This document shows, in pieces, positions 1 through 64,000 of a stretch of 64,000 nucleotides of DNA; position 1 is the stretch's first letter, and every line of letters begins with the position of its first letter. The stretch is from assembly GCF_947623445.1 (NCBI RefSeq), contig NC_135242.1, positions 9,486,001 to 9,550,000 of the forward strand. Reading direction: 5' to 3'. This DNA comes from Clavelina lepadiformis. Taxonomy: Eukaryota; Chordata; Ascidiacea; Aplousobranchia; Clavelinidae. The notes beneath the pieces are model-generated. The model saw only the letters and a program-made list of their open reading frames with translations, ran no database searches and was not told where the DNA came from. Both the position numbers and the translations under genes were made by a program.

Positions 1-3674
<3,674 letters not shown>

Positions 3675-3765
3675 CTATAGTCTCCAATTTGACTCTAAAA
3701 GTATCTGCTGTGTAGGTTAAAAAATCACCAAAAGCACATCTTTTTAGAATAACAGGTGAATTTCA

Positions 3766-3876
3766 GGGTCTAGTGCCTAGTTACATAACCACGCAATGCC
3801 TTTGAATACTAGACCTCTGCTGGCCAAAATGTAACAACATGTGGTTGTGCACTTATTTACTAGAGTGACTAGACCC
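3766..3876. mobile_element. Short GGGTCTAGT-ended MITE, copy 1
   Basis: A 111-bp element just upstream of SRP54. It begins GGGTCTAGT and ends ACTAGACCC, with an internal TGTGGTTGTGCACTT. The same ends and the same GTTGTGCACTT motif occur at 60029-60129, so the two are copies of one small family. It lies about 100 bp upstream of the SRP54 start codon, so it could contribute promoter or 5' UTR sequence. Confidence 0.6.
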
Positions 3877-5330
3877 AAACTTTATTACAACACTGGTTTT
3901 TATAGCTACTAGTTAGAGAAGACTATTAACTTTATTTCTAGTGGACATAATTTAACAGTGTAATTTTGAAATATTTTTTATCCCGACTAGAAAGTATGCC
4001 AGTTTTCGATGAGAAATCGTGTATGCAAAGACACAAATTTTTCTGTAATGGCGTGCAATAAAATGTCAATTGTTTGCTTATTTATTATAATTCGACACGA
4101 AGGCAAAAAGACCGTCGGGCACATATTGGCTGAGCCAGGGTGGGAACCATGGCTCTCTGGCGGGCCACGAGCAGAGGCCTCACTAGTGAGCTATAGTGTA
4201 GGCCGTAGGGGAAGACGAGATAAGGCGGGACACTTCAAGTTTCTCAGGTCATTGTGCTTTTTGTGCAAAATTAACAGTGTGTAATCATGTTCCCGTATTG
4301 CAAAAAATGGCCGTTTTCAGCAAGATCTTGGATGTGCCAAACAACCAAAAATGACAAGTGTGTGCGCAAAAATTCTCAGACGCAAAGGAAGTGCACACTT
4401 ATAGGTGCGCAATAACACAGTAATGTATACGGTTTGACTTATTTAACCTTTAAATCAATTGCACATGCTGACAAAAGTTGTGTCGAAATCATTAAGTGCA
4501 AAATAACGCACCTCAAGTGCGGCACTGAAGCTCATGAAAAGTAGTGTTCTGATGTTGAGTGTGCCTATGCCAAACTCTGCAGTCTGCATGGTTGTGCATC
4601 CAGCAGACATCAAAAAGTAAAGACACAAAAAATTGAGCTACGTCATAAACTTCCGGGTAAAAAATCCTTTTAAAAACCGAAAATGCGCAGTTTTATACCT
4701 TTGATAAACTACTGTCCCGTTACTAAACCAACATATTTTCAAATGACGTCAATATCCTAGAGACCTAGACTATAACCTGCCAAAAAACCAACACGATATC
4801 ACCACCTCATTTTCTATTTCTAACAAAACAACAAAAAAGAGTTAAAAAAATAAGGGGAATCCCAAGTGTGTGGCGTCAACGAGATGCCACCTTAAAATGT
4901 ACAAAGTAACAAACAATCTTCAATATAATGTCTAAATATATGCTTTGCTGTGCCAAGTGGCGAGTTAATTGAAAACGAAATTAGGGTAAGCTTAGCTCCC
5001 GATGCCGACAGGTAGATTTTTAGTGGATTCTCACCAGAACCGACACTATCCATAAACAGAGAACTTCGTATTAAATCCAACGATTTCAAATTTGTTGAAA
5101 TAGGTGAAACGTTAGCCGACAGGCGAGAAAAAGACCGAAGATAACTGACTTGCATTGATTTAACTGGGGCAAAGACCGTTTAGAGGCACTTTCAAATACT
5201 TTTCGAATTTTTCAACTTATCTTTTTCCTATGATATCACCATCGTCTTCATTTTTGCTACTTGGCACAGTTACGTAGGATGGCCCACTCCGATCCTCGTT
5301 CTTAACCAATCCGGCCTGCTTTGTCTAGTG
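3877..5330. other. Intergenic space between SRP54 and BBS1, left part
   Basis: Between the divergent SRP54 and BBS1 genes. Both promoters should lie within 3666-6333. No TATA box or strong motif cluster was recognised. The stretch holds a weak 87-codon minus-strand frame (separate entry) and otherwise unremarkable AT-rich DNA. Confidence 0.5.
4892..5155 (-). CDS. Hypothetical small protein, presequence-like N terminus (weak)
   Basis: An 87-codon frame with a genuine ATG, opening MQVSYLRSFSRLSANVSPIS. This opening is rich in Ser and Arg with no acidic residues, as in a mitochondrial targeting peptide. I do not recognise the rest and see no domain. A TAA ends the frame shortly before an AAG|GTGGC that could be a donor. 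It lies between SRP54 and BBS1. It may be a small gene, a first exon or chance; there is no homology support. Confidence 0.2.
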   Translation of the reverse strand: MQVSYLRSFSRLSANVSPISTNLKSLDLIRSSLFMDSVGSGENPLKIYLSASGAKLTLISFSINSPLGTAKHIFRHYIEDCLLLCTF

Positions 5331-5705
5331 CAGGGGTGTCCAACCTGTGGCCCGTGGGAAGGTTCTGAGTGGCCCACGTGATATTTTTAGAAATGACTTA
5401 TATTATCAACTGAATCGCCTACGTAATTTATGGCAAACTTAGATTCCGATAAATTGGCATTTCTTGTATGCTTTTTTTGTCTATTGCTCTATTAGAGCAA
5501 TAGATAGATAATATACTTAACTATAGTCTCTAGTGTAGGGGTGCCCAACTGTTCAAGTTAATTTTATTGCATCGCAATTTATTTCTAAGATTAGAATTTT
5601 GGTATGAGGGTTTTAATTAGAAATGAGCAATAAACACTCAAGTGGCCCGCGCAATCATTCGTAAGTCACATGTAGCTCTTTGGCCAAAGAGGTTGGACAC
5701 CCCTG
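5331..5705. mobile_element. hAT-type MITE (CAGGGGTGTCCAACCTGTGG ends)
   Basis: Terminal inverted repeats CAGGGGTGTCCAACCTGTGG at the left and GGTTGGACACCCCTG at the right, a classic hAT MITE end. The 8-bp flanks GTCTAGTG (5323-5330) and GTCTAGAG (5706-5713) match at 7 positions. A second, partial hAT-like start (TAGGGGTGCCCAACTG) lies inside at about 5536, so the element may contain an older or partial copy. No coding capacity. It lies about 630 bp upstream of BBS1. Confidence 0.85.
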
Positions 5706-6333
5706 GTCTAGAGGTAAGTCATTAATAGTCGAAATTAAATTAACTTTAAAAGTGATAGGTGGCGCTGTGTTGGATTCTTATTGATCCTTGAAGTACTAAA
5801 CTACTAGAAACTTTCTGGTAGCCTAGATTTAAGTGAACCACCAACAATACAACGAAAACATTCAAATTCCATAAACAAAAGTAATAGAAACTACCGTAGG
5901 CCTATTAAAAAATGGAGGCTATGATTATATAACCAAAAATTTTTTCGGACTTTGTACGAGTAGTCTTGACCAGTAGAATAGTCGACATAAATTCATATAA
6001 ACAAAAAAGATGGTTGTTTGAATGCCAATTTATAATAGATAAAGAAAGAATTGATGCACAGTGCACGCCATCTCGGTAAAATTTGCATCTTTGCATGCAC
6101 AAATTCTTGTAGAAAGCTGCCTTACTTTCCATTTTTGATAAGATGTAACCTACACTGTAAATTTGTTAATTGGTAATTTGGTTTCATGTTCTTTTATGAT
6201 AATTAGCCTTGGTGTAATGTTGTTTTATACACTTATTAACAGGAAAATTTGCAAATAAAACTCTGTTTTTAAACTTAAGGCAATATACATAACACTTTTG
6301 CAAGCTTTCATTTTATCATCTATTTATATCAAA

Positions 6334-8115
6334 ATGACATCAGAAGATCAAGATGAAAAAGAAAAACACTCCAATTGGCTTAATGCCCATTATGATCCAG
6401 TTGCTGGGTTTTACACATTTTCAACTTGCATAACCTTTGCTGATTTAAATGGTGATGGAGATCATAAGTTAGTTATTGCAGATTTGGGTACAGGGCTTTA
6501 TAACATGACAATTAAAGTATTAAAAGGAACATCTATAATTCAAGAAAATGCACTTCTTGATTTGCCGACTGGTGTAACAAGTGTTTATATGGACTTGGCT
6601 GAACCAAGAACCCCAGGAGTTGTGGTTGCTTCAGGATCTGGTTTGTTTGTGTATAAAAGCATGCGACCGTATTACAAGTATAACCTTCCACTATTGCCAG
6701 TTCTCCCAGAGGAAGCTGTTTTGTGGGATCAAGCCAACAATGAAAATCTTGATCCCTTAACCTTAGCAGAGGCACTGGATGGATTGAAAAAATCTCATCC
6801 AACATCTTCTTTCACGGCACGCACATCTCACTTTCTCCAAATAGAAAATGATGCAGATGCAAGGCAATTTGTTGATGCTCACAAACATAAACCATTAAAA
6901 CGAGAGACAGTAATAACATGTGTCACAACAATCAAAAAGTCTATGGCGGAAGACGATGCAATATCGTGTATTGTGGTCGGTACTGAACATAAACAAGTTT
7001 ACATTATAGATTCAGAAGCCTTTACACCTCTGCAGGATTATGAAATCGCGAGTGTTCCTGTCATCGTTAATGTTTCGGGCTTATTTGATGTTGACTTTAG
7101 AATGTTTGCTGCTTGTCGTGATGGTTGTGTGTATGTACTGAAGAAAGACTCTCTTCAGTCTAGGGTGTGCATTGAATTGGATTCTTCAATTGTTGGGATG
7201 GAGCGCATTCATAAGCATTTAATTTTTGCACTTGCTGATAAAACATTTTCTTGTTATACCACAAGGGGTAAGCAAATTTGGAATCTTCAGCTTCCAGCTG
7301 ACGTTCTTTGCACTGCGGTTATGGATCACAGAGCGAAAGGTTTCAAAGCTGTTCTTGTTGGCCTTGATAATAGTGAAGTCAGAGTTTACAGGGAAAAAAA
7401 TTTAGTGGATATCATAAAGCTCAATGATCGCCCTCAGGCATTGTGCTTTGGCAGATATGGAAGGGAGGATAGCACTCTTGTTGCTGTTTTGGCTTCTGGC
7501 GCCTTACAAGTCATGATTTTAAAACGCACAGCTGAATATGCTGACCATTCTTCTCACAAAGGCCCTCCAATGTCACAAAAAATGAAACTTAACATTCCTA
7601 AGAAAACACAGCTTTTTGTGGACCAAACAGTGAGGGAACGAGAAAATGGAACAAAAATGTTTCAAAATTTTCAGCATGATCTCCAGTTGATGAGATTGAG
7701 TGTTGCTCAAACATACCTGAAAGGTCTACAGTCTAGCATGACACCTCTCTCTGATGATCCTTCCATGCCTTTAAAGCTTTCTGCTACAGTTCGTGGAATC
7801 GGCCCTGTGTTTCAAATGTTACTCACCATTGAGAATACTGCTGCTATTAGCTTGAATGATCCAAAACTTGCTACAGGATTAATTGTGCTCTTTAAATATT
7901 CAGATACAATTTATTCTATTAAACCTTTGGTTTTGGAACTTCCAGCTTTAGCACCGGAAATCTCATACAAGTTTGCTGTTCGCATACATTGTATTGCCTC
8001 AGATAGACCAGCCCAAGATACTATCACAGCATTAATTGTTAAAAGAGGAACAAAGAAGCCATTGGTGACAGCTAACATTTCTATGCCTGTTTCTGAAGGT
8101 GTTATTGTTGTGTAA
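6334..8115 (+). CDS. BBS1: BBS1, BBSome subunit, single exon
   Basis: Core subunit of the BBSome, the coat complex that moves membrane proteins in and out of cilia; in the family BBS1 binds the GTPase ARL6/BBS3. One uninterrupted frame of 593 codons, about the length of vertebrate BBS1. It covers the N-terminal beta-propeller (SNWLNAHYDP, FADLNGDGDHKLVIADLG, EPRTPGVVVASGSGLFVYKS, VGTEHKQVYI, FGRYGREDSTL) and the C-terminal GAE-like domain (RTAEYADH, PKKTQLFVDQTVRERENGT, MKLNIPKK). The ATG at 6334 (context CAAAATGA) is chosen because homology begins there; the frame is open slightly further upstream but has no earlier ATG. Vertebrate BBS1 genes have many introns, so the intronless state is notable. 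An AG at about 6241 could be a 5' UTR splice or spliced-leader acceptor. HMCES follows on the same strand. Confidence 0.97.
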   Translation: MTSEDQDEKEKHSNWLNAHYDPVAGFYTFSTCITFADLNGDGDHKLVIADLGTGLYNMTIKVLKGTSIIQENALLDLPTGVTSVYMDLAEPRTPGVVVASGSGLFVYKSMRPYYKYNLPLLPVLPEEAVLWDQANNENLDPLTLAEALDGLKKSHPTSSFTARTSHFLQIENDADARQFVDAHKHKPLKRETVITCVTTIKKSMAEDDAISCIVVGTEHKQVYIIDSEAFTPLQDYEIASVPVIVNVSGLFDVDFRMFAACRDGCVYVLKKDSLQSRVCIELDSSIVGMERIHKHLIFALADKTFSCYTTRGKQIWNLQLPADVLCTAVMDHRAKGFKAVLVGLDNSEVRVYREKNLVDIIKLNDRPQALCFGRYGREDSTLVAVLASGALQVMILKRTAEYADHSSHKGPPMSQKMKLNIPKKTQLFVDQTVRERENGTKMFQNFQHDLQLMRLSVAQTYLKGLQSSMTPLSDDPSMPLKLSATVRGIGPVFQMLLTIENTAAISLNDPKLATGLIVLFKYSDTIYSIKPLVLELPALAPEISYKFAVRIHCIASDRPAQDTITALIVKRGTKKPLVTANISMPVSEGVIVV

Positions 8116-8674
8116 AGTAAAATTTGCAGTCTGTGGTATAAGTCTGTTGTGATAAGTGATTACAGAGTGAAGGAAGCGAGCCCCACTTGAGTGATTTGCA
8201 TTACCAGAACATCTTTACCATTTTCTACTGTCATTAGTTTGATTTCTGTCATAGTTTGAACTTGCACGTAATCATTGATGGCAGCTTTTCCTCCACAGAT
8301 TGTATGTTATTGTTGTATTATATTATAGTTCATATGCACTTGGAAAATGTATAGGCCTATTGATATATTTCATTTATTTTACCAGTATGTATTGTATACT
8401 GTATTTGTTCTAAATTGTTTGCAAAAGCGAAGTTTTTTGTCTGTATTATTGAACATGTTCTGTATTGTTTGGCACTGTGTTTAATTTTAGTTCCTGTTTT
8501 TTCTTGTTTCTGTTAATTCTGGTGCTCACTTTATGGCAGCTTTGTAGTTGGAGTACTTGTAGGTTAGTTTAATGCGTACTGTTACGAACTTATTGATTTT
8601 ATAATCCTTTTTGTATAAAGGGTAATCATTCAGTAATTTACCTATTATGGAAGATTAGACTGAATAAATTGATA
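8116..8674 (+). other. BBS1 3' UTR / BBS1-HMCES spacer
   Basis: 559 bases between the BBS1 stop and the HMCES start. T-rich, with no coding signal. The only clear AATAAA is at 8663-8668, seven bases before the HMCES start codon. If it is used by BBS1, the BBS1 transcript would run across the HMCES start. Confidence 0.45.
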
Positions 8675-10630
8675 ATGTGTGGAAGGACAGCATGCACTTT
8701 AAACCCAGACGCCATCAGTAGATCATGCAAGTATATAGCAATATATTCTCATATCATAAACTTTCGTTTGACTTAAATTAAAGCTATATTTATATTAAAT
8801 GCATTGTGATGATTCTCTCTCACTCGTTCTGTGTTTATCTTCCTAAATTCTGTAAAGCATGATTGCGTTTTATATACATACTTTTTTTTTACATATTTTG
8901 GTGCATTCTCTCATAACGCAAAAAAGTTAAGAAATAAATAGTTTAATTGGAATAGATTGTTACTGCATGTAACGGTACTTACAGATACAATACTAAAGAT
9001 GGCAGGCAGGTGAAACCAACTTGGTCAAAAAACCAGGACAAATATTATCCCAGTTATAATAAAGCTCCCCAGTCTTACTGTCCTATAATTTTGAATGGAA
9101 AGCATCTGCAAGATGGAGAAGATTTTAATTTGTCTGTTGCTGACGAAAGAACACTTGTGGCTATGCGATGGGGTCTCATACCAAGCTGGTTTTCAGGTAC
9201 CATACAAAAAGTCAGCAAGTGATAATAGTCAGATGTAAGTTCCAAATGTTTTAGTTGTATTTACACATACTGTACTTGTTTTGCCAGTAAACTATTTTTT
9301 GTAGGGGATGATGTTGATAAAGTTAGTTACAACATGAATAATGCAAGAAGCGACACAATGCTGGAGAAGAGATCATACAAAACTCCACTTCGAAAAGGGC
9401 AGCGATGTGTTGTTCTTGCTGATGGCTTTTATGAGTGGAAGACTACTGGCAAAGACAAGCAACCATACTATATTTATTTTCCACAGCCAGAAAAACAGTC
9501 ATCTATCATCAAAGGTAAATTTTTATGTGTCTTGCTATGTTTTGCAGTTTTTTGCCACTATGTTTCATTGCAAGCCAGACCTCCTAAAATACAGTAGAAC
9601 TAGTACGATATGACTGATTGTTATTATAAAAGCTTACCCTGTCATCAAGTTTTGCTAAATACACTGTTAAATTAAAATTACCATTTTCTTTTAAATATTT
9701 TTTATACTTCTTAATAAATTAGTTACTTTTCTTGCTCTTTCATAGAAAAGTGTGCTATAGAAAATCTATGATGAGTAATAGTTAGTGATTATATATGTAC
9801 TGGATTAAGATGTTAGCTGGTATTGCAAATTCAATAATCACTTCTGCAAGCCATGTCATTGGTATGAATTATCAGAAACTTTTACAGATTGTGAGAATGG
9901 TGATGGACCTTCTGAAGAAAACGTTCGTCTTTTGACAATGGCTGGTATTTTTGAGAAAACATTTCACAACAATGAGGATGTTTATTCATTCACTGTGATT
10001 ACTGTTGAGGCAGACGAGAGTTTTGCTTGGCTTCACCATCGCATGCCTGCCATTCTTAGTATGTTGCATTGTTGCCATTGATGACTAGAGGTGTATTTAA
10101 TGACGATATTTACAATACCGTGATAACTAATGATACAAATAATCTAATATTTGTGAAGTGTGTACATCGAGAATTTATTTCATGTAGCTGGCGACAATGA
10201 TATAGCTTCCTGGTTGGATTATGAGCATGTTTCCTTGGAAAAAGCAGTTCAACTCATAAAACCTAAAAATTGCTTGCAATGGCACCCTGTATCTAAGTAC
10301 GTCAATAACTCTCGCAACCACGGAACGCAAGTTAGTTTTGCCTATTTCAACGTTTTTACAAATGGCACTGATTTGCTAATATTATTCAGTTATCATACTT
10401 ATTTTTACACTTCCCAGTGCTGTGAAGAAATTGACTTAGATGCTGAACGGAAAAAAGCTGATGGTAAGCATGCTTCCGAAGCAAAGAGCCTTATGAAATG
10501 GCTTTCAACTCCAAATGCGAAAACACAGCATTCCACTTCCTCTCCATCAAAACCAACACGATCTCCATGCGTGAAGCGTACATGTGGTGGCTTGGATCGC
10601 TGGGTAAAAAAAGTCAAGAAAGACAATTAG
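8675..10630 (+). CDS. HMCES: HMCES, SRAP-domain abasic-site shield protein
   Basis: SRAP-family protein that crosslinks to abasic sites in single-stranded DNA through its Cys2 and so protects replication forks. Six exons: 8675-8730, 8985-9196, 9305-9514, 9888-10058, 10188-10330 and 10418-10630. All have GT-AG junctions and consistent phases, giving about 334 residues (human about 354). The protein begins MCGRTACTL, leaving the catalytic Cys2 free after Met removal. It then shows YYPSYNKAPQ, MRWGLIPSWF, NARSDTMLEKRS (conserved Asn/Arg), VLADGFYEW (catalytic Glu), LLTMAGIF and HHRMPAIL (catalytic His). The C-terminal tail is basic and poorly conserved (KRTCGGLDRWVKKVKK); RWVKKVKK may correspond to the conserved tail segment. 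All active-site residues are present and there are no lesions. Confidence 0.95.
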
Positions 10631-12654
10631 AAAGTTGAAATGTACAGTTTATTGCTGCTATTGTCTGTTTAAATCATCTTGTTCTTATTTCATATACTTT
10701 CTTGTAAGCCATAACTGCCCAACATGTCGTGCCATATTGTCTTTTTTCTACTTTCTTAAGTTCTGAAATTGCTTAGTTGTAATCTTTTCAAAAAATTCGT
10801 TTCATAATTGTCGATACATTGCCTTTAGTTGTCCTGAAATTTAACGAAGGACCTAAGATAGGATTGGAGTAGGACGCAGCCTGATGCTTGAATAACAGCA
10901 CCGATGTAGGCTCGTAGCTAATGTACTTGTCTCTGCAGGGCTCAACAAAATCTCGAAAGGTTCACATACTGAACTTCAACAATCCATTTTAATTTTGACA
11001 AGTTTTTGCCATTGGCCATGGTAAATTGATATTTCTCCAGCGGTTTCAGTCCCGCCTTGCACCATGCTAGCTATGGCCTTTATTACTGTTAAGGTTACCA
11101 CTAATTTGCTTGTGAATATTTATGCAAACTTTATTAACATTGAACCGAACATCATTCTACTACTACAGTGAACAGAATCTGAATAGGCATGCTGTATTGC
11201 GTAAGGAAAAAAGAATGTACTACATAAAAGCTACAAGCATACGTAAAGCAGTGAACGCACAAAAGTAAAATGCGCAAATTTTAGTAATACTGTAGTTGAG
11301 GGAATATATCCACACTTAATACTGGAAGGGGGTAACATGATGGTTCCACAGCAGGTACTGCTATTTCATGCATTTCTCCCTGGTTTGCATTCGTTGCATG
11401 CGACGTTGTAAAACTTGCTGGCCAGGGTGAGGCCGTTTCTAAAGTGTGGAACGTTGACGAAGCCAATGTGTAAACCGGAATAGTTGGTAATGTAGACAAA
11501 GGAAGTGTTGCTGTTAGTGAAGTGAATGCAGATGGATTGTCTGATATCACTCTAATAACAAAAATCAGGAATATTTCTTACGACAGCAGCCAAACGTCAT
11601 TGCATTAGTAGGCTACTTGGTACTGGTAGCCTATACAAAGTATATCGATGTTGGCTAACCGACCATGTAACATTTTAAAGGTCAAGGTATCTCATTTTAC
11701 AGATTTTACCCATGAGGTGTGGTTGAATCTTGAATACATTTACGAGTAGACCTTTGATTGCATCTTTGTATTGAAAACCAATGCCGCAGATGGTTCTGAG
11801 AAACTGAAAATATCTCTGACAACATCGTCAGGTGCTATAAAAAAGAAAGTAGGCCTATTTTATGTTGGACTAACATCTTTAGTTTTGGACAATAGCTTAG
11901 GCTAGGCCTACTTACTTTTTTGGAAGGTCGGTTATTCATGAGAAAAATCTCGTTTAAGCACTTTCGTAAAGGTTTTGTTAAGCTACGAATTTTTCCGTCG
12001 GAGTTTTCTCTTGATCGTTGAGAAGTTATAAGATGAGCAAAAGAATCCATGTTCATCAAACACAACCAGTCAACAATCAGGGCACTGACCATAACTCTTT
12101 TGGAATCACCCAACTTTACGTTAATAGATTCATTTATGCAGTAAATACAAAGCCGAATAAGACAAGACATCGAACAAGCAAGAAAAAATTACAAGTTTGC
12201 ACTAGGCCTACACTAACCTTTCCTTGTTCAAACAATGATACCTCTCTCGCAGTAAGATTTTCTGCAAACCCACACGAAATGATTGTTGCTAAATATTTTT
12301 GAGAAATGCCTAAATACAAAACTGGTTTAAACCCAATATAAAATAAACGCCTCAAAAAATGAACGATATGCTTTGCTCACTTAGATTTAATTTTTGTACA
12401 ATATTGATGGCCTTAAGCAAATTATTATGTTTGGTCCGGCCATTAATTTACGGTTTACGAGCGCGACTTTTTTGGGATCAAATTTAAAGTCTTCAGCATT
12501 ATTATTGCAATGTGATTAGAGTCAGCATATCCAGTGTGATATTTGGCGGTCATGCGTGCTTGTTCCATATAAGTAAATATCTCAATCCAAGGTTGCATTG
12601 GTATCATCCACACATCGAACGATGTATCCTGAACTCACTAATTTGGGCTAGGCC
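10631..12654. other. Gene-poor stretch after HMCES; possible unassigned minus-strand exons
   Basis: No recognised gene. On the minus strand there are weak exon-like pieces. One ends FAENLTAREVSLFEQGK before an AAG|GTTAGT donor near 12204. Another ends LMNNRPSKK before GTAAGT near 11920. A third follows a TTTTATAG acceptor near 11835. The last is an open frame of 90 codons ending at 11281. I cannot join them into a protein I recognise. They could be a lineage-specific gene or chance. Confidence 0.25.
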
Positions 12655-12935
12655 CAGAGGCTTAGCTAGTGCACGGAGACAGAGGCAGTTTTTGCGCCCC
12701 TACTTTTCAAAATAAATGAAAGGTGCAAACTCTAAAGATGCGAGCTATAGTGGAGCTTGCAGTCCGAGGCATATTTTCTGGGTTTGCTGAATCTGTAAGT
12801 ACAATATACTAGGGAACCACACATCATCAATGTCAACGCATTTAAAATTTTGTACGCATTATCAAAATCTCTGACCTTATTTGGCACCTCCATATGGCTG
12901 CGCCCAGGGCAGACGTTCCCCCACCTACGCCTCTG
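12655..12935. mobile_element. hAT-like MITE (CAGAGGC ends), degenerate
   Basis: Left end CAGAGGCTTAGCTAGTGCA and, read inward from the right, CAGAGGCGTAGGTGGGGGAA, resembling the CAGAGGCGTAGCTAG ends of some hAT MITEs. The 8-bp flanks do not match well, so the copy is old or the ends are slightly off. No coding capacity. Confidence 0.5.
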
Positions 12936-13125
12936 TCTATATAACCCAAGTAATTTTCCCATTGGTATAATCATTTCAATTAAATCTTGTGTAGTATGCT
13001 GCTTGGGTTACATTCTCCTTATTTCGTGTTTAGGACTCTGTCCGTTCACACGCTGACATTCGACATCCGCACAATTGGCAAGAACAAATGAAATCGTTTT
13101 GAAATGTTTGGATCCATTCCATACA

Positions 13126-13225
13126 GAGATTCTCGCGAGCGGATTATAAATTCAACAAGTTTGCTATCTTGTTCGTTTGGCCACTAAGGTTAAACAAAAT
13201 TATAATCCGCTCGCACGAGAATCTC
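13126..13225. repeat. 100-bp hairpin (inverted repeat), MITE-like
   Basis: Arms GAGATTCTCGCGAGCGGATT and the reverse complement AATCCGCTCGCACGAGAATC, continuing into TATAA/TTATA, close over a loop of about 50 bp. They are near-perfect with one mismatch in the CGCGAG/CGCACG core. No clear target duplication. Probably a small palindromic transposon remnant. Confidence 0.6.
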
Positions 13226-14266
13226 ATATACTCGCCATAAGCAGAATATCGCAAACTAGAATAAATTTTATCACAGGAGCATTCTATAATAGGCCTAATC
13301 ATTTACGATACACACTTTCTATAAGGAAATGCAGTGGGCTCTTTCCAAAAAGCTAAGAAATTTAATTTTCGGATTAAATGATAGTTAAAAAACTCACTTC
13401 GTTTACTACTTGCGCGTTCGGTTGTTTGTTGCGCAGGTTTTAAATAGGACATGTATAAAAATAATATGACTATCGTATATAGGCTGCTGTATTCGTGCAC
13501 GTAACTTTCAAGTCGCAGTTTTTGTACCAAGTCTTTACCAAAAGGTGTAGGGGACAGATTATACACAAAGGATGAAACCAAAAAGGATATATGGGTTCTA
13601 GGTATTGAACGTGGTGATTTTGTAAACAAAGAGGTGTCATAATTAAAGATTTCATCAAATCACCTTTTTAGTGGCCTTCATTAGGACATAGAAACGGGAT
13701 TTCAGTCCTTAAGTAGGAGTTTCTTTTCTACGTTATTTAAATTATCTGCACCTAAAGATATTTCTTGCTACTGTAGTCAAATCATGTTGTTCCTATAATC
13801 TATTTTGGCTGTTAATACCTCTGCTAGTCAGCATGCTCTACACTGCTCCTATACGTTCTTTTTCTTTTGTGGGTTGTGATATTCGATCGGGAGTCGGGAC
13901 CTATTCGCTTTCCCGCGCTACATAACCCCGAAAAACATTAGTCCAATCAACTACAATCTCGTTAATTGGACAGGTTCTAGAGTCTATACTCTTGGGTCTA
14001 CTCTAGACTATAATAAATCCTGAAATTTTAAACCCCGTAACGACTTAACCAATCTGCAAAATCCCAAAGTACTTAAAAGCAAAGTAGCATACCAAGGGTT
14101 TATTATTATGGGAGTTATTATTGAAAAATAATTTTGTTAGCCTATCCGAGTGTGTTGCATTTTATTTCATATGTATTGTATGCATTCGGGATTTTGTCCG
14201 TGGTGGGTCATAATTTCGGGATAGTATCAAGCGAGGAAGTGTGCATTACAGATAGTACTATAACTA

Positions 14267-14930
14267 GGTTCCACGACATATGGCCGCGGGAAAATGACCG
14301 CGAACAAACTCACCGGGGTCAACTGAACGTGACGTAAATTGACCGCGAACAAACTGACTGTGATGTAAATTGACCGCGAACAAACTAACCGGGAACAGAC
14401 TTACCGGAATGAAAATTGACCGGGAGGTAAATTGACCGTGGGAGTCCTGACGTACAGCTTCAATCTGACAATTTACTTAACTAAAGTGTCCATTGTTATT
14501 GCAATGAGTCCATTGTTACTACATGAGATAGGCTACAACACATTGTTTCATAATCTCATCAAACAACTCGTCTAGACCGGGAAAATGCATGTAACAATAG
14601 GAAATCTATGAATAAAGGTGAAAAACCCGTAGGGTCACCCTACACCCTACAAGGGGCCAAAAAACTCTACGAGTGGCAACCTTGACTGCAATACACATAC
14701 TAAATTGGATAGTGACTAGATAGCGACTAGATAGTGAATTAGAATTTTGACCTTTTGACGGCCAATTTGTCGCCGGTTAATTTGATCGCCGGCCAATTTA
14801 TCGACGGTTAATTTTATCGCCGGCCAGTTTACGTCACGGTTAATTTGATCGCCGGCCAATTTGTTGCCGGTCAGTTGTCCACAACCAGTTGTCGCCGGCG
14901 AGTTTGTTCACGGCCATATGTCGTGATCCC
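14267..14930. mobile_element. MULE-like non-autonomous element, family B copy 1
   Basis: Flanked by a perfect 9-bp duplication CTATAACTA (14258-14266 and 14931-14939), the size typical of Mutator-like elements. Ends are GGTTCCACGACATATGGCCG at the left and, read inward from the right, GGGATCACGACATATGGCCG. Behind each end lies an array of divergent units of about 17 bp, such as TTGACCGCGAACAAACT on the left and AATTTGATCGCCGGCC on the right, so each terminal repeat is built of tandem units. The centre (about 14450-14700) is unrelated AT-rich DNA with no transposase. It is the same family as 23460-23745. Confidence 0.85.
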
Positions 14931-14939
14931 CTATAACTA

Positions 14940-15779
14940 TACGGTAAAGCGTTGTAGACTCGTGATATTCTTTTGTATATTTTGTTAAACATACGAACTT
15001 GACTATTTTGTGGATTTTGTTTGCCATCTTGCATCTTTTAGCCAATGGGCTTTGACAGTTTTTCCTGTTCCTTCGAGAGTATTTTCGTTATTGTGCTATA
15101 CAGGGCTAATACCATCTACTTGGGACCGAAAATAGGGGGGATGACTGGAAACAAAATAGAATATTTCTAACAATATAAAACATCATATTAGACTATTAGA
15201 GCAATATCTTGATCGATAATGTCAAGCTGACGTGGGTTATAAAGCATTTACTTGTGACACATTCGCAGCATATCTTTCTTTTATGATATCACAAAATGTT
15301 TGCGGCAAAACACTGCATGTGCTATTTTAATAACCTACTGTATTATATCATCCGCCTGACAAAGAGTAGAGGACTATATGTTGCGTTTCTACAGGTTGGT
15401 GCAAACAACCGTTTCGCAAGTGAATTGAACAAACGAATGTGCGATTAGATTTTCTATTACTTGAAGACGAGTATGATATCCATATTCTGCACATCTGTGC
15501 CTAATATGACGTATAAAACGCTTTGTTGTGAATCCAGAATAAAACAAACTTTGATGAAGTGTATATGCAGTGTGGTGATTCAATAGATACCCTATAAAAC
15601 ACTAGATTGCTCTTCCTATTGTTGTCGACCAATCAAAAATGAAGCCAATTGAAGAGATTTGGCGACAACGGCAAGGGACCCAAACTGGGCTCTGAACACG
15701 ATTTTATAAGGCTTTTAAGCTGTTAAGTCCAACCTTAAATTGTGAGATTTCTTCATCAATTTTGTAATCTATATAAAAC
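14940..15779. other. Gene-poor stretch, no feature recognised
   Basis: AT-rich DNA with only short frames lacking homology. No repeat or RNA gene was recognised. Confidence 0.5.
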
Positions 15780-15941
15780 ATGGATAAAAGGGGAACTCAA
15801 TGCTGTGCTTACAGTTGCGGAAAAAGGAAAAAGAGAGAATAGCGCTACAGTAAGCGATAAGTTAATGGAAAGAAGTGCCAGTGAAGAGAGTTCGGATGAT
15901 GAGACAAGAAAGAAGATTTGCCATCCAAGAACCTTTCATGC
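15780..15941 (+). pseudogene. THAP-like zinc-finger first exon with a frame break
   Basis: From an ATG at 15780 the frame reads MDKRGTQCCAYSCGKRKK, which has the Cys-x3-Cys start of a THAP (C2CH) DNA-binding domain, then stops at a TAG. One reading-frame step away the sequence continues as a Ser/Glu-rich linker (SEESSDDETRKKICHPRTFH), ending at a strong donor GC|GTAAGTAT. RTFH just before the splice fits the FHxFP motif of THAP domains. The frame changes near two A-runs (GGAAAAAGGAAAAAG), so this is either a real lesion or a homopolymer sequencing error. No downstream THAP exon was found, so the locus may be decayed. Identification rests on motif spacing only. Confidence 0.35.
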
Positions 15942-18356
15942 GTAAGTATTTTTTTGCATAATAATGATTGATTACCTACAACTAATGTTTTTCTTGGTTT
16001 AACGTTAATACCGACACGGCGTTCGGTACCGTATGTAAACTGTAGCGTAGCCTACTGGCACTGACATAAAGTACTGTAACTGAAAGCCCTTTTCTCATTG
16101 CTTAAGGTGTTAAATATGCTATTTATGTCTATGTGTATACGGTCTATAGTCTAACTATATCTCTTATTCGACTACAGGTTAGTTGCTTAAAACTGAGTTG
16201 CAAAGAGCAATAGTGTAGTAGTACCGGCGGGTGTTTTTGTGCAACAGGAATTATTAATTAATCGTGTCTTTGCACCAGTCGTTCAATTTAATGAGCTGTA
16301 AGTTCTGACCATCTCATTAACATTGCAGCTGTTGTTCATTTGCATGGCGTTCAACCAATAACTTACCTCAGCTGAAAGTGCACCCGAACAATCTCTGTTT
16401 TATAGGATATCTATGGGTGAATCAGACATCACAAGTTTAGGATAGTGCACAATCAAACAATCACTTTTATAATATAGCCTACGGTACATGATCATATTTA
16501 TGTACTGGAAAAAGTAGTGTTGCACACAAAGTCTTATATTTTAGCATTGGAAACGGAAAACTTTTCGTCTTTTCTTTTATACAGTACACAGTAATTTCAC
16601 TACCTGCAATTTCCCGATACAGTCTTAGAAACAGACGTAGATTTCTCTCACCGCTTTTATCCATACCTTTTTTTGGAACAAATAATAAAATAAAGCACTT
16701 GGATATTTTTAGTACTTATACGCTACCTTAATGGGATTTTTGATTAAGAAATCTTTACAAAAAACAACCCAGAATTTCTGAAGATATAAAGGAATTACAG
16801 TAGTCTACACGCTTATATCTGGACTAGATACTAGAGATAAACTTATCCGAATATCGAATCAGTATTTCAATTAGGCTTATACTTGACTATCAAGCTATCC
16901 TGATGATACTATTATGCATAATTATTATATATGCCTGTCACCAAACTAATTTTGACCTCAACAAAATGGGTTCTAGTGCAGAAATGCACATTACACAAAC
17001 AAACAACGTCATGATGTAAACGGGCAAAGTGTTTATGTAGCTACGTAATAATCCTAACCTAATCTTAACCCTGAATAACCGATTTCAACCTTTGCGCAGC
17101 ATCGTTACTAACTGCGCTGTGATAATTAATCTATGTCTACTTTCAGTTAAATGGTCACCCACACTTCCTAACAGAAGTAACGCCTTTCTCTCGTGGAGGC
17201 TCGCAAAGTTTAGGCTTCATGCCAAATGTTGCCAATGCTTTTTGCTACATCAGCAAGCGTTCTCTTCGCGACGGGTTCGTCATAGTTTATTAAAGAGATT
17301 TTTGTCTTTGTCGATGTCACCTTCTACTTGGTTTTAATTAGCCCATGATCTCGTCTCGTTGGCTCGCTTGGTTGTTAGTTGGTCTTAGTGTTTTCCCAAT
17401 ATCACTTGTTTTCTTTGAAAAGTATGGCGTGTTGAAGAACAGAAACAAATATATTGCAATTACACTCTACGGAAATATGATACATTTATGCCATTATAAA
17501 CGATACCAATCAGTTAATTACCAAGTGGTTCCTTAAAGTTAAATTTCACACCAAGTTTAAAGTTTGCATGAAATCAGGTATCGTAATATTTGAGAACGAA
17601 TTGTGTGACATGAACAAATTGTTAGAACAAGATGAGAATTTACCATGTAAGTCATAGTGACCATTTCAACGTTGTAAAAGTTCGTCCTGTAATTAGCTAT
17701 GCTCCTCTGCTGACAAACGTTTTGTGACAATGACAAAACGGCCTTTAGGCTGCTTAAACGTTATCCCAATTGTGTGTTTTGGTTGTCGCGTTTATTCACG
17801 CAGCGAAAGATCTCCAATGCATGTTCACTAGTTACCGTAAAACCATATGCGCACGGCATGTTTATTTTACTAATCTTTCTTTTGCAAAATGGCATTACTA
17901 TTGCATTTGCATTTGGTGGCGTATGTTTAACATTTGCGCTAACACCATGCAAAGTTATCATGCGAAGTTTGCCATCAAGGGAAAAAGATGAACTTTTGTA
18001 CGCGTATCCATCATGTGTCCATTATTTGTTGGCAGTGGGCCCAGTTCGCAGGTCAATTATAATGCGAACGGAGAAATAGTATCATGAATAAGATAGCAAC
18101 CATTAACAATATAAACGTGGGGGAAAATACGTTTCGTCGATAGGTTTGTTTTGTCCGTTTTACCTTGCGTTTAATGATGCTGAAATTTGGCACCGATAAA
18201 AAAGCTTTATGTATAGTCTGTTTAATCTCACTGTACTCACATTACAAAAGTTAACTGACTCGCATGTGAAATCAGTGGTCTTCCTGGCAGGGACCTAGTT
18301 TGCTAGAAAACTTTCGGTGGAGACAAACTTCGTGTGATATGCATTGGAAGTCAGAG
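15942..18356. other. Gene-poor stretch, no gene recognised
   Basis: Contains several frames of 60-100 codons with no family resemblance and no consistent splice context, including hydrophobic frames near 17345 and 17774. No mobile-element ends were identified. Confidence 0.45.
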
Positions 18357-18840
18357 GTGAACAGTACCGAATTCCTGTACCGCGGTACTTTATCAGGACC
18401 GATACCGTGAGTAATTTCGGAAAAAAGTACCAAATCTCTGTTCCAAATTACTTTTTCCAGGAAATTTGAATCAGTCCCGGTACTTTTAAAGTGATTACTT
18501 CAAAGTTTTAACAGGTATGTTTTTCTAAAGTTCATTTTAAGTAAAACTTATTGCCAGGTTTTAGCGTTTGTTGTTCTTTTTTATTTTGCAAATGTCTAAT
18601 AAAATCGCAAGAAGTAAGTTAACATATATTTTGACCTGGAGTAACTTGTAACTGAGCCTTAATATAGGGGTAAAAAATGAACTTGTAGTAGGATCCGTTA
18701 TACAAAAAGTACCGACAAAGTACCGATTTACATTTTTGAAATAATGCCAACTATCGGTACCATCGGTACAATGTTTGCCAAATACGGGTACCGTTAGTCC
18801 GTTACCGACGGTACTTTCAAAGTCCTGACTACCCACCTAA
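18357..18840 (+). mobile_element. GTACC-rich MITE, copy 2 (approximate ends)
   Basis: Begins near CAGAGGTGAACAGTACCG and ends near GACTACCCACCT, with many GTACC/GGTACT motifs between (for example GTACCGCGGTACTT). Its right end matches the left part of the SRP54-intron copy at 145-560 in inverted orientation. No coding capacity. Ends are approximate. Confidence 0.5.
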
Positions 18841-19114
18841 GTTGATTTTTACAGAAGGCAGTTCCGATTATGGGATACAATCATAGTAAAACGGGTAGTT
18901 AGTTAAAGTAATAAAATTTAATATGAAATGAAACAAAATTGTCTATTAGACATTTGTACTACAGTGGTCATCGTTTATAAACCACCTAGGGACCGGAATT
19001 CTTTTACACTCAATGACCGTGTCCATTTATCTTATTTGTTCTTCTACTTTTAGGTCCTCTCTTATTTTAAAAGTTGGGGGCATTATCCTCCCTTTTTCGA
19101 ATGTGGCGGTCATG

Positions 19115-19700
19115 CAGAGGCGGATTAGCAAACTAAAACAGCCCGGGATTTTTACAAGTAGAGCGACCCAGGAAAGGCCCTGTAGAGCGCAATGTGGATC
19201 CGGAACAGAAAGTAAATTCGGTTTAAACGTTATAAAAATTAACGTAGTTTAAATAAAAAATTGATGAAATAAGAGCGTTTTTGACTTCATTTGTAGCCAA
19301 TTGACTACACATAAATATAAAATCAACAGGTTTTACAGGGAAACTTTCACAACTCAAATTTTAAAGTTTTTATTCTTTATACACTTCGAAATGATAATTT
19401 ATATGTAAACCCAAACACAATTTGAGGGGCCTTATCTTGCCCACATGGGCGCAACCAAATGTTCAGTTACAGCTAATAATATTATCGATAAAGGCACAAA
19501 CGTTCGTATTACTGGTACACTACCTTTTAAGTTTCGTGTTATTACTACATACTTCCTTTAAGGAATTAAGAGTAACAATGAATGTAATTTACTAATAATT
19601 CAGGCCCCATTAAAAGTCGTAGGCTCAAGCCAATTGGCCCGCGTGACACCTCTCATACACTGGCCTCCTCCCGAACTACCGGTGGGCTAATCCACCCCTG
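19115..19700. mobile_element. hAT-like MITE (CAGAGGCGGATTAGC ends)
   Basis: Terminal inverted repeats CAGAGGCGGATTAGC (left) and GCTAATCCACCCCTG (right; read inward CAGGGGTGGATTAGC), matching at 13 of 15 bases. Flanking octamers CGGTCATG and GAGACATG share only five bases, consistent with an old insertion. No transposase frame. Confidence 0.65.
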
Positions 19701-22700
19701 GAGACATGTCCCCCCTCCCGTCTTCCCTGATCAGAGGTCCTTGCTTCCTTTTGAATGAGTAGCATTATTATTTGCTTTTAGGGGGATTCCCTTTATGAAA
19801 CCTCATCCATGCAACAAGTTAATTTTGTCTATCTTTAACTATGTTATCTTTAACTCTCTTTAACCGACTATCTTTAACTATGGGCTGCGTGACCTACTTT
19901 CGGTGAATTAATCACTTTCAAATAGTGACAAATAATAATCAAATAGTGAGTGTCTTATCAAAAATGGTAAATAGGTGTTCTCTCAGAACAAAGCCTCTTA
20001 TAACAGGCCAGGCTCAGCACAAGGCGTCTTATAATTCAAGTGGCAAAATCATGTTGAAGAGCTTTTTGAAATAATGTTAAAAACTGTGACTTTCTATATA
20101 AAATTTGATAATATACAAATAAAAAAATAATGATGATGTTATACTATGGTCTAGTTTATAGTGTCTTATAGTACAATGTGGTATAATAGAATGGGAATCT
20201 GCACCAGACAATATTTTAAAACATTTAAATATATTACACAAAGAAATAGTAAAACTAATTACCTTATCTATAAAGATACCAAATTAAAAACTCTTCCATT
20301 CAAAGTGATATCCTAAATCTATCTATTACAGACAGGTAAATGCATAACTGCTATACCAATTCTCTTTCCCATTTATTTCCCAGATGTCGATGTTAAGAAA
20401 TTACAATGATGAGTGCACACTACTAATTGCTAAAACACTTTCTTTCTGTATAGGTTGTAACTTCCGAACTTTCATAGTTAAATGAGATGAAGTAACATTT
20501 TCAAACCTGTGGTCTTGTCACCATTAGCCACGTCCGCGAGTGCCCTTGTATGGAAAGTTTGCATATTAGCACAGGAATATTTACACCAAAAAAATTAGGG
20601 CCTATACTTTAGGATACCCACGCCAATATTAAAATTCTAATTATTTTCTGCCTCAATTAACTTCTATTTTGATAAATGAAGGCGATTGTAAGGCCGTTGG
20701 CTTCCCCCTGATTATCTGTGCCACTGTCAAGTTACAAAGTCTGTCAAAAGATGATCAACAAATGGAAATTTAACTGCACTTGCAATCTTTGTATGTGTGT
20801 TTCTTGTGACACAATTTTATGACGTCACCCCAGGAAGGCCAAAGCTGATATTTATGCCAATGCAATAACAATACTTGTTCCTTTGCAACAAAGGTCTCAT
20901 ACAGGCAAATGACCTGTCTTAGTCACCATGAAATTATGGGCTGAAGTTTCTTTGGATTTCATATTTTATTTTATTTCCATAATTTGAAAACAGAAAAAGA
21001 TAAATTGTATACGGTATTTGAAAGAAGTATGATCCCAGATAGTGAGATATCAAATGTAGATGTTTACACATGATTTATATTTTACTATCCAAATTTTCAC
21101 ACCTAAACCTTCCCTTATGCTCCTGTTTAGTATATTTATTTATCTACATTTTAACTCTTTATATGTCTGTGGACATTAAGTTGTGGTGCTGCACACACAA
21201 GATCCCATCAAAAAATGCCATAGTATCCAGACTAGGTTTATGCTTTTTCAACATTTGCTTTGCAACAAAGGACTAACTTACAATGTTCACATAAAGTATC
21301 TACCATTTATTTATTTTATTTACAGAATATTTTGTGAGAGATTACTTAAACTGTGTAAATTACTTAAACAGTCGTAATATATATAATTGGTATTTTTTTA
21401 CGATTTTAATGTTTTAATTTACATCAATTCTTGATTTTCATTTAGTTATTATAAATATTTTAGTAGACTATTTAATGCTACAAAACTGTTGCCAACAAAT
21501 CCAAGCGTCATGCAGCTTTTTAAAATTTGGAAGCAAAATGTAAAATATATAACCATACTGAAAAGATATGTTACAACCCTCCATGCATCTTCAGGTATGA
21601 TATGATATATAGTATGCCATTTGAATTTTTACATGCCTCGTATTTACAGGAGCAATAAAGCATGTTTTCTTAATCATATTATTTTTTTATCAGCCTAATT
21701 GTGATCAGTTGTAAAATATAGTAGCAAAATGCAGAAATGTTAACTGCAAACCAACTAAACCAAATGCTTAAATTAATAAATGTAGGTAATGCAGTAGAAT
21801 GTGCTTAATGTGACTGACCATGTTGGCGTTGGGATCTGATCATATTTTTTACTTTTTTAATCTTCCTTGGTTGTAACCAGAAAGGATCAACTCAGTTAGC
21901 AACAACATGATTAAAAAATCAAATTTACCATTTAATTCAAGTAACATTTGGTTAGTTTTGAGCAGAGCTGGTTACGAGCGTGCTCATTTTTCGCGAACGA
22001 TCGAAGTATCAATGCTATTCTGTCAAAATGCTGCACGCTCACATATTCTTATCTTTTACTTCTGCTTATTTGCATGGCGCAAAAGATGCTGTGATAGCGC
22101 TGTATAGTTGATAAATGAAAAATTTTTGACTGCTTTAGAACTAATTTTTGCCTGATGATGCTATAAGAAGGTAAAATAATGACCTGATTTTTTTGCCGTA
22201 GCTTAGGTAAGCTAAGTCGCTCTTTGCTGATTGGCCAAGTCAGTTATTGTTAGTCATATATGACATACGCTGCGTACTTCCTTCCTTCTATAAGCACTGC
22301 AAAAAAGTATCCTACCTTACAAAAGTAGCCCTGCGATGGAAAAACATGGTGATTAACTAATGCATCAAGTACATAATGCCAGAAAAATTATTTGAATAAA
22401 CGTTTTCAACGTAGATGATTCACTACTGCCTCAGTAGTGAATCACCACCAATGAGAATTGAATGGTGACACTTATGAAACCAAACAATCATGTCAAAATG
22501 CAACAACACAATGCTCCATTGCAAGAAAAAATACGAAGGATATTGAAAAAAGTGTTCTTTACACTTTAGTGTTTTTCCATTTGTTTTGCATTCACCTAAT
22601 TTCACTCTATATATATGTCACAAATAATTCGTAAGCACCACAATATCACTCACCCATTAGATTAATGCAACAGGAAAGTTGTAACGTAGATGCTTTTTAA

Positions 22701-23226
22701 GTCTAACATGTCAAAACAAAACATTAAAAAACACATGGAGAATAATTGCAAAAAACAGCTCATGTATATTCAAAATGACAATAAACTGTATAAGTCATTC
22801 ATATTGTCAGTAAAAATTCTCTATACTTCGCAGAAGTACTAAATTAACTTATAAGATAGGTATCATAGTTATAATACGTAAACTAATCGTAATTATTTAG
22901 GGATTTTTCTATGCTTTTTGCAATTTATGCATTCTCTATGCATTTTTATAATTTGAAAAAATAGAACTATAATTTATTTTCCAAAATAGTGCCATTGTTT
23001 TTACGGTAACTAATTTTTCTTTATTGTTATCATTCAAAGTGTGTGATAAACAGTAATAATTACATGCAGATTACATTACTAATTACATTATCATACATAT
23101 GTAAAGTTAATTGTTTCACAAGTTTTACTTTTTAGAGTCCTCTTTTTATGTAAAGACTAATTTATGCAAACCTTATGATAGTTACGCTCTGCTTATGTTG
23201 TTTTTTAAAGATATATGTATATTACT
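19701..23226. other. Gene-poor stretch upstream of MTPAP
   Basis: The missing first exon(s) and promoter of MTPAP should lie here or inside the hAT-bearing stretch that follows, but I could not identify them. Otherwise the stretch is AT-rich DNA with short unsupported frames, TATCTTTAAC-type simple repeats near 19840 and one perfect short hairpin at 22417. Confidence 0.4.
22417..22443. repeat. Perfect 12-bp-stem hairpin
   Basis: GATTCACTACTG, then CCT, then CAGTAGTGAATC: a perfect 12-bp stem with a 3-base loop. It has no following T-run and no known role. It may be a transposon footprint or remnant. Confidence 0.5.
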
Positions 23227-23234
23227 CTCTAGAC

Positions 23235-23940
23235 CAGGGGTGTCAAACTCAATCGCACCAAGGGCCAAAACGCAAAACTTATTTAACGCCGCGGGCCGTA
23301 AGGATAAAAATTGATTGAACGTTTCCTGACACCAATACATGAATTGGAACAGCCAGCGAAACAACACTAAATTTTTGATTATTCTTATCTTACATCATTA
23401 TGTTTCATTCATCTCCTTGCAAAAGCATTAAAGAATTAACAGACAATAAAGAAAAAAGCGGGATCACGTCAATTGACCGTGAACAAATTCACCGGCGACA
23501 ATTGGTCGTGGTCAACTGACCGGCAACAAATTGGCCGGCGACACAAATCAAACGCTACGCATTTTATTTTTATTTTTTACGCAAATTAGCATTGTTGTTT
23601 ATTCAAATTATATGATTTAAGTGATAATATGATTTAAGGTCAGTTGGTTCTAGATAAATTTACGTCACGGTCAGTTGTCCCCCGGTCAGTTGTCCTCGGT
23701 GAGTTTGTTCGCGGTCAATTTCCCACGGTTAATTGTCGTGGAACCGAAAAAAGCAGCCCAGACTACAAGCGTTGGAATAAATCGATTTATAATCTTGTTT
23801 CTTGCTTGCAAAAAGTAAGTTGTACTGTACAATGATCTCGCGGGCCGGAAATAGTTCAATGTATAAAATAACATTGCGGGCCAAGTTTTATTGTGAAGCG
23901 GGCCGGATGTGGCCCGCGGGCCGGGAGTTTGACACGTATG
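23235..23940. mobile_element. hAT-type MITE interrupted by a MULE-like element
   Basis: Left end CAGGGGTGTCAAACTC and right end GAGTTTGACACGTATG, with GCGGGCC-rich subterminal sequence (GGCCCGCGGGCCGGGAG). It is flanked by a perfect 8-bp duplication CTCTAGAC (23227-23234 and 23941-23948). Removing the nested element at 23460-23745 leaves about 420 bp, a normal MITE size. It lies just upstream of the first recognised MTPAP exon. Confidence 0.87.
23460..23745. mobile_element. MULE-like element, family B copy 2, nested in a hAT MITE
   Basis: Ends GGGATCACGTCAATTGACCG and, read inward from the right, GGTTCCACGACAATTAACCG. Subterminal units such as TTGACCGTGAACAAATTCAC and GGTCAGTTGTCC repeat. 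A perfect 9-bp duplication GAAAAAAGC lies at 23451-23459 and 23746-23754. End sequences and unit sequences match the copy at 14267-14930. At 286 bp it is mostly terminal array, with no coding capacity. It inserted into an already integrated hAT element, so it is the younger of the two. Confidence 0.87.
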
Positions 23941-24041
23941 CTCTAGACACTTTATATTGTACAACCTTAAAAATACAACTAAAATTTCAATCTGAAATTA
24001 CTGTAATGATATCACACTTATTTCTGCTTTATATCAATCAG

Positions 24042-27000
24042 CGGGTCCTGTCACTATTGATCCACTAGAAGTATTGACAAACAGCAACTTCTCATATCAA
24101 GATCTTTTTTTCACACTGCATCATCAAGCACAGAAGAGCATGTTTCTCCATGTAGATGTGGACCCTGCCACTGATCAGCAATGTCTTGCAGATGCATTGC
24201 ATCCATTTTGTTCAAAAATGGGCAATGTTTTATATTTAAAACCAGTATCAAATTCGGTATTTACTTCCACCAACATTTAATGCTGTAGAAGAAAATTATA
24301 CTACAAGTCAGTTTAATAGATTATATTGGGGATAAATTTTGTGTCTCTCATTTGCAGCTGAATTATTTTCTGGTTGAATTTTCAACTGCTGAAGGTGTTT
24401 TAAATTTATCCAACGCTTGTACTGAGGGGTCTTTAAATCTGCATATGGCTAAATTATCACCCTCGGGAATGAAACAAAACCTTATCAAGAAAAAGGGGGT
24501 GCTATCAAACAGCAACAGAAAAATTAGCTTGCAGCAGAAATTGCGGGATGCGGCCACGGTATGTAAACACACAGTTATTATGTTGGTTCCATAGTACCAG
24601 TACTGGTAGTGCTAATTGGCTAGGGCAAAATTCATATTACTGGTCAAGGTAAATCCTAAAACTTGTAAGTAATGTAAGTCTCTAAAAAGTTAATTGAGAT
24701 GATGGAAATTTTTTTGCTTTTTTCCGATTTTTTTTAGATGTCAGAGCAGATGAATGTTTACTATGAGAATGCCAGGAGTTCTTCTGATGATGTTAGAAAA
24801 AAGTTATTTTTGCCAACACTACTTCAAGATTTTTTTAATTTTCGTATGAAAACAAAATTTACTGCAGGTCTTTCCTCGACTTAACATAAATATATACAGT
24901 ATATCTTAGAACAGTGCCTTATTCTAACAAGATGTTAAACTTTTAAAGCATTTTTTACATATACATTTTGGCAGTAGTTAACTAACAGATTGGAATTGAC
25001 CTAATACTTGTTGTTAAGTTAATATTCATAACGGACCATTTTTACCAAGGTGTTTGATACAGTTATGTACCTGACATAAGATACCATAAAACCAATTTGA
25101 TTTATACCACATTTTTATTGCTAAATTAACATCACTGTACAACATCAAAAATAATAACTATAAACAATTATGCATGTGTGTTTATATCCGTATAAAATTT
25201 ATCTTTCATATGTATGGTACTACTGTATATAAAATTAAAGCATCTTTTGTAAAAAATCTTTATATTCCTGATATGTTTTCTGTGATTAAGGTCTATCTTG
25301 TGATTATCTTGTTTTATAGTACCATTTGGCACTGTTATGATGGGTTTGGGCACAGAACAGAGTGACATCGATCTTTCACTTACTCGTCTATCACTGGCTA
25401 AGAATTCTAAGCTAAACTCAACAATTACTACTTTACATGACTTACCTACGAAATCTGCTGAAGCATATGTTTCCCTGCATCGAAGTGGCACCCACTCACT
25501 GTTTTCTGCTGCGTGTAAGTTCCTATTTTATGTTCTATGAATTTATTTGCAATACTAGTTTGCCTGAAGATGTAATTCTACCTAACGCAATAACAAAGAA
25601 GTAGTGTGTTTTGCAAACATATTGCTTTGGTGGTTTTGTGGAAAAACGTATGAAAATAAATTGAAATATGCAAGTGTTTTGCTATGATTTCTATGGTTGT
25701 TTTATAAAGAGGACGTTTTTGAAAAAACTTGTACATCAAAGCTTATCATTTTACTGCTGCTGTTGAGGTTGCAAAGATCTCAGTTGTTGAGAGATTTCGT
25801 GGTAAAATCAACAATATAAATTTTGGGGACCTTGGGCATACTGCATAGGTTTTCAATTTATGGGTCACGACCCAAAGTTCCATGTATTATCCGTTGAGTC
25901 ATTTAATCTTTTCGGTGTGACCCATACTTGGTTCGCCTGGCATTTTTTAGATAGCTACTTGGTTTTGTTTTTGATATGGCATGCTTGAAACTGCACATAA
26001 ACGTTTTTTAGTCATAAACCAGCAAAATCATTGTTAAACAATCGATGACATTTTTATTAAGCGTTTGTTATGTCATATTACACGTTATGATGAAACACCA
26101 AAGAAACAATGCATTCAATAAACGTTTTGCTTCAGCACGCTGGAAAGTCGGATATATATGTTGTTATTATGTACAGTACCAACGTTTAATGTTTTGTTTG
26201 CAACATATGATTTTGTGTGATTTAGTGCTGTGGGCACAAGGGGTTGTTTGATTTGTGTGTTTCAAATGTGTCATAAATTTGTCCAGGGTAGGAATCACCG
26301 GATGCTAGCAAAGAAAACCTAGATCAATTTTATCCTTGATGTCTTTTTAACGTGCAGGCGATTTAGCTTTTACTCTGGGACAGCTTTTTTATCCTGTTTA
26401 ATTTTTTTTACTTTGGATTTGTCAAGGACAATGTTGTCTTGTTTTCTATATTAATCATGGGAATTAAGAAATGCCACACCGTTGCCATTGTTAAAAGTAC
26501 AGATTTTGATCATGTTATCATTGCTCAAAGCTTTTGAACTTTGTGGAAAATTTTATTTCAGACCCGAAAATACATTTACAAACACAAACGCAAAAATTGC
26601 TTGCAGATTTGACATCTTTTTGAAACTCATGTCTGGCTGACTTCGATATATATATTGTTCTTTCAACTTCAACTTTGACGTTTTTTGTCTACTTTGTCAT
26701 AAGAATGTTGTGTTGAAGGCCACATCTCAGAACGTTTCTTGTTCTCTCAACTGCTTTTTGACGCAATTCGGGGAGCTGAATCTCTGGTTATGCCACACAC
26801 GCTGAAGTTGTTCTGAAATTCTAATGTTTGTTTTCAGTTTTTAAAACTTCTTTGCTGAGTAGATGAACGAGTGCTCTTCCTTCTACTGTTTAGTCTGGAG
26901 CAGATAGCTTGATATCTATACTTGAACTGCTGTTGTGTTTTTTATTCTTGTTCAAAGAACCTTCGTTTATTTTTTAACGCCAGTAATCTCAGTGTTTATA

Positions 27001-30000
27001 GTTTCTCTGCAGTGTCATCAGACAGATATCTAATGTTTGGCAGGTTTCAAAATATCTGGTGTCCAGTTTCAATTTGGCTAGGTTTCTTTGTAACTTCTCA
27101 TTACAAATACTTCAGCAACAGTGATGTAATGGTAATCTTTGATGTATTTACCAGCTTTCATTTGAAAGAGCTGTTGAAATCATAGTGAACCACTTGCATA
27201 TTGATAAAGCCATAATCATCCTGCCTTTTGGTATTGAAATCTTGTGAAAGATGATATCTCATAAATGTAAAGCACAAATATATCCTACTAGCTTAAAATC
27301 CGAACTGTATTTGTAATAATTACAAACATTTTAACAATTATTGTAACCGGTTTCAATCTCGCAACCATCCTGATTTGAAAACCTCGTAATGTATTTACAT
27401 GTTGCACTTGGAAGTTTTCCTCCAAAATAAGTTGTCCCGCTCACCTGGACACAAAACTCAGTGCAAATATTGAATCACCAGATGAAGTTTAAGGTTTTAC
27501 TCCTATGAGCATCTTTATTGCAAAGATTTATAACTTGCCTACGTGAAGTTAGAGCTGGGCATTTTTTAACCAATTGCTGCCATATAGTCGCTAATTTTGC
27601 CAGGTCTTAAAATGTTACGTCCAGAAAAAACTGCTATATATTCTTAAGAATCTTGGTTAAATTTCTGTTAATGGCCAGGTATTTTTCCAGCCTTAGTAGT
27701 AAGCACATTTAATTTTCCTTCTCACGATTACCTTGATTCAAAAAAGTTACCAGATGTTGATGTATTACATTTTGAACTTCAATTTTTACCTCATCTACAA
27801 ACTGAGCGTTTAATCATCAGATAAAGTTACGAAGACTTTTGCTAGCGTCCCTAAAAAAACCTCAACCTTGGACATTGGAGCACAGATTGATTATCAATTT
27901 CAGAACCATTTCACAGATGTATTATGTCCATGCAAAGCCACTTAAGACAGTGTGGCTTAAGCGACTGGGAAAACACACCGGCAGACAAATGGACAGACAG
28001 ACACACTTGCCCTTTGCTTATATGAATATCAATTAACTGACATTTGTAGTGTGACATTGAATAGAACTGTTTTAAAAATGGCTTTAGGGTATGAAAAATG
28101 GTTGAGTCAAAAATTATATGTTGAATAATAGTGTTTTGGGTTTACTAATTGTGTATTTCATTTCAAATTTTTAGCTGCTGAAATTGGAAAGCATTTCCCT
28201 GGTGTGTCGGGTGTTACAAATCATGATGCTGTAGTTCCTATTCTGAAGCTACATTTTGCACCATTCTCTAGTGATGTTGATATTTCTTTAGAGAACAAGT
28301 CAGTATGGCACAAATTGCTCTGTTTTGCAAAATTTGTATTAATATCACTGGGGCATGTAGCAGCTTTACACAAAGAACTAAACTGAAGTGTAATGAAAAC
28401 TATGAGGGCCAGTTGACTAGACAATCTTTGATTATAGGTACAGTATATGTATTCATATATGCACAATGTATAAATCCTAAGAAGAATCTTATTGTAGTGT
28501 AAAAGTTTTCAAAATTTTATATCTTGTTAGTTATACTACCTATATATCTCATTACCTACATCACGTTTAACATCTTGTATCTTTAGATTAATTTGCAATG
28601 GATGTTAATTTTACTAATGTTGACATTATGTACAAGGCCATTAGTGACGTAAACAATCGTAGAACATAATCTAGTCCACAATCCGTCTGCGGCATAGATC
28701 ACATTTGGTATCGTATATATATATATATATATACATATAGCCCACATAGTTCTCAGTTCATTAAAATAAAAAAAGGTTAAAATCTTTTGCCTGAAGACTG
28801 TTGCAAAATATAAGCTACACATTACAGTTTATGCGGGCCATCCTGTCAGTTTGGTGTGACGGACACATTCTAGCCAGATCACAACTCACTTTACAGTTTA
28901 GTTGATAATAGCTGTTGAGTTTTTGGAAGTGGTTTGGTGTAACAGTGGCATAAACGAAACATTTGCTACTACAATGTAGCTGATGTATTTCTGTTATACT
29001 TCATTAGTACGTACTTAAACGTGTTAGTTTTCATTTACTTGTGCCCAACTTTTGATTCGTCATTTTATAAATAAGTACTAGTAGCTTATAAAAATTATAG
29101 CAGAGTTGCATTTTGCTATTCCCATAAGCATCACATGGCAGTACTTTTTTGTTTTAGGAGGTTTTATTTTAGTTTTTAGTATTTTATCAACATACTTCAT
29201 AACGCCAGAGATAGAATTTTTGGGGTCACCATCGACTAATTACCACAGGCTTGCTTTGCTTGCAGAACAAAACCCTAGCACTTTTATGCTTAACATGTTG
29301 AACTTAGGTACTATTAGAAAATGCATAACTAAAAATGTAGTAATGATATTTAATGGCTATCTGAAGTTTGAATATTTGTTGCTAAAATTTTACAATGGAA
29401 GTGTGCATTTTAAGATGAGTTTATTTCAGAGTGGGGATGCAAACTGGTTGGATTTTCAATATGTATGTAAGGATTGATAAAAGAGTCGCTCCGTTTCTTT
29501 TTTTACTACGTCAGTGGACTAAGCATAATGGACTTTCACAACATGGGGGCACTTTGTACTATGGTTTGACTCCATTCATGGTTACATGTCTAGGTTTGTT
29601 TTATCTCATGCGTGTGCAACCAGCAGTCATTCCTCCCATGATAAATATGCTTACACCAAGAGCAAGTAAGTATTAATGGGAAGTTGCAGCTTATAATCTA
29701 TTCTAATTAAACATATGTCGACATGTTGGACAGTTATATCTGCTTGTAGATTGAATTTCTAGAAACACATAGATATAGCATTATACCCGTTTGGTCCAGA
29801 AGGAAAGCGCTGGCTCAATTGCAGAACGACTGTAATACGTATTTATTTAATACCTTACTGAATCATGTCTTTCTCAGCTCCAGATGATTTGATATTGGGA
29901 AAATTTCATACAAAAATAAACAACAACGTTTTAAACTTCAAATCTGAAAACTACAGCAGCGTGGAGGAACTTTTCCGGAACTGTCTGGAGTATTACCGCC

Positions 30001-30578
30001 TTCTTGAGTTCAACGAGTTTGAATTGTGTTTAGCCACAGTAAGTAAACACTAATCTTTTCCATAGTTGTTTGAAACTGACTTACCTTTTACAACAACCTT
30101 TACATACAGACAAAATGAAGTAGTTGTGATGTAAATTAAAACAAACTCTTTCAACTGTATTCGCGGTTTCAAATTAAATGAAAATGCATTGCAGGGCACT
30201 GCCAAGAATGTTATGCAGTCAGTATTTCATGCCTCTGCCGACCTTCACATCAAGATTCCGCTATCAAACATGAATGTCGGTAAAAATTGCTCTTACCAAT
30301 CTTTGAAAAAGTTTCAGAAAAGTGCAGAAACTTTAATTAGGTGAAGTATAATGCATGCTAAAACGAGTATGCACTATTAGTATACACTATTATCATATAT
30401 ATTTTTTTCTGGTTAAGGTGTTTTCAGTGTAAAACAGTTGTAAAAAATTAGCAGCTTAGTTTATGTTTTTGTCTCGTACGTTGACTTTTTTTTCTTTTTT
30501 AGGCGATTCGAAAGCCGAAAACGACATAAACATAATGAATGGGGTGTTTTAGCAGCGGTTACACTCGAAAAATCTTAG
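24042..30578 (+). CDS. MTPAP: Mitochondrial poly(A) RNA polymerase (5' exon not found)
   Basis: Non-canonical poly(A) polymerase that adds A-tails to mitochondrial mRNAs in the matrix. Nine exons join in frame: 24042-24256, 24358-24558, 24738-24867, 25320-25514, 28175-28298, 29430-29665, 29878-30038, 30195-30340 and 30503-30578, about 494 codons. The first two give the N-terminal RNA-recognition-like domain (MFLHVDVDPATDQQC, NYFLVEFSTAEGV). Exon 4 carries the nucleotidyltransferase motif FGTVMMGLGTEQSDIDLSL with the Asp-x-Asp pair. Exon 5 supplies SSDVDISLENK (third Asp region). Exon 6 gives RIDKRVAPFLFLLRQW and LTPFMVTCLGLFYL of the central domain. The last exons give KFQKSAETLIR and EWGVLAAVTL, matching the family C terminus. 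The first exon starts in phase 1, so an upstream exon with the targeting peptide is missing. Intron 4 is unusually long (2.66 kb). Confidence 0.9.
25515..28174 (+). other. Long MTPAP intron, no second gene recognised
   Basis: A 2.66-kb intron; the others in this gene are about 0.1-1.1 kb. A hAT-like left end (CATAGGTTTTCAATTTATGG followed by GTCACGACCC) starts near 25848, but no matching right end or duplication was found. The excess length may be a decayed insertion. Frames within show no family resemblance. Confidence 0.45.
28714..28733. repeat. (TA)n simple repeat
   Basis: A run of about ten TA dinucleotides within an MTPAP intron. Confidence 0.8.
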
Positions 30579-30632
30579 CTACATTGATGGTTTGTCTGGA
30601 AAAACCAACCCTGCCAGTTGATGCCACTTAGC

Positions 30633-30638
30633 AATAAA
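30633..30638 (+). promoter_or_regulatory. MTPAP poly(A) signal AATAAA
   Basis: AATAAA 55 bases after the MTPAP stop codon and only ten bases before the start of the mariner insertion. The cleavage site would therefore fall at or inside the transposon. Confidence 0.6.
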
Positions 30639-30647
30639 TCGATGTTA

Positions 30648-31611
30648 CAGGGTGGCACAAAAAAACGTTCATCAATAAAAATCGAATACCTTCCAAAATT
30701 TTATTAGATTAACACAAAAATTCAGCTACATTAGGTTAAGTCTATGTAGTAGACATCTCCAAAGTTTCAAGTCTGTACCAGATGAACTCTTTGTTTAACT
30801 CGCGCTCAAAAATGTGCTCTAAATGAGCTTCACGGTGCTGCAAGCACATTTGGATCCGGCGGGCAAAGTTCTCGATGAACCTCCCACATTCTTCCCTTGG
30901 GATCGCTTTTTATTGCTATTGTGATTGCTGCCTTCAGATCAGGGATAGTCTGGGGGTTGTTGCCATACACCCTGTCCTATGTATCCCGACAGATAAAAAT
31001 CTGGGGCGTTCAAGTCCGGTGAATGTGACCTGCGGCTGATCAGTCGGTCAGGGAAACGCTACTGTAGCCATGCCAATGATTCGTTTGAGGTGTGGGGGTG
31101 GCACCATCCTGCTGGAACCACTAGACGTCCATGACGACCCCTCTTCGTCGACCAAGTGCTGTCCGGAATTTGCCAAACACCTGAACAAAACGCTCGCTGT
31201 TGATTGTCACAGACCGCTCGTTTTCGTCCTCGAACCAGAATGGTCCAATGATGCCATATTTGGAGATGGCGACGCATTCAGTGCACTTGGCAGAGTGTAA
31301 TGGCCTTTGCAGACAGTACTCGGGGTGTGTGCTACCCCAGAAGATGTTGTTCATAGAGTTCACATGACCTGGCAGCAGAAAATGTACCTCATCCGAAAAC
31401 CAGACATGCCGCGTGGATAGAACTCAGCCGAAAATAGGCGTCAACTATAAATGTCTTTTATTCAGTAGTTCATTGCATCTCAAAGTAGAAATTTTCTAAA
31501 CTTATAGAACATTATTTAGAACTTGGTAAATCTGAAAAATTAAAAGAATTGATTAATTATTTCAAAAGTTATTCAAGTTTAGGTGATGAACGCTTTGTTT
31601 GTGTCACCCTG
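30648..31611 (-). mobile_element. Tc1/mariner-type element with decayed transposase
   Basis: Inverted ends CAGGGTGGCACAAAAAAACG and GTTTGTGTCACCCTG with TA at both sides (30646-30647, 31612-31613). A minus-strand interior encodes a degraded mariner transposase catalytic region. One frame reads FWGSTHPEYCLQRPLH and GIIGPFWFEDEN; another continues QWFQQDGATPTPQTN, so at least one frameshift separates the parts, and the N-terminal half is mostly missing. At 964 bp it is shorter than a complete element (about 1.3 kb). Confidence 0.88.
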
Positions 31612-33734
31612 TATTTTAAATGTGTATTTTTATGTTTGTGACCCCTTTATAAAAAAATTTAATCTCGGCTCACTTGCATTCTCACCTCAAGTTTTTGCGA
31701 TCTGCTTCTCAGCAACAGTTTTGATAGGAACCAAAGTATATTGCAAAATGCATAGGGCTGCAGTAAATTATGTAAGTTTTTTGAAGTGCTTTGTTTTCTG
31801 CTTGATGAGAATAACCCGATGAAGTGTATATAAAGTCGGTCTTTGGCCAGTCTGACTGCGTTGGGTCCATCGTTGCTTAGCACTAGGGCTGGGAAAGTTT
31901 ATCTGACTAATAAGCGCTAACGCCTAAAAACTCTTAGTAACTAAACAATTTGTTAGCCATTAGGTGAAAACGTACATGTAACATAGAATTTAGAGGAAAA
32001 TTTTTGGTAATCCATTGACAGGTGGAAATGTGCTGTTCTGTTAATCATTTTAAGGCTTGAACAGCTTGTTTCTTTGATCAATTACGTAGCCTAGGATGAC
32101 ATATGTTGCTAGTAAAAACTTTTCATCACGCTTCTTGAGAATATACAGTACTTTTACCTGCATGTAACGGCTACAGAAAATCGGTTAAATTCCAAGCTCT
32201 ATTTAGCACAAAAATAAGAGTTTAGCTACTGTTTTGCGCAAATCTCAGTAGGCCTATTTCTTTTAGAAAGAGAATGTCTATGGCTAAGCCATAGCTAAAT
32301 TAAAAAACTTGCCTCTGGAATGTTTCTAAAATTCTGGCACAAAACATTTTCAGTGCTAACTACTAACAGCATCCTTAACTGGGGACGTAGCCTACTTGAC
32401 ATTATTACCTCTAAAAATATTCCCCTGGCAAAACAAAGCTTTGGAACCCAATGGGAGCTGATTTGCAAAGAGTTGATATTTGGTTTACGTTAAGATTAAT
32501 TATTATACATTGAGTTATTTAAAATCATCAATGAGCACGCCATCAGTTCTCGTATTGGGCCACTCGCTTGCTTGGGTCGGCTCTGGAAGCACGCTATGTA
32601 CGAGATTCCAATAAAACATCGAAACGCTTCTTCACTATATGTAACTTATTCTTCACCCATGATGCATGAAGGCCACAACAAACAAATGTGATTGAATGAA
32701 GTTTACTTTTGGCACATTGAGTCATGTAGCTTTACTGCTTTAGCTATAGGAAGGTATTTCTTTTTCGAAAAGTCGTGTATTCCAGCAAACTATTTGGCAA
32801 CCTATTTAACCATGTTCATTTCATGGAGTATTTGCGTCAGCTTTCTCGTTTGGTACAACGCTCGAACATTCCAGCATCCCATACTTGTGATAATGTTTGA
32901 ATGAACTTGTTATTGCTGTTGTGTTTGTCGCTATGCTAGTTGCCCATAGTCTAGTGTAGTTTCTTCTCATTGTTGTTATAACTTATTGTTTATTATTTTT
33001 TGTTTTGGTTGGGTACTAAACGCTTTCTGGATTTGGTGGCCACGCTTACCTTTTATATGTCGTTATAGCATCACTGCAGACCACAGTTACCATTTTGCAC
33101 GTTTTAAGTCTTAGGACTTTGCCGCTTTTTCCTGCTCGTCGATTGTTTGTGAGCGCACTCTTCTTGTTTTAGCATACTATTACAAGATTAGCAACCATAC
33201 TTTTCACTTCCCACAGTTAATTTTGAAAAAATAAACAATACCTGAAGTTTTTTCATTTACAGAAATCTGACATTCTGGAATGCAGTTCTTGTTTACAACA
33301 TAATCATGATATCACTGCAAATACCCGATGATTTCCTGTGTGAAAAAACGTTGCCTTGCGTCAGTACAACAAAACTTGTATCGGAGAAAAATGAGAAGAT
33401 TGGTAAGGGGCTTTTTCGTATAAAGAACAACGCGGTGTTTAACCTGGGAGGACGTTGACGACTGAATAAACTACTTAAGCTAGCGTCTAAGCACACTATA
33501 GGCTTTATGGTTTAGAAGTGAAATCGAACACGTCGACAACAAATTTTTTCCATATAGTCTATATTGAAAAGCTAAACTTTTTTAGAAACAAAAGCATAAA
33601 AACAACATAGCATATTGTTAAGCTAACCGAGTAACTTTTTTACAGCCTGTCTTGTCGCTTTTACAAGGTGTGTTGTGTAGCAGAAAATTTCTTTTAATAT
33701 TGAATGTTAGTTCGAAGATTTTACGAGTAAAACC
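31612..33734. other. Gene-poor stretch between mariner and caveolin cluster
   Basis: No gene, RNA or clear transposon ends recognised; AT-rich with short frames only. The promoter of the first caveolin copy should lie at its right end. Confidence 0.5.
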
Positions 33735-34375
33735 ATGACCCAGGTATCCCTTGAAAATAAATCCAAGGGGATTCTAGATCTTGAGCTTCGAGATCCCACT
33801 AATATGAACAAACGTGTCAAGGTAAGTAACTATAACTGGCATTGACGTTTTCACGGAAAAGTAATTAAACAATTAGGGTTAAGAAAGAAATGAATTTTTT
33901 TGAAAGACGTTTAAAAGATTAATTAATTATTATTGCTGTATAGATTTGGTTTGAAGATTCTTTTACGAAACCAGACGGTACTCACAGCCTTGACCCTTGA
34001 TGGTGTATGGTCATGTAGTTATAAAACCTTCGAGTTCACCAAGAAGTGCTGCTATATCTTCCTTTCTATTTTGTGTGGCGGACCCTTTGCCTTTGGCTTG
34101 TACTTCGCTTGGCAAAGTTGTTTCCATATATGGTAGGCAAACATTTATATTTAAATGACAATACGCAATTATTGGTATAATCCATCTTTTTGTATCTTAT
34201 GCAGGTGTTTGAGTCCTTACTTGAAGTCATTCTTTATTGACCTTGGTTGCTGTGCTACATTCTAGAATCTAGAAGACCTTGGTTCAATGCTACCGCGATC
34301 CGGTGAATGAATCGTGTGGGAAGATATTTGGAAATATTAAAATTTCATCACAAATACGAAGTTGTATTGGAAGTC
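33735..34375 (+). pseudogene. Caveolin copy 1, broken
   Basis: Three exons parallel to the intact caveolin at 39635: 33735-33821 (MTQVSLENKS..DLELRDP), 33944-34135 (WFEDSFTKPDGTHS, then after a shift LDGVWSCSYKTFEF..FHIW) and 34206-34375 ([16 protein letters not shown]). Splice sites are intact, but the frame is not. Exon 2 has a 7-bp tandem duplication (CCTTGACCCTTGATGG) that shifts the frame. Exon 3 has another 7-bp duplication (TTCTAGAATCTAGAAG), a TAG where the intact copy has TGG, and a further base gain near the end that loses the normal stop. The protein would end within the scaffolding region. The preserved splice sites and strong similarity suggest inactivation was not ancient. An alternative is a sequencing or haplotype artefact, which several independent lesions make unlikely. 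Confidence 0.85.
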
Positions 34376-34861
34376 CACACCAATAGAATTATGGTTAAGA
34401 ATTTATTCAGGTATATACTTTTATTGAACGTCAAATGTAAGTCAGTTCTTATTGCCTGTGCAAGTAGCCTACATATACGTGATAGCTTTCAGTACATGAA
34501 GTTTTTATTTATTTTTTCAATTAGAGACAATACATACCAATGTAAACGAGCGAGTTTTGTATTATTATTGGTTTTTCTTGATGGTGCCCTAGAAAATGGT
34601 GATAATGACAATGACGGTAACCAATCTTTCGATTTCTGTTAAAAACAGTTCTTTCCAACACGGGTCCCGATTTTAATTACATCTGGAATAATCCAACTCC
34701 CATCATACCCTATATAATAAACATTCTATGACTAAACCATTTTCTTGAGAAGTTCTTCAACTTTATTTAATACAGTACAAATGCCCAAACTGAAAAAGCT
34801 ATAACAGAAATAAAAACATTTGTTATACTGTTCTCCAGCGCCATTCTCTATTGGTGTACCG

Positions 34862-35052
34862 ACACTTAATCACGCGACACATAATCACGCGACATTTAAT
34901 CACCGACACATAATCACTAGGACATTTAATCACGCGACACATAATCACTAGGACATTTAATCACGCGACACATAATCACTAGGACATTTAATCACGCGAC
35001 TTGGATACGTAATCACGCGACATTTAATCACGCGACACATAATCACTTGGAT
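34862..35052 (+). repeat. Left terminal tandem array of family A MULE
   Basis: About twelve 15-16 bp units, mostly of the forms ACATTTAATCACGCG and ACACATAATCACTAGG, partly alternating. One irregular insert (ACTTGGATACGTAATCACGCG region) breaks the pattern. Confidence 0.88.
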
Positions 35053-35105
35053 GCGACTGCCAAAGGCTTCCTTGGTCTTTCTTTTAGAACTCCCCGACAA
35101 TTGTT

Positions 35106-35768
35106 TTGAATCCGTTTGAGACTGCCGCAGTAAGTGCTTTCCGCACAGCATTTCCTACAGCAAATGTTAGGAGTTGTTATTTTCACCTAACGCAAAGCGT
35201 CCTGCGCAAAGTGAATGAAATTGGCATGAAGTGTGACTACGAGTCTGATGACGAATTAAGAACAGCTGTTCGGTGTTTACCAGCCTTAGCCATGGTCCCT
35301 TCCTCTGACGTAGTCGAGTCATTTCTGATCTTAGCTGATAGCATGCCCGATCACGAGAAGATGCCTGAGCTGCTTTCGTATTTCGAACACACATATATCA
35401 GAGGCAGACGACGTCCGGGACGTGGTGAACATTACGGCTCAGCCATCTTTCCAATCGAAAGTTGGAATCATTACGAAGCCGGGGCAGGTTGCATTGCAAG
35501 AACCACAAATGCAGTCGAAGGTTGGCATTTTGGTCTCCAAGTGCTTTTTCAATGCCACCACCCGACAATGTGGACTTTCATACGGGGAATTGAAAAAGAC
35601 ATTCAAATGCAACGTGCAACGTTTCTGCAAGGAATTGCTGGTACTCAACCTTCTATTCCAATACGGTACAAGGCACTGAAACTGCGCGTGCAAAACATAG
35701 TTGACCGTTATCTGTCAAGCGAAATTTTAGTCTATCTTCGTGCAGTTGCTTACATTTCCCATGCATAA
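35106..35768 (+). pseudogene. MULE transposase, C-terminal fragment
   Basis: Open for 220 codons but without an ATG at its start. It shows FETAAVSAFRTAFPTANVRS followed by CYFHLTQSVLRKVNE (the MULE D..FP..C.FH..Q..RK block) and TNAVEGWHFGLQ (catalytic Glu with the WH pair). The end, RYLSSEILVYLRAVAYISHA, resembles the YLRxIAxxI tail of animal MULEs. The first catalytic Asp region is absent, so it cannot be active alone. Probably a truncated remnant carried by the element. Confidence 0.85.
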
Positions 35769-35810
35769 CATTGCTGTAAATTGTAAATGTAAAAAAATAT
35801 TGTAAATGTG

Positions 35811-35975
35811 TGATTAAATGTCGCGTGATTAAATGTCCTAGTGATTATGTGTCGCGTGATTAAATGTCCTAGTGATTATGTGTCGCGTGATTAAATGTCG
35901 CGTGATTAAATGTCCTAGTGATTATGTGTCGGTGATTATGTGTCGCGTGATTAAGTGTCGCGTGATTAACTGTCA
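35811..35975 (-). repeat. Right terminal tandem array of family A MULE
   Basis: About ten units, the inverse of the left array (CGCGTGATTAAATGT, CCTAGTGATTATGTGT). The order of unit types is not a simple mirror of the left array, so the arrays have changed length independently. Confidence 0.88.
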
Positions 35976-36587
35976 CCAAACCTTCTCTATTTCCGCCATT
36001 ACAGGCCCTTATAGCTCTATAGCTTGCATTTCTAGACGGGAATCGGAAAAATCTATAGAAAGGGCTCACATATACTAAGCGTCGAAAATACTGTTTATAG
36101 ACAAAAATTGTAATTACATAAGCACACAACACAACAGCCAAAGCATTTGAATGCAATTAAGAACGAAATAAGTTCAATAAGGCATAAAAACTTGAATTTT
36201 TTTTGAACCAAAAACAAGAGTACGGGTACCGTACTAAAATTAACGGATAATTATAATTAATTATAAATTCAATATTTAGAAAACTTCTCCTTCCGCATGC
36301 TATTAGTCCAGTATGACTTCAGATTGATCTTTCAACTACAAATTAAAAATAAAACGCAAATTTCTATTACTGTTGATTGATGTTAGAGGCTCAAAATTAT
36401 CCTGAAGGGGCTCTAAATTTTCAGGCCCTATGCTATAGCTCTATAGCAAGTGTGTGGTAAATCTAGAAATTCTGCACTTTAAAGAAAACGTACGTCACCA
36501 ACTCGACCGAAAAGCACTATTTAATAAGAGTAAACTAGTTTATGTTGAAATTCAACACTGAGTTACCTTAGCGAGAGATCAAAGCTG

Positions 36588-37292
36588 CTGCGATCCGGTG
36601 AATGAATCATATCTGGAAAGATACTTGAAAATGGTAGTTGATCAACTGAGTGACACTTCATTTGAGTGACAGCTCATTTGAGTGACACATTCTTTTAACG
36701 TTCATTTGAGTGACAAATAATTCATGCTCAACTGAGTGACAGTTCATTTGAGTGACACATTGGTGAGTACTGTTCAAACTACAGTAATGGTTGAAAAATG
36801 CATCAGCATGCAGCATCATAGAGTTTCCCAAGAACTCTTTCGCATTGAATTTGGTGCATCGACACCATTGCGCCGATCGCGTATGACAAGGCAAAAAGAA
36901 GCCCGATTTGGAAATTTGTTTTCCCAGCAAGAAGACCTTCCACAGGAAGTATTCCTCCGCCGAATTGCGCGTAATTTGAAGATCGGACCAACTGCGGAAC
37001 TATCAGAATTGAACGAGATGGTTGAGGATTCTTAGTTGTTTTTTGTTGATAGTACTCTAAACTTTGTCTTGTGTGTGTTGTCATCTGTGCACTTACTAAT
37101 TAACAGCAACTGCAACTTAAACAACAAATGTCAATGTGTCACTCAAATGAATTAAACAGCACTTATCAATGTGTCACTCAAATGAACTATAATTATGTCA
37201 CTCAAATGAACTGTCACTCAAATGAACTGTCACTCAGATGATATACAACCCTTGAAAATATCAAATTTCACCACAAATACAAAGTAGTTTAG
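36588..37292 (+). pseudogene. Caveolin exon-3 fragment split by a transposon
   Basis: Only the end of a caveolin last exon is present: GCGATCCGGTGAATGAATC at 36590-36608 is identical to caveolin copy 1 over that stretch. It continues to 36632 and resumes at 37260 with ATCAAATTTCACCACAAAT and an in-frame stop KVV*. The 618-bp family C MULE sits between the halves. A small indel also disturbs the frame. It is closer to copy 1 than to the intact gene, so it likely came from a local duplication of copy 1. Confidence 0.75.
36633..37250 (+). mobile_element. MULE-like element, family C, with transposase tail
   Basis: A perfect 9-bp duplication CTTGAAAAT (36624-36632 and 37251-37259). Ends GGTAGTTGATCAACTGAGTG and, read inward from the right, GGTTGTATATCATCTGAGTG. 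Subterminal arrays of a 15-bp unit TTCATTTGAGTGACA lie on both sides, inverted. The centre has a short frame, FRIEFGASTPLRRSRM..QEVFLRRIARNLKIG, whose end resembles the C-terminal YLRxIAxNI of MULE transposases. It inserted into a caveolin exon fragment. Confidence 0.88.
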
Positions 37293-39634
37293 TTTATTAA
37301 TTTTGAAAATCTCGATCATCGTCAACAATATCATTGTGTTAGGAAAAAGACGGACAATAGTTTTATTATACTTTTTAAAAAAGAAAATCTTTCACACCGA
37401 ATTCCTGTTTATAACTGTTTTTTCGGCACTTTTATGGTCGTTAGATGAAATACATGTTATGCAAAAGCAACTCTAAACTGTAAGATTTAAAATATATACT
37501 AGCTCTCCCTTGAACTAGTAATTGTATCGTTCTATTCGAGTATTTCACATATTTGTTTTGAAGTAAATCTGACAGGTTCAATTTGCGGCTAGATTGCTGT
37601 TCAAGAAACAACTTCAGCGACAACAACAAAAAACAAAACAGTATAATGTTGGGAGAGATGAGATAGTTTTGTAATAGGTTACTAAAAAGTTGTAATAAGC
37701 TCAGCCAATACAAATAGACATCTTTATGAGTTATTAACACGAAATTACTAACATGTTTCGGACTCCATTCCCTTATCAGTGAAAATTATACAAAATTAGA
37801 ATATTGAATTATTATATGCTATGATAATTTACTATAGACTATGCTAGGCTAGGTTACAAAAAAAAATACCAAAACAGTTGTTAAAAATCTATATCGTCTA
37901 TCAAAATCCTCGCTATTAAAATTGGAGTAAATTTACCCGATTGAACTCAGTGACTATTACTCACGTTACTGTACAGAAGTCGACTGAGTCGACACTAATT
38001 TGCATAAAAATCATTCCTTTGGGTTAGTTGTGTTTTGAGTGACGGCATTCACTTCCGGCAGAGCATTAAACGCGACAATTCAAACGCATCTTATCAAAGA
38101 ACAGACACGATTCAACATAAATGGTGGCAAAATAGCCTTTTTTCATTCGAAGCAACCATTTTTCCGACAGCCGTATTTTGCAATATAAATATGGGTTCGG
38201 AGAAAATACACGCAGGGCAGGTTTAACCTAAATGAGCGGTAGTATCAAAATAAGCAGCAAAAGTTAAAAGATTTTCAATTAACTTTGGGTAGGATTGCAA
38301 TGTTCTAACTTAAGTAAACTACTAATTGCTTAAAGCTACAATTTTAAGAAGGAATTTTTTTTGCTTTTGAAAGCGACTAGGCTACTCTTCATGATGCTAA
38401 GCAAAATGAAGCCGCTTTGTAAGTTTTTCAGTCACAACTGTGGCGGTTTCAAACTTCAAATTAAAGCCAAAGAATTTCGCGAAAAGCATTACGTAACAGA
38501 AGCTCACCATCTCATCGCACAACAGCGTGCTTATATTTTGGCCTAGCAAGACGGTAACCTTGCCTATATACCAACTTATATGTTATATATACGTAATGTA
38601 TGTAACTTAGTAATTGTTATCTTAATCATAAAACGAATACAGCGGTCTCAGTGTTTCCCTATGATCGGAATATTTCTTCTAACCATATAATGCGATCAAG
38701 GCCAACTCAACCGGCGAGAAGTTGATTACCGTTCTCCCTGGTTCCTTATTTATTTTGTTTATCATCGAAGTTAAATGAGTTTGTCTGTACATTAAGTCGA
38801 TGAAAAAAAACCAGCAAAAGGCTAACTTGTAGATATATAAAACCAACTTTATTTGCAAGAAAGTAAAATACTAAAAAAGTCATATTCACGTTTCAAATAA
38901 TTTACTAATTAAGTATAAGCAGGAAACCGGTAGGCTTAACTTCATATCCCAAAAGTTTAGCCCCGAGTCCAAACTAGCTTTCATGCATTTGCGCAAGCTA
39001 TAATCCTTTTTGTAAACTTATGTTTTAAATTTAAACGACTTACGTTGTCAAATGATAAAGAATTAGGCCGATGGAAAAGGGGTGGCGTATTGGAGTCCAC
39101 AAGTTCATGGGGACTAATTTAATTTACGAAAATGTTTTATCTTAAGCCTTTTGACCTATGCAACCACGACGATCTTATTGCCAGCCCCTACTTTGGTGGG
39201 ACCTCATTGCAGAATTTTATAGCCGTATGTAATTTTTAGACGTCTGCTTAATGACTTCTAACGGTAGAAGCTGCTGCTTATGTTTTAAACATCTTATTCC
39301 TTGTCATGATATTGACCATTTAAGCAAGTACAGTTATACAATAGACTGAAATTTAGACTTCTTTGTTCGCTGAGTTACTTAGATCAAGAAGCGTTGACAG
39401 GGTAGTTTATGAAGTAATTGTGTTTATACATCCTGAATAAACTTGCCTGTGAATAGACCAACCTTAAGAATTGTCCGCTATCGCTTTAAGAAGTTTGAAT
39501 ATTTTGAGACGTTGCTAAGAATACTCACGAAAACATTACCATGAATGAAAAAGAAGAAAAAAGAAATATCACGTTAAAGCCAAGTACTCTGGAGGTATCA
39601 ACATCAGTCAAATTATCAGCCCATTGCTGTGTTA
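37293..39634. other. Gene-poor stretch upstream of intact caveolin
   Basis: No gene or transposon end recognised; should hold the caveolin promoter near its right end. Short frames near 37441, 38035 and 38361 have no family resemblance. Confidence 0.5.
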
Positions 39635-40305
39635 ATGTCGAAATCGCTGGAGAAAGAAAAGAAAATGAGTCAAGTTACAGATATTGGAAGCACACATGAG
39701 TTTGACCTTGACAATCGAGACCCAACCCTGAAAAATGAGCACGTTAGGGTAAGAATAAAGAAAAAATATATCTGTAGCAAAACTTTGTGCACAAACCAAT
39801 CTTTTAAATGGAATTAAAATAAGATGTTTTATCGTGTTTAGGTATGGTTTGAAGATTCCTTCGCGGAACCGGATGGAACTCACAGCATTGATGGTGTTTG
39901 GACATGCAGTTATAAAACATTTGAATGTTCCAAGAAGTGTTGTTACATTGTTCTTTCCATTTTGTGCGGAGGACCATGCGCTCTACTATGGGGACTGATG
40001 TTTGCAATGCAAAGTTGCTATCATATATGGTATGTAAAATGTCATTTTTTTGCGGAGAAAAACAGATCAACGCACTTTAGACGGGAAAAGCAACCAAAAA
40101 CGTTTGATTTTACAAAACAAAGTAAACCACGTTGTCTTCTCCATATAGGTGCATTGGCCCTTACATGAAGTCATTCTTTATTGACCTTGGTTGTTGTGCT
40201 GCATACTGGAAGGCCTTGGTTCAATGCTACTGCGATCCTTTGTACGAGTCCGTAGGAAAAATATTCGGAAACATTAGATTTAACCACAGATACGAAGTCG
40301 TCTGA
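39635..40305 (+). CDS. CAV: Caveolin, intact copy
   Basis: Membrane-bending scaffold protein of caveolae, inserted as a hairpin in the plasma membrane. Three exons, 39635-39748, 39842-40029 and 40149-40305, give 152 residues, within the usual size. Exon 1 ends in the oligomerisation-domain start DLDNRDP. Exon 2 holds the near-signature [13 protein letters not shown] (family FEDVIAEP), the scaffolding domain [16 protein letters not shown] and the hydrophobic hairpin ([19 protein letters not shown]). Exon 3 gives [19 protein letters not shown] and the conserved end [18 protein letters not shown]. Three phase-consistent exons and no lesions. The ATG at 39635 is chosen as the first in frame; a second at codon 11 (MSQVTD) aligns with the start of copy 1 (MTQVS) and may be the true start. 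The membrane region is richer in cysteine than vertebrate CAV1. Confidence 0.93.
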
Positions 40306-41698
40306 AGCACGTAGTTACAGCATTGCTTATTCTTTATTAGCCTATCTGCAACTATTGTTTGGTGTATATAGGCCTAATTTTATTGTATATAGACGTACAT
40401 AAAAAATTTGTTTATCTCTAATCTTATTGTAAGTTATGAAAACTGGAACGCTTTACCTAGCTTCACTTTCACTGTGTTTCTTTGAAAATAGGTATATCAT
40501 GTTTATAGTTAAAATTTAGCGATATTCCAAGGCTTTGTATCAGTTTCCGTTATTGGTTATCAAACCACCACGCTTTACGACCTTACTTACTACGCAATCA
40601 AAGCTGAAGGATATATCGAGCGAAAATAAAATACTCAAAGCGCCGATTCTTTGTGCTTGCTTTTTCAGGCAAAATTTGAAACAGGGTATGGTCTGGTAAA
40701 CATAAACTGCGATGCGAACAGTTTAGACGGAAAATTTTAGGCCTAGTTATTATGTTGGAAATTTGGTACTACCGGTGAACCAAAAACGTTGTTTTAAATA
40801 ATTATTGTTTTACCTCGTTTGTTAGTCATCACCGTTTAATGCTAATAAAACGGAGTAAATTCAAGATGTCAGCGGGTCATAATTAATCTCTGAAGGCCCA
40901 ATAAATCACAACAAACGGTAACCCTTATAAAACTGCAATGTGTATTTGCAGGGACGAGTCCTACTCTTACCACTTAAAGGTCCAGTTTATGAAGCTCTAA
41001 TTTATAACGGTCTAATTTAAAGGTGTAACCGGGAGTGCCAAATGGTAGGATCAGCATTGTTCGTTCGTCATCACGATTGTTTACTCAGTTCTGGGCTTTA
41101 TTTAACTGCCCAGATGAATGGTAATAAACCCAGGACTAATAGCAACCCACTTCGCCTACATTGCGTTGAGGGTTTTACTTACCATCATGGTAATATTTTG
41201 ACAAGGAGGTACTCGGATAAATGGAATGAAAAGCTGTGTACATTTCTATTGTCCAGCAGTGGTAGCCAAGCATTGGCGAGAAACGAAAACAAACAGAGAG
41301 ATGCGAAATGGGGTTCAGCTAATCTCCCACATCCACATTCTAACAGTGAAAGGAAAACGTTTTTGAGCATAACACACCCAAGATCTTGTGAAGTTTAATT
41401 AAAAAACTCAACACCATGCGTCCTGCTGAACAGTAGTGTGCTACAAAATAGGGAGAAACATGCTCAAGAGCACAACGTGGTAGCCCACACGAGGCCATTG
41501 CGAGAACAACGCGTGTTATTACATTTAAAACATGACACAAAATTTTCACGCAGTATATCGACGCCTTCAAAAACGGACATATTAAAAATACAGGTAACTT
41601 TCAAATACAGTGTGTTTTCCTAACATTTTGAAAATATAGCATTTAAGTAAAAAGGTTATCTGATGAAACAATTCATATGTTGAAAATCAAACACAACC
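40306..41698. other. Intergenic between caveolin and the TUBGCP6 3' end
   Basis: 3' ends of two convergent genes. Nothing convincing was recognised. A plus-strand frame of 118 codons near 41042 shows no family or splice context. Confidence 0.5.
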
Positions 41699-44600
41699 TC
41701 ATGATTTGTAGAATCCATTGAAGTTTAAACGTACTAAGAAATCTTCCAAGTGAGGCTGATAACCTCTTTGCACCAACCTCAGTACCACTGTGACAGAACA
41801 TGGTAATTAATACAGTATAACATGGATGTAAGTAGTAGTAAACGGTGACGTTTGTGCGTGTAAAATTACTCTTTTTCTGCTAATACATTTTTAAAGAGAT
41901 CATACTTTTGGCGTTGTTGCTAACATATCGCAAAATAACATACCTCGATAGAGAAAACTGGAATATTGACTGAATTGGCGATATGTACGCTGTAGATTGT
42001 GGAATGAAACAGATTCCGCTGCTGCCAGTTGTGCACGGAATTGCAAAATGCATTTCAAGATGTCCCCAATTACATTCATCACATTTTGAGCTTTGGGAGT
42101 AAGAAGGCATCTAACACAAGCATGGATTACAATAATTTCTACTACTTACATCAATGTAAAACGTTATAAATTTTCAAGAGGTGGAATCTTTGCATATTGT
42201 ACAGATAGAATGCACATTCAATTATGCAAACATTGCAGATATAGTAAAACATTTGCACTGCTGATGCATTCCCCAGGTTAATGTAATTACTAACAAAACT
42301 AATGAAATCGAATGAAATTAAATTTACTCGTTTAACTAATAACATAGCCATTTGAGTAAGTTTTGTACGTTATACGCAACGCTTTCGAAACAGATTGTGT
42401 AATCAAACACTAACTTTTGAAAGCTGCTAAAATTCTTTTTGCAATTTGTAACAAAACTACAATTACCTTAAAACACACTTATTGATGTATTCAGCATGCC
42501 TCAGATGCAAATCGTCTAAGGTTGACACATTGGCATTTAGTTCTTCGTGGAACTCTTTCCAGCATACATGCAGCACCTAAAGGGTTTGTTGTTATAAATT
42601 GCTATTCACAAGACATAACATGAGATAATAAACTACACTATTTTACTAACCTGCGTGGAAACATAGCCCTGCATGACTTTAACAAAATTGTGCATCTCAT
42701 GTCTATACAAATGCATCATGCGCACCTCTGAGGAGGTTACTCGTATAATGGCTGATTGCCCATTATCTAAGGTATGAAGACATTTTACTGGTAAATAGGA
42801 TTATCATAAAAAGTGTAAATGTTAAAAAACAGCAAGTAAAAACATAAATGAATATTTGAACAAAAGTTTTATTATAATTTGATGAATATAATTTAAATAC
42901 ATATCAAACTCATGTATACCATTTTAAGAAATTAAGTATATACATCTATGTTGATTGCAACATTAACGCTGAAAATGTGGATCTGACCGAGACTAATTTA
43001 AGTGTTCATCAAGCAAAGTTCGGCGCCAACTTATATAACTACGTTACGGTAATCTTTGACTGTAGAACTTACCTATGCGAGCCAAACGAGCTCGAATGTC
43101 ATGCAACGCCCAAACAACGTGTTTCAGTTGAAGGAAAAAGGAAAGAACTGTGTTATACTTATTGTGACAGCTCTCTGTCAAAATTATATTCAGTGGCCAA
43201 TCCACCTGATACCGCATTTGAAGACAACTAAGTACGTCCAAATCTAAGTAGAAAACAAATATTAACATGCTGTTTATATTGTTTTGATAAATTAAATACA
43301 AAACTTCGCACCAGTTGCGCTGAATGCTGGTGGCAAGAATTTTACCACAAAGGACAAGTTACTTATGTGAGGAGAAAACTTGTGTGAGGAAGACTGAATT
43401 GAATTTGACATAACTGCTCTAAGTGACACCGGGTTCAAAATTTCAGATGGCCTGCAGCCACAGTGCACCTAAAATAGACATGGGTTGTACTATCACATCA
43501 TAAAATATACAATAAAATTGATAACATACTGAGAAAAATACTAAAAGTAAACTAATTTGCTCTAAGTATAATTTGTAATTTAATAAATGAGACTTTCAGT
43601 AGATACCATTAAATTATGTAAGCTACAGACATAAGATGGCAGTTATGAGTGATATTGCCAATAAAATCAACTGGCTTACTTTGCCAAATAGTTCATTAGT
43701 GAGTGTTTGTGAAAACTCTCCATCTTCCAGTAAAACAAAACTTCTAAGCATCTCAAAATGACGCGGTAAGGCAAGATCAGTCATAAAATAATTGACAGCA
43801 CATCTAAACAGTCACATACTAAGTTAGACATATTTCAGAAACAGGCATTGAATTTGCAAGTATTTTTAAACTTCTTCCTGTAAAAGTAAGTACCGATTAA
43901 CAAGAGCAGCTTGTGACAAAATGGGTCCTACAACACAATTACGAAGAAGCACAGGCAAAGCATGGAGTTCGAATGAAACAATGTTGTCTTGTCCAGGAAT
44001 GTTTCCAATGACATCATAATCTTCATCTTCAAGCATATTTGCCCCATGATCAACAACAGCTGTGTAGAGATCCACAAGCTTAAGTGGGTCAGATATGTCT
44101 GTAAGCACAATAAACAATATGTACATTCATTAGCATTTTTACTGCACAGAAATTCTTTAAATATGCAGATCTTCATTTGAGCTTGTTGGTTCGTTAGCCA
44201 CCCAGGTTAAAAGTTTGGACAGTTGTTGGGCAACCACCACTGAGTCATATAGTCATCCAGAACGAGCAGGCTATGGAAGAGCACGATGGATGGAGCAGCC
44301 AGTAAAATGGTCTACAATTTTCTCCTCCATGACACACTAACAGGCTGTAGAAAGTGCCAATAAATTTATGAACAATTAATCAGAATTCCCCTGCGCTGGC
44401 ATGCATGCAGTTAAGCTGCACCAGGCCAACCTTTTGATAGCAAACATGCAATGTAGTAAGAATTGAAGGCAGTGAATGGTGTGGGACGCAGTCACCCAGT
44501 CACAACATGAATAGCACTGTTTATGATAGTGTCAATATGGTGGGTAAGAGCAAGGCGGCCACAGACAAGTGCAGGGTCCTCAGAATTACAATAGACAAAG

Positions 44601-47600
44601 GCCAAGCCTGCTGTATGTAAAGTAGTAACCCCAGCATGAGCGTTACAGTCATTTTATCAACGTGGCACAAAATGAATATATTTTGATATGGTAGTTCTAT
44701 GTGTGATCAATATTTGAGCGATCTGTCCAAAATCACACTGAGATATATGGGGCCAGGATGAAAAAGCAGTGGCGCCCCGTTGATGATAACATTTAGCTCA
44801 TGATTTGCTTCCTTGTTGCGAAGATAAACTTAAGTTACATAATAAATGTCCAGTGCTCACAATGATAGCATCAACTGCCCTCGGTGAAGTCTTGTATATG
44901 ACACAATATGAAAGAAAAGCAATGTACAGAATTCTCTAATTTTCTAAAATAGCTATTTCATTTTAGGAATTTCAACTTATATCTAATGGAAAGGGATTAT
45001 AAATTAAGGATCTCAAGTCACAAACATACATCATAGTAAGTTTTGTTTAGAAACAAACACAAGGTATTTTCAAGCAAGGTTAGCTTAATGCAATTACATC
45101 GCTTCCTACCTCGGTTGCAAGCTAAATGTTTTTCCAGGTCTGGTATTGTTTTATCATATATTCCTTGCACAGGTAACGAAGGCAAAAGTGTAGTGTCCTC
45201 CTTGTGCTTCTGTTCAACCACAAGGATTTTATTTTGGTCTCTTGCAACAGATGTATAAGCTGGAATTTCTGAAAGTTGATATCTAGTTATTTCCGTGTAA
45301 GCTACACCAAATAATACAAGTTACAAACTCTCAAAACATAGTAAAAAGATTACATATCAACTGATTGAAAATTATAGAGGCCATGGAGAGCAATTTAACA
45401 TATCAAATGTCATAAAACTGTTCTTTTAGATAGGGATGTTTTATTTATCTGTTGTATCACTGTATTTGTATTAGCAGTCAATTAATTATTGTGGTCGCCA
45501 CACTACCAACACTGAAATCAATTCACTAGCTCAGTTACAAACCGGAGGGACATCCTTCACTAATTAATAAGCAGCTGTACCTGCTGCACTGTTGCTTAAA
45601 AGTACTTTTGGATAAGCATGTGTAACATCTTGTCCAGGCAACTGCGTTGATTGATCTGGACTTCTTGTTTCTACAAAAGCATACTTAGACATCTCATGCT
45701 TACAAAATCTAATCTAAGAAAGTTTTATTAGAAAATTCTTACTCCTAATTGTTCCAAACATACCTAAGTGTTCAAAAAAATTGCCTTTTTCATTTAATAT
45801 GTAAGCAACTGGTGAATCCAGTATATTACAATTTTCCACTTTTTTACGCATTGGTTTGTGAAAGGTCTTGTTATAGTCAGCTTGCATTGCCAGATTTATA
45901 GCGGAATCAGAGACATGTTTGCCATCGACTGTTCTGCTGCAGATTAATTTATCAGAAGGTGCAGTTGATGTAGAAAATACAGTTGACTGGGATACATGTT
46001 TGCCATCAACTGTTCTGCTGCAAATTAATTTATCAGAAGGTGCACTTGACGTAGAAACTACAGTTGACTGGGATACATGTTTGCCATCAACCGGTTTGTT
46101 GTGAATTAATTCACCAGATGGTGGACTTGATGTAGAAAATACAGTTGACTGGGATACATGTTTGCCATCAACCGGTTTGTTGTGAATTAATTCACCAGAT
46201 GGTGGACTTGATGTAGAAAATACAGTTGACTGGGATACATGTTTGCCATCAATTATTTTGCCGTGAAGTAATTCACCTGATGGTGGACTTGATGTAGAAA
46301 ATACAGTTGACTGGGATACATGTTTACCATCAACTGTTCTGCTGCAAATTAATTTATCAGAAGGTGCAGTTGATGTAGAAAATACAGTTGACTGGGATAC
46401 ATGTTTGCCATCAATTGTTTTGCCGTAAAGTAATTCACCAGCAATTGGACTTGATGTAGAAAATACAGTTGACTGGGATACATGTTTGCCATCAACCGGT
46501 TTGTTGTGAATTAATTCACCAGATGGTGGACTTGATGTAGAAAATACAGTCGAATGGGATACATGTTTGCCATCAACAAGCACTGTGGATGATTTGTATT
46601 GACTGTTTTTAGTGGACTCATCAGATACATGGCATTGTTTTTCTATTGGAAGTGAATTTAGGGTATTTCTCATGTCAACTTTCGATTGAGAAATAGATCC
46701 ATGTGTTTTTCTTTCACATTTACGATCCAAATCTCTTCCATTAGTACTTTCTTCAAAAATATTATGCCCTGTGAAAGACATGACAGTAGTTTTTCTATCA
46801 TACATTTTTAGTGTTATGCTGTCCAAGGGTTGGGTTGATTCTGGTACATGGGATAGTTCTGCAGTAACCAAAGTAGACTTTGTTTGAACATTCACTTCAT
46901 TTTCTATGAAAGAAGTTTTATCAAGATCTGGATGAATTTCTAAATTATTGTCGATCCTTCTTCGGGTCTTTTCAATTGAATTAGAAGGAACTAATACATT
47001 GCTGTTATTTGCGGTGGTGATAACAGCATCCATTTCAGATTTTACAACTTCATGTATTCCAAGAGGAACAAGTTTACCATGTGGGACATTCATAACAGCT
47101 TCTTCCTTTGAAAATAAAATTTAGTTTAAGGTCCAAGTCAGCTATGACTAACGAATGCTTTAATGGGCCAAAAATAAAGACTTTTTAAATTGCTGTCCGC
47201 ATATTGATTAACTTATTACACTTGATCAAGTTTATACAAATCATCAGTGAAAAAAATCATCGCTCTTAATTAAAGTATTAAATTAAATATTTTAGCACAT
47301 TGTTGTTGCGACCCACTTGTCACTACATTTCTGAAAAGTAACACAAACGCGAAATCTATGCCGTTCAGCAATGAACATCTCACATTATTGCAACCTTTTT
47401 AGATCTGTAGAGGTAAGAATTGGCCACATCTTTTTAGGTATAATCAACAGGTAGCAGGCAAGCCCAATTGCTACATTAGTCTTGGTGAAAATGGTTTGTT
47501 TCGGTAAATTTCCAGTGGTCAGAGTGGTCTTGACAAATGTTATAACTTGCTACTTATTAAATTGAAGAGTAGTTAAAAATACATAAGGAAAACCACTAAA

Positions 47601-50600
47601 TGGGCTGCAAAATTTTTTTAACTGGGCTCCATGTAGCTTGCCGATTGGGTATAGCTGGCCTGAGTCAACAGTAAACTAACATGTGGTAATATGTCTTACT
47701 TATGATTCTAAATTTAAGTAGCATATAGCAATGGCCTTGTAAAAATTGGAGCACAGTGTTAAACTACTTGTTGTAGATGCTATTGTTTTAATCAATACTA
47801 TAAATTTGGGGATTCATCATGCTCCATGAATATAAATTGAAAACAAAGCTTCGAGTTATTGAGCTGATACTAGATATCTAATATCTATGGTAACAGACAT
47901 TTTTTACCTGTTCCTTTCTGAAAAAGGCAACCCTTTTGTCATGGAGCATATGTCGCTTTGTCCGCCAGTTTGCCTTTTCCTTTCTTTTTTCCGCTTTCTG
48001 GGACAGCATCTCATAGTGTGCGATCATTTCATCTCTAATAAAGTAAAAAAAATTTATCCACACACACTTAGTAGCATGTGCGTGGAAGTACTGCAAATAT
48101 ATGTACAGTGGGTATATTGTGTACACTGTACAGTATACAGTATGGTTAGGCAACCAATGACCAACGGCTTATAACAGCCACATTGTTTGTCATTTTCTCA
48201 TGTAGAGACTTTACTTTTATATATTACAATGGATTGCAACATTTCCACCACCTTAATGTTTTATGACAATGGAGATATACTTTTTTCACAAACAATCTGA
48301 TTTAAAGAATAAGTGTTCCATTGTGGAGACTGAAATTAATTACAAACAGTACCAGTAATTTAGAGTATATGATACATTATACATATTTTCAGATGTAGCC
48401 AGAAGATGTCTTACTTTGCTTCCTGAACAAGCTTTTTTTCATGTTCAACTTCTTTTTTCTCTCTATTAAGAACATTGTCCTGCCAAACTTTGTCAGCTTC
48501 TTTTTCTTGTATTCGCTGGAACTTTCTCCTTTAAAACAAAAGCATATCATTCCATTGGACAGATCACATATATCAAGGATGACCGACTTGTCTCTACCTG
48601 TGATCTACTTTCTCACAAACTTGCAATCAGCTGCAAGCAAAATCATTTCATAACATGTGTTGGCGACCTATCTTGACTGCTGAAAACTCAAAAGAAAGCA
48701 ATAAGCCTACTTTATGTTTCTTTGCGAAATTGAAATTGCAGGACTTTCACTTTTACAAGTTTTTCATAAATGTTGTTCCTGGATGCACATTTATTTGAGT
48801 AAGTGCCACTGGAAAAGCCAAGGAATGTTGAAATAATGTCATATGCAGTAATGCTCATCAGTGTACTACTCTTATAAGACACTACCTTTAACATAGTGCT
48901 GGTGCTACTTTTCCAAAATAAGAAACAGATTTGGAACACAAAATTATTTTCCATCATGCCCTGCTTTTCAAATGTCCTAAAAACAATGTGGACCAACAAT
49001 AACATCTAGCATTAAACAAGTGTTGATCTTTTTTACTGGAAAAGCAAAATTTTGATCAAGTTTACGCAATAGTTGAGGTTGTATAAAATTCTTTTCTTTC
49101 ACGAATTCTTTTCCCTTGATTGTAAAGTATTAACCAATTTTCAATCAAATTGTTTGGAGTTAACGTTTAAGATAAACTTCAAAGTTTTAAAATCAGAAAT
49201 ATTATGTGGTTGATTGTGTTCAGCTTGTTGGCCAACCCTGGCATATATAACTGATAGCCATTTTATAAATTTTGTTATCTAAAAGAACGTTATCAAAGTT
49301 ATATTATAATTTTCAAAACCAACTACAATGTAAAAAATTTATGGACTATCTATAACAATTAAAAAGCATGCAAACCTTTCAATTGCTTCTTCTGCTTGGT
49401 CCTTCAGTCGTTTTAGTTCAATTTTTTTTCCTTCTTTTACTTGATCTTGTACATGTTTCATAGCAAGTTGTGCGTCTTGCAGCTGCTGCTCGAAAATAGT
49501 CTGTGAAGTGATGACCAGCTCTTTCTTTGTTCTTTCTATTTTCTCCTCCTGCATCAAAGCATGTGAGTCAGAATTTGCAAAATCAAATATGGTAAATTGA
49601 AATTATTAATGGAAACCTTGAGTTTCCACGAAACACTTCTTTCATGTTCTATTTGCCTCATCGAAGCTTCAAAGCTGTACCATTTTTGAGACAATTCTTG
49701 CATTCGTGAAGTAGAGTAGGTTATTAACAGGTCTGGTGCCAAGATAGGGTGAGTGCAGAGAAAGTGCTAAATATTGGCAAATTAAATAGAATTTCCAGAT
49801 ACAATCTAAAACATAAACAGACCGATGTACCTCTGGACAAACAAGTTGAAAAAACTCAATAGTTTTTCCACAAATAAACATGTCTTCTGCCACATAGCTC
49901 AGGAAGGATGGAACACATGACACCAGATCTGGTTTGGAAGCTACTACGTAATTACTCCATCTTTGGCGATCTCTTCTACTTCCATTAGCAGCATTAATAC
50001 GAAGCATAAATTCTCCAGTAATATCCCAACAATTTCCATAAAATACCCAATTCTACAAAAAAAAAATTTGGAAGAAAATTCGACTGAGACCAGAAACGTG
50101 AGAATGCGTCAATGCCAACATGTTAAACATGCCTGTACAAAATGCAAATAAGGCTGGCAACACTTTCGTAGCAAATAGAGCAAAACCAAGTATGAATTTG
50201 ATTCCATGCAATGGATAGCTTCTTCATAAAGGTATGTAAGCAATTCAATTCCAGTAGGAAAGTCCACGGATGATGTTGAAGCAGCATCAAGTGGATCCCC
50301 ACATTTACAAAGATGGCACAAATACCTAAACAAAAATATCAGAAATAAAGCAAGACGTTCAGAATATTTGCGATACAGTGCACTTAAGATATTAAAAGTT
50401 TCTCTTCATAAATGAGACGTGGAATAAAATTAATCTGGTAAAATAAACAAGATAAATCAATGGAAGTAACAAGCATTCATATTCCCAAATAAATAATAAA
50501 AAGACAAGAAAACATACAAAAGTTTTGGTGTTTGACCAATACCTGATTTGACAACCAGCGTTTCGAAATGTAACGGCAAGTTGTTGTAAAGTTGTATTTT

Positions 50601-53600
50601 CTTTATTATGTAGCAACAGACTTCGATGATAACATTGCAAGTAATGACGGATTCCGTCACAAAACGCCTGAATTCAAATGTGATGACAGTAGACAACCTT
50701 AAATCATTGCAACTACGGTCAAAACGCCAAGAGCACAGTGACATACCTTAAATATCACACCTTGAGTCTGAGCATACATGTCATTGCCATGCTCATGCGA
50801 ATAAGTTCCAGCAACGGAAAACTGTAAAAGCCTTCTGTAGCAAGTTCCCCACTCAGCAAACGTTGAAAGCAAAGACCTTGTACTGGTCACAGTGACACCG
50901 GAAATATAAATATTTTTCACAGATAGATACATCTGAGCAAGCTGAAATGAATAAAAACATAACAAGTCGCTACTAAACTGAAAGGGCAACATGCTAATGT
51001 CAGGTTACATTGTAGGTGTCAAATGTATCCACCTTGTTAAAACAGAATGTTTCAGAAGCAATTCCAACTGTTACAAATTGAGAATGTTGCACTAATGTGG
51101 CTTCGTCTACTTCAATCCACGGACATTCATGTGATTTAACAATGTCCGGAAGTTTAGACTGTTTAGACAGTGCATTAGCCAGCTCTATTATAATTTCTAA
51201 TCTTTTTTGCCATATAAAGTCGTACACAACAGCACCAGCTTCAGTCAAGTACCACTTCTGCTTACTGGATCCAGGCAGCCTGAAATGTATAAAGACTGTA
51301 TTTAGTGTAGTTTCAAGAATGACAGCAGTTCATCATTTTAAAGAGTTATGGCTTACATTCCAATAGTTTCCCATGTACGATGATAACTGCGTTTTACATC
51401 AAGACATTTATCCCAGTTTGACAGATCATGACGTGGAACTCTATCATGTAAATAAATATTAATATTACAATGCTTACAAATACATGAAGTTTGTCAGGCC
51501 TTCTATAAAATTCGGGGAAAAAATTCAGTGGAGCTAAATATCCAGTCCCAGTCCAGATCCAAGTCCAGGGAAGACAAAACCAAACCCTAGTAATTTTTAA
51601 TATGAGGCAGCAGTGCTTCTCTAAAATCACCTGTAACCACTGTACGGCTCATTATCATCGAAAAACTTTGCATTTAAATTAATCCCAGAATCATCTTCAG
51701 ATGAGTTACCAGATGTTTCACTTTGTGGAGACGGTGTGGTTCCAGGAGAAACAAAACCTTCATCTTCATCATATAGTTGCTGAAATGTCAAGTTTTTGTG
51801 CCTTAGCTCTTAAAAACAGATGCCAAAATAATTACATGTAACTGGGAACAACTACTTAAGTCCTAAGAATTTAATTTCATGCAGCAACAAATTATTTTTC
51901 AAGAGGCACACAAACATTTTTTCTCAGTGCAGCACATAAATCCAGTTTATCACTGTGAGGCAGATTTGGCAAACTTAGTTTAATATTGACTGATGACACG
52001 CGACTATGACTGAGAGCTCCGTACAGGGTTTCTTTGCTGTATGTACTCATCTCTTCACATACCGAACCTAGATAAAGAGGAAATTAATAAGATCAAAAGT
52101 AATTTTAGTAAAAATTAAGCCTTGTTCTGCTGCTCCAGCTATGTTCAACCAAAATGCCCTAGAGTGCTAAAAATGGCAAAAACCGTTCTAAATATTAATC
52201 ACATTTGCAAAAAGAAAGGCTGTTGAAAGCATTGTTGAATTGTTGTTGACAGTTACCTCTTAGGTGAGAAACATCAGAAAATAAACCATGAAGTTCTTCT
52301 TTAGATTCATAGTGAAATGATTTATAATTACTGCCCAATCCAAGACATTTTGGGTTAGGCATGCGATAATTTAAACTTGAAAAACATAGATCTGATGGGA
52401 GTCCTTCACCCCAAGGAAAAAAATATTTGTCATTATCAAGAAAAAAAGTACGTCTGAAATAAAAAATAATGTATTGCACTATTACAACTGAATAATTTCT
52501 AATTTAATGGCACTTAGACAAGCTAGAAGTTAAGAGCAAAAGACAATGACGGATAACCAACAAATGATTAAACTGTATGAAAGGTACCGAAACACATATA
52601 TCATACTTAGGAAAAGACCGGTATAATTTATTGAAAAGAAAGCCTGGGACATCTCCATGTTGAAGTGCAGTTTCCATAGATAGAACTTTGTTCCTTGTGC
52701 TTCGCTTAAAGTTGTTAACTGGACTCAAATGCTGACATTTAGCATGTGACATTTTCTCAGATTCCGCCAAACAAAGTAATAATTTCACTACAGGTTCATA
52801 TCTTCCATTTTCAACTAAAAATATTTAATTAACTAAAAACATTGCTTACTAATTTCTTTGCACCCCTTCCAATTAATGTTTGTTAGCATGGGGGGTCTGA
52901 AACTGTAAAACTTGATCGAAATTCACATATTTCTTTTAGGAGTTAATACTTGCCAATTCATAAAACCATGCATATATAGATAAAAGTAGATTCGCTATAA
53001 AGCTAAGTGAAATTTTCAACAGAAATATTAATAAGCGCAGTTTAGGTTACTTGATATTTGCAACAGGTGCCTGTCATGCACTATCAGGATACGATAAAAA
53101 GGAAAATGAAATAAGGAAAACTTGGATGAGGCAGAAAACTCATTCTTTCATTGGAGTATAGTTAACTGAGCAAGATTTTTTCGTTATAATAACCATCTTT
53201 GCATATGTCAACAGTGTTAATGCTAATAACAATAGCTATTACATATGCCATATACAACTGTACATCTTTATTCTACACATGGTTATTTACTTTCCATATA
53301 TGACTGACAGTACAAAAAACAGTCGACAATGAGTCGGGTCTTAGCTGCTAATACCAACCTGCTAAAATTTGATCTGTGAGTAGTTCTAATTGATCAGCTT
53401 GCAGATATTTCCTTTGTTTTAGACGCATACGAAATGTCACAGCACGGCATGTAAGTGAATTGCTCCATGAGTAGTCTGACAGTAGCTTCCAACTTAGGCA
53501 TTCGGATTTATGCATTTTCAACAATTTCCTGAAAAAATTTTTACATGGTAAAATATATGCCAATTTTATCAAAACAATCTTTTGGCAAAATCAAACAATA

Positions 53601-53881
53601 CAAACTTGTAAACAGGCAGTTTTGTATTTCTAAAGGTGACATGATTTTTAATATAAAAAGTGGTGCTGTATCACTAACCTGCTAAACAGAGCATTGTAGA
53701 ATATAAGCTTGAAGTGCTTTTCCATATTTCTTCTGTTCACATTTTCTTTGGCAAGAATCAATATGGCACGTGTCTGTGGCAAATTAATATTTGCCAAGCT
53801 TGTAATACATACTGGAAGACTTGTTTCCACTACATTTGACATTTTTTTGTGTTTTAACTCTCTTTCAACATCAGACGCCAT
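41699..53881 (-). CDS. TUBGCP6: Gamma-tubulin complex component 6, complete, 27 exons
   Basis: GCP6 is a subunit of the gamma-tubulin ring complex that nucleates microtubules at centrosomes. Exons in order: 53679-53881, 53359-53528, 52607-52814, 52257-52453, 51916-52067, 51631-51779, 51357-51440, 51033-51279, 50747-50941, 50543-50667, 50133-50325, 49831-50052, 49617-49766, 49376-49548, 48415-48528, 47908-48034, 45764-47105, 45581-45670, 45110-45268, 43894-44098, 43680-43803, 43312-43468, 43073-43243, 42651-42766, 42467-42576, 41944-42110, 41699-41787. All phases agree, giving about 1812 residues (human about 1819). Landmarks: YNALFSR and GALSHSR near the N terminus; FAEWGTCYRRL, FPTGIELLTYLYEEA and DMFICGKTI (GRIP1 part); a coiled coil (exons 13-16); 27-residue repeats (exon 17); FVLLEDGEFSQTL, DVLSCLQMRYQVDWPLNII and QRGYQPHLEDFLVRLNF (GRIP2). 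One intron uses a GC donor (after 50133). The start at 53881 is the first in-frame ATG; an upstream exon is not excluded. Confidence 0.96.
44369..44810 (-). mobile_element. Decayed LINE reverse-transcriptase fragment in a TUBGCP6 intron
   Basis: Minus-strand translation gives NHELNVIINGAPLLFHPGP then IYLSVILDRSLKY (the YLGVxLDRSLxY block of Jockey/RTE-like reverse transcriptases), then after a frame change FVYCNSEDPALV, DTIINSAIHVVTG and LRPTP (the xINxAMRIVTGCLRPTP thumb block). Several stops and at least one frameshift; no ends seen. It lies in the ~1 kb intron between exons 19 and 20. Confidence 0.75.
45927..46574 (-). repeat. Eight 81-bp tandem repeats coding 27-residue units in TUBGCP6
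   Basis: Exactly eight 81-bp units, then a ninth that starts (DGKHVSDSA) and diverges. Each begins DGKHVSQSTVFSTS and ends in one of four tails: GELIHNKPV, GELLYGKTI, DKLICSRTV or GELLHGKII. In protein order the tails are 1,2,3,4,1,1,3,3, which indicates recent unit duplications. Human GCP6 is known to carry tandem 27-residue repeats containing HGHVSDAS in the same place; period and the HVS core are shared. Confidence 0.95.
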
Positions 53882-54261
53882 AACCAGATCAAAATCATGC
53901 ACATTCAGTAATTTCGGCTTAGTAATTTGAATGTATATTTCTAAGACTGAATGCCATGTTCAATTAAAAATTAAAAGGAAAAATGAGCATACAATAGAAA
54001 ATAGTTTCAAGATAATGCAACTAAAAAACTTTTGTTACAAAAGTTGTCCAGTAATCTCAAAGCAATAAGACATTAAGGCTGACAGTCATGGCTTTATATT
54101 TGAACAAGATTCACGAACTAGCTACAATGCGTAAAATCACCACTTAAAACACTATGATTAACACTAACAAAGCACGACTGAGTTAGTAACAAAGAAGACA
54201 AAACAAAAATTTAGTGGTGCTACCTCGTAGAAGTACAGAAATATGCTGAAATGGTCATGGA
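53882..54261. other. Upstream region of TUBGCP6
   Basis: Should hold the TUBGCP6 promoter and 5' UTR. The coding frame stays open about 60 bp upstream of the chosen ATG without another ATG. No core promoter motif recognised. Confidence 0.4.
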
Positions 54262-55161
54262 TAGGGAGATTATTTTTTGATCTAAAAAACGAAAGTTTTT
54301 GACCTAAAAATTGAACATTTTGACAAATTTTGACATTAAAAAAACTTTTTTTTGACAAACTTTGACAGATGAAGAACTCAAATAGTTAAATTACCCATTA
54401 TTGTAGCAAAGAAGGGCAAAAATCTGAACACAGACCAAGCCAATTCTAAAAAGGGAAATGAGCTAATTACAAATCACTGCCAAAAAAACTGCAACTAAAA
54501 CTGTTCAATACATTTGTCTAAACCAGTGATTCCCAACCGCGGTTCTTAGAGCCGCATGCGGTACCAAGCTAGTCTTCTTGCGGCTCTCCCTCAAAAATTA
54601 TAAAAAAATCTATTTATAATAATTAGGGTGATTATTTTTGACTTGTCAGTTGGAGTTCGAGTCAAGTTGGACATTAAATTGATTTGTATTATTTTTCTTG
54701 TTAGTGTTGCTATTCGTTGGTACATGCTTTTATGCTTTAAAATTTTCGTTCTAATTACTTGAATGTTTTCATGCGGCTCCATACGTACTCTGAAGTTTAA
54801 AATTCGGCCGAGACACCAAAAAAGGTTGGGAACCACTGGTACAAACTAAAAATACATGAAGTATCTAAAGCAAAACCGAAGCAAGAGCTGATTCACAATA
54901 AGTAGACAATGGGCCATTTACAACAGTATAAAGTAGGCTGCAAGGTGTACAATGTAAAATGACAAGTTCACCTACAGTGCAACCTCTACGACACCACGAC
55001 AATGCAGTTTGTAAGCAATTTTGACTTGGTAAAAATTTTTGCCTTTTTAAACAATTTTGACAATTTTTGACTTTTTAAACAATTTTGACAATTTTTGACT
55101 TAACACTGTATATTTGACAAATTTTTGACTTTGTTTGACAAGTCAAAAAATAATCGCCCTA
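54262..55161. mobile_element. hAT-like element with TAGGG ends, host of a nested hAT MITE
   Basis: Left end TAGGGAGATTATTTTTTGAT; the right end read inward is TAGGGCGATTATTTTTTGAC. Flanks GTCATGGA (54254-54261) and GTCATGAA (55162-55169) match at 7 of 8. The interior has repeated ATTTTTGAC/AATTTTGAC motifs, including a tandem of about 33 bp near 55055-55120. The nested element is at 54524-54838. No transposase. Confidence 0.72.
54524..54838. mobile_element. hAT-type MITE nested in the TAGGG element
   Basis: Ends CAGTGATTCCCAACCGCGGT and GGTTGGGAACCACTG. Flanks GTCTAAAC (54516-54523) and GTACAAAC (54839-54846) match at 6 of 8. The interior contains AGGGTGATTATTTTTGACTT at about 54626, which itself resembles an end of the surrounding TAGGG family, so the nesting history is complex. 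Confidence 0.78.
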
Positions 55162-56455
55162 GTCATGAATATTAGTCTAGTCTTGAAAAACCAATGTTCC
55201 ATTCCAGAGGTCACCAAACTTGTTTCATAGCAAAAAAAATAAATATCCTTTCTGTGAGCAACTAAAATCATTACTGTACTCGACATACCCATTTTAACTG
55301 CTTAATTAAGGAAATTGCCCTATCTTAAACATGTAACTTTGGTATCTATATTGCACGCTAACATACACCCCATCTAAAATTCCAATGCACTTTACTAGAT
55401 ATGAATCTTAGATGCAATACAGCAACAGCGACTTTCATAAAAATGTCAACTTTAAAATAACTTTGAGTAGGTGCATTAAAAACATTAAAGATAACTAAGC
55501 GATGCTTGATTAATTTGCTTGTGTTTAACAAGCACTGAGTAACTCTGATAATAAAGTCAGAATTTCCAGAAACGTATGTATAGCTAGTGTTTTTCCAGGC
55601 CCAACAAATATTTTTTTGTATCATTAGAAAGGTGGTCTAATGCTGGCTGAACTAGTCTTCACATAATTCCACATCACATGCAACTTCCTTATTATTTTAT
55701 ATCAAGTTAGACAACATATCAAGCTCAGCACATTTTATTTAGAAATTTTATGTGAATACAGCGAGTAGGATGAAATACCTTGCCTGTGGTTTGGTGACCC
55801 CTATTCCACACATAACATATATCAAGTTGTACATAAGCGTTTATAATGCAACTTTTCCAAAAGTTGTCAATCAAGTTGTACATAAGCGTTTATAATGCAA
55901 CTTTTCCAAAAGTCAAATAAAATTGTAACTAAAATTTTCCGGTACTTACAAACAACTTAGCAAAATGTCAATAATGGGTAGCATTTAGTAACTTACCCAT
56001 CATTAAACCAATTAATTGACATGCAATGGGGTTAGGTGTATGGAATTATCACGAAGAATAAATGTTACAATGCAACTATCTAACATCGACATTCTCAATA
56101 CTTACCTATCTCAAAATAGCAAACAAAATGACATTTGACATGAAGCCATTAGCCAAAGTAGTATTATAAAAAATATATACATGCATACCCTAGTATATAC
56201 AGGTCAATTTTGTCACAGATGTAATCCATTGCAACTTAACACATAGGCTATAATTATACTCCATTCAATCACGAGAAATATGTGCACTGGGCCTTTCTTC
56301 AAATTTGTCACAAAACTCACCAATTTTTACTGGGATTTCAACTTTAAAAAATACGGTACCGCACTAGATGTCCACATCAAAAGTCAATATCCTAAAACTT
56401 TGTTGAAATAAAAAGTAAGTTTTACAACCATCCAAAAAACAACCCAAAGCACCGT
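55162..56455. other. Gene-poor stretch between TUBGCP6 and CCDC124
   Basis: No gene recognised; contains the 49-bp tandem duplication at 55821. The remainder is AT-rich DNA without visible structure. Confidence 0.5.
55821..55913. repeat. Recent 49-bp-period tandem duplication
   Basis: ATCAAGTTGTACATAAGCGT, continuing for 44 bp to AAAAGT, occurs twice without mismatch, 49 bp apart. A young local duplication. Confidence 0.9.
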
Positions 56456-56461
56456 TTTATT
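56456..56461 (-). promoter_or_regulatory. CCDC124 poly(A) signal AATAAA
   Basis: AATAAA on the minus strand (TTTATT on the plus strand), 72 bases after the CCDC124 stop codon. Confidence 0.55.
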
Positions 56462-56533
56462 TAACTAAATTCCAAAAAAAATATGGAAAGCCATACAAGC
56501 ATATATAACAGATGGTATACTGTATACCCAGTT

Positions 56534-57214
56534 TCATTTTGCATTATATGTACTGTGCTTTTGATTAAGTGGGTTTTCTGGTGATTTTTGCCATTCTTTT
56601 TTCAAAACTTGGCGCAATTGCGACATTCTTAAGTCAGGATTTGCTGCTTTCAGTCTTGGCATGTGCTCTTGCTCAAATTTTTTGTAAGATGCTTTTAGTC
56701 TTCGCTCAGGATGTCTGTCCAGTTCTTCATTTGTACTTAATGCAGAAATGGCATCTTCTACAGATCGTGCTTCAACATTTCCACTTACCACGTTTTGAGA
56801 TATGATTTGATTAATATTTTCTTCTACGGCATCACTTAGAACTGTAATGTTCTGTTTTTGTAATGCTAAGTCATCCTTTTCGGCTGCTTTTTCTTGTTCT
56901 ACCTTTTTTTGAACAGCATTTATTTCTGCACGAGTAACTTTTGATGTCCTTGGATTTTTGGAAGTTTTTGCAAGAGCTTCTTCCTCAGCTTTATACAAAC
57001 TTTCAATTTCTTTCTTTTTGATTAGATTATCCATTCGCTTTTCTTCTTGAGCTTGTTTTCTTTGTTGTTTACGTTGTGCATGTTTGTTTTCATCTTTCCA
57101 ATATTCATCTTCAGCTTCCTTTTGCTTTCGCTCTAATTCACCAGCAGCAACTGCAGCTTTACGAGCTCTTGCTTCAGCAGATTTTGTATTTACACCTTGA
57201 AATTTTTTGGGCAT
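56534..57214 (-). CDS. CCDC124: CCDC124, ribosome-associated coiled-coil protein (Lso2 homologue), single exon
   Basis: Homologue of yeast Lso2; in the family it binds idle 80S ribosomes in the mRNA channel and helps recovery from hibernation. One uninterrupted frame of 226 codons, like the human protein (223). It begins MPKKFQGVNTKSAEARARKA, the family's signature start, which fixes the ATG. A long charged coiled coil follows (KQKEAEDEYWKDENKHAQRK). Then come SKVTRAEIN, VEARSVEDAISALS, HPERRLKASYKKFEQEHMPR and the conserved end LRQVLKKEWQKSPENPLNQ. No introns in the coding part; a 5' UTR intron is possible. It is head to tail with TUBGCP6 on the same strand, about 2.7 kb apart, too far for an operon without other evidence. 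Confidence 0.96.
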   Translation of the reverse strand: MPKKFQGVNTKSAEARARKAAVAAGELERKQKEAEDEYWKDENKHAQRKQQRKQAQEEKRMDNLIKKKEIESLYKAEEEALAKTSKNPRTSKVTRAEINAVQKKVEQEKAAEKDDLALQKQNITVLSDAVEENINQIISQNVVSGNVEARSVEDAISALSTNEELDRHPERRLKASYKKFEQEHMPRLKAANPDLRMSQLRQVLKKEWQKSPENPLNQKHSTYNAK

Positions 57215-57570
57215 AGTACTTACAGTTTGATTACAAATGCAAAAGCACACACCACAATCAAGAGAAGGTATTACCCTGTAGTACAAAACAAATTAAATCG
57301 TTTCGCTTGAACTGGTTGCGACCGTGCCTTATTCATGGGAGACATTTCATATTGTATCATGTCATTTATTTTTCTGCATTAAATGCGGGGAGCAAAAGTA
57401 CAGGGCTGGCCTTGTTACAACAAAATAAAACAGAAACATGCTCACAAACTAGCAGCAAATCCTTGGCACTTACGTAACGAGAATAACCTTTCCCTAATTT
57501 TAGCCAGGTTATGTGCCACAATAATGGTCAGCTGCAACACCAACTACACTTTTAGGAAAGATCCATCATA

Positions 57571-58383
57571 TAGTAGAATTCGTCATCGTTTAATTCGTCA
57601 ATTCACCTTATTCGTCACATTTTTGTCGGTCAGGCAGAATTTCTATCTTTTGTGTACATTCCAGTTCATTTTGTTCGGCTAATTCAGGGGTCGGGAACCT
57701 TTTTGGCGAAGGAGTCATGAAAGCCACATATTGTTAATTTTATTTCCGTTAGAGCCATATAATATTTTTCAACACTTAATGCAACTAACGTGTGCATTTT
57801 TAAGCAAAACCAACTATTTTAGACAACGGTAAATGTCTGAATTTACTCTTTAATAACATGCTGATTACTGTTAATGCGATTTCTGGTGCTGCATGGTACA
57901 GAAATTACAAAACTACAAATAACAGAAAAGTTTTATTCGTAACAATTGTGCTAAGAAATGCCAGCTTAGATTTATCTGCGAGCCAGATGCCGTCATCAAA
58001 AGAGCCATATCTGGCTCGCGAGCCATAGGTTCCCGACCATCCTGAATTCGTCATTCGCAGATTCAATTAATGCCTTCAAGTGTTATTCAAAGCTTTGTTA
58101 GTTACTGCAACATGGATTAATTCAAACAGTATCATTAGTTAGATCGACACGCGTGTCATATCATTATCTAATATATCACTATCTTGTACTGCATGATTTG
58201 TGCTTTGTGTAAGAGCATTGTATTCAACAATAAACGTCACACACTGTGTTAACAGCAAATAAATGCTCCATATATACGAGTCGTTATACAGTAGTTTTAA
58301 CCTGTTTGCATAATTCTTCAGTTCGCTTAATTTGTCATTTTTTTCTTATCCCCTTGAGGTGACGAATTAGGCAAATTCTACTG
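57571..58383. mobile_element. Pogo/mariner-like MITE with repeated AATTCGTCA, interrupted by a hAT
   Basis: Ends TAGTAGAATTCGTC (left) and, read inward from the right, CAGTAGAATTTGCC, flanked by TA on both sides (57569-57570, 58384-58385). This is the pattern of pogo-like elements. TAATTCGTCA-type motifs recur inside near both ends. The hAT-like element at 57685-58044 interrupts it. No transposase. Confidence 0.6.
57685..58044. mobile_element. hAT-type MITE nested in the pogo-like element
   Basis: Left end CAGGGGTCGGGAACCTTTTT and right end AGGTTCCCGACCATCCTG, a typical hAT MITE pair, with AGCCA/GGCTCGCGAGCC subterminal motifs. The flanking octamers (GGCTAATT, AATTCGTC) do not match, so the duplication is unclear. 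Confidence 0.72.
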
Positions 58384-60028
58384 TACTTTTATTCTCCACC
58401 ATCGCAGTACCTGAGCACAACCAAATTACAAACTGAACCCCCAGTGCAAACGACACCACTCTTATATATAGGCGAGGTGCAGACAAGCTTCCATAAAATA
58501 CGCAAGGCAAAGTAATAAAAGTTACTACGTTTTGACGTAAAAGTTTATGTCAAAAGGATGAAAATGGTGTTGGCAGTGAATAAAACAGACTAAATATTGT
58601 TAAATTTATAACGGGCAAAATATTCACTAGTGATGCTTAAATGATGGAACTTGGACATAGGCACCGACTTATGGAAATCGTTGGGTATGCGGCAATGTAT
58701 GACGTTATCAAGTTAATGAGGTTGTTGAGATAACTTGCGTTGTTCTTGCCACATCGTGTTTATATTCCAATGTTAATATTTCATGGACATATTTTATAGC
58801 CTAGCTCAGACATGGATTTGAAATTATTTTGCTAAGAATTTTTGGATTGGTAAGACAACGGAGTATTGCCCTACTTCACGTAACCTACCCCATACACAAA
58901 GCCGAGCATGTCAGGACATATGATTGTGCATTGCAGCTTATTAGTTCCATTTTAAACCTAAGTTTGCCAGTTACAATTAATAATGCCACCTTACGTTAAG
59001 CTTTGGTTTTTGTCTAGATGCACAGACAAAAAAGTCATGATGTTTGAGAACAGACAGCCTAGTCATAGAGAGAGTACAGCCTAGTCATACAGACAACTGA
59101 ATTTATGTGGGAAAAGATTAACTTCATTTAAGCCGATGCATTGTCTAAGCCGATGCATTGACAAAGCAATTGTGGTAAAAATTTGAGGTCGTGCATACAG
59201 TCCAAAAAAAATATTATGCCTACTTTTATTTAAACTGTAAGCAAAAAACGAATTTCTTAGCATAGTTAACACAAGTGCTTGTCACTAAAGACACTATCAA
59301 AGACAACTTGCTGGACCTATCTGAGAACACGGCAATCGCCAATTTACTGTGCAAAAAGCTTAAAAGCAAATTATTGTTTCGATTCGTTTCCATTGAATTA
59401 ATTAGGCCTATACACAGTTTTAATTATGTATGGTAAACAAGTGTTTGGCTTTATCAAATAATTTAATCTTTCAAGTAATTTTTAAGAGCAGCCATTTTGC
59501 ATTGGTCTGAGCAACATTTTGCTTCGGACTGACTCTGGAGAAGTAGAAGTTGCTAATAGTGTGCGAGAGCTGAATCCGTTCTTTGGACTTATTTAAAAAG
59601 TTTTGCAGTTTAATACTGGCTGGACAAATAACCAGTGACCACATTAAACATGAAGAATGTTTTATTATGTCATAGTTGAAGCTTTTTTCAGAAATCTGCC
59701 CCATGTTACGCTTTCTAGTTCCTTTTATTATCTTGTTTTAAACTTTGGGATTTCTTGTCTCACTTATGCTTGTCTGACCCGTGAGGATTTCATACAAAAG
59801 ATGAAAAAATAGTCGCATAGATTTTGTTTACAAACATATGTGAAAACATGCTGCAATTTGATGAGTAAGAGGGTTGTAGTGCAAAAGTGCACAACCGCAG
59901 GATGCATACTATTTATTATATAGTGATGTGCAATGGGTCTCGTGGTTGGTGAGGCACTAATTTTTTCAAAGTTATTTTTGCAATACTATTATTTCAATAA
60001 CAAATAAAACAGTATCTTACTCATACTT
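58384..60028. other. Gene-poor stretch, no feature recognised
   Basis: AT-rich DNA. A 17-bp unit TAAGCCGATGCATTG is duplicated in tandem near 59133. A GTGCACAAC motif near 59893 resembles the inside of the neighbouring MITE. No gene. Confidence 0.45.
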
Positions 60029-60129
60029 GGGTCTAGTAGACAAGTGCACAACCAGATGACGTCACAATTTGAGTAGCGGGATCTAGCATACAAAGGCATT
60101 CTGTGGTTGTGCACTTGTATACTAGACCC
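60029..60129. mobile_element. Short GGGTCTAGT-ended MITE, copy 2 (hairpin)
   Basis: GGGTCTAGTAGACAAGTGCA (continuing CAACCA) and its inverse TGGTTGTGCACTTGTATACT (continuing AGACCC) form 26-bp arms with one mismatch around a loop of about 49 bp. Ends and the GTGCACAAC core match the copy at 3766-3876. Confidence 0.7.
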
Positions 60130-60151
60130 CGATTTTTTCTGGTGATGCTGT

Positions 60152-60234
60152 GATTTTTGCGTAAGCGTCCATGGACGATTAAGGGAAAACGTCGGTTTTG
60201 CGTAAAAGCGTCCATGGACGCTTACGCAAAAATC
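60152..60234. repeat. Perfect 26-bp inverted repeat with CGTCCATGGACG palindromes
   Basis: Arms 60152-60177 and 60209-60234 are perfect inverse copies (GATTTTTGCGTAAGCGTCCA..). Each contains the 12-bp palindrome CGTCCATGGACG. A third full copy lies at 60248-60259 and half a copy at 60234-60240. The structure abuts the MITE at 60029-60129. Confidence 0.75.
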
Positions 60235-60259
60235 GTCCATTTTCAACCGTCCATGGACG

Positions 60260-60960
60260 ATCCGCGGATTGCGTCGTGTCCAGGTTTTACCCAGTCCCGT
60301 AGTATAATCTCCCACGCTTACAGTAGTTATTACATCATTAACATTACGTATTTATCACTACGTCACACCCTGTGCCCTGATATATATTCATTATTCTACG
60401 ATAAATTTCTGTGTTCATCCACCAACAGTATACTTACTTACTGTGTAATCAAGTCTATAGTTATCAAGACTTTTGTAAGTAATACTTATTATCAATAAAA
60501 CCATTGAAAGAAAAGTACCGGAGTGGTATTAAGATTTGACAGGCATCTTATCATAAGACGCAACCGGGATTCATTTGAAAGTTGACGCTGACGTTTCAAC
60601 ATCATTGGAATTTATCTGCTATTTCTACATCAGTAGATGAACCTGGCTGCGAAAAGACATAACGACTGGAGAATCGACCCATTAAATAGCCAGTTCATTT
60701 ACTTGCCATACTTATAACTATTGTAATGGTTGGATTAAATTATCTGGAAAATCGTAACCAGCAACCCAATGCACTATAGTAGCAAAGATTACTAAGTATA
60801 GGCCTAGTTAGTACGGTACTTAGTAATCTTTGGTGGCAGCCTAAAAATTTGGATTTTGGAAATCGTTGGCAAGCAGAGTTTCTGATCCGTACAGGGACTT
60901 TCCCTTAAATAAATACCAAAGTCAAGTGAAAAAAATCTGGTACCGTTAACTTATTTTGTT
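60260..60960. other. Gene-poor stretch between inverted repeats
   Basis: No gene or clear element; the open frame across the palindromes at 60157-60498 is a by-product of the repeats. Confidence 0.45.
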
Positions 60961-61333
60961 CCACCCGGTTCGTCTGCTTTCCGCCCATTGAACTGGGTGG
61001 AAATGCTGTAATATTTTCCCATACGAATGGCAGGAAGTATGCCTTTCTTACCCTAGAGTAAGAAATATGCATTTGGAATGGGGAGATGTTTACTTCGGCA
61101 GAAATATGGTTTGTGGGAAACCCCATTGCTGAAAGCAAGTCCATTTTAATGGGCGGAAAAATAGACGAATGGGTTTCACAAACCATACTTGTGCCGAAGT
61201 AAACTTTTCCCCATTCCAAAGGCATATATCTTACTCTAGGGTAAGAAAGGCATACTTTCTACCATTACAATGGGAAAAAATTCCCGTACTCTGGACCATT
61301 TTAATGGGCGGACAGTAGACGAATGGGGTGTTT
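60961..61333. mobile_element. Fold-back element, about 370 bp palindrome
   Basis: The left half reads inverse to the right half over most of its length. Pairs include CGTCTGCTTTCCGCCCATT with AATGGGCGGACAGTAGACG, AGTATGCCTTTCTTACCCT with AGGGTAAGAAAGGCATACT, and TTTACTTCGGCAGAAATATG with CATACTTGTGCCGAAGTAAA. The centre carries an extra internal copy of the terminal motif (CCATTTTAATGGGCGG). Target duplication not determined. No coding capacity. Confidence 0.75.
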
Positions 61334-63435
61334 GTTCAGTGGGCACAAAGTCTAAACGAGATGAATGTAAATAAAAAAAAAATGCAATGCCAACAAAAAC
61401 AAAACACAAATAAAAATCACAAAAAAAGCGAAAATGCAAACAAAAACAAATTTTATAACAAAGATATTTTTGTCAGTATTTTTTAATCTTAGGTTGTAAC
61501 TGCTATAATTGTAACCGATGACCAGGGTATTCAATCGAAGTTGAAAGTAATTTATCTCCAATTCTCTAGTCTATGCTTTACAGAGTTTCATTTTCTGGTT
61601 CTGGTGTCCACTGGATACACACCATTATTCCGTTTCAGGTTCAGCAAACTTGCATATACGTTTGCTACAGGTTCAAATAACATTTTTTCAGCTTATAATC
61701 CTAACCAGTATGCGTTAGCAATTGAATTGTTTTAAATCAGGAATTTTATTAAAATTAATCATTTACTATGCCTTTTTAGATTTAAAAATACATACATAGT
61801 ACTAGCTTAGTAGGAGTCACTATTAGCCTACAACTGCTGTAAATATTAATTTAATGAACGTGCCCAAACTGAATTTGATTTTTATTTGGTGCTTATCTAA
61901 TTATGTAGTGAATGCGTGAAGACCTGGCCGAACACAAGTCGTGTTTCGTGACATGTATAGCAGGTATAGCAAGATGCTATTCAATCACACACAGACTCAA
62001 GTACAATCAATTACAGGGAACTTGTTATCGTCATTGAGTGGAGTCATTTACACTTAGTCTGCTACACAATTTTGTCAAACGTCGCTCAGCCTTACTTTGA
62101 AATGGAATCGTTTATTTTTTTCCATTGACTGTGAGATCGAAAAATATGGTGTTTACCTCGTTGCAGACAGGACAAACAAGAAATATGCGCTTCCAAACAA
62201 TCAATGAACGGGAAAAAGCGGCAAAACCATGAAGGCTTAAAACGTACCAAAAGTAAATTACAGTGGTACTGATACAACGATGGAAGGTTAGCTTGGCCAC
62301 CAAACCCAAACATGTCAAGTAGAAACAAAAATAGTCGTGCTATCAAATCCTGATAAGCTCCCATTAACTAATCCACTGTAGGCTACTGGAGGAAACATCC
62401 TTATTTCTTTGCTTTCAATTGACGATACTACACGACCACCAGACCACGAACCCTGTCGACTTCCGAACACGCTTAATTGCGGGTTATATGTTTTGGATCT
62501 CACACAAACCTAAATGTGTTTACTGAACCTTAATAATTTAAAAAAAATTAATAAACCAAATAGGATACTTTAACCTTTGACAGATAAAGCGTCTTATCTG
62601 GTTTATTAACCCAACTACAACCATCTTGGTGGCCCAAAATTTCCCATTAGCCAATTTTTATAAAATAACTCTGAGTGGGTGCAAATAACTTTTCCGCCTA
62701 TAAGGAACTTCAAACTTGTTTATTTAAAGTACAAATAGAATACGTTAATATTTTAGTAAGAATAAAACGTAATTTTGCATAGTATAAAAAACTGAAGTAC
62801 AAATTAACGATTATTACTAAACCAAACAATTTTAATTGATATCTTTTTGTTTTAGAAATTGGGGTTCAAGTTAGAAAGCTTCAAAATAATACAACAACAA
62901 AAGGTAAACGTTTGATGCGTAATGGACAACAGGTTCAAAAGCAACGTCAAAATAACTATAAAAATATGAATTATTTACAGCAGTTTGCTTTAAGTCAGTG
63001 GTTAATGGATAAACTTCTCTAGAATACGATTTACAGTTTAATCATGGTTCATGTGTATGAGGTGCTGAAGGATTTTATGAGTGCAAACAACCTCACCACA
63101 AACAATGTACAAGTTTGCTACAAAAACAGTAGTAAAATTAAATAAATATGGTACAAAAATTCAATCTGATTAACATATACAGTCCAACTACCTAAGTACC
63201 GCGTCTTAAAAATAAACAAGGTTGTAAGAATATGTATGTAGTTTACTACAGCATTAGTTTACACCACACATAAATCCTGAAAAATATAGCCTAAGTAGCA
63301 AAACCTATCGCTCTACTAAACTGCTAAAATATACGATGTACAACATTCTAGTATAAACTGTAATTAGTGCACAACATAGCATGTGTTTCTGGTATAAAAA
63401 TTAGGCTCTAGTTATGTGCAAGTTACACATTGACA
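61334..63435. other. Gene-poor stretch at the CASD1 3' end
   Basis: No gene recognised. Frames near 62092-62503 on the minus strand show no family resemblance. The CASD1 3' UTR should occupy the right end. Confidence 0.45.
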
Positions 63436-63932
63436 TTAGTGATTGTTATCATGGGATATATCACTGATCATTGTAAAAAAAACAAGGGCCATGCTGATAA
63501 TAATAAAACGAAAACAAGTGACTTTTGTTCCATCTGTCGGGGATCCAACCAAGTATTTTGCAAAAACATTAGTTAATACACCAATTTCATGAGCTGTGCA
63601 AACGAATATAAATGTTGTGATGACCAAGTTAAGCATAGGCCAGGATGGGCTTGTAAGTACCAGTACACCTTTCGTATCTGCTGCCAACCAGATATGATAT
63701 TGTCCAACAAACAGCTATGAAAAAGATAATTTAGATATAAATAGCATTCTTACTGTATAATAAACGTCTTACACATAAATACACAGTGCACAACAGCAGA
63801 GTTTATTTTGTAGTGTTTTGGCAAACAACTATTCAATACCTCCAACGAAATTTTTCCAAACCAAGCAAAAAATGAACTATAACCAGACCTCAAATAACCA
63901 GGAATATTGCGAATTAAAATAAATGAAGCAAT
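63436..63932 (-). CDS. CASD1: CASD1 sialate O-acetyltransferase, last two exons (partial at right edge)
   Basis: CASD1 is the Golgi enzyme that acetylates CMP-sialic acid at O-9. The catalytic domain is N-terminal and luminal; the C-terminal part is a multi-pass membrane region. Only the end is here: exons 63840-63932 (ASFILIRNIPGYLRSGYSSF, AWFGKISLE) and 63436-63714 (LFVGQYHIWLAADTKGVLVL, FIFVCTAHEIGVLTNVFAKY). These match the conserved SSFFAWFGKISLE and QYHIWLAADT blocks recalled from vertebrate CASD1. Both acceptors and the donor fit GT-AG, in phase 0. The last exon holds two hydrophobic membrane segments and ends in a short hydrophilic tail. The catalytic SGNH part must lie beyond the right edge. 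Confidence 0.93.
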
Positions 63933-64000
63933 CTGCAAACAAGATATAGAAATTGTTAATCGTTTACATGCTTCCAAAGATATACAAGTTATACTACAGC

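Follow-up and report, generated by a model that had tools for sequence, protein, structure and literature searches.

Transposons whose ends are rows of short repeats have been described in several lineages. Muta1 to Muta14, Mutator-like elements (MULEs) of Aedes aegypti, share the plan of the elements described below: a terminal motif and, inward of it, subterminal tandem repeats (PMC5225508). Among the 12 Muta families with long terminal inverted repeats (TIRs), 10 carry subterminal tandem repeats of 9-15 bp, and Muta1 is called a type2 Foldback element; its nine 12-bp repeats are separated by 3-4-bp spacers and thus have a pitch of 15-16 bp, and Muta5 has nine repeats of 15 bp. According to the same source, Muta families make target site duplications (TSDs) of 8 or 9 bp and have many non-autonomous derivatives, FLYWCH domains occur in 13 of the 14, and the transposases of Muta1 and Muta5 have 504 and 554 residues. 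Muta1 excises and reinserts in yeast, with 8- or 9-bp duplications (PMC5225508). The Phantom group, to which Muta belongs, is described as making 8-10-bp duplications and as having FLYWCH fingers, SWIM fingers or none (PMC6446971).

The Tm1 Mutator/Foldback elements of root-knot nematodes (Meloidogyne) likewise combine 9-bp TSDs, composite TIRs of one to nine units of ~14 bp, FLYWCH and MULE domains and miniature copies, but differ in that the usual unit is 14 bp, that the outer 7-bp motifs are asymmetric, that the inner motif is GA-rich and that the elements are low-copy and senescent (PMC3169594). Galileo has similar Foldback-like long TIRs, with tandem repeats that hold further transposase-binding sites; specificity, in the proposal of its authors, comes from having many short sites. 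Its THAP DNA-binding domain and P-superfamily transposase differ, so it is an analogue of mechanism rather than a relative (PMC3688188). Drosophila FB4 and Tetris also have long TIRs, with TSDs of 9-10 bp and 8-10 bp, respectively, and the TIR tandem repeats of Tetris can seed satellite arrays; compared by description, Tetris differs in its repeats of ~220 bp and has no known autonomous copy (PMC8277862, PMC4079207). Sea urchin is also among the foldback hosts (PMC4079207). The end design, which a preliminary description of the DNA analysed here could match to no earlier account, is therefore already published, for Aedes (PMC5225508) and Meloidogyne (PMC3169594).

Four elements in a 64-kb window

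The window, a stretch of 64,000 nucleotides of the Clavelina lepadiformis genome (C3:9486001-9550000), holds four elements of this design:

14267..14930, plus strand: family A element A1, 664 bp, non-autonomous; TSD CTATAACTA on both sides
23460..23745, minus strand: family A element A2, a 286-bp miniature copy in the orientation opposite to A1; TSD GAAAAAAGC
34853..35982, plus strand: family B element, 1130 bp; TSD TTCTCTATT
36633..37250, plus strand: family C element, 618 bp; TSD CTTGAAAAT

These boundaries are those of the preliminary description, and they are borne out by an exact 9-bp target duplication at all four elements, by GG at the start of all eight ends and by an array that adjoins the GG at each end. 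A1 and A2 have their ends in common and are one family; therefore, the window contains three families in four elements. Each element has at least 40 matching places in the 209-Mb genome, and copy counts are lower bounds because only the best 40 candidates were scored per search. Near-identical copies elsewhere in the genome, together with TSDs, were found for these elements, and on such sequence signs of mobility we take them to be cut-and-paste transposons, each end a row of short repeated sites and one end the mirror image of the other.

Terminal arrays

The inverted arms are themselves built of direct tandem units, as in Foldback-type ends:

14277..14440, plus strand: A1 left array, 11 units of 14-16 bp (unit positions 11..163 of the element; TRF)
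14757..14920, minus strand: A1 right array, 10 units found, inverted (unit scan; TRF)
34861..35046, plus strand: B left array, 12 units, pitch mostly 15 or 16 bp (TRF and unit scan)
35810..35974, minus strand: B right array, 11 units, inverted (TRF and unit scan)
36643..36756, plus strand: C left array, 6 units, spacings 16, 16, 28, 26 and 16
37138..37240, minus strand: C right array, 5 units, inverted, spacings 16, 16, 24 and 35

TRF listed inverted arrays in A1, B and C and none in the smallest element, A2 (23460-23745), whose units come from a scan with the family A profile in which the cut-off was as low as 5 bits. By unit-profile scan, left and right ends carry 11 and 10 units in A1, 5 and 6 in A2, 12 and 11 in B, and 6 and 5 in C. 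The layout of inverted arrays of 15-17-bp units proposed earlier is common to the elements, with modal spacings of 15 or 16 bp, but does not extend to C throughout: its units are 16 bp apart, yet gaps of 24-36 bp occur in places and long gaps recur among C copies. Regular spacing is therefore no requirement. Unit numbers also differ among copies, ranging from 5 to 14 on the left and 2 to 12 on the right in B, and from 4 to 6 and 1 to 7, respectively, in C; the shortest right ends are a B end with two units (L032, without an exact TSD) and a C end with one (L066, with a 9-bp TSD).

Transposases of six families

As the preliminary description had it, two of the elements carry pieces of MULE transposase:

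35091..35765, plus strand: B transposase piece, residues 304-528 of the 528-residue frame L069 (C-terminal 225), 96% identity, E 2e-146
36811..37047, plus strand: C transposase tail, residues 430-509 of the 509-residue frame L071, 85% identity, E 5e-36

A1 and A2 gave no transposase piece at E 1e-3. A genome search with PF10551 (MULE) returned 141 matches, 14 of them in 519-codon open frames of the family D type. Frames translated for six families have 473 (A, L070), 528 (B, L069), 509 (C, L071), 497 (D, L072), 468 (E, L073) and 437 (F, L097) residues, lengths that refer to the stretch translated as a single open frame. Compared by description, these single open frames of 437-528 codons differ from Muta1 with its two predicted exons and palindromic terminal motif (PMC5225508).

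Both FLYWCH and MULE domains score above Pfam cut-offs in all five frames scanned (A-E); the open frame of F starts inside the FLYWCH domain. A THAP domain, as in the P superfamily of Galileo, is absent from the same five frames. The FLYWCH domain has a solved relative, 2rpr (E 7.5e-4). Transposase identity from frame to frame is 24-38% across the six families (a B relative, L096, left out). A DFE motif and a later E align in all six frames, and the first D of a DGTF motif is G in the C frame; these columns (the DGTF D, DFE and the later E) are presumably the DDE catalytic triad. An N-terminal FLYWCH finger with a MULE domain marks Phantom (PMC3169594), and the A-E frames fit, although FLYWCH is not exclusive, since Phantom members may have it, SWIM or neither and some other MULE groups have it too (PMC6446971). 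With these domains and TSDs within 8-11 bp, the assignment of the elements to the MULEs stands.

As candidates for the full transposases that the preliminary description had proposed to look for, two-domain frames lie between matching arrays in A (L070), B (L069), D (L072) and E (L073). The C frame L071 has a C array on one side and a D array on the other, likely reflecting insertion of a D element inside a C element, because a left C array lies on the same strand 651 bases past the end of the L071 locus (C9:8860451-8860583). The D array at this locus, together with G at the first catalytic D position, limits C as an intact source. Among further frames, the B relative L096 has arrays on both sides, the E relative L098 has an array on one side, and L074 is a D cluster; L075, an 885-codon frame with a MULE match of 38.5 bits (over the cut-off), has no such arrays in 4.5 kb.

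Frame L097 has a left F array, and no right F array was found there; F was confirmed as a family through paired arrays elsewhere. A search with the F array gave 127 matches (best 40 candidates listed), which merge into 55 arrays of 129 to 1963 bp. Among the matches listed, 38 of the 55 form 19 inward-facing pairs and 2 form one outward-facing pair; for 17, no partner facing inward lies within 4 kb. Three F arrays were sampled at both sides: two, from pairs, have GG ends and 9-bp duplications, and the third has a GG end at one side only. This end design is thus present in at least six transposase lineages within a single genome, and the trio of the preliminary description holds for the window alone.

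Two clusters of MULE-domain matches were also seen. Five matches in C9:2577932-2612116 stand in direct order, 8493-8496 bases apart, as if a larger unit with a MULE fragment had been tandemly amplified. Six matches in C2:11879229-11919433, in 399-codon frames of one orientation over ~40 kb, appear to be family D, judging by scores equal to that of the L074 frame.

Target duplications at other insertions

From 40 scored places each, we fetched 8 loci for A1, 30 for B and 30 for C, each set including the window copy, and 20 for A2 (L001-L068 and L076-L095). Both ends were found at 8/8, 25/30 and 26/30 loci for A1, B and C (failing in five B and four C), and at these an exact duplication of 8-10 bp flanks 8/8, 24/25 and 25/26, respectively. 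All eight A1 copies have 9 bp, the window copy counted, as do all 19 A2 copies scored; the twentieth lacks the exact end letters used for scoring. B copies divide into 12 at 8 bp, 11 at 9 bp, one at 10 bp and one with none, and C copies into 9 at 8 bp, 16 at 9 bp and one with none.

Duplications recur genome-wide at A, B and C copies (27/27, 24/25 and 25/26), and the perfect 9-bp duplication first proposed for the design is true of the four window elements and of family A (27/27), whereas B and C at large mix 8 and 9 bp. Since A makes 9 bp only, against 8 or 9 bp in B and C, cut stagger can be compared between relatives. Sea urchin TU elements resemble those described here in their long inverted repeats, whose outer domain is made of ~15-bp tandem units, and differ in their 8-bp duplications. 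When flanks were swapped between copies as a control, identical 8- or 9-mers appeared in 4 of 3422 ordered pairs, which we read as two duplicated pairs of C loci with shared flanks (L041/L042 and L066/L067). Chance is ruled out for the TSDs because exact duplications flank nearly all copies with both ends. One D element read by eye has the 9-bp duplication TAGTTAAAG, with one D end being CG instead of GG, and one E element read by eye has the 8-bp duplication CAATGATT. The duplications of A-F fall within the 8-11 bp given for MULEs (PMC6446971).

A shared pitch with mostly unrelated units

Taking one representative per family, 111 unit spacings comprise 9 of 14 bp, 49 of 15 bp, 44 of 16 bp, 4 of 17 bp and 5 longer ones (21-35 bp), and the modal spacing is 15 or 16 bp in all six families (a tie in A). 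Because copies within one array are not independent, the evidence for a pitch is the agreement between families. The units themselves are mostly unalike. Those of A, B and C are mutually dissimilar, as the preliminary description had claimed, with 122 (A-B), 60 (A-C) and 55 (B-C) of 300 shuffles as good; among all pairs of unit profiles, B-D alone rises above shuffles (3/300 as good), the 14 other pairs giving 30-286/300. The same description had suggested that units and transposases co-evolve, and this was not upheld. Transposase identity is 38% for B-F, 37% for D-E and 31% for B-D, and FLYWCH identity is 44% over 41 columns for D-F, 43% for D-E and 32% for B-D; unit likeness does not track either, because B-D is the closest pair in neither.

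Three further regularities did not hold up. A common unit core, GAC(nn)TT, failed in that pairwise profiles gave only B-D above shuffles. The 3-mer GAC occurs, on one and the same strand, in the unit consensus of each of the six families, and some 3-mer is shared in 454 of 20000 shuffles of the six, or 1252 of 20000 with D left out; the GAC core is a lead only, because the idea came after looking at the data. A 31-bp dimer (three helical turns) is not general, despite TRF periods of 31 bp in A, B and D: units two apart are only slightly more alike than neighbours in A (0.71 versus 0.65) and B (0.84 versus 0.78), C, D, E and F show no clear excess, and the greatest likeness in E (0.70) is between units three apart. 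Nor does the first unit lie at a constant distance from the end: by eye, the first GAC is at base 9 in B and D and at ~20 in C and E.

Outside the elements, 47 TRF rows in the window include two with a period of 15 or 16 (1.9 and 2.5 copies), and rows with at least four copies have periods of 2, 6, 9, 11 and 81. The 81-bp array (45913-46577) lies in a 468-codon open stretch on the minus strand (45714-47120) and corresponds to about eight 27-residue protein repeats, VDGKHVSQSTVFSTSSPPSGELIHNKP-like.

Tentatively, and well short of thinking it probable, we suggest that Phantom-group ends obey a conserved geometric rule, a pitch of 15-16 bp or roughly one and a half turns of the helix: fingers and sites would have diverged mostly beyond recognition, and the packing distance of transposase subunits would not. 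If so, the six families, Muta1 (12 + 3-4 bp) and Muta5 (15 bp) would be parallel readouts of one synaptic complex. The literature searched, mostly without subscription papers and without the original Phantom paper, yielded no statement of a pitch conserved among families whose units are unrelated. The shared pitch is the point that merits bench work.

What the arrays may do

We consider it probable that the elements are non-autonomous Mutator-like transposons of a Phantom-like kind (FLYWCH plus MULE/DDE), with ends of the Foldback type. The transposase of a full-length relative would use its FLYWCH zinc finger to bind the 15-16-bp repeat units, pair the two element ends and cut at the terminal GG, and the element would be inserted through a staggered cut of 8 or 9 bp (9 bp in 27/27 family A copies). 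By analogy with Galileo, repeated transposase-binding sites, which the preliminary description had suggested, are the likeliest function of the arrays and the best mechanism we can offer for them. Each unit may be a FLYWCH binding site, many weak sites may give specificity and avidity, and the shared pitch may reflect protein packing on DNA. Retention of 5 and 6 units in the 286-bp A2 copy counts in favor of such a platform; the loose pitch of C, the uncoupling of units from transposase and the few units at some ends count against it, as do the wide lengths of F arrays, some of which could be slippage products.

Whether Foldback-type arrays are binding platforms or products of slippage is a question on which this panel of families bears. 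That slippage during replication and unequal exchange within long inverted repeats produced the arrays as neutral side products, with the outermost unit alone mattering for transposition, strikes us as unlikely, even though it would suit the variable unit numbers of B and C copies, the 129-1963-bp range of F arrays and the nearly equal spacing series at the left and right ends of single B, D or E elements. Slippage alone does not predict one modal spacing of 15 or 16 bp in six of six families with mostly unrelated units, which counts for the binding platform; outside the elements, no TRF row of at least four copies has a period of 15 or 16, and 286-bp A2 copies retain several units at each end. 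With long frames in several of its at least six same-plan families, the panel also lends itself to following how a zinc-finger target site and its spacing evolve.

We find it very hard to believe that the arrays, instead of binding protein, act chiefly as promoters or as signals of a hairpin or chromatin kind (foldback DNA or double-stranded RNA). One strand of A2 folds much better than shuffles (z -5.5, 0/200 as good), and long MULE TIRs have been tied to promoters and siRNA (PMC6446971); folding is nonetheless common to any long inverted repeat, and requires neither direct repeats within the arms nor a shared pitch.

That the arrays are ordinary satellite DNA that chances to flank mobile elements has next to no credibility, for all that the F arrays include one of 1963 bp and one of 1429 bp that lacks a partner among the matches listed, given that arrays stop at GG termini with TSDs (which already contradicts the idea for the four window elements) and that F arrays face inward in pairs far more often than outward (38/55 versus 2/55). 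Evidence on stray arrays, which the preliminary description had named as a sign against it, comes from the window scan and the F search, other searches ranking full-length matches first: in the window outside the four elements, scans with the six unit profiles turned up three isolated matches without any cluster, and 17/55 F arrays stood without an inward-facing partner among the matches listed. Two long F-type arrays, C2:8115211-8117173 (1963 bp, ~120 units) and C9:14465978-14467406 (1429 bp, ~90 units, with a GG end on one side), are possibly a step toward satellite DNA, as for Tetris.
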